A DNA stretch of 64,000 nucleotides from Pedobacter cryophilus (GTDB taxonomy: Bacteria; Bacteroidota; Bacteroidia; Sphingobacteriales; Sphingobacteriaceae), in the NCBI RefSeq assembly GCF_005116455.1, contig NZ_SWBP01000001.1, positions 558,001 through 622,000 on the forward strand. Reading direction: 5' to 3'. Of the stretch, positions 1 to 64,000 are shown in pieces. The position numbers and the translations under genes are program-made. Under the pieces are notes generated by a model that saw only the letters and a list, made by a program, of their open reading frames with translations, did no database searches and was not told the origin of the DNA. The number at the start of each line of letters is the position of its first letter. Position 1 is the stretch's first letter.

Positions 1-1149
1 AAAAAAATTATTGTATTAGGATCTGGTCCAAACCGTATTGGGCAAGGTATAGAGTTTGATTATTCTTGCGTACATGGTTTAATGGCCGCCAACGAAGAAG
101 GTTACGAAGCCATTATGGTAAACTGTAATCCCGAAACTGTTTCTACCGATTTTAACATGGCCGATAAACTTTACTTCGAGCCTGTGTTTTGGGAGCATGT
201 AAGAGAGATTATAGAGCTAGAGAAGCCAGAAGGTGTAATTGTACAACTTGGCGGGCAAACTGCTTTAAAAATGGCAGAAAAGCTGCATGAGAAAGGCATA
301 AAAATTATTGGTACTTCTTACAGCAATATGGACATTGCCGAAGACCGCGGACGTTTCTCAGATTTATTAAAAGATTTAAATATTCCTTATCCTAAATATG
401 GCGTTGCCGAAACTGCCGAAGAAGCCATTGAAGTAGCACATGAGGTTGGTTATCCGGTATTGGTGCGTCCTTCTTATGTTTTAGGCGGACAAGGAATGAG
501 CATTGTGATTAACGATGAGGATTTAGAAAAAGCAGTAGTAAAATTATTAGGTGATTTACCCGGTAACCGAGTATTAATTGACCATTTTTTAGACCGAGCA
601 GAGGAAGCAGAATCAGACGCAATTTTTGATGGTGATGATGTACATATCATAGGTTTAATGGAACATATTGAGCCTGCAGGTATTCACTCCGGAGATTCTT
701 TTGCAGTATTGCCTCCATTTAATTTATCAGCAAATGTGATTGCTAAAATGGAAGAATATACTGATAAAATTGCCCGAGCTTTAAATATCAGAGGTTTGAT
801 GAATATGCAATTTGCCGTTAAAAACGAAGATGTTTATGTAATAGAGGCCAATCCACGAGCTTCAAGAACGGTTCCTTTTATCGCCAAAGCGTATGATGTG
901 CCATATATTAACATTGCAACCAAAATTATGTTGGGCACCAAAAAGTTAAAAGATTTTAAAATCGAAAGAAAGCTAGAAGGTTACGCCATTAAAGAACCTG
1001 TTTTCTCTCACCATAAATTCCCCGAAATTCAGAAAGAATTAGGCCCAGAAATGAAATCAACCGGCGAATCTATCCGTTTCATTAAAGATTTAGAAGATCC
1101 TTATTTTATACAGTTATACAAAGAGAAATCAATGTATTTAAGCAAGTAG
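1..1149 (+). CDS. carB: Carbamoyl-phosphate synthase large subunit, C-terminal part (5' end outside window)
   Basis: This is the C-terminal third of the large subunit that makes carbamoyl phosphate from glutamine-derived ammonia, bicarbonate and ATP for arginine and pyrimidine synthesis. The frame is open from base 1, where translation begins KKIIVLGSGPNRIGQGIEFD, the start of the second (carbamoyl phosphate) synthetase half; the gene therefore begins upstream. ATP-grasp features are visible: VRPSYVLGGQGM, the acidic EANPRASRTVPF stretch and GPEMKSTGES. Only about 28 residues follow GPEMKST. The methylglyoxal-synthase-like allosteric domain of about 135 residues that ends the E. coli protein is absent. 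As I recall, shorter CarB proteins of this kind are usual in Bacteroidota. Two hairpin terminators follow directly. Confidence 0.97.
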   Translation, partial: KKIIVLGSGPNRIGQGIEFDYSCVHGLMAANEEGYEAIMVNCNPETVSTDFNMADKLYFEPVFWEHVREIIELEKPEGVIVQLGGQTALKMAEKLHEKGIKIIGTSYSNMDIAEDRGRFSDLLKDLNIPYPKYGVAETAEEAIEVAHEVGYPVLVRPSYVLGGQGMSIVINDEDLEKAVVKLLGDLPGNRVLIDHFLDRAEEAESDAIFDGDDVHIIGLMEHIEPAGIHSGDSFAVLPPFNLSANVIAKMEEYTDKIARALNIRGLMNMQFAVKNEDVYVIEANPRASRTVPFIAKAYDVPYINIATKIMLGTKKLKDFKIERKLEGYAIKEPVFSHHKFPEIQKELGPEMKSTGESIRFIKDLEDPYFIQLYKEKSMYLSK

Positions 1150-1173
1150 GGATAACCCGAGGGTTATCCTTTT
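1150..1173 (+). terminator. Hairpin terminator after carB
   Basis: The arms GGATAACCC (1150-1158) and GGGTTATCC (1161-1169) are perfect complements and are followed by TTTT. The hairpin begins just after the carB stop codon. Confidence 0.65.
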
Positions 1174-1186
1174 GGAGTTACATTTT

Positions 1187-1219
1187 AAAACCATCTCATT
1201 CATTTGAGGTGGTTTTTTT
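1187..1219 (+). terminator. Second hairpin terminator after carB
   Basis: AAAACCATCTCA and TGAGGTGGTTTT form a 12-bp stem with one wobble, ending in a run of T. It stands in tandem with the previous hairpin and isolates carB from the downstream accessory genes. Confidence 0.7.
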
Positions 1220-1405
1220 GTTTTATTAACTATCTTATTTTTTTGTAAGTGAGAACTAAATAACTTTAAAGCACATTATTTAGTTTTTATAAATATTTAA
1301 TTATAAAATTAATTCTTAATTATAATTTTTTTCTTATATTTATAATATTTGTAAAAAACTACAGGGTGTATATTTTTTACTTTTTATCACTAAAACTACT
1401 AAACT

Positions 1406-1537
1406 ATGAAATTAATTCACTTCCGATTAGGCATGTTATGTTGCCTAATTGCCACTACAACGTTATTTAACGGCTGCAAAAATGAAAAAGTTGAAACTCC
1501 TCTTGAGAATAACAAATTAAATCTAATCAATAATTAA
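1406..1537 (+). pseudogene. Lipoprotein signal-peptide fragment, 5' part of a gene interrupted by an in-frame TAA
   Basis: An ATG at 1406 opens a 43-codon frame encoding a typical lipoprotein signal peptide: basic start MKLIHFR, hydrophobic core, and lipobox LFNGC. It ends at TAA 1535-1537. The frame then stays open without any shift through 2359, so this piece and the 1571-2359 ORF look like one 318-codon lipoprotein gene split by a single nonsense codon. The stretch around the stop is asparagine-rich (NLINN, stop, INNLTV). A true 43-residue peptide or stop-codon readthrough cannot be excluded. A sequencing error is also possible. Confidence 0.6.
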
Positions 1538-1570
1538 ATTAATAATCTCACAGTATCCTATAAATCGGGA

Positions 1571-2359
1571 TTGTACATTATATCCTATGATGCTAGAACA
1601 CATGAGAAAATAACCGAATCTAATGTAGTTATTAAAAGAGCTGCTGATGGTAATGTTGTTTTTAAATCTACATACACAGTTAACGTTGGTTTGACAGCTT
1701 ATAAATTAGCTTCACATGAAAGTATAATTAATCAAGCTGAAATAGTAAAAGAAACATATCAAAATGAAATAGAAAATATCAAAATTTTATTTGAAGATTT
1801 CGGTAAAACCCTTGTTAATGACCCAAGATTAGATCATACGTTACAGATTATTCAATCTGTTTTCTATCATAATTCAATAATAAATACTGCTTATAGAAGT
1901 ATTATTGAAGAAACTGATTGCGGTTGTACACCACATCCCGCCTATATTCTTGATAAAAAAGGGTTTTGGTGTCAAGAAGACTACATGATAAATCCCGAAC
2001 AATTATTAACAGCAATAAAAGATTTTAATTATAAAATTCAAGACCGCGAGATTAAAGCCTTTGAATATCTAAAGAGCCACAGAAAAGAATCTAGTATTTC
2101 TCTTGACAAAATATCAAACTTAATTGAGCCAAGAGAACAATTTATGAATAGAATAAATAGTGCTTATTACAGTAATTCAAATAACTACATAAAACAAAAC
2201 TCTATTAAAATAGAATGTACTTCTCAAGGTTCTGATCTTGGTTGTTGCGGTAATTACTCAGGTTGTTGCATTTATTGGAGCTTAGTGTGCTTAGAACATG
2301 ATCTGTACTGCTTAAAATGTGATCATTGGTATTGTGGACCTCAATGTAAACCTTTATAA
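1571..2359 (+). CDS. Hypothetical protein with Cys-rich C-terminal tail, main body of the interrupted lipoprotein
   Basis: I recognise no family. The frame could start at TTG 1571 (262 residues) but has no ATG near its beginning, and it continues in frame from the lipoprotein leader at 1406 across one TAA. That makes it likely to be the stranded body of a secreted lipoprotein. The N-terminal 200 residues are mostly helical-looking and include a CGCTPHP motif near residue 115. The last 50 residues hold about a dozen cysteines in closely spaced pairs (GCCGNYSGCC, CLKCDHWYCGPQC), which suggests a disulfide-knotted or metal-binding extracellular tail. The next gene starts 2 bp downstream. Without a leader the tail would stay in the reducing cytoplasm, so the split form is probably non-functional. 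Confidence 0.55.
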   Translation: MYIISYDARTHEKITESNVVIKRAADGNVVFKSTYTVNVGLTAYKLASHESIINQAEIVKETYQNEIENIKILFEDFGKTLVNDPRLDHTLQIIQSVFYHNSIINTAYRSIIEETDCGCTPHPAYILDKKGFWCQEDYMINPEQLLTAIKDFNYKIQDREIKAFEYLKSHRKESSISLDKISNLIEPREQFMNRINSAYYSNSNNYIKQNSIKIECTSQGSDLGCCGNYSGCCIYWSLVCLEHDLYCLKCDHWYCGPQCKPL

Positions 2360-2361
2360 AT

Positions 2362-2658
2362 ATGAAACAATTAGCTAAATTTATTACCTTTTTATCGGTT
2401 TTATTGAATTTTTATTACAACGGAAGTTGGATTTATTCTTTCAATAAATTTAATTTACAATTAGAAAGAACCAGTTATTTTTCTGAAAATTTCTTTTTTG
2501 CGTTGTCTGTTTTACACATTAATATTTCTTTAATTGTTTTAACAGTAAGCAGTTTGATTATTTTATTTGCTTTAAACTATAAATATATGATGCTAAAAAC
2601 AGTTTTAATTGTTGTCCAATTTATGTTTCTAGTTAATTATTTATGGCAACTTATTTAA
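2362..2658 (+). CDS. Small hypothetical membrane protein
   Basis: This 98-residue protein has about three hydrophobic segments (residues 5-25, 46-67 and 75-95) and no recognisable family. It begins with ATG 2 bp after the stop of the Cys-rich ORF, so the two are probably co-transcribed. The base composition is very AT-rich, and no related gene is visible nearby. Its role may be tied to the upstream lipoprotein, but this is inference from spacing alone. Confidence 0.6.
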   Translation: MKQLAKFITFLSVLLNFYYNGSWIYSFNKFNLQLERTSYFSENFFFALSVLHINISLIVLTVSSLIILFALNYKYMMLKTVLIVVQFMFLVNYLWQLI

Positions 2659-3083
2659 ACCATAATCTTATCTTTATACCTTTTAAAGGTCTATCCCAAA
2701 ACCGGTTTTAAATGTTCCGAAGGGTCACTTAAATCTAAACTTAAAAATTGAGGACTGTGTCCGGCATTCGAAGAGAAAAGGAAATTTATACCAGACAGAG
2801 TCCTCGGTTTCTAAGAAGCATTTACGTGATCCTGAAAAAGGAACAATAAACGAGTTGCATAAGTGACGTTTGTCTTTTTAAAATCGTTGGCTATGGGTTA
2901 AAATCTCTTTAGCCCAGATAGCAATGGATACCGGCCAAGCGCTTAATGCCTCGAGCAGTATGAATGGATAGCTGGAATAGCTTCAAATAAAATTAAAGTT
3001 GATTTTGTATCATGATGCAGTCTTTGGTCCAATTAACTAATAAATAAGTTATTCTTTACTCTAATTGCAAAACGCTGATAAAC
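2659..3083. other. Gene-free gap with palindromes and a family I repeat
   Basis: No coding frame is convincing here. The gap holds the palindromes ACCTTTTAAAGGT (2678-2690) and AAAACCGGTTTT (2698-2709). It also holds a 12-bp imperfect inverted repeat, GAGGACTGTGTC (2750-2761) against GACAGAGTCCTC (2794-2805), with one mismatch. A dispersed repeat follows at 2911-2984. The mixture looks like accumulated repeat elements rather than gene remains. Confidence 0.5.
2911..2984 (+). repeat. Family I dispersed repeat, copy 1
   Basis: This 74-base element has left arm AGCCCAGATAGCAATGGATA, a variable centre containing the palindrome AAGCGCTT, and right arm GCAGTATGAATGGATAGC followed by TGGAATAGCTTC. 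The right arm matches copy 2 (32039-32111, opposite strand) at all but one of about 30 positions, and the left arm matches with about three differences. Copy 3 at 37937-38030 shares TGGATACCGGC and GCAGTATGAA. Confidence 0.75.
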
Positions 3084-3130
3084 TAAAAAGGTTAAAGTAT
3101 TCATTAAGAACGAACACTTTAACCTTTTTA
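3084..3130. terminator. Bidirectional hairpin terminator downstream of the LruC gene
   Basis: AAAAGGTTAAAGT (3086-3098) pairs with ACTTTAACCTTTT (3116-3128) over 13 bp, flanked by A and T runs on both sides. It ends the minus-strand LruC gene and can also stop plus-strand transcripts from the gap. Confidence 0.75.
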
Positions 3131-3154
3131 ATAAAATTTATTACCGTTAACGAA

Positions 3155-4447
3155 TTACAAACACCTGTTTGGGTCGAACGTTAGGGAAGCATTAGCCAAA
3201 TTACCTGCCCAGTTATCAGCAGGGAAAGATGGATATGGACCAGCTATGTTAACACCTTCTAAAGGCCATCTCCAAGTTCTTGGTATAATAACACCATTTG
3301 GATAAACGTTTCCAGATGCTGAAGTCCAGGTATCCTGACCTGAAAAATCATAAATAGAAAGGTCGTAATTGCCACCACCGTAAGGCGCTGCACCCGAAGG
3401 ATAAACGCTGATGAATGGTAGGTACGGCTTGCTAGTATTGTATTCAAAATCCTCATTTACTTGAAGCGTGATTTCTTTTACGCCAAATGCCACACATGGA
3501 TATTGAAGGAAAACATTAGCTTGATCATACGGTGCTCCATTGGCTTGCATAGCAAATTTAGTACTGCTAAAAATGGTGATGATATAGTCATTACCATCAG
3601 TGGTATAACTAGACTGACCGCTATTTGCATCCAAAATACCAGTGATACCAGTTTTAGGAATTCTGATTTTAAACTGGTGATCGTTCCAAGCTCCTCTTGC
3701 AGAAATTTTAAAAGTAAGTTTGAGATCGTTTCCAGTGCGTAAGCCATTAGCCATAACTACAAGGTCATTATAGTCTCCATCATTACCGTGGTTTTGAAGG
3801 TCTTCCCATGCAAATGTAAAGTCTACGCCACTACATTCTGAAGTATTAAAGTCAAAATAAACAGACCAGTTAGCTCCTGGAAACTGATAAGCATTTTCTA
3901 AAGATGTGCCTTTAGAGCTATCTTTAGTGATACCTGCCCATGCGCTATCTCCTGTTGAAAGCGTTGCGTGTGTTGCAATAAATAACTTGCCGTTTACAGC
4001 ATTTTGGTCAACATAAGATTTTGGAATTACAACTGTGTAACTTGTTGTTTTGCTTTCAGCAGTAAAGGTGTTGCTATAATTAAATTTACCTGGTACTGCA
4101 CCACCTCCACTAATTTTTCTATCGCCTTTAAATTGTTCAATGGTTTCAAAAATGTCAGCATGTATTTGCAATAAATAAACATTAGGCTTAGTAATGTTAT
4201 AAGTTAGATACAATTCTCCTTTAATGCCTACGGCTACATCTACCGTACCAACAATTGTATTTTGCCCAGCAACCAGCGAGCGTTGAATACATGGTTTTGG
4301 TAGAGATGCCAATAACAAATTGTTTGTTGAAGCTTTTTTAGAAACAACATTGGTTTCAACTAAATTTGAAAATTCTTTTTGACAAGAAGAGAGTAGAAAC
4401 AGTAAACTGCAGCAAGTAATTATTAGATTAGTTTTAATAAATTTCAT
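3155..4447 (-). CDS. LruC domain-containing lipoprotein
   Basis: This predicted outer-membrane or surface lipoprotein starts at ATG 4447, which gives a clean signal peptide with lipobox LLSSC near residue 22. A longer frame exists from TTG 4477, but it only adds a charged extension. The mid-protein motif FAWEDLQNHGNDGDYNDLVV matches the acidic E-D-L...D-Y-N-D signature of LruC/DUF4842 proteins. The C-terminal VIIPRTWRWPLEGVNIAGPY stretch matches the conserved LruC end region. The function of the family is unknown; members are secreted proteins in Bacteroidota, Leptospira and marine bacteria. The acidic motif may bind calcium, which is inference. The gene is monocistronic with a strong terminator. 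Confidence 0.8.
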   Translation of the reverse strand: MKFIKTNLIITCCSLLFLLSSCQKEFSNLVETNVVSKKASTNNLLLASLPKPCIQRSLVAGQNTIVGTVDVAVGIKGELYLTYNITKPNVYLLQIHADIFETIEQFKGDRKISGGGAVPGKFNYSNTFTAESKTTSYTVVIPKSYVDQNAVNGKLFIATHATLSTGDSAWAGITKDSSKGTSLENAYQFPGANWSVYFDFNTSECSGVDFTFAWEDLQNHGNDGDYNDLVVMANGLRTGNDLKLTFKISARGAWNDHQFKIRIPKTGITGILDANSGQSSYTTDGNDYIITIFSSTKFAMQANGAPYDQANVFLQYPCVAFGVKEITLQVNEDFEYNTSKPYLPFISVYPSGAAPYGGGNYDLSIYDFSGQDTWTSASGNVYPNGVIIPRTWRWPLEGVNIAGPYPSFPADNWAGNLANASLTFDPNRCL

Positions 4448-4918
4448 TTTATAATTGTTTTTTTTACGTTTATTCAATTACTGCACCAATTTAATAATGC
4501 AGCATATAAAGGGTTTTCAGGTAAAATTTGGGGATTTATAGGCTTAAGTATTACTCAACTTGCGTCATTAAATACCCGTATAAATTGCCTCCAACACACT
4601 AAAATCATCTTTGTAAATACAACATAGAAAGTTAATAATATATGGATAGGAACAAAAGCCTTCAGATCTGTAGTCTCTAACATGTACTACCAACTACGCA
4701 TTTAGTAATAAAAAAGATTTTTTAGTTCTCTAAAATCAAAACGAGGAGTTTTGTAAAACCTTTTCTGTATTTAACCCCTCGATGTTACGGATTCATCGAT
4801 AAAAAAAGAGTTTTCAAATCCGCTAAATAAAAATCAATTTTTATAGAATTTAAAAGCTAAACTATATTACAAAAAGTAACATTAGGAGGTCTCTGCAGAA
4901 GGATTTCGATGTGTTAAA
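4448..4918. other. Gene-free gap between the LruC gene and the 4919-5866 gene
   Basis: About 470 bases of AT-rich DNA without a supported ORF, RNA gene or repeat. It must hold the promoter of the LruC gene on the minus strand, but I see no clear TAnnTTTG box. The segment may be decayed. Confidence 0.4.
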
Positions 4919-5866
4919 TTACTCTAATTGGTAATTCTTATGCAAAACTAAGAAGCTTGCTTTTTCTTCCTTTTTAAAAGGGATATCCCAGTTTCCTTGG
5001 TAGCTGATTTTTGTAGGCAGCAAATCTCCACCAAAATAGCTCATTTCAATGTTCATTTGTACATCAAATTCAAAAGCCATGTTGTCTATCTTCATATCAA
5101 TGTATCGTCCTAAAATTTGGAAGTTTCTTTGATCAAAAATGGTGGTGAGTTCTTTAATCATGATGCCGTCTTTTGTCCAGTTGCTCAAATCAGGTTTCAT
5201 CAAAACTTTAAATCGGTAAACCGGAATAGAATCTAAATAAGTTCCTTTAAAAAAAGAGTAATCGTAATACTGACGCATGTTGGCAGTAAAAATTTCAGTT
5301 TTACCCGCTATAAAAGGAACTCCTTTAATTGGCCTGCCTGGTGTGAAAACTAAAGTTTTTAATTTGTCTTTGTAAGATTCATTAGTACCGCCTTTGCCGG
5401 CGGGTGCGTTAGCAGAATTGGGAACAAAATCTGAATTATAGGCATTCATAAAAATATAGTCGAACATCTCAACAGTGTATAAATCATATTTGCCGTTTTT
5501 TTTGTAGAGGTTTCCGCTATCTCCTTTTTCTAAAAACTTTAAATTATGGCCTTTTGCATCGTTATTATGAAATATCTTTCGGTAAACCTTCCCTTCTACC
5601 TTATCTTTTTTATCATAAGTAAATACTCTGTTTTCTGCAGTAAAAGCATATTTTTTCATGTTTCTAAAAGCCTGATAAAAGCTGGTATCAGTGACAATTT
5701 CCTGAATAAAATCTTCAATATCTAATCCTGCTTTACCAATTTTAACTACCGCATCCTGATCCATTTTCATGGTTAAAACTGTATCGGGATTAAAACGTGG
5801 TATAGCCTGACTAAAAGCTGAAGAGCCAGAAAAAAGTAAAATAAAAAAAAGGATGTGGTTTTTCAT
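4919..5866 (-). CDS. Conserved-looking secreted protein of unknown function
   Basis: This 315-residue protein has an N-terminal signal peptide (hydrophobic residues 4-15, cleavage after SAFSQA) and no further membrane segment, so it is periplasmic or secreted. I recognise no family. The sequence alternates beta-rich segments with aromatic residues (RQYYDYSFFKGTYLDSIPVY; MAFEFDVQMNIEMSYFGGD), suggesting a beta-sandwich or lipocalin-like fold, which is speculative. It lies downstream of the M20 peptidase gene on the same strand, separated by a terminator hairpin, so it probably has its own promoter. Confidence 0.7.
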   Translation of the reverse strand: MKNHILFFILLFSGSSAFSQAIPRFNPDTVLTMKMDQDAVVKIGKAGLDIEDFIQEIVTDTSFYQAFRNMKKYAFTAENRVFTYDKKDKVEGKVYRKIFHNNDAKGHNLKFLEKGDSGNLYKKNGKYDLYTVEMFDYIFMNAYNSDFVPNSANAPAGKGGTNESYKDKLKTLVFTPGRPIKGVPFIAGKTEIFTANMRQYYDYSFFKGTYLDSIPVYRFKVLMKPDLSNWTKDGIMIKELTTIFDQRNFQILGRYIDMKIDNMAFEFDVQMNIEMSYFGGDLLPTKISYQGNWDIPFKKEEKASFLVLHKNYQLE

Positions 5867-5873
5867 CGTCTAT

Positions 5874-5902
5874 AAAAAAAGGCTTCCGTTTTGTGAAAGC
5901 CT
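5874..5902 (-). terminator. Terminator after the M20 peptidase gene
   Basis: Read on the minus strand, AGGCTTTC pairs with GGAAGCCT and is followed by seven T. It lies 32 bases beyond the stop of the peptidase gene. Confidence 0.7.
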
Positions 5903-5933
5903 ATATTGTTAACCTTTTAAATACATTTTTGTG

Positions 5934-7115
5934 TTAATTGCCTAATTCTTTTATGGTCATATAAGCCATTAAACCAGTACTTATACCTAAAGCATTTTCA
6001 TCAATATCAAAAGTTGGAGTATGTACAGATGAAGTAATTCCTCGGGCTTCGTTTCTGGTTCCTAATCTGTAAAAACAGGCATCAGCGGCTTGAGAAAAAT
6101 ATGCAAAATCCTCGGCAGCCATCCAAATATCTAAGTCTAAAACATTTTCTACTCCTAAATATTCAATCGCATTTGCTTTCACTCGGGCTGTTAACTGCTC
6201 TTCGTTTACTAAAAAAGGATATCCTTTTTCTATTCTAAAATCACAGCTTCCACCCATACCTTCAGCAATGCTTTCGGCCATTTTCTTCATTTTCAAATGT
6301 GCTTCTGCTCGCCATTTTTCATTCAATGTTCTAAATGTTCCTTCTAAATAAACTTCATTAGGAATTACATTGGTTGCGCCATTGGCAATCACTTTCCCAA
6401 AAGAAAGAACTGATGGTGAACGAGGATCGGCACTACGGCTGATAATGGTTTGCAAAGCGGTTATCATGTGCGCCATAATCACCACCGGATCTATATTTTG
6501 TTGTGGTTGTGCGCCATGCCCACCTTTTCCTTTTATGGTAACATAAAGCTCATCTGTTGATGCCATATATTTACCCGGGCGAATACCAATTTTACCAGCA
6601 TCTATCAAAGGCATTACATGTTGCCCTAAAACAGCATTCGGCGTTGGGTTTTCTAAAACCCCTTCTTTAATCATTAAATTTGCGCCACCGGGCAATCTTT
6701 CTTCGGCAGGTTGAAAAATGAGTTTAACCGTTCCGGCAAATTCATCTTTTAATTGATTTAAAATACTGGCGGTTCCTAAAAGTGACGAAGTATGTACATC
6801 ATGTCCGCAGGCATGCATTACTCCTTGGTTTTTAGATTTATAAGTAACATCGTTTGCCTCTACAATGGGTAAAGCATCCATATCTGCCCTTAAAGCGATT
6901 ACTTTATCTGATTTTTTACCTTCAATTAAACCCACTACACCGGTATTTGCCATTTCTTTAAAAGGAATGCCCATTTTGGTTAATTGTATTTTCACAAATG
7001 CAGACGTGTTGTATTCCTCAAAAGATAGCTCTGGATGAGCATGCAAGTGTCTTCTGTTTACAGTAACTTCCTCGTGGATTTCACTGGCTAGGGATTTGAT
7101 TTTATCGATCAACAT
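5934..7115 (-). CDS. M20 family metallopeptidase (N-acyl-amino-acid amidohydrolase type)
   Basis: This predicted cytoplasmic two-zinc amidohydrolase of the hippurate/IAA-amino-acid hydrolase type removes acyl groups from amino acids or small peptides. Visible signatures are RRHLHAHPELSFEE near the start, ALRADMDALPI, MHACGHDVHTSSLLG (metal-binding Cys and His), PAEERLPGG, and the C-terminal WMAAEDFAYF. I chose ATG 7115 because family members begin about 20 residues before RRHLHxHPE. ATGs at 7124 and 7151 give longer forms. With the 7115 start the gene overlaps the end of the SPOR gene by 14 bases, implying translational coupling with secA and the SPOR gene upstream. The substrate is not deducible. 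Confidence 0.88.
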   Translation of the reverse strand: MLIDKIKSLASEIHEEVTVNRRHLHAHPELSFEEYNTSAFVKIQLTKMGIPFKEMANTGVVGLIEGKKSDKVIALRADMDALPIVEANDVTYKSKNQGVMHACGHDVHTSSLLGTASILNQLKDEFAGTVKLIFQPAEERLPGGANLMIKEGVLENPTPNAVLGQHVMPLIDAGKIGIRPGKYMASTDELYVTIKGKGGHGAQPQQNIDPVVIMAHMITALQTIISRSADPRSPSVLSFGKVIANGATNVIPNEVYLEGTFRTLNEKWRAEAHLKMKKMAESIAEGMGGSCDFRIEKGYPFLVNEEQLTARVKANAIEYLGVENVLDLDIWMAAEDFAYFSQAADACFYRLGTRNEARGITSSVHTPTFDIDENALGISTGLMAYMTIKELGN

Positions 7116-7539
7116 TAAATTCATCAGCTTTAATCGGGTTAATGCGCTCACTAAAAATAAATAAGGTAGGAAACTCTGCCCTCAATTCATTCATTAATTT
7201 TTGCGCTTCTGCTCGGGTTCTAAAATCGCCTACTTTAACCCTATAATTGGGTTGGGTGTAAGACAAATAAGTATTTAATTCTGGATATAAAGACTTAAAT
7301 CTGGCTTGTTCATTATAAGCATCTTTCCTATCGGTACCAAAAAAAACCTGCACTCGGTAACCATAAACAACTATTGGTGTTCCGTTATTAGAAACACCTT
7401 TATTTAAAGCAATTCTTCGGGCAATTAAACTGTCTATTAAAGGGTTTTTAACTACCGTAACTTTGCCATTTGATTGCGCAAAGCCAATGCTTGAAATTAC
7501 AAGCAACAGGATAGTTAAAATATTCCTTTTTATAGTCAT
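7102..7539 (-). CDS. SPOR domain-containing periplasmic protein
   Basis: This 145-residue protein has an N-terminal signal peptide (core ILTILLLVISSIGFA, then Q) and one SPOR domain at about residues 60-135 (YRVQVFFG..., YRVKVGDFRTRAEAQKLMNE). SPOR domains bind denuded peptidoglycan glycans, usually at division sites. Its ATG overlaps the secA stop by one base (TAATG), and its 3' end overlaps the M20 peptidase start. The three genes thus form a tightly coupled minus-strand unit. A role in cell-wall sensing is inferred from the domain. Confidence 0.85.
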   Translation of the reverse strand: MTIKRNILTILLLVISSIGFAQSNGKVTVVKNPLIDSLIARRIALNKGVSNNGTPIVVYGYRVQVFFGTDRKDAYNEQARFKSLYPELNTYLSYTQPNYRVKVGDFRTRAEAQKLMNELRAEFPTLFIFSERINPIKADEFNVDR

Positions 7540-10500
7540 TACGCAGTTAATCCGTGACAGCTTTTATATTTTTTACCACTACCACATGGGCAAGGGTCGT
7601 TTCTACCGATTTTAATTTCGGCTTTAATGGGTTGTGTTTTTTGTATTTCACGAGTATCATCAACCGGTATGCCGTTACTTTCTTGTGCAAGCTCTGGTTT
7701 AGAGATTTTTAGCTTGCTCATATCAGTTTTAGGCTGAGGCTTGGCTTCTTTTAGCGGCGCTTCGCCTTGTACAGGGATGCCACCTTTAAATAGGAAACTC
7801 ACTACATCTTTATTTACTACCGCCAACATGTTTTTAAACAAGTTAAAAGCTTCCATTTTATAAATTACTAATGGATCTTTTTGCTCATAAACTGCATTTT
7901 GAACTGATTGCTTTAAATCATCCATTTCACGTAAATGCTCTTTCCAGGTCTCATCAATCAGCGAAAGCGTAATGGTTTTTTCAAAAGATCTTACCACTTC
8001 TTTACCATGAGTTTCTACTGCCTTTTTAAGCGGTGTAGCCACTTGAATGCCATGTAATCCATCGGTAAAAGGAACAATAATATTCTCGATGCTTTCTCCT
8101 CGGGTGTCAAAAACATCTTTAATTACCGGATAAGCTTGTTGTGCTACCATTTCAGATTTGTGTTTGTAGAAATTACTAGCTTCTGCAAAAACTTTATCTG
8201 CTAATTTATCAATGTTACTACCAGCAAATTCAGCATCGGTGATGGCACTGTCCATGGCAAAAACCCTTAATAACTCTAATTTTAAACCTTCGTAATTATT
8301 GGTTTCTTTAAACTCAGTCACCACATCATCTACCACGTCTAAAATCATGTTTTCAATATCCACGTCTAAACGTTCGCCAAATAAAGCATTTTTACGTTTA
8401 GAGTAAATTACGCTACGTTGTGAGTTCATCACATCATCATACTCTAACAAACGCTTACGAATACCGAAGTTGTTTTCTTCTACTTTCTTTTGCGCTCTTT
8501 CTATAGAATTGGTGATCATAGAATGCTGAATGACTTCCCCTTCTTCAATACCCATTCTCACCATTAAGCTGCCAATACGTTCTGAACCAAATAAACGCAT
8601 CAAGTTGTCTTCTAAAGAAACGAAGAATTGCGTAGAACCTGGGTCTCCCTGACGACCAGAACGACCTCTTAACTGTCTATCCACACGACGAGATTCGTGT
8701 CTTTCTGTACCTACAATAGCTAAACCACCAGCTTCTTTAACGCCTTCGCCTAGTTTAATATCCGTACCACGACCAGCCATATTGGTTGCAATCGTAACCG
8801 TTCCGGCTTTACCAGCTTCGGCAACAACATCCGCTTCTTTTTGGTGGAGTTTTGCGTTCAATACATTGTGCTTGATGCCTTTCATTTTTAGCATCCTACT
8901 CAATAATTCAGAAATTTCAACCGAAGTAGTTCCCACCAAAACTGGTCGACCAGCTTGAGTTAATTCTACAATTTCATCAGCAACGGCATTATATTTTTCA
9001 CGCATGGTGCGGTAAACTTTGTCTTGCCTGTCTTCACGGGCAATAGGGCGATTGGTTGGGATTTCTACCACATCTAATTTATAGATTTGCCAAAGTTCAC
9101 CTGCTTCTGTTACCGCAGTACCCGTCATACCCGCTAATTTGTGGTACATTCTGAAGTAGTTTTGCAAAGTAATGGTGGCGTAAGTTTGCGTAGCATCCTC
9201 TACTTTTACATTTTCTTTAGCTTCTATGGCTTGGTGTAAACCGTCGGAATAACGGCGACCATCCATAATACGACCAGTTTGCTCATCAACAATTTTTACT
9301 TTTCCTTCATCAATGATGTATTCTGTATCTTTTTCAAATAAAGTATAGGCTTTTAGCAATTGATTTACCGAGTGGATACGCTCTGATTTTACCGAGAAAT
9401 CTCTAATCAATTCGTCTTTTTTAGCCGCTTTATCTTCGTTGCTCATCGCAGATTTTTCAATATCGGCAATTTCTGTCCCTACATCTGGCATCACAAAAAA
9501 GTGTGGGTCTTCGCCCGAGGCAGTAATCAATTCAATTCCTTTTTCGGTTAATTCAACCTGATTATTTTTTTCGTCAATCACAAAGAAAAGCTCCGCATCA
9601 GCTTTTGGCATTTCTTTGTTTTGATCTTGCATATAATAATTTTCAGTTTTATTAAGGACTCCCTTCATACCGGGCTCACTTAAAAACTTAATTAATGCTT
9701 TATTTTTTGGCAACCCTCTATGTGCTCTTAATAGCGCTAAGCCACCTTCATCAGGCCCACCTTTACCATCGTTAATTTGCTTTTTAGCTTCGTTTAAAAC
9801 GCCAGTTACAAAATTCTTTTGTGCATTTACTAAACGCTCAATTCTTGGTTTTAAATCATAAAACTCATGCTCATCTCCTCTTGGAATAGGACCAGAAATG
9901 ATTAAAGGCGTACGGGCATCATCAATTAAAACCGAATCAACCTCATCAATTAAAGCATAATGCAATTTGCCTTGTACTAGTTCTTCTGGAGAGCGTGTCA
10001 TATTGTCACGCAGGTAATCAAAACCAAATTCATTATTGGTTCCGTAAACTACATCGGCTTGGTAAGCTTTTCTTCTTTGTGGCGAGTTTGGTTGGTGTTT
10101 ATCAATACAATCAACAGCTAAACCATGAAATTCGAAAACTGGTCCGTTCCACTCCGAGTCACGACGAGCTAAATAATCATTCACCGTTACTACATGAATT
10201 CCTTTTCCGGCCAATGCATTAAGATAAATAGGAAGCGTTCCTACTAATGTTTTACCCTCTCCAGTACCCATTTCGGCAATTTTTCCTTGGTGCAAAACAA
10301 TACCACCAATTAACTGCACATCATAATGAACCATGTTCCATTTTACCTCTGTACCAGCAGCCAACCAACTATTATGGTGGACGGCCTTTTCACCTTTTAT
10401 GATTACGTTTGGTTTTTTAGTTGCTAAATCGCGGTCAAATTGGGTAGCAGTAACTTCAATGGTTTCATTTTCTGTAAACCTACGGGCGGTATCTTTCATT

Positions 10501-10841
10501 ACCGCAAAAGCTTCGGGCAATATTTCTAGTAAAACAGCTTCTAATTGCTTGTTTCTGTCTTTTTCTAGTTTATCAACCTCGTCATAAGCAGCTGTTTTCT
10601 CGTGTAAAGGCAAATCTGGATTTTGCTCTACATTGGTTTTAATCTCTTGTATTTTGTTATCAGTTTCTGCTAAAGCAGTTTTAATACGCTCTTTAAATTC
10701 TAAAGTTTTCGCTCTTAACTCATCATGTGTGAGACTACTTAACTTTTCAAATTCTTCTTTTATCTTATCAACAATAGGTTTAACTATTTTTATATCGCGG
10801 TCTGATTTGCTACCAAAAATCTTATTTATAAAACTTAACAT
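7539..10841 (-). CDS. secA: Preprotein translocase ATPase SecA
   Basis: SecA is the motor ATPase that drives unfolded preproteins through SecYEG. The protein has 1100 residues against about 900 in E. coli; the extra length is spread through a longer N-terminal region and insertions after the first nucleotide-binding motif block. Walker A GTGEGKT lies near residues 192-198. Walker B-like [19 protein letters not shown] follows, then [14 protein letters not shown] and the arginine-rich [18 protein letters not shown] motif. The C-terminus carries the zinc-binding SEC-C tail ([17 protein letters not shown]), which contacts SecB or ribosomes. Large SecA forms are usual in Bacteroidota, as I recall. 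The 5' leader can fold (see 10874-10927). Confidence 0.98.
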
Positions 10842-11240
10842 TTCTTAATTTATGTTTAAAAATCATTTAAAAACAACAATTACGCCACAGACTGATTTAA
10901 GTCAAGTTGACATTGTTGGGGGCGTAAAAATAAGATTTTATTTAGGAGTTTATCTTTAATACTAACAGAAACAAGGCTTTTAACAAAAAAATTATCATTG
11001 ATAGATACTGATTTATTTTAGGGATGCTTGTATTAAGGAATATTCATTTTTTTTGTTGTCTTCAAACCACATATTTTTATTGAGATGATCAATCTAAACT
11101 CTTTAAAATACAGATGAGATTTTTATCTTTTAGTGGGAATTCGTGTATTCATGGCAAAAATCATTTTTTAAAATAGCCATCGTAATATGAAGCCCCGAAT
11201 ATGGATGAAATCGGTATCGTTTTAAATACTGGTTGATTGC
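10842..11240. other. Gap upstream of secA; leader region, otherwise empty
   Basis: About 400 AT-rich bases with no convincing ORF. The secA-proximal part (10874-10927) has complementary segments described separately. The rest, towards the ammonia-lyase gene, shows no gene, terminator or repeat that I can support. Confidence 0.4.
10874..10927 (-). promoter_or_regulatory. Possible structured 5' leader of secA (interleaved stems)
   Basis: CAACAAT (10874-10880) can pair with ATTGTTG (10912-10918), and TTACGCC (10880-10886) can pair with GGCGTAA (10921-10927). The two stems interleave, so they form either an H-type pseudoknot or alternative structures. A small palindrome GTCAAGTTGAC lies between. 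The segment is 33-86 bases upstream of the secA ATG on the minus strand. A regulatory role is inference. Confidence 0.3.
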
Positions 11241-12359
11241 TTAATCCTTATTTGCAATTATTTTATTAAAGTTAACAGGATCGGTTGCTCCTTCGGTATT
11301 AAAAAATAAGATGTTGGATGTTGGGGCGATTTGTAATTCTTCTTTAACTTTTTGGAAACCATTTTTAGTCATGATCGCAATGAATCCTGCTAAGCCGCCA
11401 ACTCCAGATTCTCCAGCAATTATTCTTTCATCACTTCCGCTTGGATAGTATAAATCTCTTATAGCTTGTTCTGCAAATTCGTCTCTTATTTTTATCGAAA
11501 TATCAACTCCGTTTTTGATGATGTCCCAAGCGCTTAAAGATGGGATTCCGCAGTTAAGCCCTGCCATAATGGTTTTAAAATTTCCTTGTGGAGTTACAGG
11601 CTTTCTTGCTTTAAATGATGCTAAAATTCCATCCGATTCATAAGGTTCAACTAGTACAATTTTAGGTTTTTGATGCCCATATCTATTCAAATAATACCAA
11701 ATACCAGCGGCGGCCCAACTTCCCACACCCGCTTGCAAAAAAACAACATCAATTTTAGGATTTGAAATGAGATGTAAAGTGCTTTCCAATTCTTGAAAAT
11801 GAGTTAAATACCCCGCCATTATTTGAGCAGGAATCTCTTCATAGTTTTCTGATGAGGTATCCTGAATTAATTTCCAGCCGTTTTCTTCACCTATTTTTGC
11901 AGCTGCAATACAGGTTTCATCATAGTTGCCATTAATAACTACAACTTTTGCGCCTTCGTTTTCTATAGCTTTGATTCGGCTTGCTACAGTATCTTGTGGG
12001 ACAAATACCACCGCTTTTTTACCTTCTTTTTTTGAAGCCCAAGCAACTGCCCTACCATGATTACCATCTGTAGCAGTACAAAAAGTGGAGATATTTCTAT
12101 CTGTTTGAAGGGTTTTATAGATAGCATAAGATGCGCCCAAGGCTTTAAAGGCATTTAACCCAAAACGATGAGATTCATCCTTGATATAAATATTTCCCAC
12201 ACCATATTTAGTAGCCAAATTTTTCAGCTGAACCAAAGGAGTTGATTTGTATTCTGCTAAAGTTTGATGATATTTTAAAGCTTCGCTGTTCTTAAGAATT
12301 TCGGTTGTTAAATTATGATTGACGATGCAGTTAGGCTGTTGAATATGATAATCTATCAT
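11241..12359 (-). CDS. dpaL: Diaminopropionate ammonia-lyase (PLP-dependent)
   Basis: This PLP enzyme of the threonine-dehydratase fold splits 2,3-diaminopropionate into pyruvate and ammonia. Supporting motifs are IKDESHRFGLNAFKALGASY, with the PLP-binding lysine in NAFKALG; TATDGNHGRAVAWASK, which contacts the cofactor phosphate; and AGESGVGGLAGF near the C-terminus. The length of 372 is close to that of E. coli YgeX (about 398). It starts 6 bases after the stop of the exported amidohydrolase gene and is probably the last gene of that operon. E. coli ygeX is also followed by an M20-type peptidase gene (ygeY), so the pairing may reflect release of an amino-acid substrate by the hydrolase. A threonine dehydratase paralogue is the main alternative. 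Confidence 0.88.
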   Translation of the reverse strand: MIDYHIQQPNCIVNHNLTTEILKNSEALKYHQTLAEYKSTPLVQLKNLATKYGVGNIYIKDESHRFGLNAFKALGASYAIYKTLQTDRNISTFCTATDGNHGRAVAWASKKEGKKAVVFVPQDTVASRIKAIENEGAKVVVINGNYDETCIAAAKIGEENGWKLIQDTSSENYEEIPAQIMAGYLTHFQELESTLHLISNPKIDVVFLQAGVGSWAAAGIWYYLNRYGHQKPKIVLVEPYESDGILASFKARKPVTPQGNFKTIMAGLNCGIPSLSAWDIIKNGVDISIKIRDEFAEQAIRDLYYPSGSDERIIAGESGVGGLAGFIAIMTKNGFQKVKEELQIAPTSNILFFNTEGATDPVNFNKIIANKD

Positions 12360-12365
12360 TTGAAA

Positions 12366-13988
12366 TTATTCTGTTCCTTTTTTCTCTAAAGTTGGATAAG
12401 TAATTCCTAACTGCTCTAAATAGGTTTTGTACTTGGTAGGGTCGTAATAATATTTCTTTAGCTGAGGTCTAAATTCGTCCATTATCTTTTTGTTGAGATG
12501 TGTTGCTGCAGGTGTGCTTGGCTCTAAAAAAGGAATGTATTTTACATCTTTTGTTTGAACATTTTTATGATAATCAGCAGCATCGGTAATAATTTTAGGA
12601 TTGGTTAACATATCTAATAAAGTTGCTGCAACAACCTTGCTCCCAGCTACTACACCTTTGTGCGCAATAGGTGTGGCCATAGAAATGGCATCGGCCCAAT
12701 TATGCCCTGGCGTACCTGGAATGTTTGATGGATAACGAAAAACCACCGTTGGCACATTCCAAGCTATATCTGCAATGTCATCGCTGCCGCCTCCAGATGA
12801 AAACTGAACGGGTCCGTTTAAAGTGTCAATTTTTGTAGCTAAACCGTCAATTGGTTCTCCTCTTTGAGTTTTCTTTGGCGCATTTACTAATTTTTGAACG
12901 GCTCTGGCCAATTGTTGGTCGGCGGTGTCCCAAGTTGGTAACCCAACTGTTTTAATGTTTTTATAAACCGTCTCGGCAATTGGTTTGTTAAAATGACCCG
13001 GCCAAGCGGTCCCTAATAATTGATGAGAAACTTTTGTACCGGTCATAGCCGCTACAGATTTTGAATATAGAATAGCTTCATCATACATGCTTTTAATATC
13101 CTCGTAGGTTCTTTCTCTTAAATAATACCAAACCGAAGCTTTTGAAGGAACTACATTGGGCTGGTCGCCACCATCGGTAATTACATAATGAGATCTTTGT
13201 GTTGGTTTAAGGTGTTCTCTTTTAAAATTCCACGCAATATTCATTAATTCTACAGCATCTAAAGCACTTTTTCCTCTCCAAGGTGCTCCTGCCGCATGAG
13301 CAGAACTTCCCTCAAACTTAAATTCGACTGAAACCAAGCCGTTATTGCCAGCATCGCCCCAAGAAACGCCCATATTACTACCTACATGGGTAAAAATACA
13401 CGCATCAACATTTTTAAAATAGCCATCTCTAATGTACCAAGCTTTGGTACCCACTAATTCTTCAGCAACACCCGGCCAAATGATTAAGGTACCGGCCATT
13501 TTCTCACGCTCCATTATTTTTTTCACTTCAATAGCTGATAAAATCACTAAAGGCAATCCTGAATTGTGCCCTTCGCCATGCCCCGGTGCATCAGCAACAA
13601 TAGGTTCTTTATATGCCACTCCTGGTTTTTGAGATGCTTTTGGGATGCCATCTATATCACTTCCTAAAGCGATGAATGGTTTTCCGTTTCCCCATTTTGC
13701 CATCCAAGCGGTTGGTATGCCGCCGATGCCTCTTTCTATGGTAAAGCCGTTTTTCTCTAAAATATTGGTGAGATAATTAGACGTTTCTGTTTCTTGGAAA
13801 CCTAACTCAGAAAAACTGAAAGTCATATCTACCATTTCTTGAGCGGTTTTAGATTTTGCTTCCAAAGCATTGATGACTTCCTTTTTGAGTGCTTCAGTTT
13901 TTGAGTTTTTGCTTTTTTGTGCGAAACCGAAAGAGGAAATGAATACTAAACTTAGGAGAAGTATTGATTTTGGGTAAGAGTTGGACAT
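12366..13988 (-). CDS. Exported M20-type amidohydrolase (AbgB-like)
   Basis: This 540-residue zinc amidohydrolase resembles the p-aminobenzoyl-glutamate hydrolase subunit B group. It has a cleavable signal peptide (core ILLLSLVFISSFGFA) that puts it in the periplasm. Signatures include ALGSDIDGIPKA, GHGEGHNSG with metal-binding His, WPGVAEELVGTKAW, the THVGSN region, and SSAHAAGAPWRGKSALDAVE, the typical dimerisation-domain entry. The true substrate is unknown; acyl-amino acids or amidated peptides are plausible. It sits between a small membrane protein gene and dpaL on the same strand with gaps of 6-10 bases, so the four genes from 14868 to 11241 look like one catabolic operon. Confidence 0.87.
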   Translation of the reverse strand: MSNSYPKSILLLSLVFISSFGFAQKSKNSKTEALKKEVINALEAKSKTAQEMVDMTFSFSELGFQETETSNYLTNILEKNGFTIERGIGGIPTAWMAKWGNGKPFIALGSDIDGIPKASQKPGVAYKEPIVADAPGHGEGHNSGLPLVILSAIEVKKIMEREKMAGTLIIWPGVAEELVGTKAWYIRDGYFKNVDACIFTHVGSNMGVSWGDAGNNGLVSVEFKFEGSSAHAAGAPWRGKSALDAVELMNIAWNFKREHLKPTQRSHYVITDGGDQPNVVPSKASVWYYLRERTYEDIKSMYDEAILYSKSVAAMTGTKVSHQLLGTAWPGHFNKPIAETVYKNIKTVGLPTWDTADQQLARAVQKLVNAPKKTQRGEPIDGLATKIDTLNGPVQFSSGGGSDDIADIAWNVPTVVFRYPSNIPGTPGHNWADAISMATPIAHKGVVAGSKVVAATLLDMLTNPKIITDAADYHKNVQTKDVKYIPFLEPSTPAATHLNKKIMDEFRPQLKKYYYDPTKYKTYLEQLGITYPTLEKKGTE

Positions 13989-13998
13989 ATTTTGAAGT

Positions 13999-14370
13999 TT
14001 ATGATTGATGAAGAAAATTAAACCGTCTGTAAAATTTAAACAAAAGAAAAAACATACTAAAAGAGAAAATGACTCTTAAAAATACAATTAATATTAACAC
14101 AAAATAAACAGGCTCAATTTGAGAAATGCTAATCAGTGTAATTATGCTTTTTATAAACATTAAAATAGAAATTATAAAGCATAGAAGTGTTAATACTTTT
14201 AACCAGTTTGCCGAAATAATAAACTTACCATTTACCTCCTTTAAAACGACCCAATTGAAAAGCAAAATAATGGCAATACCAATGAGACTAATCCAATCTC
14301 CTTCACTTTTTATAATCGCAAAAAGACATATACCGTAAATAAGATTAAAGTAGGAAAGCTTCTTAATCAT
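13999..14370 (-). CDS. Small hypothetical membrane protein
   Basis: This 123-residue protein has four predicted membrane segments (about residues 5-18, 24-42, 55-78 and 86-112) and no recognised family. The ATG is at 14370. It lies 12 bases after the deformylase-like gene and 10 bases before the amidohydrolase gene, so it is likely co-transcribed. No motif suggests a transport or catalytic role. Confidence 0.6.
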   Translation of the reverse strand: MIKKLSYFNLIYGICLFAIIKSEGDWISLIGIAIILLFNWVVLKEVNGKFIISANWLKVLTLLCFIISILMFIKSIITLISISQIEPVYFVLILIVFLRVIFSFSMFFLLFKFYRRFNFLHQS

Positions 14371-14382
14371 TATAATTTATAA

Positions 14383-14868
14383 TTACGGTCGCCATTTAAA
14401 AGATTTAGCATCAACAGCTCGCATGGTACATAAAACACCATCCAAATGGTCGTACTCGTGTTGTAGCAATTCGGCTAAATCGTTTTCCATTTTCCAAACC
14501 TGAGGTTGCCAATGCTCATCTAAATAATTCATTTTTAAATGTTGGTGACGTTTTACTTTGACCAATAAGTTGGGGAAACTCATACAATCATCCCAAAGCT
14601 CAAACATTTCTTCGCTTAGTTCAACAAATTCTGGGTTGATAAAAACTACAGGTTGATCAATATTCATGTAAATCAGCCTTTTCATAATGCCTAGTTGTGG
14701 TGCGGCAATGGCTCTGCCGAAGTTATATTTTGCCCTAATTTCTTGCATCACATTGTGCAAGTCAGCCACCCAATCTTTTACTAAAGGTAATTCGCTTTCT
14801 AAAACTGGTTCACAAACTTCGTAAAGTTTTGGATGGCCAAGTTGGAGTAAATCTGAAAGGGTTTTCAT
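14383..14868 (-). CDS. Peptide deformylase-like metallohydrolase with altered motif 2
   Basis: The 161-residue protein has the deformylase fold signatures. Motif 1 is GRAIAAPQLG (usual GxGxAAPQ) and motif 3 is the zinc ligand pair QHEYDHLDG (HExDH). Motif 2 reads WDDCMSFP where EGCxS is canonical: the cysteine ligand is kept but the preceding Glu-Gly is Asp-Asp. Zinc or iron binding should therefore be intact. Classical deformylases remove formyl groups from nascent proteins. This divergent copy heads a run of genes for an exported amidohydrolase and an ammonia-lyase, so it may be a paralogue acting on other amides rather than the housekeeping def. No second copy is visible in the window for comparison. 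Confidence 0.8.
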   Translation of the reverse strand: MKTLSDLLQLGHPKLYEVCEPVLESELPLVKDWVADLHNVMQEIRAKYNFGRAIAAPQLGIMKRLIYMNIDQPVVFINPEFVELSEEMFELWDDCMSFPNLLVKVKRHQHLKMNYLDEHWQPQVWKMENDLAELLQHEYDHLDGVLCTMRAVDAKSFKWRP

Positions 14869-15052
14869 TAATTAATATTCTAAATGATCATTCGAAGACA
14901 ATAACTTTAAAATACTAAAGGTAATTGATTATCACTTAATTTAAAATTTGGAATGATGAGGCTAACATCACCAAAAAAAGAACATAGCTACGCTAAAAAC
15001 CAGTCTATCATTCTGATTTTAAAAGATAATGTAAAAGAGATTTTGGATAGTA
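14869..15052. other. Promoter-side gap of the deformylase-like operon
   Basis: This AT-rich stretch precedes the deformylase-like gene on the minus strand. A 37-codon plus-strand frame (14953-15066) runs into the opposite small gene and is not supported. No hairpin or repeat stands out. Confidence 0.3.
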
Positions 15053-15226
15053 CTAAATATCTTTGAAGGTTGTTCCAGCTGCTAAAACTAAAAATCCAAT
15101 TAACAATAAAGGATAATTGTATTCTGTAAGCATTGGAACGCTAGCATAATGACCAATAATACCGGCAATACCAGCAACTAAGCCAATAATCCAAGTAATT
15201 TGTTTTGGGGAAGAGGGTGCTTTCAT
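15053..15226 (-). CDS. 57-residue two-helix membrane protein
   Basis: A short frame runs from ATG 15226 to TAG 15053. The peptide begins MKAPSSPKQITWIIGLVAG and ends LVLAAGTTFKDI. It has two hydrophobic helices, about residues 11-26 and 37-52, joined by a short loop (HYASVPMLTEYNY). The good hydrophobic pattern, glycine-rich helix packing and clean start support a real gene although it is short. I recall similar small proteins in Sphingobacteriaceae but cannot assign a function. It is isolated, with non-coding DNA on both sides. Confidence 0.75.
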   Translation of the reverse strand: MKAPSSPKQITWIIGLVAGIAGIIGHYASVPMLTEYNYPLLLIGFLVLAAGTTFKDI

Positions 15227-15293
15227 AATTGTTATTTATGAAGCTGTTGGCAATAAGCGAACCGAGTTTTATGAAAGGGGATTTTGATGTTAT

Positions 15294-15331
15294 CTCCACT
15301 TATTTAGTGTAAATAAAATAAATAAGTGGAG
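15294..15331. repeat. Perfect 13-bp inverted repeat
   Basis: CTCCACTTATTTA (15294-15306) and TAAATAAGTGGAG (15319-15331) are exact complements around a 12-base AT-rich loop, followed on the plus strand by TTTTATT. It could terminate plus-strand transcription, but no plus-strand gene lies just upstream. The rest of 15227-15495 holds nothing I can assign. Confidence 0.6.
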
Positions 15332-15495
15332 TTTTATTGACCCATAAAAAGAACAGAATACTGTTTACCGTAAAGAAATACTGCCATTCTCTTGGGTATT
15401 TGCATTAAAGGCTTTTAAATTTCTATTTGGTCAAATGATGTAATTAATCCTCATTTTATGTTTCCTGAGCCCCAAATTCTTATTTAAAAGCAATA

Positions 15496-15614
15496 ACCCA
15501 AGTTAAATAAACTGGGGTGAAGCGGCATCTTTTTGCTCATTAGGCTTGTGCAGGGCGCAAAAAATATAGCGTAAAACCAGGCTATTGGAACTTTTGAAAT
15601 ACGGGTGTTGCTTT
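15496..15614 (+). repeat. Family II dispersed hairpin element, copy A
   Basis: Conserved left arm: CCCAAGT, AAATAAAC and GGGTGAAGCGGCA. The variable centre has stem TTTTTGC (15530-15536) and GCAAAAA (15557-15563). Conserved right arm: TATAGCGTAAAAC, GGAACTTTTGAAATACGGGT and TTGCTTT. It abuts the 3' end of the minus-strand methyltransferase gene. Copies B (32327-32449) and C (40789-40892) share the arms but not the stem sequence. Confidence 0.75.
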
Positions 15615-15615
15615 A

Positions 15616-16803
15616 CTAATCTTCTACCACTTCTACCGGTTTTTCACGCTTACTGCCATCATATAATTCATATTCTAGCAAACGGCAATCTAATTTTCCG
15701 TTATAAAATTCTATTCTTTTAGATGCTCTTAAGCCTATTTTTTTGGCCAAATCTGGGTTGCCTGTAAAAATATAGCCTTTATAGCCTTTACAACTTTGTT
15801 TCATAAAATCGCCAATGCGTTTGTATGTGGCTTCTAGTTTAGAATGAACGCCTAAACGCTCTCCATACTCTGGGTTAAACATAATTACTCCGCCACCTTC
15901 TGGAATTTGGGTATCGGCAAAGTCACAAACAACAAAATCAATTAAAGTATCTACGCCGGCTGTTCGGGCATTTCTTTCAGAAATATCAACCGCATCTTCA
16001 GAAATATCTGAAGCTATAATTTTGAAATCTATTTGCTTCACCACCTGATCTTTTAATGCTCTACGCTCGGCAAAGAAAACTTCTTCATCGTAACCTAAAA
16101 TATGCATAAAGCTATAGTTCATTCTAAACAAACCTGGTGCTCTTTTGGTGGCAATTAAAGCGGCTTCTATAGCCAAAGTTCCTGAACCACACATGGGGTT
16201 TACAAAATTTGATTTTTTGTCCCAACCGGTTGCATGAATGGTGCCTGAAGCTAATGCTTCTAACATAGGCGCTTTTCCCGGAATTTTACGGTAACTGTGT
16301 TTTGCTAAGGTTTCGCCAGAGGTGTCAATATAAATTTCGGCATTTTCATTTTTCCAATATAAATGAATTACAGCCTTGGTATAATCGGAGCCAGAATCAG
16401 GACGAATTTTGTGTTTTTCTTTAATTCTATCTACAATGGCATCTTTTACTCTAAGGTTTGCGAACAAAGGAGTGGTGATAGTAGGGTTATCCACATTAGA
16501 GGTTACAGAAAAATATCCACTAAAATCTATGAGACTTTCCCATTCTAATTTTACTAATTCTCGGTGTAATTCATCAGCGTTTTCTGCAGTAAATTCGTGT
16601 AAACGATAAAGAACCTGACTGGCGCATCTGAGGTTGAGATTCAGCCTGATACATTCATTTAAACTAAGGTTTAGTTCTACACCGGTAGAGAAAACTCTTA
16701 TCGGCTTAAAGCCTAATTCCATCACCTCTTGTTGAAGGTAAAGTGCTAGTCTTTTATTACAGGTGATGATCACCTTTGAGGGAGTGTTGAAAACTTGATT
16801 CAT
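15616..16803 (-). CDS. THUMP-domain class I SAM-dependent RNA methyltransferase (RlmL-type)
   Basis: This is a predicted 23S rRNA guanine-N2 methyltransferase of the RlmL N-domain/YpsC group. An N-terminal THUMP RNA-binding region (about residues 45-160) precedes a Rossmann methyltransferase. The motif NPMCGSGTLAIEAALIA binds S-adenosylmethionine and NPEYGERLG is the (N/D)PPY-like catalytic motif; here Glu replaces one Pro. I used ATG 16803, which gives MNQVFNTPSK. The longer frame from 16890 would overlap the divergent gene's coding start. The gene is divergent from the DUF3127 gene across a 63-bp region containing a perfect palindrome. A family II element follows its stop codon. Confidence 0.9.
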   Translation of the reverse strand: MNQVFNTPSKVIITCNKRLALYLQQEVMELGFKPIRVFSTGVELNLSLNECIRLNLNLRCASQVLYRLHEFTAENADELHRELVKLEWESLIDFSGYFSVTSNVDNPTITTPLFANLRVKDAIVDRIKEKHKIRPDSGSDYTKAVIHLYWKNENAEIYIDTSGETLAKHSYRKIPGKAPMLEALASGTIHATGWDKKSNFVNPMCGSGTLAIEAALIATKRAPGLFRMNYSFMHILGYDEEVFFAERRALKDQVVKQIDFKIIASDISEDAVDISERNARTAGVDTLIDFVVCDFADTQIPEGGGVIMFNPEYGERLGVHSKLEATYKRIGDFMKQSCKGYKGYIFTGNPDLAKKIGLRASKRIEFYNGKLDCRLLEYELYDGSKREKPVEVVED

Positions 16804-16838
16804 ATAGTTGCGCAATTTACTCAAATAAATTTTAGAGA

Positions 16839-16855
16839 TTTGAAACAGTTTCAAA
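16839..16855. promoter_or_regulatory. Perfect palindrome between divergent genes (candidate operator)
   Basis: TTTGAAAC A GTTTCAAA is an 8-1-8 perfect palindrome centred in the 63-bp gap between the RNA methyltransferase and DUF3127 genes. It overlaps where both promoters must lie, so it could bind a dimeric regulator. No regulator is identified. Confidence 0.4.
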
Positions 16856-16866
16856 ACGTTTTTAAT

Positions 16867-17241
16867 ATGGATATCAAAGGAAAAGTTCACGAAGTTTCAG
16901 AAGTCATTGAAGTGACCGAAAAATTTAGAAAAAGAGAGTTAGTGGTAGAATTTGCTGAGAATCCTCAGTATCCTGAATATGTAAAATTTGAAGCCATCCA
17001 AGACCGTTGTTCTTTGATGGATAATATAAAAGTTGGTAATGATGTAGAAGTTTTCTTTAACCTTAAAGGTCGTAAATGGACTGATAAAAACGGTAAAGAT
17101 CAATTTTTTAACACTTTACAACTTTGGAAGGTAAATGTGCTTAGCGCTTCAGAAGCAGCGGCTAGCAATTCAACTCCAGCCTATGCTGCTCCGGTAGATA
17201 TTAGCGCAGCACCTGGAGAAGATGATGATCTTCCATTTTAA
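16867..17241 (+). CDS. DUF3127 protein, OB-fold/SSB-like with acidic C-terminal tip
   Basis: This 124-residue protein starts at ATG 16867 (MDIKGKVHEVSEVIEV). An earlier in-frame ATG at 16795 would overlap the divergent gene. The N-terminal 90 residues match the DUF3127 pattern of a small beta-barrel (KRELVVEF...YPEYVKFEA...NDVEVFFNLKGRKW). A flexible Ala/Ser/Pro linker then ends in GEDDDLPF. That tip closely resembles the DDDIPF tail by which single-stranded DNA-binding protein recruits repair proteins. The protein may therefore be an auxiliary ssDNA-binding factor in DNA metabolism; this is inferred from the tail and fold. A strong terminator follows. Confidence 0.82.
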   Translation: MDIKGKVHEVSEVIEVTEKFRKRELVVEFAENPQYPEYVKFEAIQDRCSLMDNIKVGNDVEVFFNLKGRKWTDKNGKDQFFNTLQLWKVNVLSASEAAASNSTPAYAAPVDISAAPGEDDDLPF

Positions 17242-17268
17242 AGAGCCTATTTTCTAATTACAATGCGA

Positions 17269-17307
17269 TAAAAGCGGCTTCAACTTCCCAAGTTGGCCGC
17301 TTTTTTA
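17269..17307 (+). terminator. Terminator after the DUF3127 gene
   Basis: AAAAGCGG with an inner CAACTT/AAGTTG stem pairs with CCGCTTTTTT, giving a long interrupted hairpin followed by T residues. Confidence 0.8.
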
Positions 17308-17343
17308 TTTCTTATTTTTGTAGGATAAAATATCCCAGAAAAC

Positions 17344-17372
17344 AAAAAAAGGCATCAGTTTTCACCAATACC
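17344..17372 (-). terminator. Terminator after the type IX cargo gene
   Basis: On the minus strand GGTATTGG pairs with CTGATGCC (8 bp with three G-U pairs) before a run of seven T. It lies 24 bases beyond the stop codon. Confidence 0.5.
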
Positions 17373-17395
17373 TTTCCCAAATTTAAACCACAAAA

Positions 17396-18325
17396 CTAAT
17401 TTTTAATCACTTTTTTGAGGAAAGTTTTACTTCCCTGCTTCACCTGCAAATAATATATTCCGTTTTTAGCCCAAGGAAACTGCTTGTTATAGGTATCACC
17501 AGTAAGGGTTTTCTTTTCTGAAAAAATGGCGTTTCCTGACGAATCTAGTAATTTAACATCTAAAACACCTTTGACACTTGTGGTAAATGAAAGCGATGTT
17601 TTACCTGAAGAGAAATTTGGGTAAAAAACTAAATTATCCACTGATAAAGTGTTGATATCTACATTTTCACTTTTAAAAACCGCTTTAACATCTGATGGAG
17701 TAGGGTCTATTAATGAGATTTGGGTACGAGTGGTAAAGCCATCTTTATCTGTTGTTGAATAATTAAAATTGCTTGAATTTGGTTTAGTTACCGCTCTTTC
17801 AAAATTAAGATTTGAACCATTTCCTCTAAGCATTGGCATTGCAGGCATACCAGGAGCTCTTTTAGGATGCACCATTCCCCAATCTAAATCATCATTTAAA
17901 TGTTTACGAATAATAATTTCACGATCTTGAAAATCGTTTATTCCATTTGATAAACTATCATTTCTAAATTCTAACGTCATAGGTTGATGATCTCCTTTGA
18001 AAGTAAAAACCTTGGTTTTTACAGAGTCCATAGTTAAGGTCTCCACACCATCAACATTTCTAACAATCACTACTTTAGATTGATTTGAGTGAGGCCCAGA
18101 CATCTTCAGTCTTTTCGCTCCCGAATTCATCCCTTCAAACTTTTTTCTCAATTCAATTTTTTCGTTTTCGGGTATCTCTTTAAATTTTTTTCCGTTTACA
18201 ATGGTATCGCCATTATTTATAATAATTGAAGTTCTAATCTCTTCTGTGTTTTGAGCTTGAGCGGTTTGAAGAGCACCTGTAAGTGTTCCTAATAAGCAAT
18301 AACCAAAAAGTATTCGTTTTTTCAT
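17396..18325 (-). CDS. Secreted protein with C-terminal type IX secretion sorting domain
   Basis: The 309-residue protein starts at ATG 18325 (MKKRILFGY), giving a signal peptide ending near AQA. The longer frame from 18361 adds only 12 residues. The C-terminal 75 residues have the type A sorting-domain pattern: NLVFYPNFSSGKTSLSF, VKLLDSSGNAIF, and the NGIYYLQVKQGSKTFLKKVI end. Such domains direct export by the T9SS and cell-surface anchoring. The middle is charged, low in complexity and unrecognised. It is divergent from the histidine kinase gene at 18454, so the pair could be co-regulated. GldD elsewhere in the window is consistent with a gliding/T9SS lineage. Confidence 0.82.
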   Translation of the reverse strand: MKKRILFGYCLLGTLTGALQTAQAQNTEEIRTSIIINNGDTIVNGKKFKEIPENEKIELRKKFEGMNSGAKRLKMSGPHSNQSKVVIVRNVDGVETLTMDSVKTKVFTFKGDHQPMTLEFRNDSLSNGINDFQDREIIIRKHLNDDLDWGMVHPKRAPGMPAMPMLRGNGSNLNFERAVTKPNSSNFNYSTTDKDGFTTRTQISLIDPTPSDVKAVFKSENVDINTLSVDNLVFYPNFSSGKTSLSFTTSVKGVLDVKLLDSSGNAIFSEKKTLTGDTYNKQFPWAKNGIYYLQVKQGSKTFLKKVIKN

Positions 18326-18438
18326 GACCTTAAAATTTAGTTTATCAAAGGTAAACTTCATTGCCTCATCATTTTGTTAAAGCTCTGTTAATGAATGTTA
18401 AAAATTGTTAAACAAATTATCGCAAAATTGTACTTGAG

Positions 18439-18446
18439 TATATTTG
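18439..18446 (+). promoter_or_regulatory. Bacteroidota -7 box for the histidine kinase gene
   Basis: TATATTTG fits the TAnnTTTG consensus of Bacteroidota sigma factor promoters. Transcription would begin within a few bases of the ATG at 18454, giving a leaderless or nearly leaderless mRNA. No good -33 TTG lies at the usual spacing, which weakens the call. Confidence 0.35.
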
Positions 18447-18453
18447 CTTGGTA

Positions 18454-20556
18454 ATGAAAAGAAAAAGCATCAGTTTGATTATAGGTTTAATGAGTTTTGC
18501 TCTGCTTGGAGTAATGGCCATGCAATACTATTTCATCAAAGAATCTTACGGCTTAAAATCTCAACTTTTTGACCAAGCTGTAAATGATGCTTTAAATAAT
18601 GTAACCAATAAATTAGAGAAGAAAGAGGCTTTGGTTTTTTTAACCAATAAAGCAGAGCAAGAGATAGAAGAAAACAACAGGCTTTTAAAAATCCGACAGC
18701 TGGTAAAAAACAAAGTCCAAAAAATTGTTGAGCCGCTAATAGAAAACAATAATCCATTAAAAAGTCAACCAAAAAAATTATCATTTATAAATAATAGAAA
18801 GTCTCGTTTAGCAACGATGATGGGTAAAAATTCTACTAATGAGCCCATTATTTTGTTTGGAGAGCCTACTCATTTATATCATTTAGAAAGTAAATCTAAA
18901 TCACAATCATTTGATAAAGGCAATGCTGCCATTTTTGAAGCCACAAAAGCTAAATTTCAACGGGTAAATAAAGATTTTAATACTGATACCAACCTCAATT
19001 TTGTGAGGTTGATGAAAGCAAAGCAATTACAATCTGATAGTGTTTTTAAAATTAGAGACAGTATTTTAAGAACAAGATACCCTAGCAGATTAGTTTATAA
19101 CGGTCCTATTGAGGCTGAATTTGCGGCTCCCACCAATTTTGATTTGCGCATAGATGTAAATGAGGTGGTTGATGAATATGGAAATGTTTATAACGAAGTG
19201 CAACAATCTGTGGTAGAGCGTCCGGTAAAACCCACTCGTCAGCGGGTAATTAGAAGAGGTGTAGCCGTGGTAGATTCTATTAAACAATATGTTGTACAAG
19301 ATCCTATTCAAGGTTATGTATTAAGAACTCTCCCAAAAGCTAATTTTTTAACTGGCATATCTGATATTGAATTAGCCCTAGCCTCGCAAAAAAAAGAATC
19401 CGAAACACAAATTAAAAATGTAAATAAATATTTGGCTGCCGCCGAAAAAAAAGGATCAAAAAGTGCGGTTTTTGAGTCTATTGCGTCAGAAATGCAGCAA
19501 GTAAATATTCCACTTAGAAAACGTATTCAGCCCCAAACTATAGATTCATTATTGGATATTGAATTGGCCAATCATGGCATTCATTTAAATTACAGTTACA
19601 AAATCAGCAACAGCAAAGAAGATTCTGTTATTTTTATTAAAGCTTCTCAAAACGAAGAAGAATTTGTGCCCGAAAACACTTACAAAACTGTTCTTTTTAC
19701 TAAAGATATGGTAAGAGACGCTGGTTTTTTAACAGTGACTTTTCCCGAAAAAAACACCCTGATTTTGAAAAACATGGATGTAATTTTGTTTTCTTCAGCA
19801 GGTTTATTGCTGATTTTAGCCGGAAGTTTTGCTTACACTATTTCCTCTATTTTGCGTCAGAAGAAAGTTTCTGAAATGAAAACCGATTTCATTAATAACA
19901 TGACCCACGAGTTTAAAACTCCGGTAGCAACCATCATGATTGCCAGTGAAGCCTTAAAAGACCCTGTAATTAACGAAGATAAAGCCCGGGTAAATAAGTT
20001 GGCTGGTATTATTTATGATGAAAATATCCGACTAGGAAATCATATAGAAAGAGTCCTAAATATTGCTAAAATTGAGAAAGATGATTTAAAGTTAGAGCGT
20101 CACCCGCAAAACATGAATGAGTTAATTACCAACGTAATTGACAGCATGAATTTGCAATTACAAAAAAAGAATGCGCTGGTAAGCCTAAATTTAAATGCCA
20201 CCAAAACCACTATTATGGGCGATGAATTGCACCTTTCTAACGTAATTTATAATTTGGTAGATAACGCCAATAAATACTGTAAAGAGCAGCCAGAAATAGT
20301 TATCACTACAGAAAACCACCACAACCAACTCATTATAAAGGTAGAAGATAAGGGAATTGGGATGAACCGAGATCAACAAAAGAAAATATTTGAGCAATTT
20401 TATCGCATCCCTACCGGAAACTTACATGATGTAAAAGGTTTTGGTTTGGGCTTAAGCTATGTGAATAACATGATTAAAAGAATGAATGGCAGCATCAGCG
20501 TTAAAAGTGAAAAGGATAAAGGTTCAGAATTTGAAATTAAATTTCCGTTAACTTAG
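18454..20556 (+). CDS. RprX-like sensor histidine kinase
   Basis: This 700-residue inner-membrane kinase starts at ATG 18454; a TTG at 18448 is less likely. It has an N-terminal membrane helix (about residues 7-24), a large periplasmic domain, and a second helix near residues 445-465. HisKA follows with the phospho-acceptor His in NNMTHEFKTPVATIM, then a HATPase domain (N box NVIYNLVDNANKY, VEDKGIGM, GFGLGLSYV). Domain order and the partner regulator resemble the RprX/RprY pair of Bacteroides. The regulator gene starts 66 bases downstream, so they form one operon. The periplasmic domain is low in complexity and its signal is unknown. Confidence 0.9.
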   Translation: MKRKSISLIIGLMSFALLGVMAMQYYFIKESYGLKSQLFDQAVNDALNNVTNKLEKKEALVFLTNKAEQEIEENNRLLKIRQLVKNKVQKIVEPLIENNNPLKSQPKKLSFINNRKSRLATMMGKNSTNEPIILFGEPTHLYHLESKSKSQSFDKGNAAIFEATKAKFQRVNKDFNTDTNLNFVRLMKAKQLQSDSVFKIRDSILRTRYPSRLVYNGPIEAEFAAPTNFDLRIDVNEVVDEYGNVYNEVQQSVVERPVKPTRQRVIRRGVAVVDSIKQYVVQDPIQGYVLRTLPKANFLTGISDIELALASQKKESETQIKNVNKYLAAAEKKGSKSAVFESIASEMQQVNIPLRKRIQPQTIDSLLDIELANHGIHLNYSYKISNSKEDSVIFIKASQNEEEFVPENTYKTVLFTKDMVRDAGFLTVTFPEKNTLILKNMDVILFSSAGLLLILAGSFAYTISSILRQKKVSEMKTDFINNMTHEFKTPVATIMIASEALKDPVINEDKARVNKLAGIIYDENIRLGNHIERVLNIAKIEKDDLKLERHPQNMNELITNVIDSMNLQLQKKNALVSLNLNATKTTIMGDELHLSNVIYNLVDNANKYCKEQPEIVITTENHHNQLIIKVEDKGIGMNRDQQKKIFEQFYRIPTGNLHDVKGFGLGLSYVNNMIKRMNGSISVKSEKDKGSEFEIKFPLT

Positions 20557-20622
20557 CAGATAAGCAAAAGTTGATTCCCTAAACACTATAAAAAGCAGAA
20601 ACATCAGCTAAAACCAAAAAAC

Positions 20623-21321
20623 ATGAGTCGAAAAAAAATACTTTTAGTAGAAGATGATCCCAACTTAGGAATGCTTTTAGAAGATTATCTCGCTTTAAAA
20701 GGAAATTTTGAAGTAAAACTTTGCGTTGATGGCGAAGAAGGCCTAAAAGCATTTATGGCAGATACTTATGACATTTGTATTTTAGATGTGATGATGCCAA
20801 AAAAAGACGGTTTCACCCTAGCTCATGATATTAGAAAAGTGAATACCGCCATTCCTATAATTTTTGCTACAGCAAAAGGAATGATGGAAGACAAAACCGA
20901 AGCATATAGTTTAGGTGCCGATGATTATATTACCAAACCTTTTAGAATTGAAGAGCTTTTATTGCGTATTAATGCCTTGTTAAAAAGAGTAGCGCAGCAA
21001 GATATTGAGCCCGAAAATAAACCCACAAAGTTTGATATTGGCGGCTATCATTTTGATTTTCAAACCCAAATTATTACCAAAGAAAACGACCAACAAAAGG
21101 TAAGTACCAAAGAAGCAGAACTTTTAAGATTGCTGTGTTTAAAAATGAATGATGTACTTACCCGCGAAGAAGCTTTATTAGAGATTTGGCATGATGACAA
21201 CTATTTTAACGGCCGTAGCATGGACGTTTTTTTAAGTAAATTAAGAAAATACCTTCGAGACGACCCTAAAGTAGAAATTATTAATGTACATGGTAAAGGC
21301 TACAAGCTGTTGGTGAATTAA
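20623..21321 (+). CDS. RprY-like OmpR-family response regulator
   Basis: This 232-residue regulator has a receiver domain (residues 5-118) with the phospho-acceptor in ILDVMMPKKDGFTLA, and the conserved Lys in DDYITKPFRIEELL. A winged-helix DNA-binding domain follows (about 135-230, ending VEIINVHGKGYKLLV). It is close in pattern to Bacteroides RprY. Its partner is the kinase encoded directly upstream. Targets are not visible, but the divergent T9SS cargo gene and the following DUF4153 gene are candidates. Confidence 0.92.
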   Translation: MSRKKILLVEDDPNLGMLLEDYLALKGNFEVKLCVDGEEGLKAFMADTYDICILDVMMPKKDGFTLAHDIRKVNTAIPIIFATAKGMMEDKTEAYSLGADDYITKPFRIEELLLRINALLKRVAQQDIEPENKPTKFDIGGYHFDFQTQIITKENDQQKVSTKEAELLRLLCLKMNDVLTREEALLEIWHDDNYFNGRSMDVFLSKLRKYLRDDPKVEIINVHGKGYKLLVN

Positions 21322-21355
21322 TATCATTACTTTATATTTATGGAAATAAGCTGAT

Positions 21356-23194
21356 ATGAAATTTCCATCTTTAAGTCAATTATGGCTTTCTACCTCAAAA
21401 GTTTTCTTAAGATTTCCTATCCCTATTTTATTTGCAGCACTTGCCACCATTTGTGCTTACGTACTTTCTTACCAAACCAAAGATTTATCTCTTGAGCAAA
21501 ACCTCATTAAAGGCATTTATTTAGGGAATTTAGGTTTAGCTTTTTCTTTGGCTTTCACATTATTTTCAGAAGCCAGGGCTTTAAAAGGAATATCAAAATG
21601 GCTAGGAAATACTTTGGTATTTGCCATTATTATCCCCATATATCTTTGGTTAAACCCTTTTAATAAACAGGTTGATGTTGTTGTTTTATTAATCATTGTT
21701 TTTGCTTTTCATTTAATGGTGGCCATTTCTGCTTTTATTTCTAAAGAAGAAAATAATGGCTTTTGGCAAATGAATAAAACCTTTTTTATCCGTTTTGCTA
21801 CGTCGGCTTTATACAGTGCTGTATTATTTGCGGGTTTAAGTATTGCCTTATTAAGTATCCAAACTTTGTTTGATATTAAATGGGAAGGTGAAGTTTATTT
21901 AAGGCTTTGGATTATCATTGTAGGTCTGTTTAATACTTTATTTTTCCTATCGGGAATTACCCAGCCTTTAAAACAACTTAATGAGGAAAAATCCTACCCA
22001 AAAGGCTTAAAGGTGTTTACTCAATATGTACTTATCCCGCTTACCAGTATCTATTTATTAATATTATTAGTTTATGAAGCTAAAATTTTACTAGAATGGA
22101 GTTTGCCTGAAAGCTCTGTGGCAATTCTTATTTTAGGCTATGCCGTTTTTGGTATTTTATCTCTTTTATTGGTTCATCCCTTACAACATTTAGAAGAAAA
22201 CAAATGGATAAAATTGTACAGCAAAAGCTTCTATTTATTAATGCTTCCGCTGATTATTTTACTGGTTTTTTCTATCCAAAAAAGAGTGGCTGATTACGGC
22301 ATTACCGAAAGTCGTTATGTAATTATTGCTTTAACCGTTTGGCTTATATTTATCACACTTTATTTTTTGATCAAAGGAAGAGAACAAATCAGGATGATTC
22401 CGATCAGTCTTTGTATCATTTCCTTGATAATTATTGTTGGACCATGGGGAATAAAAGCTGTTTCTAAAAACTCTCAGCAAGAAAGATTAGCTGGTTTTCT
22501 AAATCAGAAATCCAGTCCAAAAAGAAATAACGAAGTAAGAGACATTACCCGATATTTATATCAACACCATGGTGTTTTGTCTTTACAATCTTTCATAAAA
22601 GATGATGTTTTAAGCGTGGAAAAGCATTTTGAAAATAAATATGCTAAAGAAGTTTACTCCGCCTATAAAATTAAAGGCGAAACTCAAGATTCTTTATTAA
22701 GACTTTTAAAAGTAAATCCCGAGTATGAAATTGCCGATGATAATGGCTTATTAATTTCTCAAGAAAGAAAATTTGACAATCAGGAAAAAGGAATTTTAGA
22801 TATAAATGGTGCTATAAAAATTGTAGAGTTCAATTCTAATATGAATATTCAGGACAAAAAAAGCACTCCTTTTTATGTAGACAAAGAGCAATTTACATTG
22901 ACTGTAGATTCTCTCAACAACTTAAATATAAGTGCTAAAAACGGAGAGAAAATTACTTTTAACAACAATAATATGCTTAAAAAATTACTCTCTCATAAAG
23001 AATTTAAAAGCCAAAAAACAGATATAGAAAGATTTGATGTCCCAAATTCTTTAATGTTAGTACAACAAAATTTTAAAGATTACACCTTTGTTTGCCGCTT
23101 TGAAAGAATAAATGGAGGTTATAAAACCAAAGCTAAAAAGGAGATGAGTAATATTTATTTTAATGGGTTTTTGATTATTTATCCAAAAAAATAA
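21356..23194 (+). CDS. DUF4153 multi-pass membrane protein
   Basis: The 612-residue protein has about ten membrane helices in its first 370 residues and a soluble C-terminal region of about 230 residues. The N-terminal pattern (two-helix repeats, SLAFTLFSEA, and YSAVLFAGLSIALLSIQTLF) matches DUF4153 proteins, a family of unknown function frequent in Bacteroidota. The C-terminal half includes YLYQHHGVLSLQSF, usual for the longer members. It follows the response regulator by 34 bases on the same strand and may belong to the same transcript. Confidence 0.8.
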   Translation: MKFPSLSQLWLSTSKVFLRFPIPILFAALATICAYVLSYQTKDLSLEQNLIKGIYLGNLGLAFSLAFTLFSEARALKGISKWLGNTLVFAIIIPIYLWLNPFNKQVDVVVLLIIVFAFHLMVAISAFISKEENNGFWQMNKTFFIRFATSALYSAVLFAGLSIALLSIQTLFDIKWEGEVYLRLWIIIVGLFNTLFFLSGITQPLKQLNEEKSYPKGLKVFTQYVLIPLTSIYLLILLVYEAKILLEWSLPESSVAILILGYAVFGILSLLLVHPLQHLEENKWIKLYSKSFYLLMLPLIILLVFSIQKRVADYGITESRYVIIALTVWLIFITLYFLIKGREQIRMIPISLCIISLIIIVGPWGIKAVSKNSQQERLAGFLNQKSSPKRNNEVRDITRYLYQHHGVLSLQSFIKDDVLSVEKHFENKYAKEVYSAYKIKGETQDSLLRLLKVNPEYEIADDNGLLISQERKFDNQEKGILDINGAIKIVEFNSNMNIQDKKSTPFYVDKEQFTLTVDSLNNLNISAKNGEKITFNNNNMLKKLLSHKEFKSQKTDIERFDVPNSLMLVQQNFKDYTFVCRFERINGGYKTKAKKEMSNIYFNGFLIIYPKK

Positions 23195-23225
23195 GGATGA
23201 AGATTTAATTTAACCTTCATCCTTA
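23192..23225. terminator. Hairpin between convergent genes
   Basis: TAAGGATGAAG and CTTCATCCTTA form a perfect 11-bp stem overlapping the DUF4153 stop codon. It lacks a T-run, but its place between convergent genes suggests a shared terminator. Confidence 0.45.
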
Positions 23226-23250
23226 CACCCTAAACCTAAAACCTCAAAAA

Positions 23251-24792
23251 CTACAAATCAAATTTTATCCCCTGCGCCAAAGGTAAAGTTGTAGAATAAT
23301 TAATGGTATTGGTTTGGCGTCGCATATAAGCTTTCCAAGCATCAGAGCCAGATTCGCGGCCTCCGCCAGTTTCTTTTTCGCCTCCAAAAGCACCACCAAT
23401 TTCAGCTCCTGAGGTGCCAATATTTACGTTTGCAATACCACAATCAGAACCGGTAACAGATAAAAATCTTTCGGCTTCACGCATATTGGTGGTCATAATT
23501 GCGGAGGATAAACCTTGTGGCACACCGTTTTGCATCGCGATAGCTTCATCTAAATCTTTATATTTCATGATGTACAAAATAGGCGCAAAAGTTTCATGCT
23601 GTACAATAGCCATTTCGTTTTTAGCTTCGGCAATACAAGGCTTTACGTAACAACCAGATTCATAGCTTTCACCAGTTAAAACGCCGCCTTCTACCACAAA
23701 ATTTCCACCTTCGGTTTTACATTTTTCTATAGAATCTAAATAATTTTTTACCGCGTCTTGATCAATTAGCGGCCCAACATGAATGTGCGTATCTAAAGGA
23801 TTTCCAATACGTAATTGCCCATAAGCTCTCACTAATTTCTCTTTAAAAGCATCATAAACACTTTCGTGGATAATGAGTCTTCTGGTGGAAGTGCAACGTT
23901 GTCCGGCTGTACCAACGGCGCCAAAAAGTGCTCCAATTAAAGTCATGTCTAAATCAGCATTTTCGGTAATGATGATAGAATTATTACCTCCCAATTCTAA
24001 AATATGTTTTCCTAATCTGGCACCAATGGCAGCACCCACTGCTTTCCCCATTCGGGTAGATCCAGTTGCAGAAATTAAAGGCAGTTTGGTATCATGAGCC
24101 ATTAATTCGCCAATAGCTCTATCACCTATCACCAAACAAGAAACACCTTCAGGAATATCATTTCTCACCAAAACTTTTTGCATAATTTTTTGGCAAGCAA
24201 TGGCGGTTAAAGGTGTTTTTTCAGATGGCTTCCAAACACAAACGTTTCCACAAACCCAAGCTAAGGCCGCATTCCAACTCCAAACAGCAACAGGGAAATT
24301 GAAAGCAGAGATAATTCCTACTACGCCAAGCGGATGCCATTGCTCATACATTCTGTGGAAAGGACGTTCAGAATGCATGGTTAAACCATATAATTGGCGA
24401 GATAAACCCACTGCAAAATCACATATATCAATCATCTCTTGCACTTCGCCCCAGCCTTCTTGCAAGCTTTTACCCATTTCATAAGAAACCAGTTTGCCTA
24501 AATCATCTTTATGCGCTCTTAATTCGTCTCCTAACTGACGTACAATCTCCCCTCTTTTAGGCGCAGGCACCATTCGCCAGCTTAAAAAAGCCTCTTGAGC
24601 AACTGCAATAGTTTCCTCATAATCTTTAGCTGTGGCAAATTTAACAGCCGCTATTTTTTTTCCGTCAACTGGAGAATGAATATCTTTTAGTTGGGCTTGG
24701 CCACTACTTTTCCAATTTTTACCGGTGCTTACGGCATCATTAATTTCATCTATTCCAAGATTCTTTAATACATTTTCTATGGCTACTTGCAT
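23251..24792 (-). CDS. amaB: Aldehyde dehydrogenase of the ALDH7 group (aminoadipate-semialdehyde dehydrogenase type)
   Basis: The 513-residue NAD-dependent dehydrogenase belongs to the antiquitin/AmaB group, which oxidises alpha-aminoadipate semialdehyde in lysine catabolism. Supporting features are the [14 protein letters not shown] nucleotide-site region, [18 protein letters not shown] with the catalytic Glu, and [13 protein letters not shown] with the catalytic Cys. The Asn-Asn after ELGG and the C-terminal [20 protein letters not shown] are typical of ALDH7. It stands alone on the minus strand, so no neighbouring lysine genes confirm the substrate. Confidence 0.88.
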
Positions 24793-25097
24793 ATTAATTG
24801 GGATGATAAGGGGTTATTTTTATGTTAAAACCTTAGGTTTAATTTGGTAACTTTGTAAAGTTAATAATTTATAAAGAGAGCGCATTCATACTAACATCAC
24901 CACAAAATAATAATCACATCTTAGAATTATTATACCATTTTAAAAATCAATTGATTAGCGTTTTAATTGTCTAATTGTTGAAAAATAAAAATCAAACTTG
25001 TTTGTATAAATTATAATTTGAGAGTAATAAATCAGAAAGTGGTGTTTACACTCAAATTTTAGCCACTTTAAAACGTTCTCTTAATATTTGATAAAGA
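24793..25097. other. Divergent promoter gap, nothing else seen
   Basis: About 305 AT-rich bases between the divergent dehydrogenase and TPR genes. TTAATATTTG (25082-25091), just before the TPR start, resembles a -7 box with one extra base. No gene, repeat or structured RNA is supported. Confidence 0.35.
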
Positions 25098-26501
25098 ATG
25101 GAAGAAGAATTCGAATTTGATTTTACTGAAGATCCAAAACTTTCAGTAGAGCGTTATGAAGAGATGATTCGTAATCAGGATCAGTATTTCTTTGATGCGC
25201 AAGCATTTGAAAACATCATCGATTACTATATTGATAAAAACGATCCTGTTAAGGCATTGCAAGTAATAGATTATGCGGTAATGCAACATCCTTACGCTGC
25301 AATTTTCCACATAAAAAAAGCCCAGTTAAATGTTTTCACAAACGAAATAACACAGGCTTTTGAATCGCTTGAAAAAGCAGAATTGTTAGAACCATCTGAT
25401 CCTGATATCTACATGATTAAAGGAAACATCTACGAGAGCATGGATCGCCATGAAGATGCTTTAGAAAATCTGAAAAAGGCTTTACAAATGGCCGAAAACA
25501 AAGATGAAGTTTTAATGCAAATTGCTTTTGTTTATCAAAACATGGGCGATTATGATGAAGCGGTAACTTATCTTAAGCTTTGTTTAGAAAATAATATGGA
25601 AAACCAAGATGCTTTATATGAACTGGCATTTTGTTATGATGTTTTAGATAAACAAGAAGAAAGTATCCAGTTTTATGAGCAATATATTGATAACGAGCCT
25701 TATTCTTTTGCCGCTTGGTACAATTTAGGAAACGCTTTTCATAAACTTTCTCTTTTTGAAAAAGCGATTGATGCTTATGATTACGCCATTTTAATTAAAG
25801 ACAGTTTTGCATCGGCATATTTCAACAAAGGAAATGCGCTGGTTCAATTAGATCGTTTTGATGAAGCTATTGAGGTTTACCGACAAACTTTTGAGTACGA
25901 AAAACCCAATGCCGATACTTATTGTGCTATAGGCGAATGCTATGAGAAGTTAGAAAAAATGGATGAAGCCCGTTCTTTTTACAAAAAATCTGTGAAAATG
26001 GACCCTAAGTTGGCTGACGCTTGGTACGGAATTGGCGTTACCCTTGATTTTGAAGAGCGTTATTTTGAATCGCTTCATTTCTATAAAAAAGCCTTAAACA
26101 TTGATGATCAAAATCCAGATTATTGGTTTGCTATTGCAGATGCACACTATAAATTAGGAAATTTAAAAGATTCTGAAGCGGCTTATGAAAAAGTGGTGGA
26201 ATTAAATCCATTAGATACAGAGGCTTGGCTAGATTATTCTTCCGTTGTTTTTGAACAAGATAATATCCCAAAATGTATTGAGATTATTGCGCTAGGAATA
26301 AAAAACAATCCAGATTCTGCGGAGCTTTATTACCGTTTTGTAGCTTATTTGTTTGCAAACGGAGAGTACAATGAAGCTTTAAATCAGTTAGAGATTGCTT
26401 TAAATACAGATGTAGAAAAAAATTATCTCTTGTTTGAATACCTTCCACAATTACAAACTAATAAGGTAATTGTAGATATCATTAACAGATTCTCAAAATA
26501 A
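25098..26501 (+). CDS. Tetratricopeptide repeat protein
   Basis: This 467-residue soluble protein without a signal peptide has an acidic start (MEEEFEFDFTEDPK). At least ten 34-residue TPR units run from about residue 35 to 430, for example AAWYNLGNAFHKLSLFEKAI and DAWYGIGVTLDFEERYFESL. TPRs scaffold protein-protein contacts. It precedes comA and aroE on the same strand, with 75 bases before comA. The function is unknown. Confidence 0.9.
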   Translation: MEEEFEFDFTEDPKLSVERYEEMIRNQDQYFFDAQAFENIIDYYIDKNDPVKALQVIDYAVMQHPYAAIFHIKKAQLNVFTNEITQAFESLEKAELLEPSDPDIYMIKGNIYESMDRHEDALENLKKALQMAENKDEVLMQIAFVYQNMGDYDEAVTYLKLCLENNMENQDALYELAFCYDVLDKQEESIQFYEQYIDNEPYSFAAWYNLGNAFHKLSLFEKAIDAYDYAILIKDSFASAYFNKGNALVQLDRFDEAIEVYRQTFEYEKPNADTYCAIGECYEKLEKMDEARSFYKKSVKMDPKLADAWYGIGVTLDFEERYFESLHFYKKALNIDDQNPDYWFAIADAHYKLGNLKDSEAAYEKVVELNPLDTEAWLDYSSVVFEQDNIPKCIEIIALGIKNNPDSAELYYRFVAYLFANGEYNEALNQLEIALNTDVEKNYLLFEYLPQLQTNKVIVDIINRFSK

Positions 26502-26576
26502 ATTTTACTTACCAGATTACAAAAAAAATCAATTTCATAAAATTTTGATTTTTTTTTTTGATTTTTGCACCCAAAT

Positions 26577-27341
26577 ATGAATTATACTTTAAATAATATT
26601 CCTGAGCGTACCGCAAAACCTCGCCAGAATGGCCTAACCATGGTAATGGATAAAGGACTAAGCTTAAGACAAGTAGAAGACTTTTTAGAAGTTGCTGGTG
26701 GACATACAGATATTGTGAAATTAGGTTGGTCTACGTCTTACGTGACTCCAAATTTGACCGAAAAATTAAAATTATACAGGGATGCCGGTATTCCCGTTTA
26801 CTTTGGTGGAACTTTATTTGAAGCCTTTGTAATTAGAAACCAGTTTGACGATTACCGTAAAGTATTGGATAAATATGGAATGGAGTATGTAGAAGTTTCT
26901 GATGGTTCAATAGAAATTCCTCACGAAGAAAAATGCGAATACATCCAAACCTTAAGTAAAGATGTTACCGTAATATCTGAAGTAGGTTCTAAAGACGAGA
27001 AAAAGATTTTTGCTCCTTACAAATGGATTAAACTGATGAAAGCCGAAATTGAAGCCGGTTCTTGGAAGGTAATTGCCGAAGCAAGAGAAGGTGGAAATGT
27101 AGGAATTTACAGAGACTCTGGAGAAGTAAGACAAGGTTTGGTTGATGAAATTTTAACACAAATACCAGAAGAAACCATTATTTGGGAAGCTCCTCAAAAA
27201 GCACAACAAGTTTGGTTTATAGAATTAATTGGCGCAAATGTAAACTTAGGTAACATTGCCCCAGCTGAAGTTATCCCATTAGAAACCATCAGATTAGGCT
27301 TACGTGGCGATACTTTTAACCATTTTTTAAATATGAAGTAA
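26577..27341 (+). CDS. comA: Phosphosulfolactate synthase (ComA)
   Basis: ComA adds sulfite to phosphoenolpyruvate to give (R)-2-phospho-3-sulfolactate. The 254-residue protein starts at ATG 26577; an upstream TTG at 26565 is less likely. It has the family hallmarks: KPRQNGLTMVMDKGLSL, KLGWSTSYV, VYFGGTLFEAF, VEVSDGSIEIP, ISEVGSK, AEAREGGNVGIY, and EAPQKAQQVWFI followed by NVNLGNI. In archaea this starts coenzyme M synthesis. In Bacteroidota a likely use is sulfolactate or cysteate for sulfonolipids, which is inference. No comB or comC lies nearby. aroE follows after 41 bases. Confidence 0.93.
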   Translation: MNYTLNNIPERTAKPRQNGLTMVMDKGLSLRQVEDFLEVAGGHTDIVKLGWSTSYVTPNLTEKLKLYRDAGIPVYFGGTLFEAFVIRNQFDDYRKVLDKYGMEYVEVSDGSIEIPHEEKCEYIQTLSKDVTVISEVGSKDEKKIFAPYKWIKLMKAEIEAGSWKVIAEAREGGNVGIYRDSGEVRQGLVDEILTQIPEETIIWEAPQKAQQVWFIELIGANVNLGNIAPAEVIPLETIRLGLRGDTFNHFLNMK

Positions 27342-27382
27342 TGAAAATAGGTAGGTAAAACTACCTGTGGGTTTAGATTGTG

Positions 27383-28171
27383 ATGAAAAAATTTGGTTTA
27401 ATTGGTTATCCCCTTGGGCATTCTTTCTCTGAAAAATATTTCACAGAAAAATTTAAAGCAGAAAACTTAGAAAATTGCGTATATGAGCTTTTTCCTGTAC
27501 AAAATCTAAGTGATTTACCTCAACTATTAGCAAAGGAGAAACACCTTTGTGGTTTAAATGTAACCATTCCGCATAAAATTGGAGTGATGTATTATTTAGA
27601 CGAGATTGATAAAGATGCGCAAGAAATTGACGCCGTAAATTGTATTAAAGTAACGCATCACCATTCGGTAAAATCTATTTTTTCTGGCGAATTGTGTACT
27701 TTAAATCCTCATAAACCTAAATTAGTTGGCTATAATACAGATGCTTATGGTTTTGAAAAATCATTAAAACCATTATTAGAAACTCATCATAAAAAAGCTT
27801 TAATATTAGGAAATGGAGGAGCGGCCAGAGCAGTTAAATTTGTATTAGAAAAATTAAAAATCGACTATAAATTTGTTAGTCGCAGGCCTTTAAAAGGAAT
27901 GCTGAACTATAATGACCTTAGCGAAGCCACTTTAAAAGAATATAGAATTATTATCAATACTACCCCATTGGGTACTTTCCCTGATGTAGAAAACTGCCCG
28001 GATATTCCTTATCAGTACTTAACAAATAAGCATTTGCTGTATGATTTAATTTATAACCCGGCCGAAACTACTTTTTTAAAAAAAGGAAAAGAAAAAGAGG
28101 CTAAAATTAAAAATGGCGCAGAAATGTTAGCGCTACAAGCCGAAAAATCTTGGGAAATCTGGAATAAGTAA
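27383..28171 (+). CDS. aroE: Shikimate dehydrogenase
   Basis: AroE reduces 3-dehydroshikimate to shikimate with NADPH in aromatic amino-acid synthesis. The 262-residue protein starts at ATG 27383; a GTG lies one codon earlier. Substrate-site motifs are LIGYPLGHSFSEKYF at the N-terminus and GLNVTIPHK with the catalytic Lys. The NADP loop is LILGNGGAARAVKFVL. NTTPLGTFPD and the C-terminal GAEMLALQAEKSWEIW also fit. A small AGGTAG/CTACCT hairpin without a T-run lies between comA and aroE (27349-27366), so read-through from comA is possible. Confidence 0.94.
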   Translation: MKKFGLIGYPLGHSFSEKYFTEKFKAENLENCVYELFPVQNLSDLPQLLAKEKHLCGLNVTIPHKIGVMYYLDEIDKDAQEIDAVNCIKVTHHHSVKSIFSGELCTLNPHKPKLVGYNTDAYGFEKSLKPLLETHHKKALILGNGGAARAVKFVLEKLKIDYKFVSRRPLKGMLNYNDLSEATLKEYRIIINTTPLGTFPDVENCPDIPYQYLTNKHLLYDLIYNPAETTFLKKGKEKEAKIKNGAEMLALQAEKSWEIWNK

Positions 28172-28241
28172 CAAATTCCTTTTCTCTTTTAAGGTAGATA
28201 TTTGTTGCTCATGATTCATCAAAATTTTATACCTTAAACCC

Positions 28242-28826
28242 ATGAAATATTATTTTTTCATTCTTTTTTTAGTATTGGCTATTTCTTCATGCAGCACCTC
28301 TGAAGATTATGCCCCTAAACCAAGAGGGTATTTTAGAATTGAGTTTCCTAAAAAAAGCTATCAGTTATTTACAAACCAAACGCCTTACAGCTTTGAATAC
28401 CCAAAATATGCTAAAATGTATTTGGATAGTGCTAATGGAAATCAACCTAACTGGTATAACCTAACTTTCCCTCAATTTAATGCTCGTTTACACATTAGCT
28501 ATTACCCCATAAATTCTAAGCAAGAATTTGATAAATTAGTGGAAGACTCTAGAAAATTAGCTTTTAAACATACCGTTAAAGCTACCGGAATAGATGAAGG
28601 GCTAATTAAAATTCCAGAAAACAAAGTCTATGGAATATTTTATACCATAGAAGGAAACACAGCCTCTTCTTCACAATTTTTATTAACAGATAGTACAAAG
28701 CATTTTTTAAGAGCTTCTTTATATTTTAACGAAAAACCAAAAGAAGATTCTATACAACCTATTATAAAATTCATAAAAACAGATATAGACCGAATGATTA
28801 AAACCTTAAAATGGTCTAACAATTAA
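28242..28826 (+). CDS. gldD: Gliding motility lipoprotein GldD
   Basis: This 194-residue lipoprotein has lipobox AISSC at residue 17 and the GldD hallmark PKPRGYFRIEFPKKSYQ just after it, with YFNEKPKEDSIQP near the end. GldD is required for gliding in Flavobacterium johnsoniae and is also present in non-gliding relatives. No other gld or T9SS genes lie in the window. It lies between aroE and an alpha/beta hydrolase gene, 16 bases before the latter. Confidence 0.92.
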   Translation: MKYYFFILFLVLAISSCSTSEDYAPKPRGYFRIEFPKKSYQLFTNQTPYSFEYPKYAKMYLDSANGNQPNWYNLTFPQFNARLHISYYPINSKQEFDKLVEDSRKLAFKHTVKATGIDEGLIKIPENKVYGIFYTIEGNTASSSQFLLTDSTKHFLRASLYFNEKPKEDSIQPIIKFIKTDIDRMIKTLKWSNN

Positions 28827-28842
28827 ATATCCATAACCATAA

Positions 28843-30159
28843 ATGATTAAGAAATTTAAACTTTTATTAATAGCATTATTTTTAAGTACTGCTACTTTTG
28901 CCCAAAATATATTAGCCTATATTGATACTGCAAACAGCTTTTTCTCTACGTTAGATGAAGGAAAATATACAGATGCTCAGGCATTTTTTGACCCTTCATT
29001 AAAGGATAAAATTACGGCAGAAAGTCTGGAAAAAATTTGGGGACAATTGAGTGCTAGCTTAGGCAAATTAGAATCTGTAGATGGTGCTCAAAATAAAGCT
29101 CAGGGCGAATATCAAATCGTTGTTTTAAATTGTAAGTTCACAAAAGATAAACAAGCATTTCAGTTTGTATTTAATAAAGACCAAAAATTAGTTGGCTTTT
29201 TTATACTTCCAAAACAGCCAAATACCGATTATAAATTGCCTATATATGCAGATACTACTTTGTATAAAGAACAGTTAATTACTATAAAATCTGGTACGCA
29301 TAATTTACCGGCTATGCTTACGCTTCCAAAAGATTCGTTAAAATCTCCAATTGTAATTTTTGTACATGGATCTGGTCCTGGAGATATGGATGAAAGTGTT
29401 GGGGTACAAAAACCTTTTAAAGATATGGCTACCGGTTTAGCGTCTAAAGGAATTGGATCTATCAGATACGTAAAAAGAACCGCCTTGTACGGGCAAGAAT
29501 TTGACAAAGCATTTACCACCAAAGAAGAAGTTACAGATGATGCTTTAGCTGTTATAGAATTTGCTAAAACCGTACCCCAAATTAATGCTGAACAAATTTA
29601 TGTATTTGGCCATAGCTTAGGCGGAATGTTAGCGCCCAAAATTGCAACACTAAATCCAGAAATTAAAGGAATTATTTTAGCCGCAGCACCAGCCAGAAAG
29701 CTTCAGGATGTTTCTGTAGAACAGTATAATTATATGTTTAAGCAAGCTAATGATACTACAAAAGCAGGCAAAGAAGCTTTAACTAAAGCCATAAAAGACG
29801 TTAATTTTACCAAAACCATCACCCCTACTAATTTCCCTGCCGATTCTGTTATTTTAGGTTTACCTGCGGCTTATTGGGCTGATTTAAATTCGCTTGACCA
29901 AGTAGCTTTAACCAAAAAATTAAAAATGAAAACCTTTATTATTCAAGGAGGTAACGATTTTCAGGTTTCGGCGCAAGATTTGAACTTATGGATTGCTGGT
30001 TTAAAAGGTAAAAAAGAGGTGCAAACCAAACTTTATCCAATGCTTAATCACTTATTTTCTTTTGTAAGCGAGAAAGGTACGGTAGCACAATATCAACAAG
30101 TTAACCACGTAGACCAACCTGTTATTGATGATTTGGTAAATTGGATTTTAGAGAAATAA
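28843..30159 (+). CDS. Exported alpha/beta hydrolase with N-terminal DUF3887-like domain
   Basis: This 438-residue protein has a signal peptide (MIKKFKLLLIALFLSTATFA, then Q). A DUF3887-like domain spans residues 22-125, and an alpha/beta hydrolase domain spans about 150-436. The nucleophile is the Ser in FGHSLGGML, with an oxyanion region VHGSGPGDMDES, candidate acid Asp in IQGGNDFQVS, and catalytic His in MLNHLFSF. It is a periplasmic esterase or acyl hydrolase of unknown substrate. Its stop overlaps the next start (TAATG), indicating translational coupling. Confidence 0.87.
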   Translation: MIKKFKLLLIALFLSTATFAQNILAYIDTANSFFSTLDEGKYTDAQAFFDPSLKDKITAESLEKIWGQLSASLGKLESVDGAQNKAQGEYQIVVLNCKFTKDKQAFQFVFNKDQKLVGFFILPKQPNTDYKLPIYADTTLYKEQLITIKSGTHNLPAMLTLPKDSLKSPIVIFVHGSGPGDMDESVGVQKPFKDMATGLASKGIGSIRYVKRTALYGQEFDKAFTTKEEVTDDALAVIEFAKTVPQINAEQIYVFGHSLGGMLAPKIATLNPEIKGIILAAAPARKLQDVSVEQYNYMFKQANDTTKAGKEALTKAIKDVNFTKTITPTNFPADSVILGLPAAYWADLNSLDQVALTKKLKMKTFIIQGGNDFQVSAQDLNLWIAGLKGKKEVQTKLYPMLNHLFSFVSEKGTVAQYQQVNHVDQPVIDDLVNWILEK

Positions 30160-30797
30160 TGAACTTAAAAGCTTTTGTAAATAATCCTTATCAGGAGAAT
30201 ACCTATATCGTTTATGATGAAACAGGCGACTGTGCCATTATAGACCCAGGGATGTATAACGCTGACGAGCAAAATGCAGTCGTAAAATACATTAAAGACA
30301 ATAACTTAAAACCCGTTTTACTACTCAATACGCATTGCCATATAGACCATGTATTGGGCAACAAATTCATTTTTGATCAGTATGGTTTAAAGCCACAATG
30401 CCATAAAGGCGAATTGCCTCTTTTACATTCCATTCCTTCTTATGCGCCAATGCAAGGGATAAATTATGAAATATCGCCAGAACCAGAAGTTTTTTTACCT
30501 GAGTTTGGAACCATTAAATTAGGAAATTCCACATTAGAGATCCTATTTGCGCCTGGCCATTCTCCAGCTCATCTTTGTTTTTACAGCAAAGCTGATGGCT
30601 TTTTAATAGGTGGCGATGTCCTTTTTAAAGGAAGCATTGGGAGAACAGATTTACCCGGCGGAAATTTTGATATTTTAATCAGCAGCATAAAAAATCAATT
30701 ATTTGTATTGCCTGATGAAGTAAAAGTATATCCCGGTCATGGACCGTTTACCACCATAGGTTTCGAAAAATTATATAACCCTTTTTTAAATTCCTAA
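30159..30797 (+). CDS. MBL-fold metallo-hydrolase (glyoxalase II-like)
   Basis: This 212-residue protein begins at ATG 30159, overlapping the upstream stop by one base. The metal-binding motif NTHCHIDHVLGN (HxHxDH) is followed by FAPGHSPAHLCFY, GGDVLFKGSIGRTDLPGG and YPGHGPFTTI, the usual further ligands of glyoxalase II-type hydrolases. It lacks the C-terminal domain of true GloB, so a general thioester or S-acyl hydrolase role is plausible. The permease gene starts 4 bases later. Confidence 0.9.
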   Translation: MNLKAFVNNPYQENTYIVYDETGDCAIIDPGMYNADEQNAVVKYIKDNNLKPVLLLNTHCHIDHVLGNKFIFDQYGLKPQCHKGELPLLHSIPSYAPMQGINYEISPEPEVFLPEFGTIKLGNSTLEILFAPGHSPAHLCFYSKADGFLIGGDVLFKGSIGRTDLPGGNFDILISSIKNQLFVLPDEVKVYPGHGPFTTIGFEKLYNPFLNS

Positions 30798-30801
30798 CTT
30801 T

Positions 30802-32028
30802 TTGAATACCGCTTTCTACATAGCTAAAAGGTATCTTTTTTCAAAAAAGTCTACCAATGCCATCAACATCATTTCGGGCATTTCTATGTTGGGCGTTTTT
30901 GTAGGAAGCGCCGCTCTAATCATCATTTTATCGGCTTTTAATGGCTTAGAAACTTTAGTGATTTCTTTATCAAATACCCTAAATCCCGATTTAAGAATTG
31001 AACCTGTAAAAGGCAAAACTTTTGACCCAAATAACAGCATTTTGTTGTCTTTTAAGAAAAACTCAGCTATTGCAAATTATACAGAAGTATTACAAGAAAA
31101 AGCGCTTTTAAGGTATGATGGACAACAATTTATTGGGCAAATAAAAGGGGTAAGTGCTGATTTTTTAAAAAACAAGGAAATAGATTCTACCTTAACACAA
31201 GGTCTTTTTTTATTAGAAGAAAATGGACAAAATTATGCGGTAATTGGCTCGGCGGTGCAATATACTTTAGGCGTAAACATTAATGACCATATGCGTTATT
31301 TAGAAATTTATTCGCCTAATAAGAGAACCAGTTCTGGTTTAAGTCCTTCAGATGAATTTGTTTCTAGATATTTACTGCCTGTAGGTGTTTTTCAGTCTAA
31401 TCAAGAATCTGATAACGATGTAATTATTCCGTTAAATGTAGCCCGAGAGTTACTTGGAGAATCAAAAAATATTAGCACCGTTGAAGTTATTTTAAAAAAC
31501 CCAGAAGAAGCCCAAAAAGTTAAAAAAGATTTGCAAAACAAGCTAGGCACTAGTTTTATAGTAAAAGACAGAATGCAACAAAATGCCCTGCTTTATAAAA
31601 TTTTAAACTCCGAAAAATGGGCGGTTTACCTTATTTTAACTTTTGTTTTATTAATAGCCACCTTCAATATTGTAGGTTCTTTAACCATGCTGGTAATAGA
31701 TAAACAAAAAGATATAGCCGTTTTAAATAGTTTAGGCGCAGATAAAACCATGATTAGGCAAATATTTTTATTTGAAGGCTTAATGATTTCTTTTATTGGC
31801 TGTGTAATGGGCTTATTGCTTGGCGGAATATTCTGCTTCCTACAAATTCAATACGGTTTTATCACCATGTCGCAAGAAAACATGGTGGTAAGTGCTTATC
31901 CAATTACCCTAAAACCAATGGATTTTATATTGGTGTTTTTCACCGTTTTTGTGATCTCTTTTATAGCGTCGCTCATTAGCTCTAGATTGAGTGTGAAAAA
32001 ATTTGAACAGTTGAAGCAGGCTTTATAA
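30802..32028 (+). CDS. LolC/LolE-like ABC transporter permease (FtsX/MacB type)
   Basis: This 408-residue inner-membrane protein of the lipoprotein-releasing permease family has one N-terminal helix (about 20-45) after the amphipathic AFYIAKRYLFSKKS start. A periplasmic domain (about 45-265) and three C-terminal FtsX helices follow. IDKQKDIAVLNSLGADKTMI is the coupling-helix motif. The start is TTG at 30802: the family-typical FYIAKR beginning needs it, and no ATG precedes. It probably moves lipoproteins to the outer membrane with an ATPase encoded elsewhere. A repeat-rich gap follows. Confidence 0.87.
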   Translation: MNTAFYIAKRYLFSKKSTNAINIISGISMLGVFVGSAALIIILSAFNGLETLVISLSNTLNPDLRIEPVKGKTFDPNNSILLSFKKNSAIANYTEVLQEKALLRYDGQQFIGQIKGVSADFLKNKEIDSTLTQGLFLLEENGQNYAVIGSAVQYTLGVNINDHMRYLEIYSPNKRTSSGLSPSDEFVSRYLLPVGVFQSNQESDNDVIIPLNVARELLGESKNISTVEVILKNPEEAQKVKKDLQNKLGTSFIVKDRMQQNALLYKILNSEKWAVYLILTFVLLIATFNIVGSLTMLVIDKQKDIAVLNSLGADKTMIRQIFLFEGLMISFIGCVMGLLLGGIFCFLQIQYGFITMSQENMVVSAYPITLKPMDFILVFFTVFVISFIASLISSRLSVKKFEQLKQAL

Positions 32029-32038
32029 TTTATTTTTT

Positions 32039-32111
32039 GAAGCTATTCCTGCTATCCATTCATACTGCACAAGGCCTTATTCACCTAGCCGGTACCATTT
32101 CTATCAGGGCT
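32039..32111 (-). repeat. Family I dispersed repeat, copy 2
   Basis: Read on the minus strand it begins AGCCCTGATAGAAATGG, has TACCGGC, a centre with palindrome AAGGCCTT, and the right arm GCAGTATGAATGGATAGC followed by AGGAATAGCTTC. It matches copy 1 (2911-2984) closely in both arms while the centre differs. Confidence 0.75.
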
Positions 32112-32207
32112 AAAAAAGCAAATAAGAGTGTTGCTTGGTACAAAAAGGGCCACTCGCAGTTGAAGAAGAGCCAAAAAGTAAATTTATCATTTTGAAAATT
32201 AAACAGC

Positions 32208-32234
32208 GCAGGGTCCTCAAAAGAGAGACCCTGC
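32208..32234. terminator. Strong hairpin GCAGGGTCCTC/GAGAGACCCTGC
   Basis: GCAGGGTC (32208-32215) pairs with GACCCTGC (32227-32234), extended by CTC/GAG with a one-base bulge around an AAAA loop. There is no T-run, so a terminator role is uncertain. It could belong to a repeat element or a small RNA. Confidence 0.4.
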
Positions 32235-32326
32235 TTGGATAAAGATTTACTTGGAAAGAGAACCTAATTTTTTACAGCAACCGAATATTAGGTAAGCGTC
32301 TAATGTGTAACTAAAATGCACCGAAT

Positions 32327-32449
32327 GGAGTAAAATAAACGTGGGTGAAGCGGCACCCCACAGTAGTGATGGGCTTTGCGAATTGGGAAACTGTGGAGTA
32401 TAGCGTAAAACACGACTGGCGGAAATAATAAGCTGTGCGGTTGCTTTTC
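32327..32449 (+). repeat. Family II dispersed hairpin element, copy B
   Basis: Left arm AGTAAAATAAAC then GGGTGAAGCGGCA; stem CCACAGT (32358-32364) with ACTGTGG (32390-32396); right arm TATAGCGTAAAACACGACTG then GCGGAA and TTGCTTTTC. Compared with copy A, the 13-base arms flanking the stem are nearly identical while the stem is unrelated in sequence. Confidence 0.78.
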
Positions 32450-32526
32450 CAAATTATTTTATCTTTATTAAAAAGATTTTATGCCGGCTGAATACTTGAA
32501 TGGGCTTTAATTATTATATTTAAAGA

Positions 32527-34326
32527 ATGGACGAAAACCCTCTTCCTCAAAAAAAGCATACCCTGGTAAAATGGTTAATGAGTTTTTTTGGGTTACTCAT
32601 AATTGTTTTATTGGCTTCGGCATGGTACATTAACCACCGTTGGAAACCTTTGCTAACGTCTATTATTCAAAATACGGTAATCACAGCTACAGATAGCTTA
32701 TACAAGGTGAGTTTTTCTAATATAAAAATCAACATTATATCTGGCGGGGTTACTATTGATAGTATTGAGGTAATTCCGGATTTAAAGGTTTACCAAAAAT
32801 TAATTGATCAAAAAGCAGCGCCAGAAAACATCATCAATTTAAAGGTGACTAAGCTTACACTTAAAAATGTTAATCCAATAAAAGTATATCGCCACAAAAA
32901 ACTAGACATTAAATCTATTGTTATTGAAAACCCATCTTTAACGGTGTTTTATTCCAAATTAAAAAACCAATTAGCTCAAGCCAAAGACAACAGAACGGTT
33001 TATGAAAGGATAAAAGAGGTTTTAAAAGAGGTGAAAATTGAAAGTTTATTTTTATCTGACGTGAATCTAAAATATGTTGATCAATCTTTTGAAATTCCCA
33101 AAACCACGTATTTAGATAAAGTAAATATTCGCTTAAATGATATTTTAATTGATTCTACCTCAGCCACTGATCATCATAGAATTTTTACAGCAAAAGACGT
33201 AATTGCAGAAATTAGCGACTATAATTTTGCTACGCCAGATTCTATGTATCATTTAAACATTAAACATGTAGGGGTTTCTACGCAAAACAAGCATTTGATT
33301 GTAGAGGGTATAGCTTTAATTCCTCGGTATAAAGAAATAGCGTTTTCTAACCAATTTGAATATCAAAAAGAGCGTTATAAAATTATGTTTGATAGCTTAA
33401 TAGCCAATAACATTAATTTTAATGATTTATTAGAAAAAAGAACTTTTGCAGCATCAAGTGTTAAATTAATGAACGGCGAATTAGACGTTTTTTTAAATAG
33501 AGATAAAGCAAAACCGAAGGTAGATAAGGGTAAAAATTTTCCTCATTTAGCTTTGCAGCGAGTAGCTTGGGGTATTATTACTGACACTTTAATACTTAAA
33601 AATATAAATATTAGTTATAAAGAATATAACCCTAAAACTAAAAGCAGAGGGGTGGTTTTTTTTAGTGATTTAGACGGCCGAGTATTTAATGTGACCAATG
33701 ATTCTACTGCGTTGAGTAAAAACCATTTTGCGAACGCACATTTATCAACTTTATTAATGGGGAAGGGAAAATTAAACGTTCATATTTCTTTTGATTTAAC
33801 CGATGCAAAAGGCGGCTTTAGTTATGATGGAGATTTAGGACCCATGCAAACATCAACCATTAATGCGTTAACTAAACCTTTGGCCATGGTAATGACAAGT
33901 TCTGGCAAAGTAAACAGTATGAATTTTGCTATGAAAGGGAATGTTGATGGCGCAGGCGGAAGCATGACTTTAAACTATGAAGATCTTAATGTGATTTTGA
34001 TGAAAAAGGATGAGCAAGAGAACTTCAAAAGAATGGGCTTGATGTCTTTATTTGCCAATGCTTTGCTTTTAGAGCGAAATAATCCTTCGGGAAAGAACCC
34101 GATTAGGGTTGCAAAACCTTATTACGCCCGACCAACAGATGGCTCGTTTTTTAATTTAATGTGGAAAGTTATTTTTGCAGGATTAAAAGAAAGTGTAGGA
34201 ATTACTAAAGAAAAAGAAGCTAAATTATTGCAAAGGGCAGAGAACTTTAAAGACGCCAAAGTGAAAAGAGAACAAAGAAAATATATCAGACAAAAACGTA
34301 AAGCCGAAAGGAAATCAAATAAATAA
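32527..34326 (+). CDS. AsmA-like envelope protein
   Basis: This 599-residue protein has one N-terminal membrane helix (about residues 16-36) and a long periplasmic region of beta-rich repeats, such as VSFSNIKINIISGGVTIDSI and VTKLTLKNVNPIKVYRHKKL. That is the pattern of AsmA/DUF748-type proteins, which form lipid-conducting grooves between membranes. The C-terminal 60 residues are strongly basic (YIRQKRKAERKSNK). The assignment rests on pattern only. The stop overlaps the next gene's ATG by one base. Confidence 0.7.
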   Translation: MDENPLPQKKHTLVKWLMSFFGLLIIVLLASAWYINHRWKPLLTSIIQNTVITATDSLYKVSFSNIKINIISGGVTIDSIEVIPDLKVYQKLIDQKAAPENIINLKVTKLTLKNVNPIKVYRHKKLDIKSIVIENPSLTVFYSKLKNQLAQAKDNRTVYERIKEVLKEVKIESLFLSDVNLKYVDQSFEIPKTTYLDKVNIRLNDILIDSTSATDHHRIFTAKDVIAEISDYNFATPDSMYHLNIKHVGVSTQNKHLIVEGIALIPRYKEIAFSNQFEYQKERYKIMFDSLIANNINFNDLLEKRTFAASSVKLMNGELDVFLNRDKAKPKVDKGKNFPHLALQRVAWGIITDTLILKNINISYKEYNPKTKSRGVVFFSDLDGRVFNVTNDSTALSKNHFANAHLSTLLMGKGKLNVHISFDLTDAKGGFSYDGDLGPMQTSTINALTKPLAMVMTSSGKVNSMNFAMKGNVDGAGGSMTLNYEDLNVILMKKDEQENFKRMGLMSLFANALLLERNNPSGKNPIRVAKPYYARPTDGSFFNLMWKVIFAGLKESVGITKEKEAKLLQRAENFKDAKVKREQRKYIRQKRKAERKSNK

Positions 34327-35627
34327 TGTTTAAAAAAATGAATATAAAGTTTAGAATATTAGCCCTCGCTTTTATTGGGCTAACAGTGGTTACTGCTTGT
34401 TCAGAAAAAGTAAGTAACGGTTTAGTTGCCGCCACCAACTTAAAGAAAATTGGGGTTGATGAAAAAAATCTGGATAGGGTGGATAGCTTAATTGCCACCG
34501 GATTAGTAAACAATTGGATGGCTGGCGCAACAGCATTAATTGCTGTTGATGGGAAAGTAATTTATGATAAAGGTTTTGGATTTAGAGACCGCGAAACTAA
34601 AGCTTTAATGCGCCCTATAGACCAGTTTAGAATTGCTTCTATGACCAAGCCTATAGTTACCGCTGCAGCAATGATTTTAGTTGAACAAGGCAAATTAAAA
34701 CTAACCGACCCTGTTTCTAAATACATTCCTGAGTTTAAAAATATGAAAGTATTGGCTTCTTTTAATGCAAAAGACACTACTTACACTACTGTTGACGCTA
34801 AAGAACCCATCACTATTAAAAACTTAATGACGCATACCTCTGGTGTGGGTTATGGATTTATTGATCCTAGATTGGCTTTAATTTTTGCTAAAAATGGCGT
34901 TCCAGATTTAGCTTCGTCTGATAAAATTACCATTGCTGATAAAATGAAAACTTTAGGAAAACTGCCTTTAGGCTTACAACCTAATGCCGCATTCTATTAT
35001 GGTTTAAATACTGATGTTTTAGGCTATGTGATTGAAATTGCAAGTGGTAAAAACTTAGACGAATATGTAACCGAAACCATTTTAAAGCCTTTAGGAATGG
35101 AAAACACATTCTTTTTTATTCCAACGGAAAAAGCAAATAGATTATCTGTAATGTATGGCGAAACTAAAGATGGCAGGTTAGAAAGATTGCCTTTAGTTAC
35201 CAAAGGCTACAATGTGAATTTCCCAATTACAGGTGCAAAAACTTATTTCTCCGGCGGATCAGGATTGTCATCTACCGTAGAAGATTATGCTAAATTTTGC
35301 CAAATGATTTTAAATGAAGGCTCTTTTGGAGGAAAACAAATTTTAAGCTACGAAACCGTAAAACAAATGACCACCAACCAAATTGGAAACCTAAACGTAG
35401 GTAAAAACAAATTTGGTTTAGGTTTTGAAATTGCCACCAAAGAAGGATTAGCAAATGGAGCCAAAATTGGTAAATTAAGTTGGGGCGGCGCTTTTAATAC
35501 TACTTTTTGGATTGACCCAAGTAGAGGATCAATTGCCATATTAATGACTCAGGTTTACCCCGCTGTTCATAAAAAAGAATTATTCAGTCAGTTTGAAAAA
35601 TTGGTGAATGAGGCTTTGGATAGATAG
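34326..35627 (+). CDS. Serine hydrolase lipoprotein (class C beta-lactamase/esterase fold)
   Basis: The 433-residue protein is a lipoprotein (lipobox VVTAC near residue 25). The class C-type active site is RIASMTKPIV (Ser-x-x-Lys), with YYGLNTDVLGY at the Tyr-x-Asn position and the LMTHTSGVGYG motif. The usual KTG is replaced by WGGAFNT, as in EstB-type esterases, so peptidase or esterase activity is more likely than beta-lactamase. It is translationally coupled to the AsmA-like gene (TAATG) and ends before a strong terminator. Confidence 0.88.
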   Translation: MFKKMNIKFRILALAFIGLTVVTACSEKVSNGLVAATNLKKIGVDEKNLDRVDSLIATGLVNNWMAGATALIAVDGKVIYDKGFGFRDRETKALMRPIDQFRIASMTKPIVTAAAMILVEQGKLKLTDPVSKYIPEFKNMKVLASFNAKDTTYTTVDAKEPITIKNLMTHTSGVGYGFIDPRLALIFAKNGVPDLASSDKITIADKMKTLGKLPLGLQPNAAFYYGLNTDVLGYVIEIASGKNLDEYVTETILKPLGMENTFFFIPTEKANRLSVMYGETKDGRLERLPLVTKGYNVNFPITGAKTYFSGGSGLSSTVEDYAKFCQMILNEGSFGGKQILSYETVKQMTTNQIGNLNVGKNKFGLGFEIATKEGLANGAKIGKLSWGGAFNTTFWIDPSRGSIAILMTQVYPAVHKKELFSQFEKLVNEALDR

Positions 35628-35681
35628 GTTTGGGATGAAAGAGGAAAGAGCAAGTAATAAAGACATTTCAATATCAACCAA

Positions 35682-35712
35682 AAAGAGCCAAGACGTAACA
35701 TCTTGGCTCTTT
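35682..35712. terminator. Bidirectional terminator between convergent genes
   Basis: AAAGAGCCAAGA (35682-35693) and TCTTGGCTCTTT (35701-35712) form a perfect 12-bp stem with T-rich flanks in both directions. It serves the serine hydrolase and ilvE genes. Confidence 0.85.
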
Positions 35713-35736
35713 GTTCTTTAATCCTTTATCTAAAAT

Positions 35737-36801
35737 CTAAACTACAAAATTCCAGCCTTTTACATCTTCTACTCGGCCGTATTTAATATCATCTAAAGCT
35801 TTTCTCATTTTTACAGCAAATACGCTTTCAGATGGATTTGGCAAAGTATAAGTTTTCCCTTCATGTACAATCTCTGCAACTTGGGCAATGGTCGCGGCTG
35901 TTCCAGCACCAAAAGCATCTGTACAGGCTCCATTTGCAATGGCTTCTAAAACCTCTTTAACAGAAACCCTACGCTCTTCCACTTCCATTCCAAAATCTTT
36001 AGCTAATTGGATAATGCTTTCCCTAGTTACTCCATTTAAAATGGTATCTCTGGTAGATGGAGTAACTAATTTGCCATCAATTACAAACATCACGTTTGCC
36101 GCACCCATTTCTTCTACATATTCATGGGTTTTAGCATCTGTCCAAATTAATTGGTCGAAACCCTGTTCCATCGCTTTCTTTGCAGGCAGCATAGAACCAC
36201 CGTAATTTCCGGCTGCTTTAGCAAAACCAAAACCACCTTCACTAGCTCTGGTATATTCAGTTTCTATTTTCACCTTCAAGTTTTTAGAAAAATACGGACC
36301 AGTTGGACCTAATAAAACCATAAACTTATAAGTACTTGATGGCGCAACACCCAAATATGGGTCGGTTGCAAACATAAACGGTCTAATGTAAAGCGTATAG
36401 TTTTCTTTGGTTGGCACCCAATTTCTATCCATATCAACAATTGCCGCTATACTTTGAATAAAAAATTCTTCTGGCAATGCGGGCATACACAATCTCTCTG
36501 CAGATTTATTGAAACGAGCAGCGTTTTTCTCTGGCCTAAAAACAGAAATCTTTCCATCAGCATGTTTGTAAGCCTTTAAGCCTTCAAAAAAAGCCTGGCC
36601 GTAATGTAAAGCAGAAATAGCTGGACTCAAACCAATATCGCCGAAAGGCAAAATTTCAAAATTTTTCCACTCGCCATCTGCATAATCAGCAGTTAACATG
36701 TGGTCAGAAAATGTTTTACCAAACGGTAGATTATCAAAATCTACCCCTGCTAATTTAGAACTTGTTGCCTTTGTTACTTTGATATTTAATGTCTCGGTCA
36801 T
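35737..36801 (-). CDS. ilvE: Branched-chain amino-acid aminotransferase
   Basis: IlvE transfers amino groups in the last step of leucine, isoleucine and valine synthesis, with PLP. The 354-residue length fits the long (eukaryote-like) form common in Bacteroidota. Motifs: LHYGQAFFEGLKAYKHADG, YIRPFMFATDPYLGV, GNYGGSMLPAKKAMEQGFDQ with the PLP lysine nearby, and DTILNGVTRESIIQLAKDFG. I used ATG 36801 (MTETLNIKVTKA) rather than the in-frame 36831. The dioxygenase gene on the same strand ends 55 bases upstream of that start codon. Confidence 0.93.
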   Translation of the reverse strand: MTETLNIKVTKATSSKLAGVDFDNLPFGKTFSDHMLTADYADGEWKNFEILPFGDIGLSPAISALHYGQAFFEGLKAYKHADGKISVFRPEKNAARFNKSAERLCMPALPEEFFIQSIAAIVDMDRNWVPTKENYTLYIRPFMFATDPYLGVAPSSTYKFMVLLGPTGPYFSKNLKVKIETEYTRASEGGFGFAKAAGNYGGSMLPAKKAMEQGFDQLIWTDAKTHEYVEEMGAANVMFVIDGKLVTPSTRDTILNGVTRESIIQLAKDFGMEVEERRVSVKEVLEAIANGACTDAFGAGTAATIAQVAEIVHEGKTYTLPNPSESVFAVKMRKALDDIKYGRVEDVKGWNFVV

Positions 36802-36855
36802 GTGATTGGTCTCCTTTTTCAAGTCTCGCAATTTAGCAAATTGTTTATTGATTTC

Positions 36856-37812
36856 TTATTTAGAACTATGTAATACTTCGTTTACCCACGTTTTTCCCCA
36901 TTCTTCTGTTTCTAATTCAGACCATAAAGCCGGGTAAAATATCCGCTTTTGAAAACGCGGAGGCAAATATTTTTGCCAATTGGTTCCTCCGGTTGCTTTA
37001 ATCTCTTCTGGTTCTCGGTTTAAATACCGCACTGCCGATTTATAATGCACCAAAGGCCAGTTCACATTTACCAAAACATCAAACCTTCTCAATAAATTCT
37101 CTGCTTCTGTTAAATCAATTTCTTTTGCTATAAGCTGCAAATAACATTGCCACAAATTGCTTTGCTTTACCTTGTTTGCTAATGAAATAAATCCTTCGGC
37201 ATACTTCTTTTCAAACTGTTTTAAAGTCAATGTTTGCTTTCCAGTAGAAAGTTCTGTCGCACCAAATTTCCAATAAATTTGCTCAAATTGCTTTTCCACC
37301 AATTCATTTCTCAAAACCTCTCTTTGGTCTTTAGCCACCAGATTAATAAAATCTGTCGCATAAATTTCAATCATTCTATACTGCCCACTCTGAAAACCAC
37401 TCGCCGGTAATAAAGACATCCTGAACTGCAAAAACTGCTCTTTTTCCATCCCTTCCACCATAATTCCGAAAGACTGAGTTAAGGCTTCGAAGTAATTAAT
37501 CATCCGCTTTAAGCGAGTGCAAAAAAAAGATGCATCCAAATTTTGATGCTCTGCCAACTGTTCGCACTCATGCAAAACCAATTTAAAGTACAACTCGGTA
37601 ATTTGATGGTACATTATAAAAATTTCCTCATCAGGGAAAGGCGTTTTGGGTGTTTGCAAGCTCAACAAAGTATCTAAATGGATATAATCCCAATAGGTCA
37701 AATAATCAGCGTAAAGCAACCCATCTAAATAAGACGACATATCTTGCCCCATTGCCTCATATTTCTGCTGCAATTTCTCTAATCTATCCTTAATTTCTGG
37801 AGTGATTTCCAT
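36856..37812 (-). CDS. kynA: Tryptophan 2,3-dioxygenase family protein
   Basis: This heme dioxygenase family opens the indole ring of tryptophan at the start of the kynurenine pathway. The 318-residue protein keeps the TDO core: YLTYWDYIHLDTLLSLQTPK, IFIMYHQITELYFKLVLHEC (substrate pocket), and VHYKSAVRYLNREPEEIKATGG with the candidate heme-ligand His and the TGG motif. No other kynurenine genes are nearby, so the substrate is not confirmed by context. The flanking gap carries a family I repeat. Confidence 0.87.
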   Translation of the reverse strand: MEITPEIKDRLEKLQQKYEAMGQDMSSYLDGLLYADYLTYWDYIHLDTLLSLQTPKTPFPDEEIFIMYHQITELYFKLVLHECEQLAEHQNLDASFFCTRLKRMINYFEALTQSFGIMVEGMEKEQFLQFRMSLLPASGFQSGQYRMIEIYATDFINLVAKDQREVLRNELVEKQFEQIYWKFGATELSTGKQTLTLKQFEKKYAEGFISLANKVKQSNLWQCYLQLIAKEIDLTEAENLLRRFDVLVNVNWPLVHYKSAVRYLNREPEEIKATGGTNWQKYLPPRFQKRIFYPALWSELETEEWGKTWVNEVLHSSK

Positions 37813-38181
37813 TTTTTGAGATCCTTTAATAATTCATCCAATGCACCAAATTTTTCATTTAGGCACATCAAAATAACATATAAAATTAGGCATTATAAAA
37901 GATAAAATAAGGAGGGCGCATGCTGAAAAAGCACTAGGCTATTTGTTCATACTGCACCGGGCATTAGCCACAACCCAATGCTCAAAAAACCCAACGCTTT
38001 GCCGGTATCCACGCCTATCCCTTACGCAAAAACCTATATGATGGCAAAAGAAAAAAATAGATATATTTGAAGCATCAAGCAAAGGGTAATGGTGTTCTAC
38101 CCATTTGAACCGACCAAAATATTTCATTTTGGTATGATGACGCCTACCGATAAAATATATTTTTAATTTTTATTTGTAGGA
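37813..38181. other. Gene-free gap with family I repeat copy 3
   Basis: About 370 bases between divergent genes. A minus-strand frame of 62 codons overlaps the repeat and is not supported. Apart from the repeat at 37937-38030, only AT-rich promoter-like DNA is visible. Confidence 0.4.
37937..38030 (-). repeat. Family I dispersed repeat, copy 3 (diverged)
   Basis: On the minus strand: GCGTAAGGGATAGGCGTGGA, then TACCGGC, a longer variable centre with stems ACCGG/CCGGT and GCATT/AATGC, and GGTGCAGTATGAACAAATAG. The right arm matches copies 1 and 2 at GCAGTATGAA and diverges afterwards. Confidence 0.6.
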
Positions 38182-39555
38182 ATGTTCGAAAAAACCATCA
38201 AATCAGCTCATTTTTTAATCATCAGGTATTTCTTTAAGTGGTTTTTTTTAACCTTTCCGGTAGCCATTACAATTGGCAGTATGGTAGCCTTTTTTCTTTG
38301 GTTACTTAACGCAGCTATATTTTATCGCTTTGCGCAACCTTGGTTACTTTATCTTTTACCATTGGTTGGGGTAGCTATTCATTTTTTATATAAATTATTG
38401 GGTAAATCATCTGAAAAAGGGAATAACCTCATCATAGATGAAATTCACGAACCAGGCGCTGGCATTCCAGCCCGAATGGGTCCTTTAGTATTATTAACAA
38501 CGGTATTGACCCATCTTTTTGGCGGTTCGGCAGGCCGAGAGGGTACAGCCGTTCAAATTGGAGGTAGCATAGCCCAACTTTTTGCAAAATGGTTTAAACT
38601 GAATGAAAAAGAAGTAAAAACCTTATTAATGGCCGGAGTAGCAGCAGGTTTTGGAGCTGTTTTTGGAACTCCTCTAACCGGAGCTATATTTGCTATTGAA
38701 GTTATTGCCTTGGGTAAATTACAATACAATGCCATTATTCCTTGTTTAATTGCCAGTATCATCAGTGATTTTACGGTTAACATTTGGGGCATTCAACACA
38801 CCGTTTACCATCTAGATTTTGTGCAAAGCAAAGATTTTTTCTTATCCGCTTATTTACATTGGGATGTCTTATTGATGGCTAAAATTATTGGCGCTTCAGT
38901 TGCTTTTGGTTTAGCCAGTTATTTATTTGCAACCTTAGTACATAATGTTAAAAATATAGGCTTAAGCATTTTTAAAACTACTTGGTTAATTCCATTAACA
39001 GGTGGAATCATTATCATATTGCTTTACTGGCTGGTAGGCAAACCAGATTACTTGAGTTTAGGTGTTAACGCCGAATATCCTACAGCGGTAACCATTTTAT
39101 CTGCCTTTAACCAAGGTGGTGCCGATGCCATGAGTTGGCTTTGGAAAACTATTTTTACCGCCGTTACCTTAGGCACAGGCTTTAAAGGCGGCGAAGTTAC
39201 TCCGCTATTTTACATTGGGGCAACCTTAGGAAACAGCTTAGCCACTTTATTAAATGCACCAGTAAGTTTATTTGCTGCATTGGGTTTTATTGCTGTTTTT
39301 GCTGGCGCCACCAATACGCCTTTGGCCTGCACCATTATGGGTGTTGAATTGTTTGGCGGCGAATATATTTTGTTTTTTGCCATCGCTTGTTTTACCGCTT
39401 ACTTTTTTAGCGGACATTCTGGTATTTACAGTTCGCAACGTATTGCTATTCCTAAATTATTTGAAACCGATTTTTCTGAAGGTGATACTTTGAAAGAAGT
39501 GCAGGAAAGAAGGAGGGGTTATTTTGGGAAGAAGTTGGGGAAGTATAGGGTTTAG
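38182..39555 (+). CDS. CLC family antiporter, probably fluoride/proton (CLC-F) type
   Basis: This 457-residue CLC membrane protein has about ten or more helices. The gating glutamate motif reads GSAGREGTAVQ (residues 116-125), with Thr where chloride CLCs have GREGP. The later pore motif is GTGFKGGEVTPLFYIGATLG instead of GxFxP. The first motif is EPGAGIPARMGP. As I recall, GREGT and GEVTPLF are marks of the CLC-F branch, which expels fluoride in exchange for protons. Automatic annotation would say voltage-gated chloride channel. No fluoride riboswitch was recognised in the upstream gap. The gene appears monocistronic. Confidence 0.82.
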   Translation: MFEKTIKSAHFLIIRYFFKWFFLTFPVAITIGSMVAFFLWLLNAAIFYRFAQPWLLYLLPLVGVAIHFLYKLLGKSSEKGNNLIIDEIHEPGAGIPARMGPLVLLTTVLTHLFGGSAGREGTAVQIGGSIAQLFAKWFKLNEKEVKTLLMAGVAAGFGAVFGTPLTGAIFAIEVIALGKLQYNAIIPCLIASIISDFTVNIWGIQHTVYHLDFVQSKDFFLSAYLHWDVLLMAKIIGASVAFGLASYLFATLVHNVKNIGLSIFKTTWLIPLTGGIIIILLYWLVGKPDYLSLGVNAEYPTAVTILSAFNQGGADAMSWLWKTIFTAVTLGTGFKGGEVTPLFYIGATLGNSLATLLNAPVSLFAALGFIAVFAGATNTPLACTIMGVELFGGEYILFFAIACFTAYFFSGHSGIYSSQRIAIPKLFETDFSEGDTLKEVQERRRGYFGKKLGKYRV

Positions 39556-39666
39556 CTTCTTATCATCCTGAATTCATTTCAACACCTATTTAAATTCTAT
39601 AGTCTTCAACTTTCATCCAATTTGGCAAGAAAGTTGACACCTTGTTGTTTTATAAAACAATTTATC

Positions 39667-40383
39667 ATGCAAAATTTAGTTAATAAAGTAGCGCTCATTA
39701 CTGGCGCAAGCAAAGGAATAGGATACGGTATTGCAGAGGCATTAGTAAAACAAGGAATAAAAGTAGCTATTACCAGTCGCTCTCAAGAAAGTGCAGATGA
39801 AGCCGCTAAAAAATTAAGCAGTTTAGATGGCGAAGTTTTAGCCATTGCTGCTGATGTAAAAGATTATGAATCTCAACAAAAAGCAGTAGAACAAATTATT
39901 GCCAAATGGGGACAAATAGATTTCTTGATTGCCAATGCTGGCGTTGGGCATTTTGCACCTATTGATGAAATAGACATTAAAGACTGGAATGATACCATAG
40001 ACACCAATTTAACCGGTGTGTTTTACAGCGTAAAAGCGGCTATACCGGCATTAAAAAATTCGGAAGGTTATATTATTACCATTTCTAGTTTGGCAGGAAC
40101 CAATTTCTTTCCAGAAGCTTCAGCTTACAATGCCAGTAAATTTGGTTTAACAGGTTTTTCACAAGCTATTATGCTAGATTTAAGAAAGTATGGCATTAAA
40201 GTAACTACCATTATGCCGGGTTCTGTAGCCACTCATTTTAACGAACACGAACCAGATCAAAATGCAGATGCTTGGAAAATTCAACCCGAAGATATTGGAC
40301 AAATGGTTTCTGATTTACTACACATGAACCCAAGAGTTTTACCAAGTAAAATTGAAGTAAGGCCTACTAAGACCTCTAATTAA
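39667..40383 (+). CDS. Short-chain dehydrogenase/reductase
   Basis: The 238-residue protein starts at ATG 39667 (MQNLVNKVALITGASKG), which places the NAD(P) motif TGASKGIG at its usual position. The longer frame from 39622 is not needed. NAG motif: LIANAGVGHF. Catalytic residues are the Ser in TISSLAGTNF and the Tyr/Lys in SAYNASKFGLTGF. It resembles FabG-like or sepiapterin-reductase-like SDRs; the substrate is unknown. It converges with the higA remnant, and their stop codons overlap in TTAA. Confidence 0.9.
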   Translation: MQNLVNKVALITGASKGIGYGIAEALVKQGIKVAITSRSQESADEAAKKLSSLDGEVLAIAADVKDYESQQKAVEQIIAKWGQIDFLIANAGVGHFAPIDEIDIKDWNDTIDTNLTGVFYSVKAAIPALKNSEGYIITISSLAGTNFFPEASAYNASKFGLTGFSQAIMLDLRKYGIKVTTIMPGSVATHFNEHEPDQNADAWKIQPEDIGQMVSDLLHMNPRVLPSKIEVRPTKTSN

Positions 40384-40760
40384 CTGGTTTTTAATTGATA
40401 CTCTTTTAAAAGATATTCAGCCGGAATTTTTAAAAGCTGGCTGAACTTTCTAATCATGCTCAGAGAAAGCGATTGTTTGTAGTTTAAAACTTTACTCACT
40501 GTTCCTTTATCTCCATAAACCTGAGCTAAATCAGCAGATTTGTAGCCAAAGTCTTCCATTCTAATTTTGATCATCTCTATGGGATCAACATCTGGCAAAA
40601 TAGTGGTCCTCTCTTCGTAATTCGAAATCAAATGAACAAGCAAAAGTTTCTCTTTATGCTCTTGAGTTCCTTTTAGCGCAGATTTAATGGCTTCATATCT
40701 GGCAATTGCTTCCAAATATTCTTGCTATGTTTCTATTATAAACCAATTTGACTTTTTCAT
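40380..40760 (-). pseudogene. higA: HigA-type antitoxin with an in-frame TAG, no toxin partner
   Basis: From ATG 40760 the frame reads MKKSNWFIIET, then TAG (40725-40727), then QEYLEAIARYEAIKSA and on to 40380 without a shift. HigA proteins begin with a TExxY pattern, so the stop probably replaces a Glu codon (GAG to TAG). The C-terminal two thirds keep the family: DVDPIEMIKIRMEDFGYKSA, the helix-turn-helix GDKGTVSKVLNYKQSLS, and KIPAEYLL. A 111-residue product could still start at TTG 40715. No HigB toxin gene lies upstream; that space holds a family II element. It looks like a decayed toxin-antitoxin remnant. Confidence 0.72.
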
Positions 40761-40788
40761 TTTTTATGGTTTAAAGTTAATTGCAAAA

Positions 40789-40892
40789 ACCCAAGTAAAA
40801 TAAACCGGATTGGCAGCGGTATGCCACTTTTTCTGTGGCATTTAGCAGAAAGCCGGACTAGCGGAAGCTATGAAATACAGGTATTGCTTTTC
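40789..40892 (+). repeat. Family II dispersed hairpin element, copy C
   Basis: Left arm CCCAAGTAAAATAAACCGG then AGCGG; stem ATGCCAC (40821-40827) with GTGGCAT (40835-40841); right arm TAGCAGAAAGCCGGACTAG, GCGGAAGCTATGAAATACAG, TTGCTTTTC. It shares outer arms with copies A and B and again has a 7-bp stem of unrelated sequence. Confidence 0.78.
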
Positions 40893-40915
40893 TAAAAAAT
40901 AATAGCTTAAAAGAT

Positions 40916-42229
40916 TTAATACAATACCCTAAACTTAATGGTATTCTCAATCTTCCTCAACTCTTTTAGCAAAGTTTTATCGTAAGTGGTGTCAATATCT
41001 GTAATTACGTAGCCAATTTTTGGGTTGGTCATTAAAAACTGCGCTACAATGTTAATTTCATGTTTAGCCAGCACTTTGGTAATTTTAGACATAATGCCGG
41101 GAACGTTTTTATGGATATGGACCAAACGGTGTGATTCGGCAATTTTTGGAAGTTGTAAATTAGGGAAGTTTGCGCTTCGGTGGGTTGTTCCGGTATTGAT
41201 AAAATCGGCCATACGGCGAGCAATTAGGGTTTTATTTGCTGTACTACTGTTTGAACTATCAAAAACTACAATGCCCATTTCGGTACAAAGGTTTAAATTG
41301 ATTTTTTCTTTAGCGCTCCCTATAAATCCCAAAGTCTTCAATTTCACAGCATTTTTAAGCTGCTCATTGCTAATTAACTCGCCATTTCCTAAAAGCAACA
41401 TGCCCACATCTTTCACATATTTTTCTTCGAAAGTGTCTTTATGGCGGATAGAAAAGCCGTCTTTCTTTAATAATTCGATGCTTTCTTGAGGTACATCACC
41501 AACCAAAAGACAAAGAATTCTGTTTTTAGGATAAGAAATGGCTCGTGGTAAATCACTTACATATAAAAACTCGTCGAAACTTGGTGCCACATGATCTGCT
41601 TTTTCGGCAACGGTTTTTCTTTCAATATTTTCTGTAAAAGCAAAAAACTTCTTAATCATTCCAAATTCTTTGAGTTGGAAATCAGAATGACCATCTCCAA
41701 TGCCATAAATATCTCCTTTTAAGGCCATTTGTTTCAATAACTTTACTTTTCCGTTTTCTTGAGATAATGGGTTTTCAGCATCGTAACCTATAATTTGATC
41801 ATCGGCATCAAACACAAAAGTATTGGCATAAATATTTTTCTTTTTGATGTAATAAGGGGAAACTACGGGCGTAATAAATTCTTTAAAACCACCAGAAACA
41901 ATCAAAACTTCATCGGCGTGTTTTTTGAAAAACAATTTGTTTCTATGAAAAGAAGCGGATACTTTTTTCTTTAAATGCTTTATCAGTTGAGTTAAATGGC
42001 TCTTATTGGCGTTTAACAATTTCACTCGTCCTTCTAAACTTTCTGAAAAAGAAAGCTTGCCTTCCATGGCTAAATTGGTTAAATCTTCTATTTTTTGATA
42101 GATGATTTCTCTATCTGGATGATGTTTTAAAGAAATTCGAGCTAACTCGTCTAAGGCTTCTACCTGGGTAAAAGTACTATCGAAATCTATGATAAAGTAT
42201 GGCTTCAAAGCAATTTTTTTATTCCGCAA
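40916..42229 (-). CDS. serB: SerB phosphoserine phosphatase fused to a SerA-derived ACT region lacking the NAD domain
   Basis: Residues 10-205 are a HAD phosphatase: nucleophile motif FIIDFDSTFTQ, VSGGFKEFITP, and YGIGDGHSDFQL. It probably hydrolyses phosphoserine to serine. Residues 230-340 resemble the N-terminal part of the phosphoglycerate dehydrogenase substrate domain (LLLGNGELISNEQLKNAVKL, LGFIGSAKEKINLNL). The sequence then passes straight to the SerA-like ACT domain (SANFPNLQLPK, RLVHIHKNVPGI, IGYVITDIDTTYD). The whole NAD-binding Rossmann domain is missing, so it cannot be a dehydrogenase. The ACT domain may give serine feedback. The start is TTG 42229; no ATG precedes the catalytic motif in frame. 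A 42-base gap separates it from the upstream epimerase gene. Confidence 0.85.
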   Translation of the reverse strand: MRNKKIALKPYFIIDFDSTFTQVEALDELARISLKHHPDREIIYQKIEDLTNLAMEGKLSFSESLEGRVKLLNANKSHLTQLIKHLKKKVSASFHRNKLFFKKHADEVLIVSGGFKEFITPVVSPYYIKKKNIYANTFVFDADDQIIGYDAENPLSQENGKVKLLKQMALKGDIYGIGDGHSDFQLKEFGMIKKFFAFTENIERKTVAEKADHVAPSFDEFLYVSDLPRAISYPKNRILCLLVGDVPQESIELLKKDGFSIRHKDTFEEKYVKDVGMLLLGNGELISNEQLKNAVKLKTLGFIGSAKEKINLNLCTEMGIVVFDSSNSSTANKTLIARRMADFINTGTTHRSANFPNLQLPKIAESHRLVHIHKNVPGIMSKITKVLAKHEINIVAQFLMTNPKIGYVITDIDTTYDKTLLKELRKIENTIKFRVLY

Positions 42230-42271
42230 AAATGCAGAAATGATTTCTAAAAAGCTAAAAATTTATAGGTT

Positions 42272-43246
42272 TTAGCTAATTTTTAGACTATTTACGATTT
42301 TGGTAATGCTTTGGCTAATGGGGATAAACTCTAAATTTAATTGCTTTTTAATTTTGGCATTATTAAACTCCCGAATGGTAGATGCACTTTTTGAAGTAGA
42401 TTTTGTTAATCCTCCTTTGGCATTGGTGATTGCATTTTTTATCGCATTTGCTCGCCAAACTAAAGCCAACATCCAAGGTTTTGCCTCTTTTGTGGGAACA
42501 GGAAGATGAAAAGCCTGAGCAATTTCGGTAAATAAGTTTTTATAAGAATAGTTTTCGGCATTGATGATGAAACGCTCATTGCTTACCTCGCTTTCCATCA
42601 ATAAAATCATCGCTTTTGCTACATCTTTAACGTCAACAAAGCCGCCTGCACCACGGGTATAATATTTGATCCCACTTTTTACGGTTTCAAAAAGAGCTCC
42701 GCTTCCTGCTGTTCCTGCATCCTCCCCAATAATGATAGATGGATTAACAATTACGGCATTTAAACCTTCATTAATTCCTCGCCAAACTTCCATCTCAGCT
42801 CTATATTTAGAAACTGAATAGGCATCATGAGATTCAAAACCTTCCCAAAATATTTTTTCGTCAATTAACTCGCCTTCTTTAGCCTCGCCTAAAGCAGCAA
42901 TAGAGCTTACATGAACTAACTTTTTAACAGAATGGCTTAAGCATAAATTTACAATATTGGCCGTTCCTTCTGCATTTATAGCTAACATTTTTTGCTTTAA
43001 CGATGGATCAAAAGAGACCAAAGCCGCACAATGATAAACTTTAGAAATACCTTCAAAGGCATCATCCAAATCCGAATAATCTAAAATATCGGCAATAAGC
43101 CATTCTATTTTATCATTAAAAGGAATAAGCTTTTGTGGAATTGCTGAATTTGCCCTTTTAATACATTTAATTTGAGTTTCTTTTTGTAAAAGTTGAACTA
43201 CCAACTCTGCACCTAAAAACCCTGTTGCGCCTGTAACTAAAATCAT
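42272..43246 (-). CDS. NAD-dependent epimerase/dehydratase family protein (extended SDR)
   Basis: This 324-residue extended SDR has an N-terminal NAD(P) motif MILVTGATGFLGAELV and the catalytic YSVSKYRAE (YxxxK), with SSIAALGEA supplying the Ser. The pattern resembles dihydroflavonol-4-reductase-like or sterol-dehydrogenase-like SDRs; the substrate is unknown. It lies upstream of the serB fusion gene on the same strand with a 42-base gap, so co-transcription is likely. Confidence 0.88.
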   Translation of the reverse strand: MILVTGATGFLGAELVVQLLQKETQIKCIKRANSAIPQKLIPFNDKIEWLIADILDYSDLDDAFEGISKVYHCAALVSFDPSLKQKMLAINAEGTANIVNLCLSHSVKKLVHVSSIAALGEAKEGELIDEKIFWEGFESHDAYSVSKYRAEMEVWRGINEGLNAVIVNPSIIIGEDAGTAGSGALFETVKSGIKYYTRGAGGFVDVKDVAKAMILLMESEVSNERFIINAENYSYKNLFTEIAQAFHLPVPTKEAKPWMLALVWRANAIKNAITNAKGGLTKSTSKSASTIREFNNAKIKKQLNLEFIPISQSITKIVNSLKIS

Positions 43247-43396
43247 GCTGTTAAAATTTGATCCGCAAAATTCACTGAGGAATTACAAAGCTAAAAGAAA
43301 AAAGTCTTAAAAATATTTGCACTCTGCCAGTAAAAAATGATTCTGAACACCTCAATTTAATTTAAAAAATAGATATTTGGGAGAATTGTTTTTCTT

Positions 43397-44578
43397 ATGT
43401 CTTTATCTGATTTTTTTTCTCCTGTAAACGTTTCTAAATTCACTCCAAAAGAGGGGTATTATTCTAGCCATTTAGGTTCGAAAATAGCTATTCATGAAAC
43501 GTCTTTTCCTGATTTGGAAGAAGAAAAATATGATGTTGCCATTATTGGGATTTTAGATGACAGAGGTGCGGTAAATAACCAAGGTTGTGCCTTAGGACCA
43601 GATTATATCAGAGAAAAATTATATGCCTTAAATGAAGGCGCTTACAAAGCAAAAATTGTTGATTTAGGGAATATCAAAGCCGGAGAAAAAATTTCTGACA
43701 CTTATATTGCTTTAAAAATGGTGGTGAATGAGCTCATTAAGAATGAGATTTTTCCCGTTATTTTAGGTGGTGGGCAGGATTTAACCTACGCCCAATACAT
43801 GGCTTATGAAGAATTAGAGCAAAAAGTAGATTTAGTAATTATAGATTCTCAGTTTGATTTAGATGAATCTGAAGATGATTCTGTGGCAACTAATTCTATT
43901 TCTTACCTCAATAAAATTTTCTTGCATCAACCCAATTACCTATTCAATTTTAGCAATTTGGGTTACCAAACCTATTTTGTAAATCAGGATAGTTTGCGGG
44001 TAATGGATAAACTTTTTTTTGACGCTCAACGTTTAGGAGAAATTAGTGGCGCTATGCATATTGCAGAGCCTGTGATTAGAAATGCTGATATGATTAGCTT
44101 TGATATATCTAGCATTAGAGCTTCTGATGCTATGGCTAATGCCAACGCCGGCCCAAACGGTTTTTATGGCGAAGAAGCTTGTCAGCTTTGCCGCTATGCG
44201 GGTTTTAGCGATAAATTAAGTTCTATTGGTTTTTATGAATTTAATCCGGCTTATGATCAAAACGGACAAACCGCAATGTTGGTAGCCCAAATGATTTGGT
44301 GCTTTTTAGATGGCTTTTACAACAGAAAGAAAGATATTCCGTTAAAGCCAAAAACAGATTACGTAATTTATAAAACCAGCTTAAAGGAAGATGCACATGA
44401 GCTAATTTTCATCAAAAGCAAAAAAACAGATCGTTGGTGGATGCAGGTTCCTTATCCAACTTTAGGCTCTAAAAACGAACGCTTTCATTTAGTGCCTTGC
44501 TTGTATGAAGATTATCAATTGGCAGTGTCTGGAGAAATGCCCGATTTATGGTGGCGAACCTATCAAAAATTAAACTAA
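43397..44578 (+). CDS. Arginase/formimidoylglutamase-fold protein with lost metal ligands
   Basis: The 393-residue protein has the ureohydrolase fold order, but its metal sites are altered. The usual GGDHS is LGGGQDLT, DAHxD is IDSQFDLDE, and SxDxDxxD is SFDISSIRAS. Two His and one Asp ligand for manganese are therefore replaced. Automatic annotation would call it formimidoylglutamase, but classical catalysis looks unlikely. The C-terminal region (RWWMQVPYPTLGSKNERFHL) is an extension not typical of arginases. The TlpA-like gene starts one base after its stop, so they are co-translated. Confidence 0.82.
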   Translation: MSLSDFFSPVNVSKFTPKEGYYSSHLGSKIAIHETSFPDLEEEKYDVAIIGILDDRGAVNNQGCALGPDYIREKLYALNEGAYKAKIVDLGNIKAGEKISDTYIALKMVVNELIKNEIFPVILGGGQDLTYAQYMAYEELEQKVDLVIIDSQFDLDESEDDSVATNSISYLNKIFLHQPNYLFNFSNLGYQTYFVNQDSLRVMDKLFFDAQRLGEISGAMHIAEPVIRNADMISFDISSIRASDAMANANAGPNGFYGEEACQLCRYAGFSDKLSSIGFYEFNPAYDQNGQTAMLVAQMIWCFLDGFYNRKKDIPLKPKTDYVIYKTSLKEDAHELIFIKSKKTDRWWMQVPYPTLGSKNERFHLVPCLYEDYQLAVSGEMPDLWWRTYQKLN

Positions 44579-44579
44579 A

Positions 44580-45710
44580 ATGAAACGATTTATATTTTCT
44601 ATCATCCTGCAAATTCCTTTATTGGTTTTTGCGCAAAGCACTTTTAGCCTTAAAGGCGAGATTAAAAATTTAAAGGCGAATAAAAATATTTACCTTATTC
44701 ATCTTGCTAATCAGCAAGAAAAATTAGATTCTGCCAAAATAATTAATGGAAAATTTGAGTTTAAAATAGGATTAGCTTCACCTGCTGTAGCCATTTTATT
44801 ATTAGACCATAGCGGCAAAGATTTGCAAGACAAGCAAAGCCCTAAAGATATTTATCGGTTTTTTATTGAACCCGGCGAAGCTACTTTAACAGCTTCAGAT
44901 TCTGTAGCTAAATCTATGGTTTCGGGCTTAAACATTTTTAAAGATAATGCCGCTTTTATTAATGCAACCCAACCTATAGAACAAAAATTAATGGCTATAA
45001 ACGATGAGTTTGGAGCTTTATCACCAGAAAAAAGGAATAAACAAGAAATTGCCCAAGGCTTTCAAGACAGATATTTGGCTTTGATAGAAGATAGGAAGAA
45101 ATCCATTGCAGACTTTATCACTTCCAAACCAAATTCTTATATCAGTTTATATGCTTTAAATGCGGATTTAGCCACCGAAGATATGAATGTTGATATGGTT
45201 GAAAGTACTTACCAAAAACTTTCTGATGAGCTGAAGAAAGATATTTTAGCACAATCTGTTTTAGAAAGACTCTCCTTAGCAAAAAGAACTGCCATTGGTG
45301 TGAATGCAGTAGATTTTGAAGAAAAAACTGCCGAACAAATTGCGATTAAGCTTTCTAGCTTCAAAGGACAATATGTTTTAATTGATTTTTGGGCGTCGTG
45401 GTGTGGCCCATGCCGACAAGAAAACCCTAATGTGGTCAATGCCTATGAAACGTTTAAGGACAAAAACTTCACTATTTTAGGTGTTTCAATAGATCAACGA
45501 GAAGACCTTTGGACAAAAGCGGTAAAAGCAGATGGTTTAGTTTGGACTCAGCTTTTAGATAGAACTAATAATATTGCCCAACTTTATGGTGTAAATTCTA
45601 TTCCTAAAAACTTTTTAATAGATCCAACGGGGAAAATCATTGCAAAAAACTTAAGAGGTCCGGCTTTGCTTGATAAACTGAATGAGGTTTTGAATAAAAA
45701 GAAATTTTAA
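44580..45710 (+). CDS. TlpA-family thiol-disulfide oxidoreductase with N-terminal DUF4369
   Basis: This 376-residue exported protein has a signal peptide (residues 1-18, ending VFAQS), a DUF4369 domain (about 20-120), a helical linker and a C-terminal thioredoxin fold. The active site is DFWASWCGPCRQENP and the cis-proline region is VNSIPKNFLIDPTG. It probably reduces periplasmic disulfides, for example in cytochrome maturation. It follows the arginase-like gene after one base. Its stop overlaps that of the convergent Lys-rich gene within TTAA. Confidence 0.9.
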   Translation: MKRFIFSIILQIPLLVFAQSTFSLKGEIKNLKANKNIYLIHLANQQEKLDSAKIINGKFEFKIGLASPAVAILLLDHSGKDLQDKQSPKDIYRFFIEPGEATLTASDSVAKSMVSGLNIFKDNAAFINATQPIEQKLMAINDEFGALSPEKRNKQEIAQGFQDRYLALIEDRKKSIADFITSKPNSYISLYALNADLATEDMNVDMVESTYQKLSDELKKDILAQSVLERLSLAKRTAIGVNAVDFEEKTAEQIAIKLSSFKGQYVLIDFWASWCGPCRQENPNVVNAYETFKDKNFTILGVSIDQREDLWTKAVKADGLVWTQLLDRTNNIAQLYGVNSIPKNFLIDPTGKIIAKNLRGPALLDKLNEVLNKKKF

Positions 45711-46465
45711 AGTTTCATTAAAAACCCAATTAGGGCAAAAATTATTCCGGCTATAGAAATTAAGTAGGCCATTTTTCCAAATATCAAACCTAAAATTACA
45801 CCCATTACACCTAATACTAAACCGGCTAATAAAAAATTATTGCCTCTTTTAGCATTTGTCATGGGTTCAAAACTTTTTGTACTACTGCTATCTTCTATAA
45901 TAGGTTCTCTTTGAAACGATGGAGAAGAATCTTTTGAAACAACCTGATTTGTAGGTTTTTCGGTTGTCTTGTTTGCTATCGGTTCAGCTAAAACTTTTTT
46001 TTTAGCTGGTTCTTTAATCACTTTTTTATCCTTTACAGGAATTTTAAGTGCTCCGTTTAATTTATCGGCTGAGGTATCTTGTACTTCTTTAGCTTTTACA
46101 ACAGGTTTTTCTTTTTCTACTTTTACTTCGGGCTGTAAAGCTTTTACAGGTGTAGTTTTGATTGGGGCATCTGATTTCTTTTTACCACTTTTTTTGACGG
46201 TAACTTTGGGTTTTACTACTTCAACAGGAGCTGTTGGTTGTGCTGAAATATAAGCTTCCGGACTTTCAAAATAAACCCTTTTTTCTTTTTCTTTAAGATC
46301 TAAAGTTAAATCTACCTGCCTTACCCCTTTTTGATATGGCGTACTTTTACTGGCTGAAATAAGTTTATCGGGATTAATATTAACCCATTCAAAATTCTGA
46401 CGACAAGCCGAAAATATGAGCAAAACAAATAAACTTACACTATATTTTTTTAAAGTAACCATCAT
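45707..46465 (-). CDS. Lys/Pro-rich lipoprotein-like protein with C-terminal membrane helices
   Basis: Starting at ATG 46465 the protein has about 252 residues. It has a signal with lipobox IFSAC, a disordered basic linker rich in Lys, Pro and Val (about 80-190), and two hydrophobic helices at the very end (LLAGLVLGVMGVILGLIF and ISIAGIIFALIGFL). A lipidated N-terminus with C-terminal transmembrane segments is an unusual topology. The linker resembles TonB-type periplasm-spanning stretches. No family is recognised. An in-frame start at 46516 would bury the signal peptide. Confidence 0.65.
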   Translation of the reverse strand: MMVTLKKYSVSLFVLLIFSACRQNFEWVNINPDKLISASKSTPYQKGVRQVDLTLDLKEKEKRVYFESPEAYISAQPTAPVEVVKPKVTVKKSGKKKSDAPIKTTPVKALQPEVKVEKEKPVVKAKEVQDTSADKLNGALKIPVKDKKVIKEPAKKKVLAEPIANKTTEKPTNQVVSKDSSPSFQREPIIEDSSSTKSFEPMTNAKRGNNFLLAGLVLGVMGVILGLIFGKMAYLISIAGIIFALIGFLMKL

Positions 46466-46651
46466 TTTTGTAATCAAATATGAAAGTATGAAACACCAAA
46501 AACCATGCAAAAACAAAGTAAATTATGGTGATATGGGCTTAAAATTGGCTGTAAAGCATTTCAATCTAACTATAAATTTAAGGAAGATTTTTTAAATTAT
46601 TTCTCAAACACTAAAAAGAGTAGAATTTAAAGAAAAATTTTGCCCAAATTT

Positions 46652-47926
46652 CTACAACAAATCAAAACCTATGTCTTTTCTAAAGTTGGCGCCGTCAAAA
46701 TAAACTCTTCCAGCATCTGCGGTGGCTTGTTGTAAAGCATCAAACATATTGTCTTGCAGGCTAGTAATGGCTAAAACCCTACCGCCATTGCTCTTTATAA
46801 TTCCGTTTTCTAATTCGGTACCGGCATGAAAAACCAAACTTTCTTTAATGTTTTCTAAACCTGTAATGCTTTTTCCGTTAATATATTCTCCGGGATAACC
46901 GGCAGATACAATCACAATTGTTGCAGCAGTTTTATCAGAAATTTTCAACTTATAATTAGCTACTGTTTCATTTGCTACAGCTTGCAAAAGCTCCACAAAA
47001 TCACTTTCCAATCGTGGTAAAACGCTTTCCGTTTCAGGGTCACCCATTCGGCAATTATATTCTATCACCTGCGGCTCTCCATTAGTGTTCATCAAACCAA
47101 TAAAAATAAATCCTTTATAATGAATATTCTCAGCTTGTAGCCCTTTTATGGTTGGAATTACCACTCGCTCTTCTACTTTCTTTAAAAAAGCAGCATCGGC
47201 AAATGGAACCGGCGAAACCGAACCCATACCGCCGGTATTTAAACCTGTATCTCCTTCACCAATTCTTTTATAATCTTTTGCAGAAGGCAAAATCACATAG
47301 CCTTTACCATCACTCACCACAAAAACAGAAAGCTCAATACCAGTTAAAAACTCCTCAATTACCACTTTTTCACTTGCAGCACCAAATTTAGATTCGGCTA
47401 ACATTAAACGTAATTCTTCTTGCGCTTCTTCTAAAGTAGTACAAATCAAAACTCCTTTTCCGGCAGCTAATCCATCGGCTTTTAAAACTACAGGCATAGG
47501 ATGATGCTTTAAATAAGTTAATCCCTCACGCAAAGTTTCTACTGTAAAAGTGTGTGATGCGGCAGTAGGGATTTTATATTTCTCCATAAAAACCTTCGAA
47601 AAATCTTTGCTTCCCTCTAATTGAGCTCCATCTTTTTTAGGTCCAATTACCGGAATATTTTTCAAAGCTTCATCAGCCAAAAAATAATCATGAATACCTT
47701 TTACTAAAGGTTCTTCGGGCCCAACTAGCACCAAACCTATTTTTTTACTCAGCACAAATGCTTTAATCCCATCAAAATCGGTCACTTTAAGTGCTACATT
47801 TTTTCCGTAAGCACCAGTTCCTGCATTACCAGGAGCAATAAACAATTCGTTACATAAAGGACTTTGAGCTATTTTCCAGGCGAAGGTACTTTCTCTACCG
47901 CCAGAACCGAGGATTAGAATATTCAT
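46652..47926 (-). CDS. purD: Phosphoribosylamine-glycine ligase
   Basis: PurD joins phosphoribosylamine and glycine with ATP in purine synthesis. The 424-residue protein starts at ATG 47926 (MNILILGSGGRESTFAWKIA); the earlier ATG at 47944 is unlikely. ATP-grasp motifs: VLKADGLAAGKGVLIC, VIEEFLTGIELSVF, YNCRMGDPETESVLP, and NTGGMGSVSPVPF. Ordinary length and motifs. The gene stands alone, divergent from rlmN. Confidence 0.95.
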   Translation of the reverse strand: MNILILGSGGRESTFAWKIAQSPLCNELFIAPGNAGTGAYGKNVALKVTDFDGIKAFVLSKKIGLVLVGPEEPLVKGIHDYFLADEALKNIPVIGPKKDGAQLEGSKDFSKVFMEKYKIPTAASHTFTVETLREGLTYLKHHPMPVVLKADGLAAGKGVLICTTLEEAQEELRLMLAESKFGAASEKVVIEEFLTGIELSVFVVSDGKGYVILPSAKDYKRIGEGDTGLNTGGMGSVSPVPFADAAFLKKVEERVVIPTIKGLQAENIHYKGFIFIGLMNTNGEPQVIEYNCRMGDPETESVLPRLESDFVELLQAVANETVANYKLKISDKTAATIVIVSAGYPGEYINGKSITGLENIKESLVFHAGTELENGIIKSNGGRVLAITSLQDNMFDALQQATADAGRVYFDGANFRKDIGFDLL

Positions 47927-48056
47927 GCCCCAAAAATAGAACATCTCTTTAATATGAGCGGTTTAAATATGAAATAAGCTGTTTCTTTTTTCGAAAAGCA
48001 ATTTCCTAAGGTTTTTGGGGCCTATTCTCATTCGCTTTTTTGTGCTTTTAAAATGT

Positions 48057-48064
48057 TAATTTTG
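48057..48064 (+). promoter_or_regulatory. Candidate -7 box of rlmN
   Basis: TAATTTTG matches TAnnTTTG and lies 10 bases before the rlmN ATG. TTTG at 48039-48042 is a possible -33 element, but the spacing of 14 bases is shorter than usual. Confidence 0.3.
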
Positions 48065-48073
48065 CAGATAATA

Positions 48074-49123
48074 ATGGAACAGATTCAAAAAAAGGATATT
48101 AGGGCTTTAAGTTTGCCTGAGCTGCGAGAGGTTTTTGTGCAAATGGGCGAAAAGGCTTTTAGGGCAAACCAAGTTTACGAATGGTTATGGCAAAAAGCGG
48201 CTTATAACTTTGAAGAGATGAGTAACTTATCTAAGGAACTAAGAGAAAAATTGAATTTGAATTTTAGTATTAACGCTGCTAAAATTAACAGTTCGCAGTT
48301 TAGCGCTGATAGAACTATTAAAAACACCTTTAAATTGCATGATACCCATTTAATTGAAGGAGTTTTGATTCCTACATCAGAAAGAATGACGGCTTGTGTA
48401 TCTTCTCAGGTAGGATGCAGTTTAACCTGTAAATTTTGCGCTACTGGCTATATGGACAGAAAACGTAATTTAAATGCCGATGAGATTTTTGATCAGGTGG
48501 TTTTAATTAATAAACAAGCACTAGAAAATTACAACATTCCGCTTTCTAATATTGTTTATATGGGCATGGGTGAGCCTTTGCTTAATTACAGTAATGTGCT
48601 AAAATCTATTGACAGGATTACGGCTGAAGATGGCTTAAACATGTCTTACAAAAGGATTACTGTTTCTACTGCTGGTATTGCAAAAATGATTAAGAAACTA
48701 GGTGATGATGGCGTAAAATTTAATTTAGCACTTTCTTTACATGCTGCAAATGATGATAAGCGTAATGAAATTATGCCCATAAATGAGCAAAATACTTTAA
48801 GTGCTTTGGCCGAAGCCTTGAAATATTACTTTGCTAAAACTAAAAACCCTGTCACCTATGAATACATCATTTTTAAAGATTTTAACGATGGTATAGAAGA
48901 CGCTATGGATTTGGCTAAATTTTGTAAACATGTACCTTGTAAAGTAAATATTATAGAATACAACCCTATTTCTTTTGCTGATTTTGTAAATGCAGATGAA
49001 GACAAAACGGAAATATTTGCTAATTATCTTAAAAAACAAGGCATCAACACCAATATAAGAAGAAGTAGAGGAAAAGATATTGATGCTGCTTGTGGGCAGT
49101 TAGCGGTTAAAGAAACCCAATAA
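48074..49123 (+). CDS. rlmN: 23S rRNA (adenine-C2503) methyltransferase
   Basis: This radical-SAM enzyme methylates C2 of A2503 in 23S rRNA and A37 in some tRNAs. The 349-residue protein starts at ATG 48074 (MEQIQKKDIRALSLPELREV); the TTG-proximal frame at 48053 is unlikely. The cluster-binding CxxxCxxC is CSLTCKFCATG. Other motifs: VYMGMGEPLLNY, KRITVSTAGI, and the C-terminal RRSRGKDIDAACGQL, which contains the conserved methyl-carrying Cys. The comF gene follows after 9 bases. Confidence 0.95.
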   Translation: MEQIQKKDIRALSLPELREVFVQMGEKAFRANQVYEWLWQKAAYNFEEMSNLSKELREKLNLNFSINAAKINSSQFSADRTIKNTFKLHDTHLIEGVLIPTSERMTACVSSQVGCSLTCKFCATGYMDRKRNLNADEIFDQVVLINKQALENYNIPLSNIVYMGMGEPLLNYSNVLKSIDRITAEDGLNMSYKRITVSTAGIAKMIKKLGDDGVKFNLALSLHAANDDKRNEIMPINEQNTLSALAEALKYYFAKTKNPVTYEYIIFKDFNDGIEDAMDLAKFCKHVPCKVNIIEYNPISFADFVNADEDKTEIFANYLKKQGINTNIRRSRGKDIDAACGQLAVKETQ

Positions 49124-49132
49124 CCTATTTGC

Positions 49133-49828
49133 ATGAATGTGATTACAGGTTACCTAAAAGATTTTGCATCGCTTATTTTCCCAGAGCTTTGTCAAGCTTG
49201 TGGAGATTCTTTAGTAAACACCGAAAAGCATTTTTGTACCACCTGCATTTATCAATTACCCTATACCAATTATCATTTAGTGCCTGATAATAGATTGGCT
49301 AAACAATTTTGGGGACGAGTAAATATTAATGCAGCTACAGCGTTTTTATATTTTAACAAAGCCGGAAAGGTGCAAAACATGATGCATCAATTAAAATATA
49401 ATAACCAACCACAAATTGGTGAAGAGCTAGGTAAAATGTTTGGCAAACAATTGAAAGAAACTTTTCCTTACCATTTAGCCGAAGCTATTATTCCAGTTCC
49501 TTTGCATCCTAAAAAATTAATAAAAAGAGGTTATAACCAAAGTGAAACATTTGCTAATGGTTTAGCCGAAATTTTGCAAATTCCGGTGGTTACTGATTTG
49601 CTTTTTAGAGACAAAGCGGCCGAAAGTCAGACTGCAAAATCAAGAAGTAGTAGATTTGAGAATATGAAAACGGTATTTAAAGCTTTAGATAATCAACATA
49701 GCTACAAAAGTGTATTATTAGTGGATGATACCATTACAACTGGAGCTACATTAGAAGCTTGCGCTTTTGCACTTCAAGAAATTGGAATTAAAGAAATAAA
49801 TATTGTTGGGATAGCTTTCACAGAATAA
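49133..49828 (+). CDS. comF: ComF family phosphoribosyltransferase-like protein
   Basis: This 231-residue protein has an N-terminal four-Cys zinc finger (CQACGDSLVNTEKHFCTTC) and a C-terminal PRTase domain with PRPP loop VLLVDDTITTGATLEA. IPVPLHPKKLIKRGYNQSE is the ComF hallmark. ComF/GntX proteins are needed for DNA uptake in competent bacteria, but the exact activity is unclear. It is probably co-transcribed with rlmN. Confidence 0.92.
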   Translation: MNVITGYLKDFASLIFPELCQACGDSLVNTEKHFCTTCIYQLPYTNYHLVPDNRLAKQFWGRVNINAATAFLYFNKAGKVQNMMHQLKYNNQPQIGEELGKMFGKQLKETFPYHLAEAIIPVPLHPKKLIKRGYNQSETFANGLAEILQIPVVTDLLFRDKAAESQTAKSRSSRFENMKTVFKALDNQHSYKSVLLVDDTITTGATLEACAFALQEIGIKEINIVGIAFTE

Positions 49829-49851
49829 TTAATTAAAGCATATTTGGTGTA

Positions 49852-51231
49852 ATGAAGAATTTTATTCTTGTATTTTCTTTTCTGATTCTTGTGATTTCTG
49901 CTTGCCGCAAGGATGAAATTATTGACGACAACCCTAATATTCAACTTCAATTCTCTACCGATTCTATTTTATTTGATACCATTTTTACCAATAGCGGTTC
50001 TACCAGTAGAGTTTTAAAGATTTTTAATTACAACAAGAACAGCATCATTATTTCTGATATTCATTTAAAAGGCGGAAGCTCATCAGCTTTTAAAATCAAT
50101 ATTAATGGTGTAGCCTCATCTGCGATAAGCAATTTAAAAATCCGAGGAAATGATTCGGTTTATGTTTTTGTAAAAGCTTTTATAGATCCAAACAACATTA
50201 ACAGTCCTTTTATAGTAGAAGATGAAATATCTATTACTATGAATGGGAATTTAGAGAAAATTCCTTTGCAAGCTTATGGCCAAAATGCTATTTATTTAAA
50301 CGGAGCTACCATTAATACTAATACCACTTTTACTAAAGATAAACCCTACATTATTTACAACTATGCAATTGTTAATCAAAATGTTACGCTACAAATAAAT
50401 CCTGGGGCAAAATTATTTTTTCATAAAGGTGCTACCTTATTTGTATCGGGAAGTTTAAAGGCTAATGGAACTTTTGCTGATAGCATTACTTTTTCTAGTG
50501 ATAGATTAGAAAGAATTTACGACGATGAACCTGGCCAATGGGGCGGGATTCATATTTTACGTCCGAGTTTTGATAATCAAATTAATTATGCCGCTATAAA
50601 AAATGCTTTGGTAGGTATAAGGGTTGATTCTTTGAGTAATAATGCCAATCCTAAATTGCTGTTGAGCAATTCTATTGTTAAAAACCACGAGGTTGCTGGC
50701 TTATTGGGCTATACGGCTTCTGTAATTGGGTTAAATAACTTGTTCTATAATTGCGGTCAGTTTTTAGTGATTGGCTTATACGGGGGCAATTACGCCTTTT
50801 ATCAGAACACTTTAGCTAACTATAACTTTAATTTTCCACGTAAAACACCGTCTGTTTTTTTTAGCGATAATTTAAATGACAACACTACTATAACTAAAGG
50901 CCTAAGCACTATTTTTATAAATAACATTATTTACGGCAGCTTAACAAGGGAACTAGAATTTGATAAAAAAGGAACAGGTTTGTTTATTACCGATTTTCAG
51001 AATAATTTAATCAGAACAGATATCCAAACCTTAGGGAATAGTAATATATATAATCAAGATCCATTATTTATTAATACTCGAAAAGAGAATTACAAATTAC
51101 CAGCTAATAGTGTTGCAGTAGGGAAGGGGAAAGATTTAACGACTAACAGCTACTTTAACAGCTATTTATCTAAAGATTTGGAACAAAATAACAGAATTTT
51201 TCCATCTGTTTTAGGCTGCTATGAAAAATAA
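49852..51231 (+). CDS. Lipoprotein with predicted right-handed beta-helix
   Basis: The 459-residue protein has a lipoprotein signal (lipobox VISAC, residue 18). Its first 145 residues look like an Ig-like or CHU-type domain (FDTIFTNSGSTSRVLKIFNY). The next 300 residues hold short repeated strands rich in Asn and Ile, consistent with a parallel beta-helix (INPGAKLFFHKGATLFVSGS). It is surface-exposed or periplasmic. Function is unknown. The gene follows comF by 23 bases and ends before a terminator shared with the kinase gene. Confidence 0.75.
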   Translation: MKNFILVFSFLILVISACRKDEIIDDNPNIQLQFSTDSILFDTIFTNSGSTSRVLKIFNYNKNSIIISDIHLKGGSSSAFKININGVASSAISNLKIRGNDSVYVFVKAFIDPNNINSPFIVEDEISITMNGNLEKIPLQAYGQNAIYLNGATINTNTTFTKDKPYIIYNYAIVNQNVTLQINPGAKLFFHKGATLFVSGSLKANGTFADSITFSSDRLERIYDDEPGQWGGIHILRPSFDNQINYAAIKNALVGIRVDSLSNNANPKLLLSNSIVKNHEVAGLLGYTASVIGLNNLFYNCGQFLVIGLYGGNYAFYQNTLANYNFNFPRKTPSVFFSDNLNDNTTITKGLSTIFINNIIYGSLTRELEFDKKGTGLFITDFQNNLIRTDIQTLGNSNIYNQDPLFINTRKENYKLPANSVAVGKGKDLTTNSYFNSYLSKDLEQNNRIFPSVLGCYEK

Positions 51232-51288
51232 TTGTAACCTTTTGAAACCTGCAGGAGTACAAGTATTTGAGAGCGTTAATTTAGATTA

Positions 51289-51323
51289 GGAAAAGCGGAA
51301 TTCAAATTGAATTTCGCTTTTCC
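51289..51323. terminator. Bidirectional terminator between the lipoprotein and kinase genes
   Basis: GGAAAAGCGGAATTC (51289-51303) pairs with GAATTTCGCTTTTCC (51309-51323) over 15 positions with one mismatch. The plus-strand continuation is CTTTT. Confidence 0.8.
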
Positions 51324-51338
51324 CTTTTATAGGGTTTT

Positions 51339-54101
51339 TTACTTTTTAAGGTATTTAGCAATTTTCTCAATCAACTCATCTGGTTTAAATGGTTTAAGTT
51401 GATAATCATTCATCCCATATTTATAAATGGTATCTAAATCTTCATTCATTATAGAAGCTGTTAGCGCAATAATTGGGAGTTCTTTAAAATACACATCGTC
51501 TATTGCTCTTAATTTTTCAGTAGCTTCATAACCAGACATTTCTGGCATGTGAATATCCATTAATACCACATCAAAATCTTTTGCTTGTAATAATTCAATA
51601 GCTTTTAAACCGCTTTCGGCAGTAACTACTTCTACTTGAAATTTAGTTAATACTTTTCTTGCAAGAATTCTATTGATTTCATTATCATCAACTACTAAAA
51701 CCCTTGCATTTAGCGTTTTAATAGCATTAGACTCCTCTTTAATTTCCATCTCTGTTTCTTTAAAATTATCAAATTTAAGGTCAAAATAAAATGTTGAGCC
51801 TTTTCCTAATATACTTTTGACTTTAATTTCGCCGCTATAAAGTTCTACTAATTTTTTTGTGATTGTTAAACCTAAGCCTGTACCGCCATATTTTCTTGAA
51901 GTATTAGCTGCTGCTTGAGTAAAGGATTCAAATATATCTTCAAATTTATCCTCGGGGATTCCTATTCCGGTATCGGTTATTTCAAAATGAACGAAGGTAT
52001 GCTGTTTAGTAATTTTAGCGACAGCTACAGCTACTTTTACAAATCCTTTTTCAGTAAACTTTAAGGCGTTATTAATTAAATTGATTAAAATCTGATAAAG
52101 CCTCGTTTTATCACCTCTTACTAATTCGGGCAAATCTGGACTAATTATATAATTTAGTTCAATTCCTTTTTCGTTTGTTTTAAAAGCTAAAGAGTCTACA
52201 ATATCTTTAATAAGATCTCTAATATTTACTCTTTTATATTCTAGTTCCATTTTTCCAATCTCCATTTTAGAAAAATCAAGAATATCATTAATAAGATTTA
52301 AAAGGTTATCAGAAGAAAACTTAAGTAAGTTGAGCGATTGTACTTGATGCTCTAATTTTTCTTCGTCTAATAAAATATTAGTTATTCCAATTACGGCATT
52401 TAAAGGTGTTCTAATTTCATGACTCATCACAGAAAGAAACATTTCCTTTGCCTTGCTTAATTGCATAGCTTGCTCTTTAGCAGCTAACAACTGTATTTCG
52501 GCTTGCTTTCTATCCGAAATATCGTTAATGATTTCAATTTCTCTTTCTATATTTCCTTGCTGATCAAGAATTGGGGTATTAGAAACAGATAACCAAACGG
52601 GTGTTCCATCCTTTTTATTAACTTTTAATTCTAAATTATATGGGATAGATTTTCTAGCTCCGTCTCGGGCTTGATTAAGCATTTTAATATCCGTTTCCTC
52701 GCCTTTAACAATATCTCCTACTCTTTTTCCTATGAGCTCTTCTAGTTGGTAACCTATCATTTTTGATAAAGCAGCGTTAATCCATTTCACTCTGCCAGTT
52801 TTATCACTTATAGAAACCCCATTCTCGGTTTTACTAGCAACTAATGAAAGTAATTCTAACTGCTCTTCTGCTTCTTTCCTTTCTGTAATATCTATAACAA
52901 TTTCAATTAAGCTTTCTACTTCACCTTTAGAATCTAAAATAATAGTGTTGTAAATAGAAAGCCAAATAGGTTTTCCATCTTTTCTATAAGCCAATAATTC
53001 TACAGAAAAAGATTTTTTGTTTTGGGTTTCTATTCTTGCTTTCTCTATAATGTCAATATCGCTATTTGCACCAACTATTACATCACCTAGCTTTTGATCT
53101 TCTAAATCCTCTATGGTATATCCGGTTATTTTTGTAAAAGCATCATTTATCCATAAAACATTGTTGTTGGCACTACTAATAACCACCCCATTATTTATTT
53201 TACTTGCTACTGTTGATAATTGATTTAATTGATGTAAAGTTTCTTTATATTTTGAAATATCTCTGCCAGTAACAAACCACATTTTGTTTTTAGAGATGGC
53301 ATTCCAACTAATCCATTTTATGCTTTTATTCTTATTAACTACCCTGGTTTCAACTTCAAAATGCTTAATCTTATTCCTCAAACTTTCTGTTGCGGTATTA
53401 AAAACATTCATTTTATCTTCTGATAACATGAACTCAGAAATATTTAATCCGATACAATCTTTAACATCATAACCCATAATATCAAAAACAGCCGAATTAA
53501 TATTTACTATTTTTTGGTCGGCACTTAATAAGCAAATTAAATCAGGCGATGAATTAAATAAATCTGTAAATTCTTCACTTTTTAATTTACTTTTTATTTC
53601 TTGAATATCTTTTTTACGTAACTCAAGGTTATTAATTACCTGCAATCCTAAGGCATAAAATGCTTTGATTTGGCTATCTGTTAATTTTTTTGATTGTTGA
53701 TCAATTACGCAAATTGTGCCAATAATTACGCCTTTTGGACTAACAAGAGGAAGGCCAGCATAATATTTAAAGTCATAATTAGCCCCTTTTAAAAGAGCTT
53801 TTGCTTTGGCATTATTGGGTACATCTTCTATTTCAAAAAAATTATTTTCAAGAACAGTAAATTGACATAAAGATTGCTCAAGAGGTATTTCTGAGGTAGG
53901 AATACCTTTGGTGTATTTAACACATTGAAGGTTTTTCTCAAAAAAAGAAATAAAAGAAATTGGACTGTTTGTGATAAAACAGGCCAATTCCAAAATGTGA
54001 TCAAATTCTATATCGGAGGAAGATTCATAGTAATCATATTCTACCTTTACTGGTAGGTTAGATTTATGATAATCTAAAATAGAAAATTCCTCGGCATTCA
54101 T
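51339..54101 (-). CDS. GAF-PAS hybrid sensor histidine kinase/response regulator
   Basis: This 920-residue cytoplasmic hybrid kinase has no membrane segment. A GAF domain (about 20-165) is followed by three PAS domains (about 175-290, 290-410 and 415-535). HisKA follows with FLSVMSHEIRTPLNAVIG, then HATPase (INLINNALKFTEKGF, ITDTGIGIPEDKF, RKYGGTGLGLTITKKLV) and a receiver domain (about 800-915) with the phospho-acceptor in VLMDIHMPEMSGYE. PAS domains 2 and 3 are near duplicates (SSANNNVLWINDAFTKITGY; SDKTGRVKWINAALSKMIGY). It starts 5 bases after the glyA stop, so both may share a transcript, an unusual pairing. Confidence 0.92.
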   Translation of the reverse strand: MNAEEFSILDYHKSNLPVKVEYDYYESSSDIEFDHILELACFITNSPISFISFFEKNLQCVKYTKGIPTSEIPLEQSLCQFTVLENNFFEIEDVPNNAKAKALLKGANYDFKYYAGLPLVSPKGVIIGTICVIDQQSKKLTDSQIKAFYALGLQVINNLELRKKDIQEIKSKLKSEEFTDLFNSSPDLICLLSADQKIVNINSAVFDIMGYDVKDCIGLNISEFMLSEDKMNVFNTATESLRNKIKHFEVETRVVNKNKSIKWISWNAISKNKMWFVTGRDISKYKETLHQLNQLSTVASKINNGVVISSANNNVLWINDAFTKITGYTIEDLEDQKLGDVIVGANSDIDIIEKARIETQNKKSFSVELLAYRKDGKPIWLSIYNTIILDSKGEVESLIEIVIDITERKEAEEQLELLSLVASKTENGVSISDKTGRVKWINAALSKMIGYQLEELIGKRVGDIVKGEETDIKMLNQARDGARKSIPYNLELKVNKKDGTPVWLSVSNTPILDQQGNIEREIEIINDISDRKQAEIQLLAAKEQAMQLSKAKEMFLSVMSHEIRTPLNAVIGITNILLDEEKLEHQVQSLNLLKFSSDNLLNLINDILDFSKMEIGKMELEYKRVNIRDLIKDIVDSLAFKTNEKGIELNYIISPDLPELVRGDKTRLYQILINLINNALKFTEKGFVKVAVAVAKITKQHTFVHFEITDTGIGIPEDKFEDIFESFTQAAANTSRKYGGTGLGLTITKKLVELYSGEIKVKSILGKGSTFYFDLKFDNFKETEMEIKEESNAIKTLNARVLVVDDNEINRILARKVLTKFQVEVVTAESGLKAIELLQAKDFDVVLMDIHMPEMSGYEATEKLRAIDDVYFKELPIIALTASIMNEDLDTIYKYGMNDYQLKPFKPDELIEKIAKYLKK

Positions 54102-54106
54102 GTTTA

Positions 54107-55381
54107 CTATTTTTTATAAAGAGGGTGTTTAGCCATCATCTCATTTACTTTTTTACGAATTTTATCTAAATAAGGTTCGTCATCGTGATGTATTAATGCT
54201 TCGTCAATAAACTCAACAATTTTTTCCATGTGCTTCTCTTTCAAGCCTCTTGTAGTAATAGCCGCGGTTCCAACTCTTATTCCTGAGGTAACAAATGGAG
54301 ATCTCTTATCAAAAGGGACCATGTTTTTATTTACAGTAATCTCTGCTTTTCCTAAAACTTCTTCGGCTAGTTTCCCAGTAATATTCTTATTGCTAAGGTC
54401 TATTAACATCAAATGATTATCTGTACCACCAGAGATTAATTTATAGTCTCTAGCTACAAAAGCTGCCGCCATAGCTTGGGCATTCTTTTTAACCTGAACA
54501 ATATAGTCCATGTATTTATCACTTAAAGCTTCGCCAAAAGCGATTGCTTTTGCAGCAATAATATGCTCTAATGGCCCACCTTGTGTACCTGGAAAAACAG
54601 CTCCATCTAACAACGCCGACATCATTTTTATTTCTCCCTTTGGTGTTTTAATGCCAAAAGGATTTTCAAAATCTTTTCCCATCATAATTAAACCACCACG
54701 TGGTCCTCTTAATGTTTTGTGAGTTGTAGTTGTTACCACATGGCAGTAAGGAAGTGGATCTGCAAGTAACCCTCTGGCAATTAACCCTGAGGGGTGAGAA
54801 ATATCTGCTAAAACTAATGCTCCAATTTTATCAGCAACTTCTCTAATAAATTTATAATCCCAATCTCTAGAATAGGCTGATGCTCCACAAATAATTAACT
54901 TAGGCTTCTCTCTAAGTGCAACTTCTTCTAATTGTTTATAATTAATTAAACCTGTAGCTTCTTCTACGCCGTAGAAAAAAGGCTTATATATTTTACCCGA
55001 AAAATTAACAGGCGAACCATGAGTTAAATGACCACCATGAGATAAATCAAATCCTAAAATTTTATCCCCAGGATTTAAAAGCGCTAAAAAAACTGCCGCA
55101 TTTGCCTGTGCGCCAGAGTGTGGCTGCACATTAGCCCAAGCTGCGTTAAATAATTCTTTTGCTCTTTCTATTGCAATATTTTCAATTTCATCTACTACTT
55201 CACAGCCACCATAATATCTTTTCCCTGGCAATCCTTCTGCGTATTTATTGGTTAATACAGAGCCTGCTGCTTTCATAACTTGCTCGCTTACAAAGTTTTC
55301 TGAAGCAATTAGTTCAAGGCCGTTTTCTTGTCTGGCTTCTTCTTCTTCTATTAAACTGAAAATTAATTTATCCTTTTTCAT
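54107..55381 (-). CDS. glyA: Serine hydroxymethyltransferase
   Basis: GlyA interconverts serine and glycine while charging tetrahydrofolate with a one-carbon unit. The 424-residue protein has the PLP lysine motif [16 protein letters not shown], the N-terminal [11 protein letters not shown] and [17 protein letters not shown], and the substrate stretch GAQANAAVF. Length and motifs are ordinary. The 5' leader contains a hairpin (55425-55461). The hybrid kinase gene follows after 5 bases. Confidence 0.95.
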
Positions 55382-55424
55382 TTATTTTTATTGAAAATGT
55401 ATATTATTACAAATTAAACAGATA

Positions 55425-55461
55425 CATTCAAAAAACAAGGCCTAAACCCCCGTTTTGAATG
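55425..55461. promoter_or_regulatory. Hairpin in the glyA leader, overlapping a divergent -33 element
   Basis: CATTCAAAA (55425-55433) pairs with TTTTGAATG (55453-55461), a 9-bp stem. On the minus strand it lies 44-80 bases before the glyA ATG. Its TTTTG also serves as the -33 element of the divergent gene, which could couple the two promoters. Confidence 0.35.
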
Positions 55462-55484
55462 AAAGCCCTAAATTAGATATTTTG
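55453..55484 (+). promoter_or_regulatory. Candidate promoter of the oxidoreductase gene
   Basis: TTTTG (55453-55457) and TATTTTG (55478-55484) are spaced by 20 bases, close to the -33/-7 arrangement of Bacteroidota. Transcription would begin about 20-25 bases before the ATG at 55512. Confidence 0.4.
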
Positions 55485-55511
55485 CACCATTTTTAAATAT
55501 TAAAACTGTAC

Positions 55512-56534
55512 ATGAAAGAAATTAGTTTCGTTATTATAGGTGTGGGCAATATTGGCGCAAAATATTCGAGTTTACTTTCAAACTTTAGTGATACAGAATT
55601 AGTTGCCGCTGTTGACATCGATTTTAACAAACGAAAATCTATTGATAAATTGATTCCCTTTTTTACTTCTGTTGATGATTTTTTTGCTGCAAAAATTCCG
55701 GCTGATGTAGTTTGTATTTGCACCCCAAATGGCTTACACCCAAAACACACCATTGATTGCTTAAATAAGGGATATCATGTAATATGTGAAAAGCCCGTTG
55801 CTTTGCAAGCAGATGAGGTTTTTGAGATGATGCAAGCGGAGCGAAATTCTGGTAAGAAAGTTTTTGCAGTAATGCAAAACCGTTACAGCCCAGTTGCTAT
55901 TTGGCTTAAAAAACTAGTTTCGCAAAAGAAATTAGGCGATCTCTTATTTCTTCAGATCAATTGTTTTTGGAATAGAAACCAACGATATTATGATGATTCT
56001 CAATGGAGAGCTTCAAAAGCCATTGGAGGAGGCCCTCTTTATTCTCAGTTTAGCCATTTTATTGATTTGATGATTTGGCTTGTTGGTGAGCCAAACCAAA
56101 TTAACAGCGAATTATTTACACTAAACAAAGACATCAAAACTGAATTTAACGATAGTGGAATTATTACTTTTAATTTGGCAAATGGAGGCAAAGGAGTTTT
56201 TAATTTCACCACAGCTGCTTATCAAAACAACATAGAAAGTAGCTTGACAATTATTGGCACCAAAGGCAACGTAAAAGTTGGCGGGCAGTATATGGAAAAA
56301 TTAGACTTTGTTAATATTGAGGATAAATTTGACATGCCTGTTTTTGATCAAATTACTCAAGCTAATACTTACCAATATTATAAAGGATCCGCTGATAAGC
56401 ATGATGACTTCTTAAAAAAAGTGATCTACTGTTTACGCAACAACCAAGAACCTGAAATTGGCTTAGAGGATGAATTAAAAGTGATTCATTTTATTGAGCA
56501 ATCGCTTACTTTTGCTGAATCCAAAAGTTATTAA
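55512..56534 (+). CDS. Gfo/Idh/MocA family oxidoreductase (WlbA/WbpB-like)
   Basis: The 340-residue NAD-dependent dehydrogenase has an N-terminal Rossmann motif (VIIGVGNIGAKYSSLL), the CEKPVAL motif with the catalytic Lys, and FWNRNQRYYDDSQWRASKAI. These are features of UDP-sugar 3-dehydrogenases such as WlbA/WbpB, which start synthesis of di-N-acetylated mannuronate. No surface-polysaccharide genes are adjacent, so the substrate is inferred from pattern only. Its 3' end overlaps the convergent scpA gene by 29 bases. Confidence 0.85.
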   Translation: MKEISFVIIGVGNIGAKYSSLLSNFSDTELVAAVDIDFNKRKSIDKLIPFFTSVDDFFAAKIPADVVCICTPNGLHPKHTIDCLNKGYHVICEKPVALQADEVFEMMQAERNSGKKVFAVMQNRYSPVAIWLKKLVSQKKLGDLLFLQINCFWNRNQRYYDDSQWRASKAIGGGPLYSQFSHFIDLMIWLVGEPNQINSELFTLNKDIKTEFNDSGIITFNLANGGKGVFNFTTAAYQNNIESSLTIIGTKGNVKVGGQYMEKLDFVNIEDKFDMPVFDQITQANTYQYYKGSADKHDDFLKKVIYCLRNNQEPEIGLEDELKVIHFIEQSLTFAESKSY

Positions 56535-57249
56535 ATCCCAAGCCAATTTGGATGCTTAACAGTTGTTGCTGCAACATTTCTAGAACTGCCAAAAAATTAT
56601 AAACAAACTGTACTTTATCTTTTGATATCTTCAAAAGATTTTTAAAATCTAATTGAGAGTTGATATTTAGAAGATTAGTAATTTGTATTTTTTGCTCTTC
56701 TATGCTGTAAGGATATTTTTCTACGGTATGTTTTACCTCTTCGGTTCTTACCATATAATTTCCCATTACTTTTTGGTAAGTCTTTAACAATTTATATAAA
56801 TCAAAAGAAGAAAGATCCTCTGCTGGTTCTGTTTGGCTCATTAAATTATGAATATCTTCAGCCATATTACCTCGCTTTTCTTTATGGAAACGGGCTTCCT
56901 CAAGTAATTTAAACTCTTCAGTAACTTCCTTAAATCTTTTATATTCTAAAAGTTTTTGTACTAAATCTCTTTTTAAATCAATTTCCTTGCCTTCTTCATT
57001 AAGCTCTGGTCTAGGTAAAAGCATTTTTGCCTTTATCCGCATTAAAGTGGCTGCAACAAAAATAAATTCGCTTGCCAACTCCATATTTAATGAATTGAGT
57101 TGATGCAGGTAGCTTAAAAAATCATCAGTAATTTTTGCTATTGGGATATTATGGATATCCAATTCATCCTTTTCAATAAAAAAAAGAAGTAAATCAAACG
57201 GCCCTTCAAAAACAGGAAGCTTAACTGAAAAATCTTCATCATCTTTCAT
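56506..57249 (-). CDS. scpA: Segregation and condensation protein A
   Basis: ScpA is the kleisin subunit linking SMC heads in the bacterial condensin. The 247-residue protein has the family start (LPVFEGPFDLLLFFIEKDEL), the IPIAKITDDFLSYL region, and a C-terminal winged helix (about 180-245). It lies 15 bases downstream of the MFS gene on the same strand and overlaps the convergent oxidoreductase gene by 29 bases, so antisense interference is possible. scpB is not in the window. Confidence 0.92.
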   Translation of the reverse strand: MKDDEDFSVKLPVFEGPFDLLLFFIEKDELDIHNIPIAKITDDFLSYLHQLNSLNMELASEFIFVAATLMRIKAKMLLPRPELNEEGKEIDLKRDLVQKLLEYKRFKEVTEEFKLLEEARFHKEKRGNMAEDIHNLMSQTEPAEDLSSFDLYKLLKTYQKVMGNYMVRTEEVKHTVEKYPYSIEEQKIQITNLLNINSQLDFKNLLKISKDKVQFVYNFLAVLEMLQQQLLSIQIGLGFNNFWIQQK

Positions 57250-57264
57250 ATTAAACCTATTGAA

Positions 57265-58527
57265 TTAAGAGTTACTAATGTCTTCTAAAGACATGGGAAC
57301 CAACTTTTTGGTTTTATACCATGTTACAGCAGCAACAAACAAAGTCATACTGCCTCCAAAAACTATTGCGGGAACAGTTCTCATTAATTTTGCGGTTAAA
57401 CCTGATTCAAACTGCCCAATCTCATTTGACGACCCAATAAACATTGAATTTACTGCCGATACTCTTCCTCGCATTTCGTCAGGGGTAACGAGCTGTAAAA
57501 TAGTAGATCTAATAATTACGCTTATGCTATCAAAAGCACCTTCTAAAAAAAGAAAGAAGAGCGTAAGGTAAAAATTTGTAGACAAACCGTAACAAATAAT
57601 AGAAACGCCAAATCCGGTAACGGCAAAAAGCAAGTTTCGCCAAGGCTTTCCCATTGGAGAAAATCTAGTCATTAATAACATGGTTAAAACTGCTCCAACT
57701 GCTGGCGCTGCTCTTAACATCCCAAATTCTGTTGCTCCAACATGTAAAACTTCTGTAGCTACAACGGGTATTAAAGCTACCGCCCCTCCAAAAAAAACAG
57801 AGAAGAGGTCTAAACTTAAAGCACCAACCAATATTTTGGTTTTAAAAACAAATTTTAATCCTTCTGAAAGGCTTTTATAAATGCTTCCTGTTTTTACAAA
57901 AGTTGATGGTCTGCTTTTAAAGAAAAATGTACCTATAAATGATATAGATATACAAATCAACACAAAAATGAAAGTGTGGTTTATACCTGCAAAACCATAT
58001 AACAACCCTCCTAATGCTGGGCCAACAATTGAAGCCGTTTGCCAGGCAGAGCTATTCCAAGTAGATGAATTTGGATAATGCTCCCTTGGAATAATCATTG
58101 CCATTATGGAAAAAGATGTGGGAGCATAAAACCCTCTGGCCATTCCAATCACAAATACCATAATATAAATGGTAGTAATTAATAAAGATTGACCCAAGTA
58201 AACGGTAACAGCAGGAAGTGTTACAATATACAACACTATAGATGCAAATAGAATTACACCTACAACCCTATTTAACAGCGTTTTTTTATTTGATTTATCA
58301 GCAATATAACCTCCATAAAGGGCAATTCCTATTGCAGGAACCGCTTCGCAAAGACCAATTAACCCTAATGATAAAGGATCTTTGGTGAGATTATAAATGT
58401 ACCAGCCTAAAACTACCCCTTGAATTTGATAGCCTATGGTTAGAAAAAAACGCATCACCAAAAAAGACCTAAACTCTGGAAACTTTAATGCGACGTAAGG
58501 ATCTTTTTTAAGATTATTGGATTCCAA
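57265..58527 (-). CDS. MFS transporter (enterobactin exporter EntS-like)
   Basis: This 420-residue protein has 12 predicted helices in two halves and the loop GYIADKSNKKTLL, an MFS motif A. The general pattern (SLGLIGLCEAVPAIGIALYG; PDEMRGRVSAVNSMFIGSSN) matches the EntS/DHA3 group, which exports siderophores or macrolides. No siderophore genes adjoin it. scpA follows closely on the same strand. Confidence 0.88.
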   Translation of the reverse strand: MESNNLKKDPYVALKFPEFRSFLVMRFFLTIGYQIQGVVLGWYIYNLTKDPLSLGLIGLCEAVPAIGIALYGGYIADKSNKKTLLNRVVGVILFASIVLYIVTLPAVTVYLGQSLLITTIYIMVFVIGMARGFYAPTSFSIMAMIIPREHYPNSSTWNSSAWQTASIVGPALGGLLYGFAGINHTFIFVLICISISFIGTFFFKSRPSTFVKTGSIYKSLSEGLKFVFKTKILVGALSLDLFSVFFGGAVALIPVVATEVLHVGATEFGMLRAAPAVGAVLTMLLMTRFSPMGKPWRNLLFAVTGFGVSIICYGLSTNFYLTLFFLFLEGAFDSISVIIRSTILQLVTPDEMRGRVSAVNSMFIGSSNEIGQFESGLTAKLMRTVPAIVFGGSMTLFVAAVTWYKTKKLVPMSLEDISNS

Positions 58528-58547
58528 AAAACAAAACTAAAATATAA

Positions 58548-59930
58548 TTATTTAATACCGTGTTGATCTATTAAGTAAACCAAAGCCGTCATCGCTGCAG
58601 CGCCTAATTCTAATTCTCTTTTATTTACGTTTTCAAAAACATCATTTGGTGTGTGATGAATATCAAAATAGCGTTGAGAATCTACTCTATATCCAATTAA
58701 AACAGCTTCTTTAAAAACAGCTAATGGTGCAATGTCACTACCGCTACCGCCTTTGCTTAAACGATCTGCAAGGTAAGGCGTAAGTAATTCTTTCCAGTTT
58801 GAATTGATATTATTGATGGTTTCAGTAGAAACATCCTGAAAAGTAAAACCTCGGGGAGTAAAGCCACCACCATCAGATTCTATGGCTGCAATGTGTTGTT
58901 CTTTATTTTTGAGTGCTAATTCGGCATATTTATCACCTCCTCTTCCTCCATTTTCTTCATTCATAAACATTACTGCTCTAATAGAATGTTTAGGTTTCAT
59001 ACCCATTGCTTTGTAAATTCTTAAAACTTCTAAAGACTGAACGATACCTGTACCATCATCATGAGCGCCTTCTGCTAAATCCCACGAATCTAAATGACCT
59101 CCAACAGTAATAAATTCATTCGGACTTTCGGATCCTGTAATTTCCCCAACTACGTTATAAGATTTTGCGTCAGGTAGAGTTTTACAGTTTTGTTTAAAGT
59201 AGAACTGTACTGTTGGTGATTTTTTAAGTTTTAATAAAGCACTCAGTTGATTGGCTCCGTTGGTTGAAATTGCTGCGGCTGGTATTTTTCTGGATCCTTC
59301 TGGAAACTGAGTAGTTCCGGTATGAGGATAATCATCCAAGCTCTCTGTTAAAGATCTTACTATTACACCTACGGCTCCTAATTTAGCCGCAACAGCCGGA
59401 CCAGCAAATCTTTGATCACCTGCAGCACCATAAGCTTTGCCTGTTTCTATAAATCTAGGGTCAAATGGGCGATTGAAAAAGACAATTTTGCCTTTTATGG
59501 CTGCTTCACCTAAAATTTCTAACTCATTTAAACTTTTAACTTCTATAACTTGAGCGGTAATTCCTCCTTTTGGTGTTGCAGGAGACATTCCTAAGGCACA
59601 AATTGGAACATCAATACTGGTTTTTCCATTAATTATTTTTCCAACTTCTTTTTCTCCTCTAACCCAATGCGGAACCATACATTCTTGCAAAAAAACTTTG
59701 TCAAAACCGTAGCTTTCCATTAAGCTTTTAGTCCACTCAACTGATTTTTGTGCTTGAGGAGATCCGCTTAAACGAGGCCCTATTTGCTTACATAAATATT
59801 TTAAATTTTCGTAGCTTTTTCCGTTTACTAGCGCTTCATCATAAATTTTTCTCAACACTAAAGAGTCTTGACTATGAACTGTTAAAACAAATAAAAAGAT
59901 AACAGCAACAAGCAATTTAAAAGATTTCAT
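58548..59930 (-). CDS. Exported M28 family aminopeptidase with PA domain
   Basis: The 460-residue protein has a signal peptide (residues 1-20, ending VHSQ), a protease-associated domain (about 110-250) and an M28 two-zinc peptidase domain. Ligands are visible in VGGHLDSWDLAEGAHDDGTG and MFMNEENGGRGG, with the last His in DIHHTPNDV. It resembles glutamate carboxypeptidase II-like and carboxypeptidase Q-like enzymes. It lies in a minus-strand run between recG and the MFS gene. Confidence 0.9.
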   Translation of the reverse strand: MKSFKLLVAVIFLFVLTVHSQDSLVLRKIYDEALVNGKSYENLKYLCKQIGPRLSGSPQAQKSVEWTKSLMESYGFDKVFLQECMVPHWVRGEKEVGKIINGKTSIDVPICALGMSPATPKGGITAQVIEVKSLNELEILGEAAIKGKIVFFNRPFDPRFIETGKAYGAAGDQRFAGPAVAAKLGAVGVIVRSLTESLDDYPHTGTTQFPEGSRKIPAAAISTNGANQLSALLKLKKSPTVQFYFKQNCKTLPDAKSYNVVGEITGSESPNEFITVGGHLDSWDLAEGAHDDGTGIVQSLEVLRIYKAMGMKPKHSIRAVMFMNEENGGRGGDKYAELALKNKEQHIAAIESDGGGFTPRGFTFQDVSTETINNINSNWKELLTPYLADRLSKGGSGSDIAPLAVFKEAVLIGYRVDSQRYFDIHHTPNDVFENVNKRELELGAAAMTALVYLIDQHGIK

Positions 59931-59973
59931 ATTTCAAGTTTTAAAATCAAATGTAATAGATATATGCTAAATA

Positions 59974-62079
59974 TTATGATATTTTATCTAGGGTAATTCC
60001 GTTTTCGGTTTTAGCAAAAAAACTTTTTAAACCTTCGTGTTCTGATTTTAAAAGCTCGGGGTCTTCATCTAAAATTTTAATCACACATTTTCTAGCTTCC
60101 TGCAAAATTTTCTGATCTAGTGCTAAATCAGCAATTTTTAAGTCCATTATGCCGCTTTGCTGTTTCCCTTCTATGTTTCCTGGGCCACGTAATTGCAAAT
60201 CTATCTCTGATATTTCAAAACCATCATTAGTTTTTACCATGGTTTCTAATCTGATTTTACCTTCTCTGCTTAATTTTGTACCCGACATTAAAATGCAATA
60301 AGATTGATCAGCACCTCTGCCAACTCTACCTCTTAATTGGTGCAACTGAGATAAACCAAAACGCTCAGCATTTTCTATAATCATTACTGTTGCATTAGGC
60401 ACATTTACTCCAACTTCTATTACCGTTGTAGCCACCATAATTTGAGTTTCGCCTTTTACAAATCTTTGCATTTCAAACGCCTTATCTGCGGCTTTAAGCT
60501 GCCCATGAACTATGCTAATTCTATAATCAGGTAAAGGAAATTCTCTGCTCATTACATCAACCCCATCCATCAAGTTTTTTAAGTCCAATTTAGCGCTTTC
60601 TTGAATTAAAGGATAAACAACATAAACTTGCCTTCCTTTTGCTATTTCCTGTTTCATAAGGCCAAACATTCTGAGTCGTTGGTTTTCAAACAAGTGCAAA
60701 GTTTCAATCGGTTTTCTTCCGGCTGGTAGCTCATCAATTACAGATACATCTAAATCGCCATAAAGCGTCATTGCCAAAGTGCGGGGAATTGGGGTTGCTG
60801 TCATCACTAAAACATGAGGTGGAATGATATTTTTTCTCCATAACGCTGCTCTTTGTTCTACACCAAAACGATGTTGCTCATCAATTACTGCAAAACCCAA
60901 ATTTTTGAATTTTACAGGCTCTTCTATTAAAGCATGGGTTCCAATCAAAATAGATAAAGTTCCTAATTCTAATTGTTCAGCTATAATTCTTCTGCTCTTC
61001 TTTTTTGTTGACCCAGTTAAAAGTTCAACAGAAACAAATTCGTCTTTTAGTAATGATTTTATAGAATGGTAATGCTGTGTGGCTAAAATCTCTGTAGGAG
61101 CCATTAAACAGGCCTGAAATTTATTATCAATAGCCAATAGCATTGCCATTAATGCAACAACGGTTTTACCAGACCCAACATCACCTTGCACCAGTCTATT
61201 CATTTGGATACCCTTATAAGTATCAGCCCTAATTTCTTTAATTACCTTCTTTTGTGCGTTGGTAAGCTGAAAAGGCAATATATTTTCATAAAACTCGGTG
61301 AATTTCTCTCCCACATTTTCAAAAACATTTCCTTTAAACTTTTTAGTACGAAGCAATTTAGACCTCAATAATTTAAGCTGAATGAAAAAAAGTTCTTCAA
61401 ATTTTAAAGTGTTTTGGGCTCTTTTAAGTGTATTAGCATCCGCTGGAAAATGGATATTTTGAAATGCTTCGGCTCTTTTGTTTAATTTATATTGATGAAT
61501 TAAATAAGTTGGTATTACTTCATCAATCTGAGACAAACAAACATCAAGCAAGGACGCCATTAACCTTTGAATTCCCTTAGAATCTAAACTATACTGTTTT
61601 AACTTTTCTGTAGAAGAGTAAACGGGTTGCAAACTAAGGTTTCCTCTGTTGCTTTGCTCTTTGTTAAACAGCTCCATTTCTGGATGAGCCATTTGTGCTT
61701 TTCCATTATAAAAAGTTACTTTCCCAAAAATGATATAAACTTGATTGAGATGAAGGTTTTTTTGAACCCAAGAAATGCTTTGAAACCAGATTAATTCAAT
61801 TTCACCGGTATCATCAACAGCTTGGGCAATTAAACGTTTTGTTCTTTTATCGCCTAAATGCTCAAAAGATTTAAGTCGTACTAAAATTTGAATATAAGGA
61901 AGATCAAGGTTAAGATCTCTTATTTTGTAGAACTGAGTTCTATCAATATATCTAAAAGGGTAATAACTAAGCAAATCTCCATAAGTAAATACAGCTATTT
62001 CTTTTTTAAGGATCTCTGCCCTTTGCGGACCAACTCCTTTTAAATACTCAATGGGTGTTTTAAATATTTGATCATTCAA
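59974..62079 (-). CDS. recG: ATP-dependent DNA helicase RecG
   Basis: RecG remodels stalled replication forks and branched DNA. The 701-residue length is ordinary. The N-terminal wedge (OB-fold) domain covers about 1-230. Helicase motifs: QGDVGSGKTVVALMA (Walker A), AVIDEQHRFGVEQR (DEQH box), MTATPIPRTLAMTLYGDLD, and LHQLRGRVGRGADQSYC (motif VI). The EamA gene ends two bases upstream of its start. Confidence 0.96.
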   Translation of the reverse strand: MNDQIFKTPIEYLKGVGPQRAEILKKEIAVFTYGDLLSYYPFRYIDRTQFYKIRDLNLDLPYIQILVRLKSFEHLGDKRTKRLIAQAVDDTGEIELIWFQSISWVQKNLHLNQVYIIFGKVTFYNGKAQMAHPEMELFNKEQSNRGNLSLQPVYSSTEKLKQYSLDSKGIQRLMASLLDVCLSQIDEVIPTYLIHQYKLNKRAEAFQNIHFPADANTLKRAQNTLKFEELFFIQLKLLRSKLLRTKKFKGNVFENVGEKFTEFYENILPFQLTNAQKKVIKEIRADTYKGIQMNRLVQGDVGSGKTVVALMAMLLAIDNKFQACLMAPTEILATQHYHSIKSLLKDEFVSVELLTGSTKKKSRRIIAEQLELGTLSILIGTHALIEEPVKFKNLGFAVIDEQHRFGVEQRAALWRKNIIPPHVLVMTATPIPRTLAMTLYGDLDVSVIDELPAGRKPIETLHLFENQRLRMFGLMKQEIAKGRQVYVVYPLIQESAKLDLKNLMDGVDVMSREFPLPDYRISIVHGQLKAADKAFEMQRFVKGETQIMVATTVIEVGVNVPNATVMIIENAERFGLSQLHQLRGRVGRGADQSYCILMSGTKLSREGKIRLETMVKTNDGFEISEIDLQLRGPGNIEGKQQSGIMDLKIADLALDQKILQEARKCVIKILDEDPELLKSEHEGLKSFFAKTENGITLDKIS

Positions 62080-62081
62080 AA

Positions 62082-63011
62082 TCAGGAAATGACATCAACT
62101 TCTGGTTTGCTTTTGATAATTTTAAAGATATTTTCTTTTAAAATTTTCCAATTAAAAATTACAACGGCAATAGCTAACAAGCTGTAAGCAAATAATTGGT
62201 TCATTTTAATAGTTTCATGAAAATAGAAAAATGCTACACCAAATGCAACAATTGGATTAACATAAATTATAATCCCAACGGTTGATGATGGCAAACTGTT
62301 TAAAGCAAATAAACTTAATAATAATGGTACAAGCGTAAACAATACCGCTATAATTACAATATCAACCCAAAATGACAGATTTAAAGGAATAGGTTGTAGA
62401 TTGATGAAAAACAAAGGCAAAATTAAAAATAATGCTATCAATAATTGAAAACCCAGCATATTTAATTTACTAATGTTTTTGATGATTCTTTGAATAACCA
62501 AAAAGAAAGCATAAAAAGCGGCTGTAATTACTGACCACATTACATCTGTAAAAGAGCCTGTAGCTAAGGTAATTATGGAGATGATTGCAATTGCTATAGC
62601 TATTAATTTTAACCTGCTTAATTCTTCTTTTAAAATTAAAAAGCCTCCTAAAGCGGTAATTAACGGACAAACCATGTAAGCAAATGCTCCTGATTTTAGA
62701 TTTACATTGTTAACCACATAAATAAAAGTAAACCAGTTTAGTGTGATTAAAACTCCTGATAAAACAATTAGAAACCACAGCTTTAACTTAGGTATTTCAT
62801 TGTCCCCTTTTAATTGTAAGATATCAGACTTTAATTGTTTCCTGTTAAATAAGAAAATGACAATCCAACAAATGATAAACGAAACAAAAATGCGATAGTA
62901 TAAAATTTGATCTACTGAGTAATCCTTTAAAAATCTTAATGCAATTGAAAAAAATCCCCAAATTATATTTGCACTTAAGGCTGCTAATAACCCACCAACC
63001 CTTTTACTCAT
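62082..63011 (-). CDS. EamA family transporter (RarD-like)
   Basis: This 309-residue inner-membrane protein has ten helices in two EamA halves; the N-terminal ALSANIIWGFFSIALRFL matches the RarD branch of the drug/metabolite transporter superfamily. The substrate is unknown. Its ATG overlaps the ridA stop by one base (TAATG), and recG follows after two bases, so ridA, this gene and recG are probably one operon. Confidence 0.88.
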   Translation of the reverse strand: MSKRVGGLLAALSANIIWGFFSIALRFLKDYSVDQILYYRIFVSFIICWIVIFLFNRKQLKSDILQLKGDNEIPKLKLWFLIVLSGVLITLNWFTFIYVVNNVNLKSGAFAYMVCPLITALGGFLILKEELSRLKLIAIAIAIISIITLATGSFTDVMWSVITAAFYAFFLVIQRIIKNISKLNMLGFQLLIALFLILPLFFINLQPIPLNLSFWVDIVIIAVLFTLVPLLLSLFALNSLPSSTVGIIIYVNPIVAFGVAFFYFHETIKMNQLFAYSLLAIAVVIFNWKILKENIFKIIKSKPEVDVIS

Positions 63012-63391
63012 TAAGATTTAAGAGCCGTTATTGAGATTTCTACATTTACGTTTTTGGGTAATGTTTTAACCGCTACAGTTTCTCTTGCTGGAAAATCAGC
63101 GGTAAAATACTGCCCATAAGTATCGTTTACCTTTCCAAAGAAATCCATATCACTTAAAAAAATGGAAGTCTTCACTATATCATCAAATGTCATTTCGGCA
63201 GCATCTAAAATTGCTTTAATATTTTTCATTACTTGATGCGTTTCTTCTTCAATAGATTTATCAATAATGTTTCCTGTAGCAGGATCTATTGCAATTTGAC
63301 CGGAAGCAAAAAGCATGTTATTTACTAAAACCGCTTGACTATATGGACCAATAGGAGCAGGAGCATTAGGCGTATTAATTATTTTTTTCAT
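63011..63391 (-). CDS. ridA: RidA family enamine/imine deaminase
   Basis: RidA hydrolyses reactive enamines and imines released by PLP enzymes such as threonine dehydratase. The 126-residue protein has the usual pattern: APIGPYSQAV, FASGQIAIDPATG, and the catalytic Arg in PARETVAVKTLPKNVNVEI. It may also protect against intermediates from ammonia-lyases such as the dpaL product. It is translationally coupled to the EamA gene and follows a 48-residue membrane protein gene by 10 bases. Confidence 0.94.
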   Translation of the reverse strand: MKKIINTPNAPAPIGPYSQAVLVNNMLFASGQIAIDPATGNIIDKSIEEETHQVMKNIKAILDAAEMTFDDIVKTSIFLSDMDFFGKVNDTYGQYFTADFPARETVAVKTLPKNVNVEISITALKS

Positions 63392-63401
63392 CTGTTTTAG
63401 C

Positions 63402-63548
63402 TTATTTTTTTAAAATGAATAGGTCTATGAGTTTCCATATTACGCCACCAAGGAAAACAATAATAGCAATGCGGTTAATCCAATGCATTGCTCTCAGGTT
63501 AAAATTATCTGGTCTGTTGGGATCTTTTTTTCTAAAAAAATACATCAT
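63402..63548 (-). CDS. 48-residue membrane protein (probably DUF6728)
   Basis: A short frame runs from ATG 63548 (second ATG at 63545) to TAA 63402. The peptide starts MMYFFRKKDPNRPDNFNLRA, followed by MHWINRIAIIVFLGG, which is part of one transmembrane helix (about residues 25-45), and a basic end ILKK. I recall this pattern in small Sphingobacteriales proteins annotated DUF6728, but I could not check it. It lies 10 bases before ridA, in the same direction. Confidence 0.72.
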   Translation of the reverse strand: MMYFFRKKDPNRPDNFNLRAMHWINRIAIIVFLGGVIWKLIDLFILKK

Positions 63549-63565
63549 AGTCAAATTTAAAAATA

Positions 63566-63599
63566 AAAAAAAGGGAGTCCGTATGAACTCCCTTTTTTT
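63566..63599. terminator. Bidirectional terminator after the OmpA-family gene
   Basis: AAAAAAAGGGAGT (63566-63578) pairs with ACTCCCTTTTTTT (63587-63599), a 13-bp stem with T-runs in both directions. Confidence 0.85.
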
Positions 63600-63617
63600 A
63601 CAAATTAATGTTTTTAA

Positions 63618-64000
63618 TTATAGTTGTCTAAACTCAACACGACGGTTAGCTACACGACCTTCTTCAGTTGCATTTGATGCAATTGGACGAGTTTCGCCAT
63701 AACCTTTTGTCATCACTCTTTTAGCATCAACACCTGAGTTTACTAAATAAGTTTTTACTGCATTTGCTCTGTCAATAGATAATTGCATGTTATATTCGTC
63801 AGTTCCTTCTTGAGAAGCGTGACCATCTAATTGCAAATTCATGTTATTATCTGCTCTCATGCTTGAAGATATTTTATCTAAAGTAGCATAAGAAGAAGTT
63901 CTTAACACTGAAGAATTATATTCAAATTGAATGTTTTGAACATCTTTCATAGTAGCAGTTCCCATTTCTGGACATCCGTTTAACTCAGCAGTACCTGCTT
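63618..64000 (-). CDS. OmpA family outer-membrane protein, C-terminal part (5' end outside window)
   Basis: The frame is open to the window edge at 64000. The visible ATG at 63965 is internal, because upstream codons (AGTAELNGCPE) continue without a stop. The C-terminal OmpA-like peptidoglycan-binding domain is complete: IQFEYNSSVLRTSSYATLDK, LDGHASQEGTDEYNMQLSID, RANAVKTYLVNSGV, GYGETRPIASN, and EEGRVANRRVEF. Such proteins tether the outer membrane to the cell wall. A strong terminator follows 18 bases beyond the stop. Confidence 0.9.
   Translation of the reverse strand, partial: AGTAELNGCPEMGTATMKDVQNIQFEYNSSVLRTSSYATLDKISSSMRADNNMNLQLDGHASQEGTDEYNMQLSIDRANAVKTYLVNSGVDAKRVMTKGYGETRPIASNATEEGRVANRRVEFRQL

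Follow-up and report, generated by a model that had tools for sequence, protein, structure and literature searches.

Hairpin elements in a Pedobacter cryophilus contig probably belong to a scattered family of REP/BIME-like DNA elements with a Flavo-1 core

The DNA analysed here (the window) is a stretch of 64,000 nucleotides from Pedobacter cryophilus, contig NZ_SWBP01000001.1. It contains three plus-strand elements, W1, W2 and W3, which share one type of outer arm, here called type A. W1 occupies 15486..15619, the full extent of its match to our covariance model R1 (114.7 bits), and on the right it runs into the stop codon of a minus-strand gene for an RlmL-like methyltransferase (ORF end 15616). 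W2 (32314..32452; 96.7 bits) forms an inverted, head-to-head pair with a minus-strand copy at 32041..32115, which lies 12 nt past an FtsX/MacB-like permease gene. W3 (40779..40895; 105.7 bits) is separated by 20 nt from a minus-strand HAD/2-hydroxyacid dehydrogenase/ACT gene that ends at 40916. All three R1 scores are those of training sequences. The minus-strand partner of W2 and another copy in the window, at 2907..2982 on the plus strand, are Flavo-1 copies of the canonical arm type; they match the Rfam model of that family, RF01705, with 36.3 and 38.2 bits, respectively, below its gathering score (cut-off) of 42 bits.

The first-pass annotation had described three copies with shared arms and exactly paired 7-bp stems, and inspection of the sequence found all of these in place. 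The 5' side of this terminal stem (P3) is TTTTTGC at 15530..15536 in W1, CCACAGT at 32358..32364 in W2 and ATGCCAC at 40821..40827 in W3; the partners are GCAAAAA (15557-15563), ACTGTGG (32390-32396) and GTGGCAT (40835-40841), and all three stems are also seen in an alignment of 22 type-A copies. The stems of W1 to W3 have no sequence in common, as had been claimed, but this does not extend to the family, in that the T-rich stem of W1 is common among the 22 aligned copies. The arm blocks are partly variant: W1 carries TTGGAA and TTGCTTTAC, W2 is without GAAATACGGGT, and W3 carries GGATTGGCAGCGGTA and TTTAGCAGAAAGC. Beyond the earlier description, each element has a second stem of 4 bp (P2) just inside the arms, whose columns covary among the 22 copies: CTGG at 15512..15515 with CCAG at 15577-15580 in W1, CGTG at 32340..32343 with CACG at 32411-32414 in W2, and CCGG at 40805..40808 with CCGG at 40853-40856 in W3. 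The conserved blocks themselves also contain paired positions. In DNA folding of the single elements, each strand of W3 exceeds its shuffled versions in stability (z -2.7 and -2.6), and W1 and W2 do not exceed theirs.

Model R1 was built from W1 to W3 and 19 relatives, which together are the 22 type-A copies. Plain BLAST also recovers further copies in the same genome, so the likeness of W1 to W3 is not due to chance. The first-pass annotation had proposed a covariance-model search and had counted a lack of further copies against itself; at E<=0.001, R1 has 94 matches in this genome, and it finds matches in 16 of 18 genomes of the genus (up to 150 candidates scored per genome). A strict type-A sequence pattern found nothing in the genome contig collection, and a type-B pattern found at least 111 stretches there. 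Plasmids gave no match to one type-A copy or to one type-B copy, nor did phages to one type-B copy.

W1 to W3 represent one of the arm types in a family that is spread through the genome and overlaps Rfam Flavo-1. The 22 aligned type-A copies, including W1 to W3 and Flavo-1 copies above the cut-off, share a homologous core and structure in a single unfitted alignment; for example, the type-A copies L028, L029, L034, L038 and L044 of this genome score 57.8-71.7 bits against RF01705 and align with W1 to W3. W1 (30.2 bits) and W3 (31.0 bits, E=1.1e-4 in a 501-base search) match over the full length of that model, although both miss its cut-off, and the locus containing W2 (L017) gives no match up to E=10. 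At E<=1e-4, a genome of the genus has as few as 1 or as many as 113 RF01705 matches, again with up to 150 candidates scored per genome. Only 5 of the 99 matches analysed fall in a mechanical ORF, and the family is thus a high-copy intergenic hairpin.

The first-pass annotation had read the compensated divergence of the stems as selection on structure, and the pairing and covariation counts for both types strongly support this. In 74 aligned type-A copies (73 distinct), 92.1% of the cells pair, compared with 67.2% after shuffling and 29.9-49.7% when partners are slid by one to three columns. Two-sided changes number 278 against 5 one-sided ones, and slid versions give 45-64 two-sided changes, so that the covariation test asked for at the outset comes out far above chance. 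This alignment is biased towards structure because it was fitted to structure. An unfitted MAFFT alignment of 22 copies, read at 11 column pairs, agrees with it: 212 cells are Watson-Crick pairs, 29 are G.A, 1 is of another kind, and G-U and A-C are both absent. The excess of two-sided changes would also be produced by hairpin-templated correction (quasi-palindrome repair), which copies changes from arm to arm and keeps pairing without selection in a sequence spread by any means. We consider this explanation quite improbable: such correction should erase mismatches, yet a G.A or A.G mismatch at columns 31/105 (22 of 22 copies) and internal loops persist at fixed places, and changes of whatever sort are few between orthologous copies.

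The kinds of pairs bear on whether the structure is that of RNA. In the fitted set, type-A pairs comprise 993 Watson-Crick, 6 G-U, 32 A-C, 53 other and 26 gapped cells, and 24 of the 32 A-C cells lie at one bulged-C column. A control of 7 distinct tRNAs (two of them nearly identical) has 129 Watson-Crick, 15 G-U and no A-C cells. The share of G-U among Watson-Crick and G-U cells is therefore 0.6% in type A versus 10% in tRNA (p=5e-10). An earlier type-A P3 count obtained with a poor pattern (72 Watson-Crick, 69 rows) was discarded. For type B, 48 of the 50 copies whose match does not exceed 86 nt were aligned (L103 and L116 were dropped, and longer copies were excluded). The core pairs comprise 330 Watson-Crick, 3 G-U and 1 A-C, counted without the outer-stem columns 13-17/89-93, which are misaligned where other hairpins are inserted; all 13 pairs, including outer-stem and mismatch columns, give 510 Watson-Crick, 22 G-U, 4 A-C, 86 other and 2 gapped cells. 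The terminal stems of type B, in a set found with an RNA model, comprise 256 Watson-Crick, 9 G-U and no A-C pairs, and this lean hints at a strand preference.

These counts weigh on the conventional reading, a small RNA made from one strand. Rfam files RF01705 as "Gene; sRNA", a table of Weinberg 2010 (PMC2864571) gives Flavo-1 as probably RNA and not cis-regulatory, and the listing in an sRNA review (PMC9029176) counts it among abundant bacterial sRNAs with no known role. The type-B terminal stems fit this reading, but the scarcity of G-U in type A does not, nor does the contrast between 102 RF01705 matches in this genome and 1 in a different species of the genus, both counted at E<=1e-4. In Flavobacterium psychrophilum, according to a published remark, many Flavo-1 matches lie outside transcribed regions and have no fixed orientation to transcripts. 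We therefore regard a one-strand small RNA as very unlikely.

The arrangement of the copies is also informative. Copies at most 500 nt apart form 6 head-to-head pairs, 1 tandem pair and no tail-to-tail pair (7 pairs), and those at most 5 kb apart form 13 head-to-head, 2 tandem and 10 tail-to-tail pairs (25 pairs; tandem deficit p=2e-5). In P. nototheniae, locus L381 has 8 RF01705 matches in strictly alternating orientation (E 1.1e-7 to 3.4e-5), 6 of them above the cut-off. In P. yonginense, a 232-bp unit is repeated in tandem at locus L370, and a query spanning its two cores matches 4 separate places of that genome. Inverted dimers, rare tandem dimers and arrays, as expected of REP/BIME elements, are thus all present.

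The copies are also placed in a particular way relative to genes. For 16 of 20 type-A copies, the gene on the right points its 3' end at the element, at a median of 41 nt (p=0.012). This would suit an RNA element that acts on both strands, a hairpin between gene ends that is transcribed from either side and terminates transcription in both directions, blocks RNases or stabilises 3' UTRs. Both RNAs would then be under selection, so that neither G-U nor A-C would be tolerated. The outer arms of many type-A copies place a run of TTTT close to the end of each strand. We consider such an element unlikely. The same neighbour orientation is weaker for type B (41/67, p=0.09), and terminator scans find 0, 1 and 1 sites at W1, W2 and W3 (shuffle means 0.4, 0.6 and 0.2), the two sites falling inside W2 and W3 on opposite strands. 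That many F. psychrophilum matches lie outside transcribed regions also speaks against it, and alternating arrays and swings in copy number are left unexplained.

Some gene families recur beside copies, in loci that differ in size and with an element pattern that missed many copies. In genome G006, 33 of the 113 matches were fetched and compared with 109 loci of the P. cryophilus genome: 2 of the 33 share both flanks with an element locus there, and about ten more share one neighbour.

For conservation in place, 8 of the 18 type-A matches of genome G001 were examined, and all 8 sites are common to genome G007. The copies at these sites differ at 61 of 1100 sites, about 4-fold less than fourfold sites (537 of 2577), and this low divergence makes them seem constrained in place; it would also suit the both-strand RNA. 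The comparison of orthologous regions for presence or absence, proposed in the first-pass annotation, thus shows copies kept in place, and neither a clean empty site nor a target duplication was found among the orthologous sites compared. The candidate g7 was rejected as an empty site, since, read by eye, it carries a decayed copy. One presence/absence site, L269 of genome G003, has an element together with a NUDIX-like gene, both absent in G001, G004 and G007. A new insertion of gene and element and a loss in those three genomes are equally good readings of it, because the same NUDIX-like gene adjoins an inverted element pair (L004) in the P. cryophilus genome.

A mobilising enzyme was sought among RAYTs by searches with PF01797/NF047646 and by scans of RAYT loci. 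Only 1 RAYT-like ORF lies in 620 kb around 80 named copies, with two more (L178, L210) among element loci of the genus; copies flanking a RAYT gene are thus not the rule. Of 33 RAYT loci, among which L024/L251 and L025/L229 are the same places, 6 match R1 at E<=5 and 5 at E<0.01. The flanks of five loci (L024, L025, L026, L228 and L233) were inspected and hold other repeats. The three strongest near-matches (L228, L230 and L241, in G001, G007 and G004) were rejected as linkage because they represent one ancestral site after a leuB-like gene, with other repeats beside the RAYT. The numbers of RAYTs and of copies are only weakly correlated (rho 0.45, p=0.06; for type A, rho 0.17, p=0.49).

The first-pass annotation had left the choice between a non-coding RNA family and a small non-autonomous mobile element. 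We lean to a REP-like DNA element because of the scant G-U without excess over A-C in type A, the inverted pairs, the alternating array and the RF01705 counts of 1 to 113; the mobile part of that claim fares less well, in that orthologous copies are conserved and movement itself is not supported by an empty site. Our main reading, to which we give a probability of roughly 0.6, is that W1 to W3 are copies of a dispersed, structure-recognised REP/BIME-like DNA element with a Flavo-1 core. The pairing pattern of Flavo-1 and its back-to-back copies suggest that it works as folded DNA rather than RNA. The unit is a long interrupted hairpin: its outer arms come in several types and enclose a 4-bp stem of free sequence, mismatch pockets that are conserved (such as a G.A pair, swappable to A.G) and a terminal stem whose letters vary freely. 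It would fold in vivo whenever it becomes single-stranded, as may happen on the lagging-strand template, and a putative enzyme that processes single-stranded DNA, most likely of the HUH/Y1 class, would read the hairpin shape and pockets instead of the stem letters. This enzyme might spread copies, preferentially as inverted pairs beside gene ends, and alternating arrays could grow from such pairs.

A bolder version, possible but fairly unlikely, is that Flavo-1 is a new class of mobile single-stranded DNA hairpin, not RNA, read purely by shape: the enzyme would need only the pockets and any Watson-Crick stem, so that the letters drift while pairing stays perfect, inverted pairs would spread as units, and left ends would be where accessory genes (e.g. 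antitoxin-like) come and go. If Flavo-1 is a DNA repeat, an RNA family needs re-filing and a REP-like system that recognises shape alone is added to the Bacteroidota. The comparison of G-U with A-C at covarying pairs, together with inverted pairing, could likewise sort other "orphan" RNA motifs into DNA hairpins and RNAs.

Among known systems, an integron attC-like site was suggested by the variable terminal stem, but it was rejected since the arms, compared by eye, do not fit the R-box consensus. MITEs and the ends of IS200-IS605 elements are short, non-coding, present in many copies and contain hairpins, and the element resembles them in all of these respects; it differs in that neither a partner transposase nor a clean empty site or target duplication was found for it. 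REPs, as described in one source (PMC3733652), occur mostly as inverted dimers; dimers in tandem are missing or rarer than expected, and the dimers are reiterated in arrays. Elements of the Flavo-1 type are likewise intergenic imperfect hairpins of high copy number, with inverted dimers, few tandem dimers and arrays. They differ from REPs in size (model matches of 117-139 nt for W1 to W3 versus 20-40 bp), in that the conserved type-A columns contain neither a GTAG nor a CGTC foot, in their free stem letters and in having no linked RAYT; RAYTs of the Bacteroidetes subclass 2.6 are said, in another source (PMC6006769), to have "atypical" REPs. With Flavo-1 itself, type A shares a core of paired blocks, GAUUGAAGCGG.../...UGUAGCGGAAAGC, and the variable terminal stem, and differs from it in its long outer arms beyond the 76-position RF01705 model and in a pairing pattern that speaks against a one-strand RNA.

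Three hairpin copies on the plus strand of the window, W1 (15486..15619), W2 (32314..32452) and W3 (40779..40895), are part of a real, large, structure-conserved repeat family that is partly known as Flavo-1 (Rfam RF01705). The first-pass annotation had described these copies and their stems, in agreement with the sequence, and had proposed a search for further copies; R1, a covariance model built from 22 copies of this type (type A), finds 94 matches in the Pedobacter cryophilus genome at E<=0.001, and matches occur in 16 of the 18 genus genomes. At the gathering score, the sole Rfam match in the window is a fluoride riboswitch (RF01734, 45 bits, 38076-38153, plus strand). Permissive scans tie the type-A core to Flavo-1: RF01705, the cut-off of which is 42 bits, scores 30.2 bits on W1, 31.0 bits on W3 and up to 42.8 bits on relatives, and gives no match to W2 up to E=10. 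Across the P. cryophilus genome its matches number 119 at E<=10, and 86 of these score above the cut-off. Since 10 of 14 control genomes are also matched at E<=10, all below the cut-off, stronger matches alone were counted; at E<=1e-4 no control genome has a match. Of the 198 genomes of the phylum that are at least 90% complete, 22 contain a match at E<=1e-6, the per-genome copy counts being lower bounds once they reach 22 scored candidates. The copies in the P. cryophilus genome have several arm types, namely type A (W1-W3), type B, with arms GCGTTAACG...CGTGTTAAAACGCCC, and a canonical form.

The anatomy of type A was read from a MAFFT alignment, not fitted to structure, of W1-W3 and 19 relatives in the same genome. 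The left arm, ..GCAnnnn.CCnAAGTAAAATAAAC, is followed by a 4-bp stem (P2), a conserved block (GGGTGAAGCGGCA or GATTGAAGTGGAA) and the variable terminal stem (P3) with its loop, 3' of which lie a conserved TATAGCGTAAAA or TTGTAACAAAAA, then P2', and the right arm, GACTRGCGGAA...TTGCTTTTC. P2, which the first-pass annotation did not include, shows clean covariation: at column pair 28-108, 12 copies have C-G, 5 T-A and 5 G-C, and at pair 29-107, 13 have G-C, 5 T-A and 4 C-G. Similarly, pair 44-93 is T-A in 12, A-T in 5, G-C in 3 and C-G in 2. Over 11 column pairs, the alignment contains 212 Watson-Crick (WC), no G-U, no A-C, 29 G.A and one T.C cells; the G.A cells comprise 22 G.A/A.G mismatches at 31-105 and seven at 32-104. 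Other repeats are nested in some copies: another repeated hairpin, TCATCCTGAGCGGAGTCGAAGGATGA, lies in the P3 loop of several (L004, L039, L043, L045 and other loci), and some type-B copies carry CCTGCCTGCGGCAGGCAGG or CCCGATTTTTCATCGGG hairpins within the right arm.

We consider a REP-like DNA element the best reading of the family, with a probability of roughly 0.6; the main rival, a role as RNA made from both strands, appears unlikely. A structure maintained as RNA is expected to show G-U pairs and one-sided changes and few A-C mismatches, whereas pairing at the DNA level is expected to treat G-U and A-C alike, because an A-C on one strand is a G-U on the other. In 74 copies aligned to R1 there are 993 WC, 6 G-U, 32 A-C, 53 other and 26 gapped cells, 24 of the A-C cells falling in one column where the C is often bulged, and two-sided changes number 278 cells versus 5 one-sided. 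Seven distinct tRNAs from the same loci contain 129 WC, 15 G-U and no A-C pairs (Fisher p=5e-10 for G-U), although this control is small, two of its members are nearly identical, the cells are not independent events since the copies are related, and G-U is less tolerated in short helices. The corresponding count over seven core column pairs of type B (48 copies) is 330 WC, 3 G-U and 1 A-C, with strict exchange at pairs 25-77 (T-A 25, G-C 12, A-T 9) and 30-72 (C-G 33, T-A 14, T-G 1). The terminal stems of these copies contain 256 WC, 9 G-U and no A-C cells; this 9:0 ratio counts against strand neutrality, although the copies came from a search with an RNA model, which favours G-U. As for published views, one table lists Flavo-1 as 'probably RNA, not cis-regulatory' (PMC2864571), and a published list places it among abundant sRNAs (PMC9029176). 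In the F. psychrophilum transcriptome, as far as the available text describes it, Flavo-1 matches are sense or antisense to transcripts, and many lie outside transcripts. Among the available passages naming Flavo-1, none calls it a DNA repeat, and among the titles listed none ties it to one.

The arrangement of copies was analyzed by merging 65 of the 94 R1 matches and 100 of the 119 RF01705 matches (E<=10) into 145 elements. At distances of up to 500 nt there are seven neighbouring pairs, versus 2.6 expected at random; six are head-to-head and one is tandem, and W2 forms one of the seven with a Flavo-1 copy at 32041-32115. Counted out to 5 kb, pairs are about as frequent as expected (25 versus 24), and it is their orientation that departs from expectation: head-to-head in 13, tail-to-tail in 10 and tandem in 2 (p=2e-5 against a null of half tandem, which does not include gene order). 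Arrays also occur. A Pedobacter nototheniae locus (L381) contains eight regularly spaced RF01705 matches of alternating strand, six above the cut-off, and a P. yonginense locus (L370) contains a 232-bp unit in tandem, with five RF01705 copies on one strand and, between them, another core that was recognised by eye on the opposite strand. RF01705 gave no match to this second core in L370, and matches such a core once elsewhere in P. yonginense (L430 2401-2466; below the cut-off at 35.9 bits). Four separate places in P. yonginense, two of them arrays, match a 211-bp query spanning the two L370 cores along 187 positions or more.

With genes called as mechanical ORFs, the 3' end of the right-hand gene faces the element in 16 of 20 type-A copies (those found by RF01705 with both neighbours called; median distance, 41 nt) and in 41 of 67 type-B copies. 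W1 extends over the stop of a gene for an RlmL-like methyltransferase, and 20 nt separate W3 from the end of a gene, whereas the right end of W2 faces a gene start. The gene downstream of W2 has orthologues in 13 of 17 relatives; a search of 11 loci of relatives up to E=1 brought no Rfam match, and the sole R1 match there (L128, 16.5 bits, E=2.7) is of the strength expected by chance. Eight orthologous element sites were aligned across four close species (G001, G003, G004 and G007). Copies seem to be constrained once settled, because between G001 and G007 the elements differ at 61 of 1100 positions versus 537 of 2577 fourfold sites (from mechanical ORFs, some maybe antisense). Copies can apparently lose this constraint, to judge from decayed-looking sequences in G004 and G003 (L306, L307) where G001 and G007 hold an intact element. 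The right flank is alignable in all eight groups, short gaps apart, and left-flank gene content varies in three (g3, g6 and g8, involving an antitoxin-like gene with a 99-aa ORF, an Exo_endo_phos gene and a RAYT), eight groups being too few for a rule. Accessory genes that differ among close species at the left end of a conserved element (L273 420-1935, L260 2240-2947, L262 1117-1956) include an XRE-like regulator, an Unstab_antitox-like gene with the 99-aa ORF, an Exo_endo_phos gene and a lipoprotein-like ORF, some of these labels being by eye.

REP and BIME repeats are mobilised by RAYT. Every one of the 18 genus genomes has RAYT-family matches, and in 13 these exceed the curated cut-off; RAYT number correlates weakly with element copy number, and RAYT-like ORFs near copies are rare (one in 80 named loci, two among the genus element loci). 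The five RAYT loci inspected have other repeats beside them. At L026 1040-2000, GTAG-footed REP repeats lie on both sides of a RAYT-like gene of 176 aa (51 bits, short of the NF047646 cut-off), and a GTAGGGATAACCCGAGGGTTATCC repeat also occurs in the window near 1150. The 184-aa RAYTs of L024 and L025 are adjoined by another repeat, by eye GTTTAAGTGTTCC..GGATCACTTAAAT, and similar repeats lie at about 2690-2830 of the window. For the REP-like reading, candidates for the mobilising enzyme are a lost enzyme, one of another class, or an unlinked RAYT of group 5/subclass 2.6, RAYTs that are said to have atypical REPs (PMC6006769).
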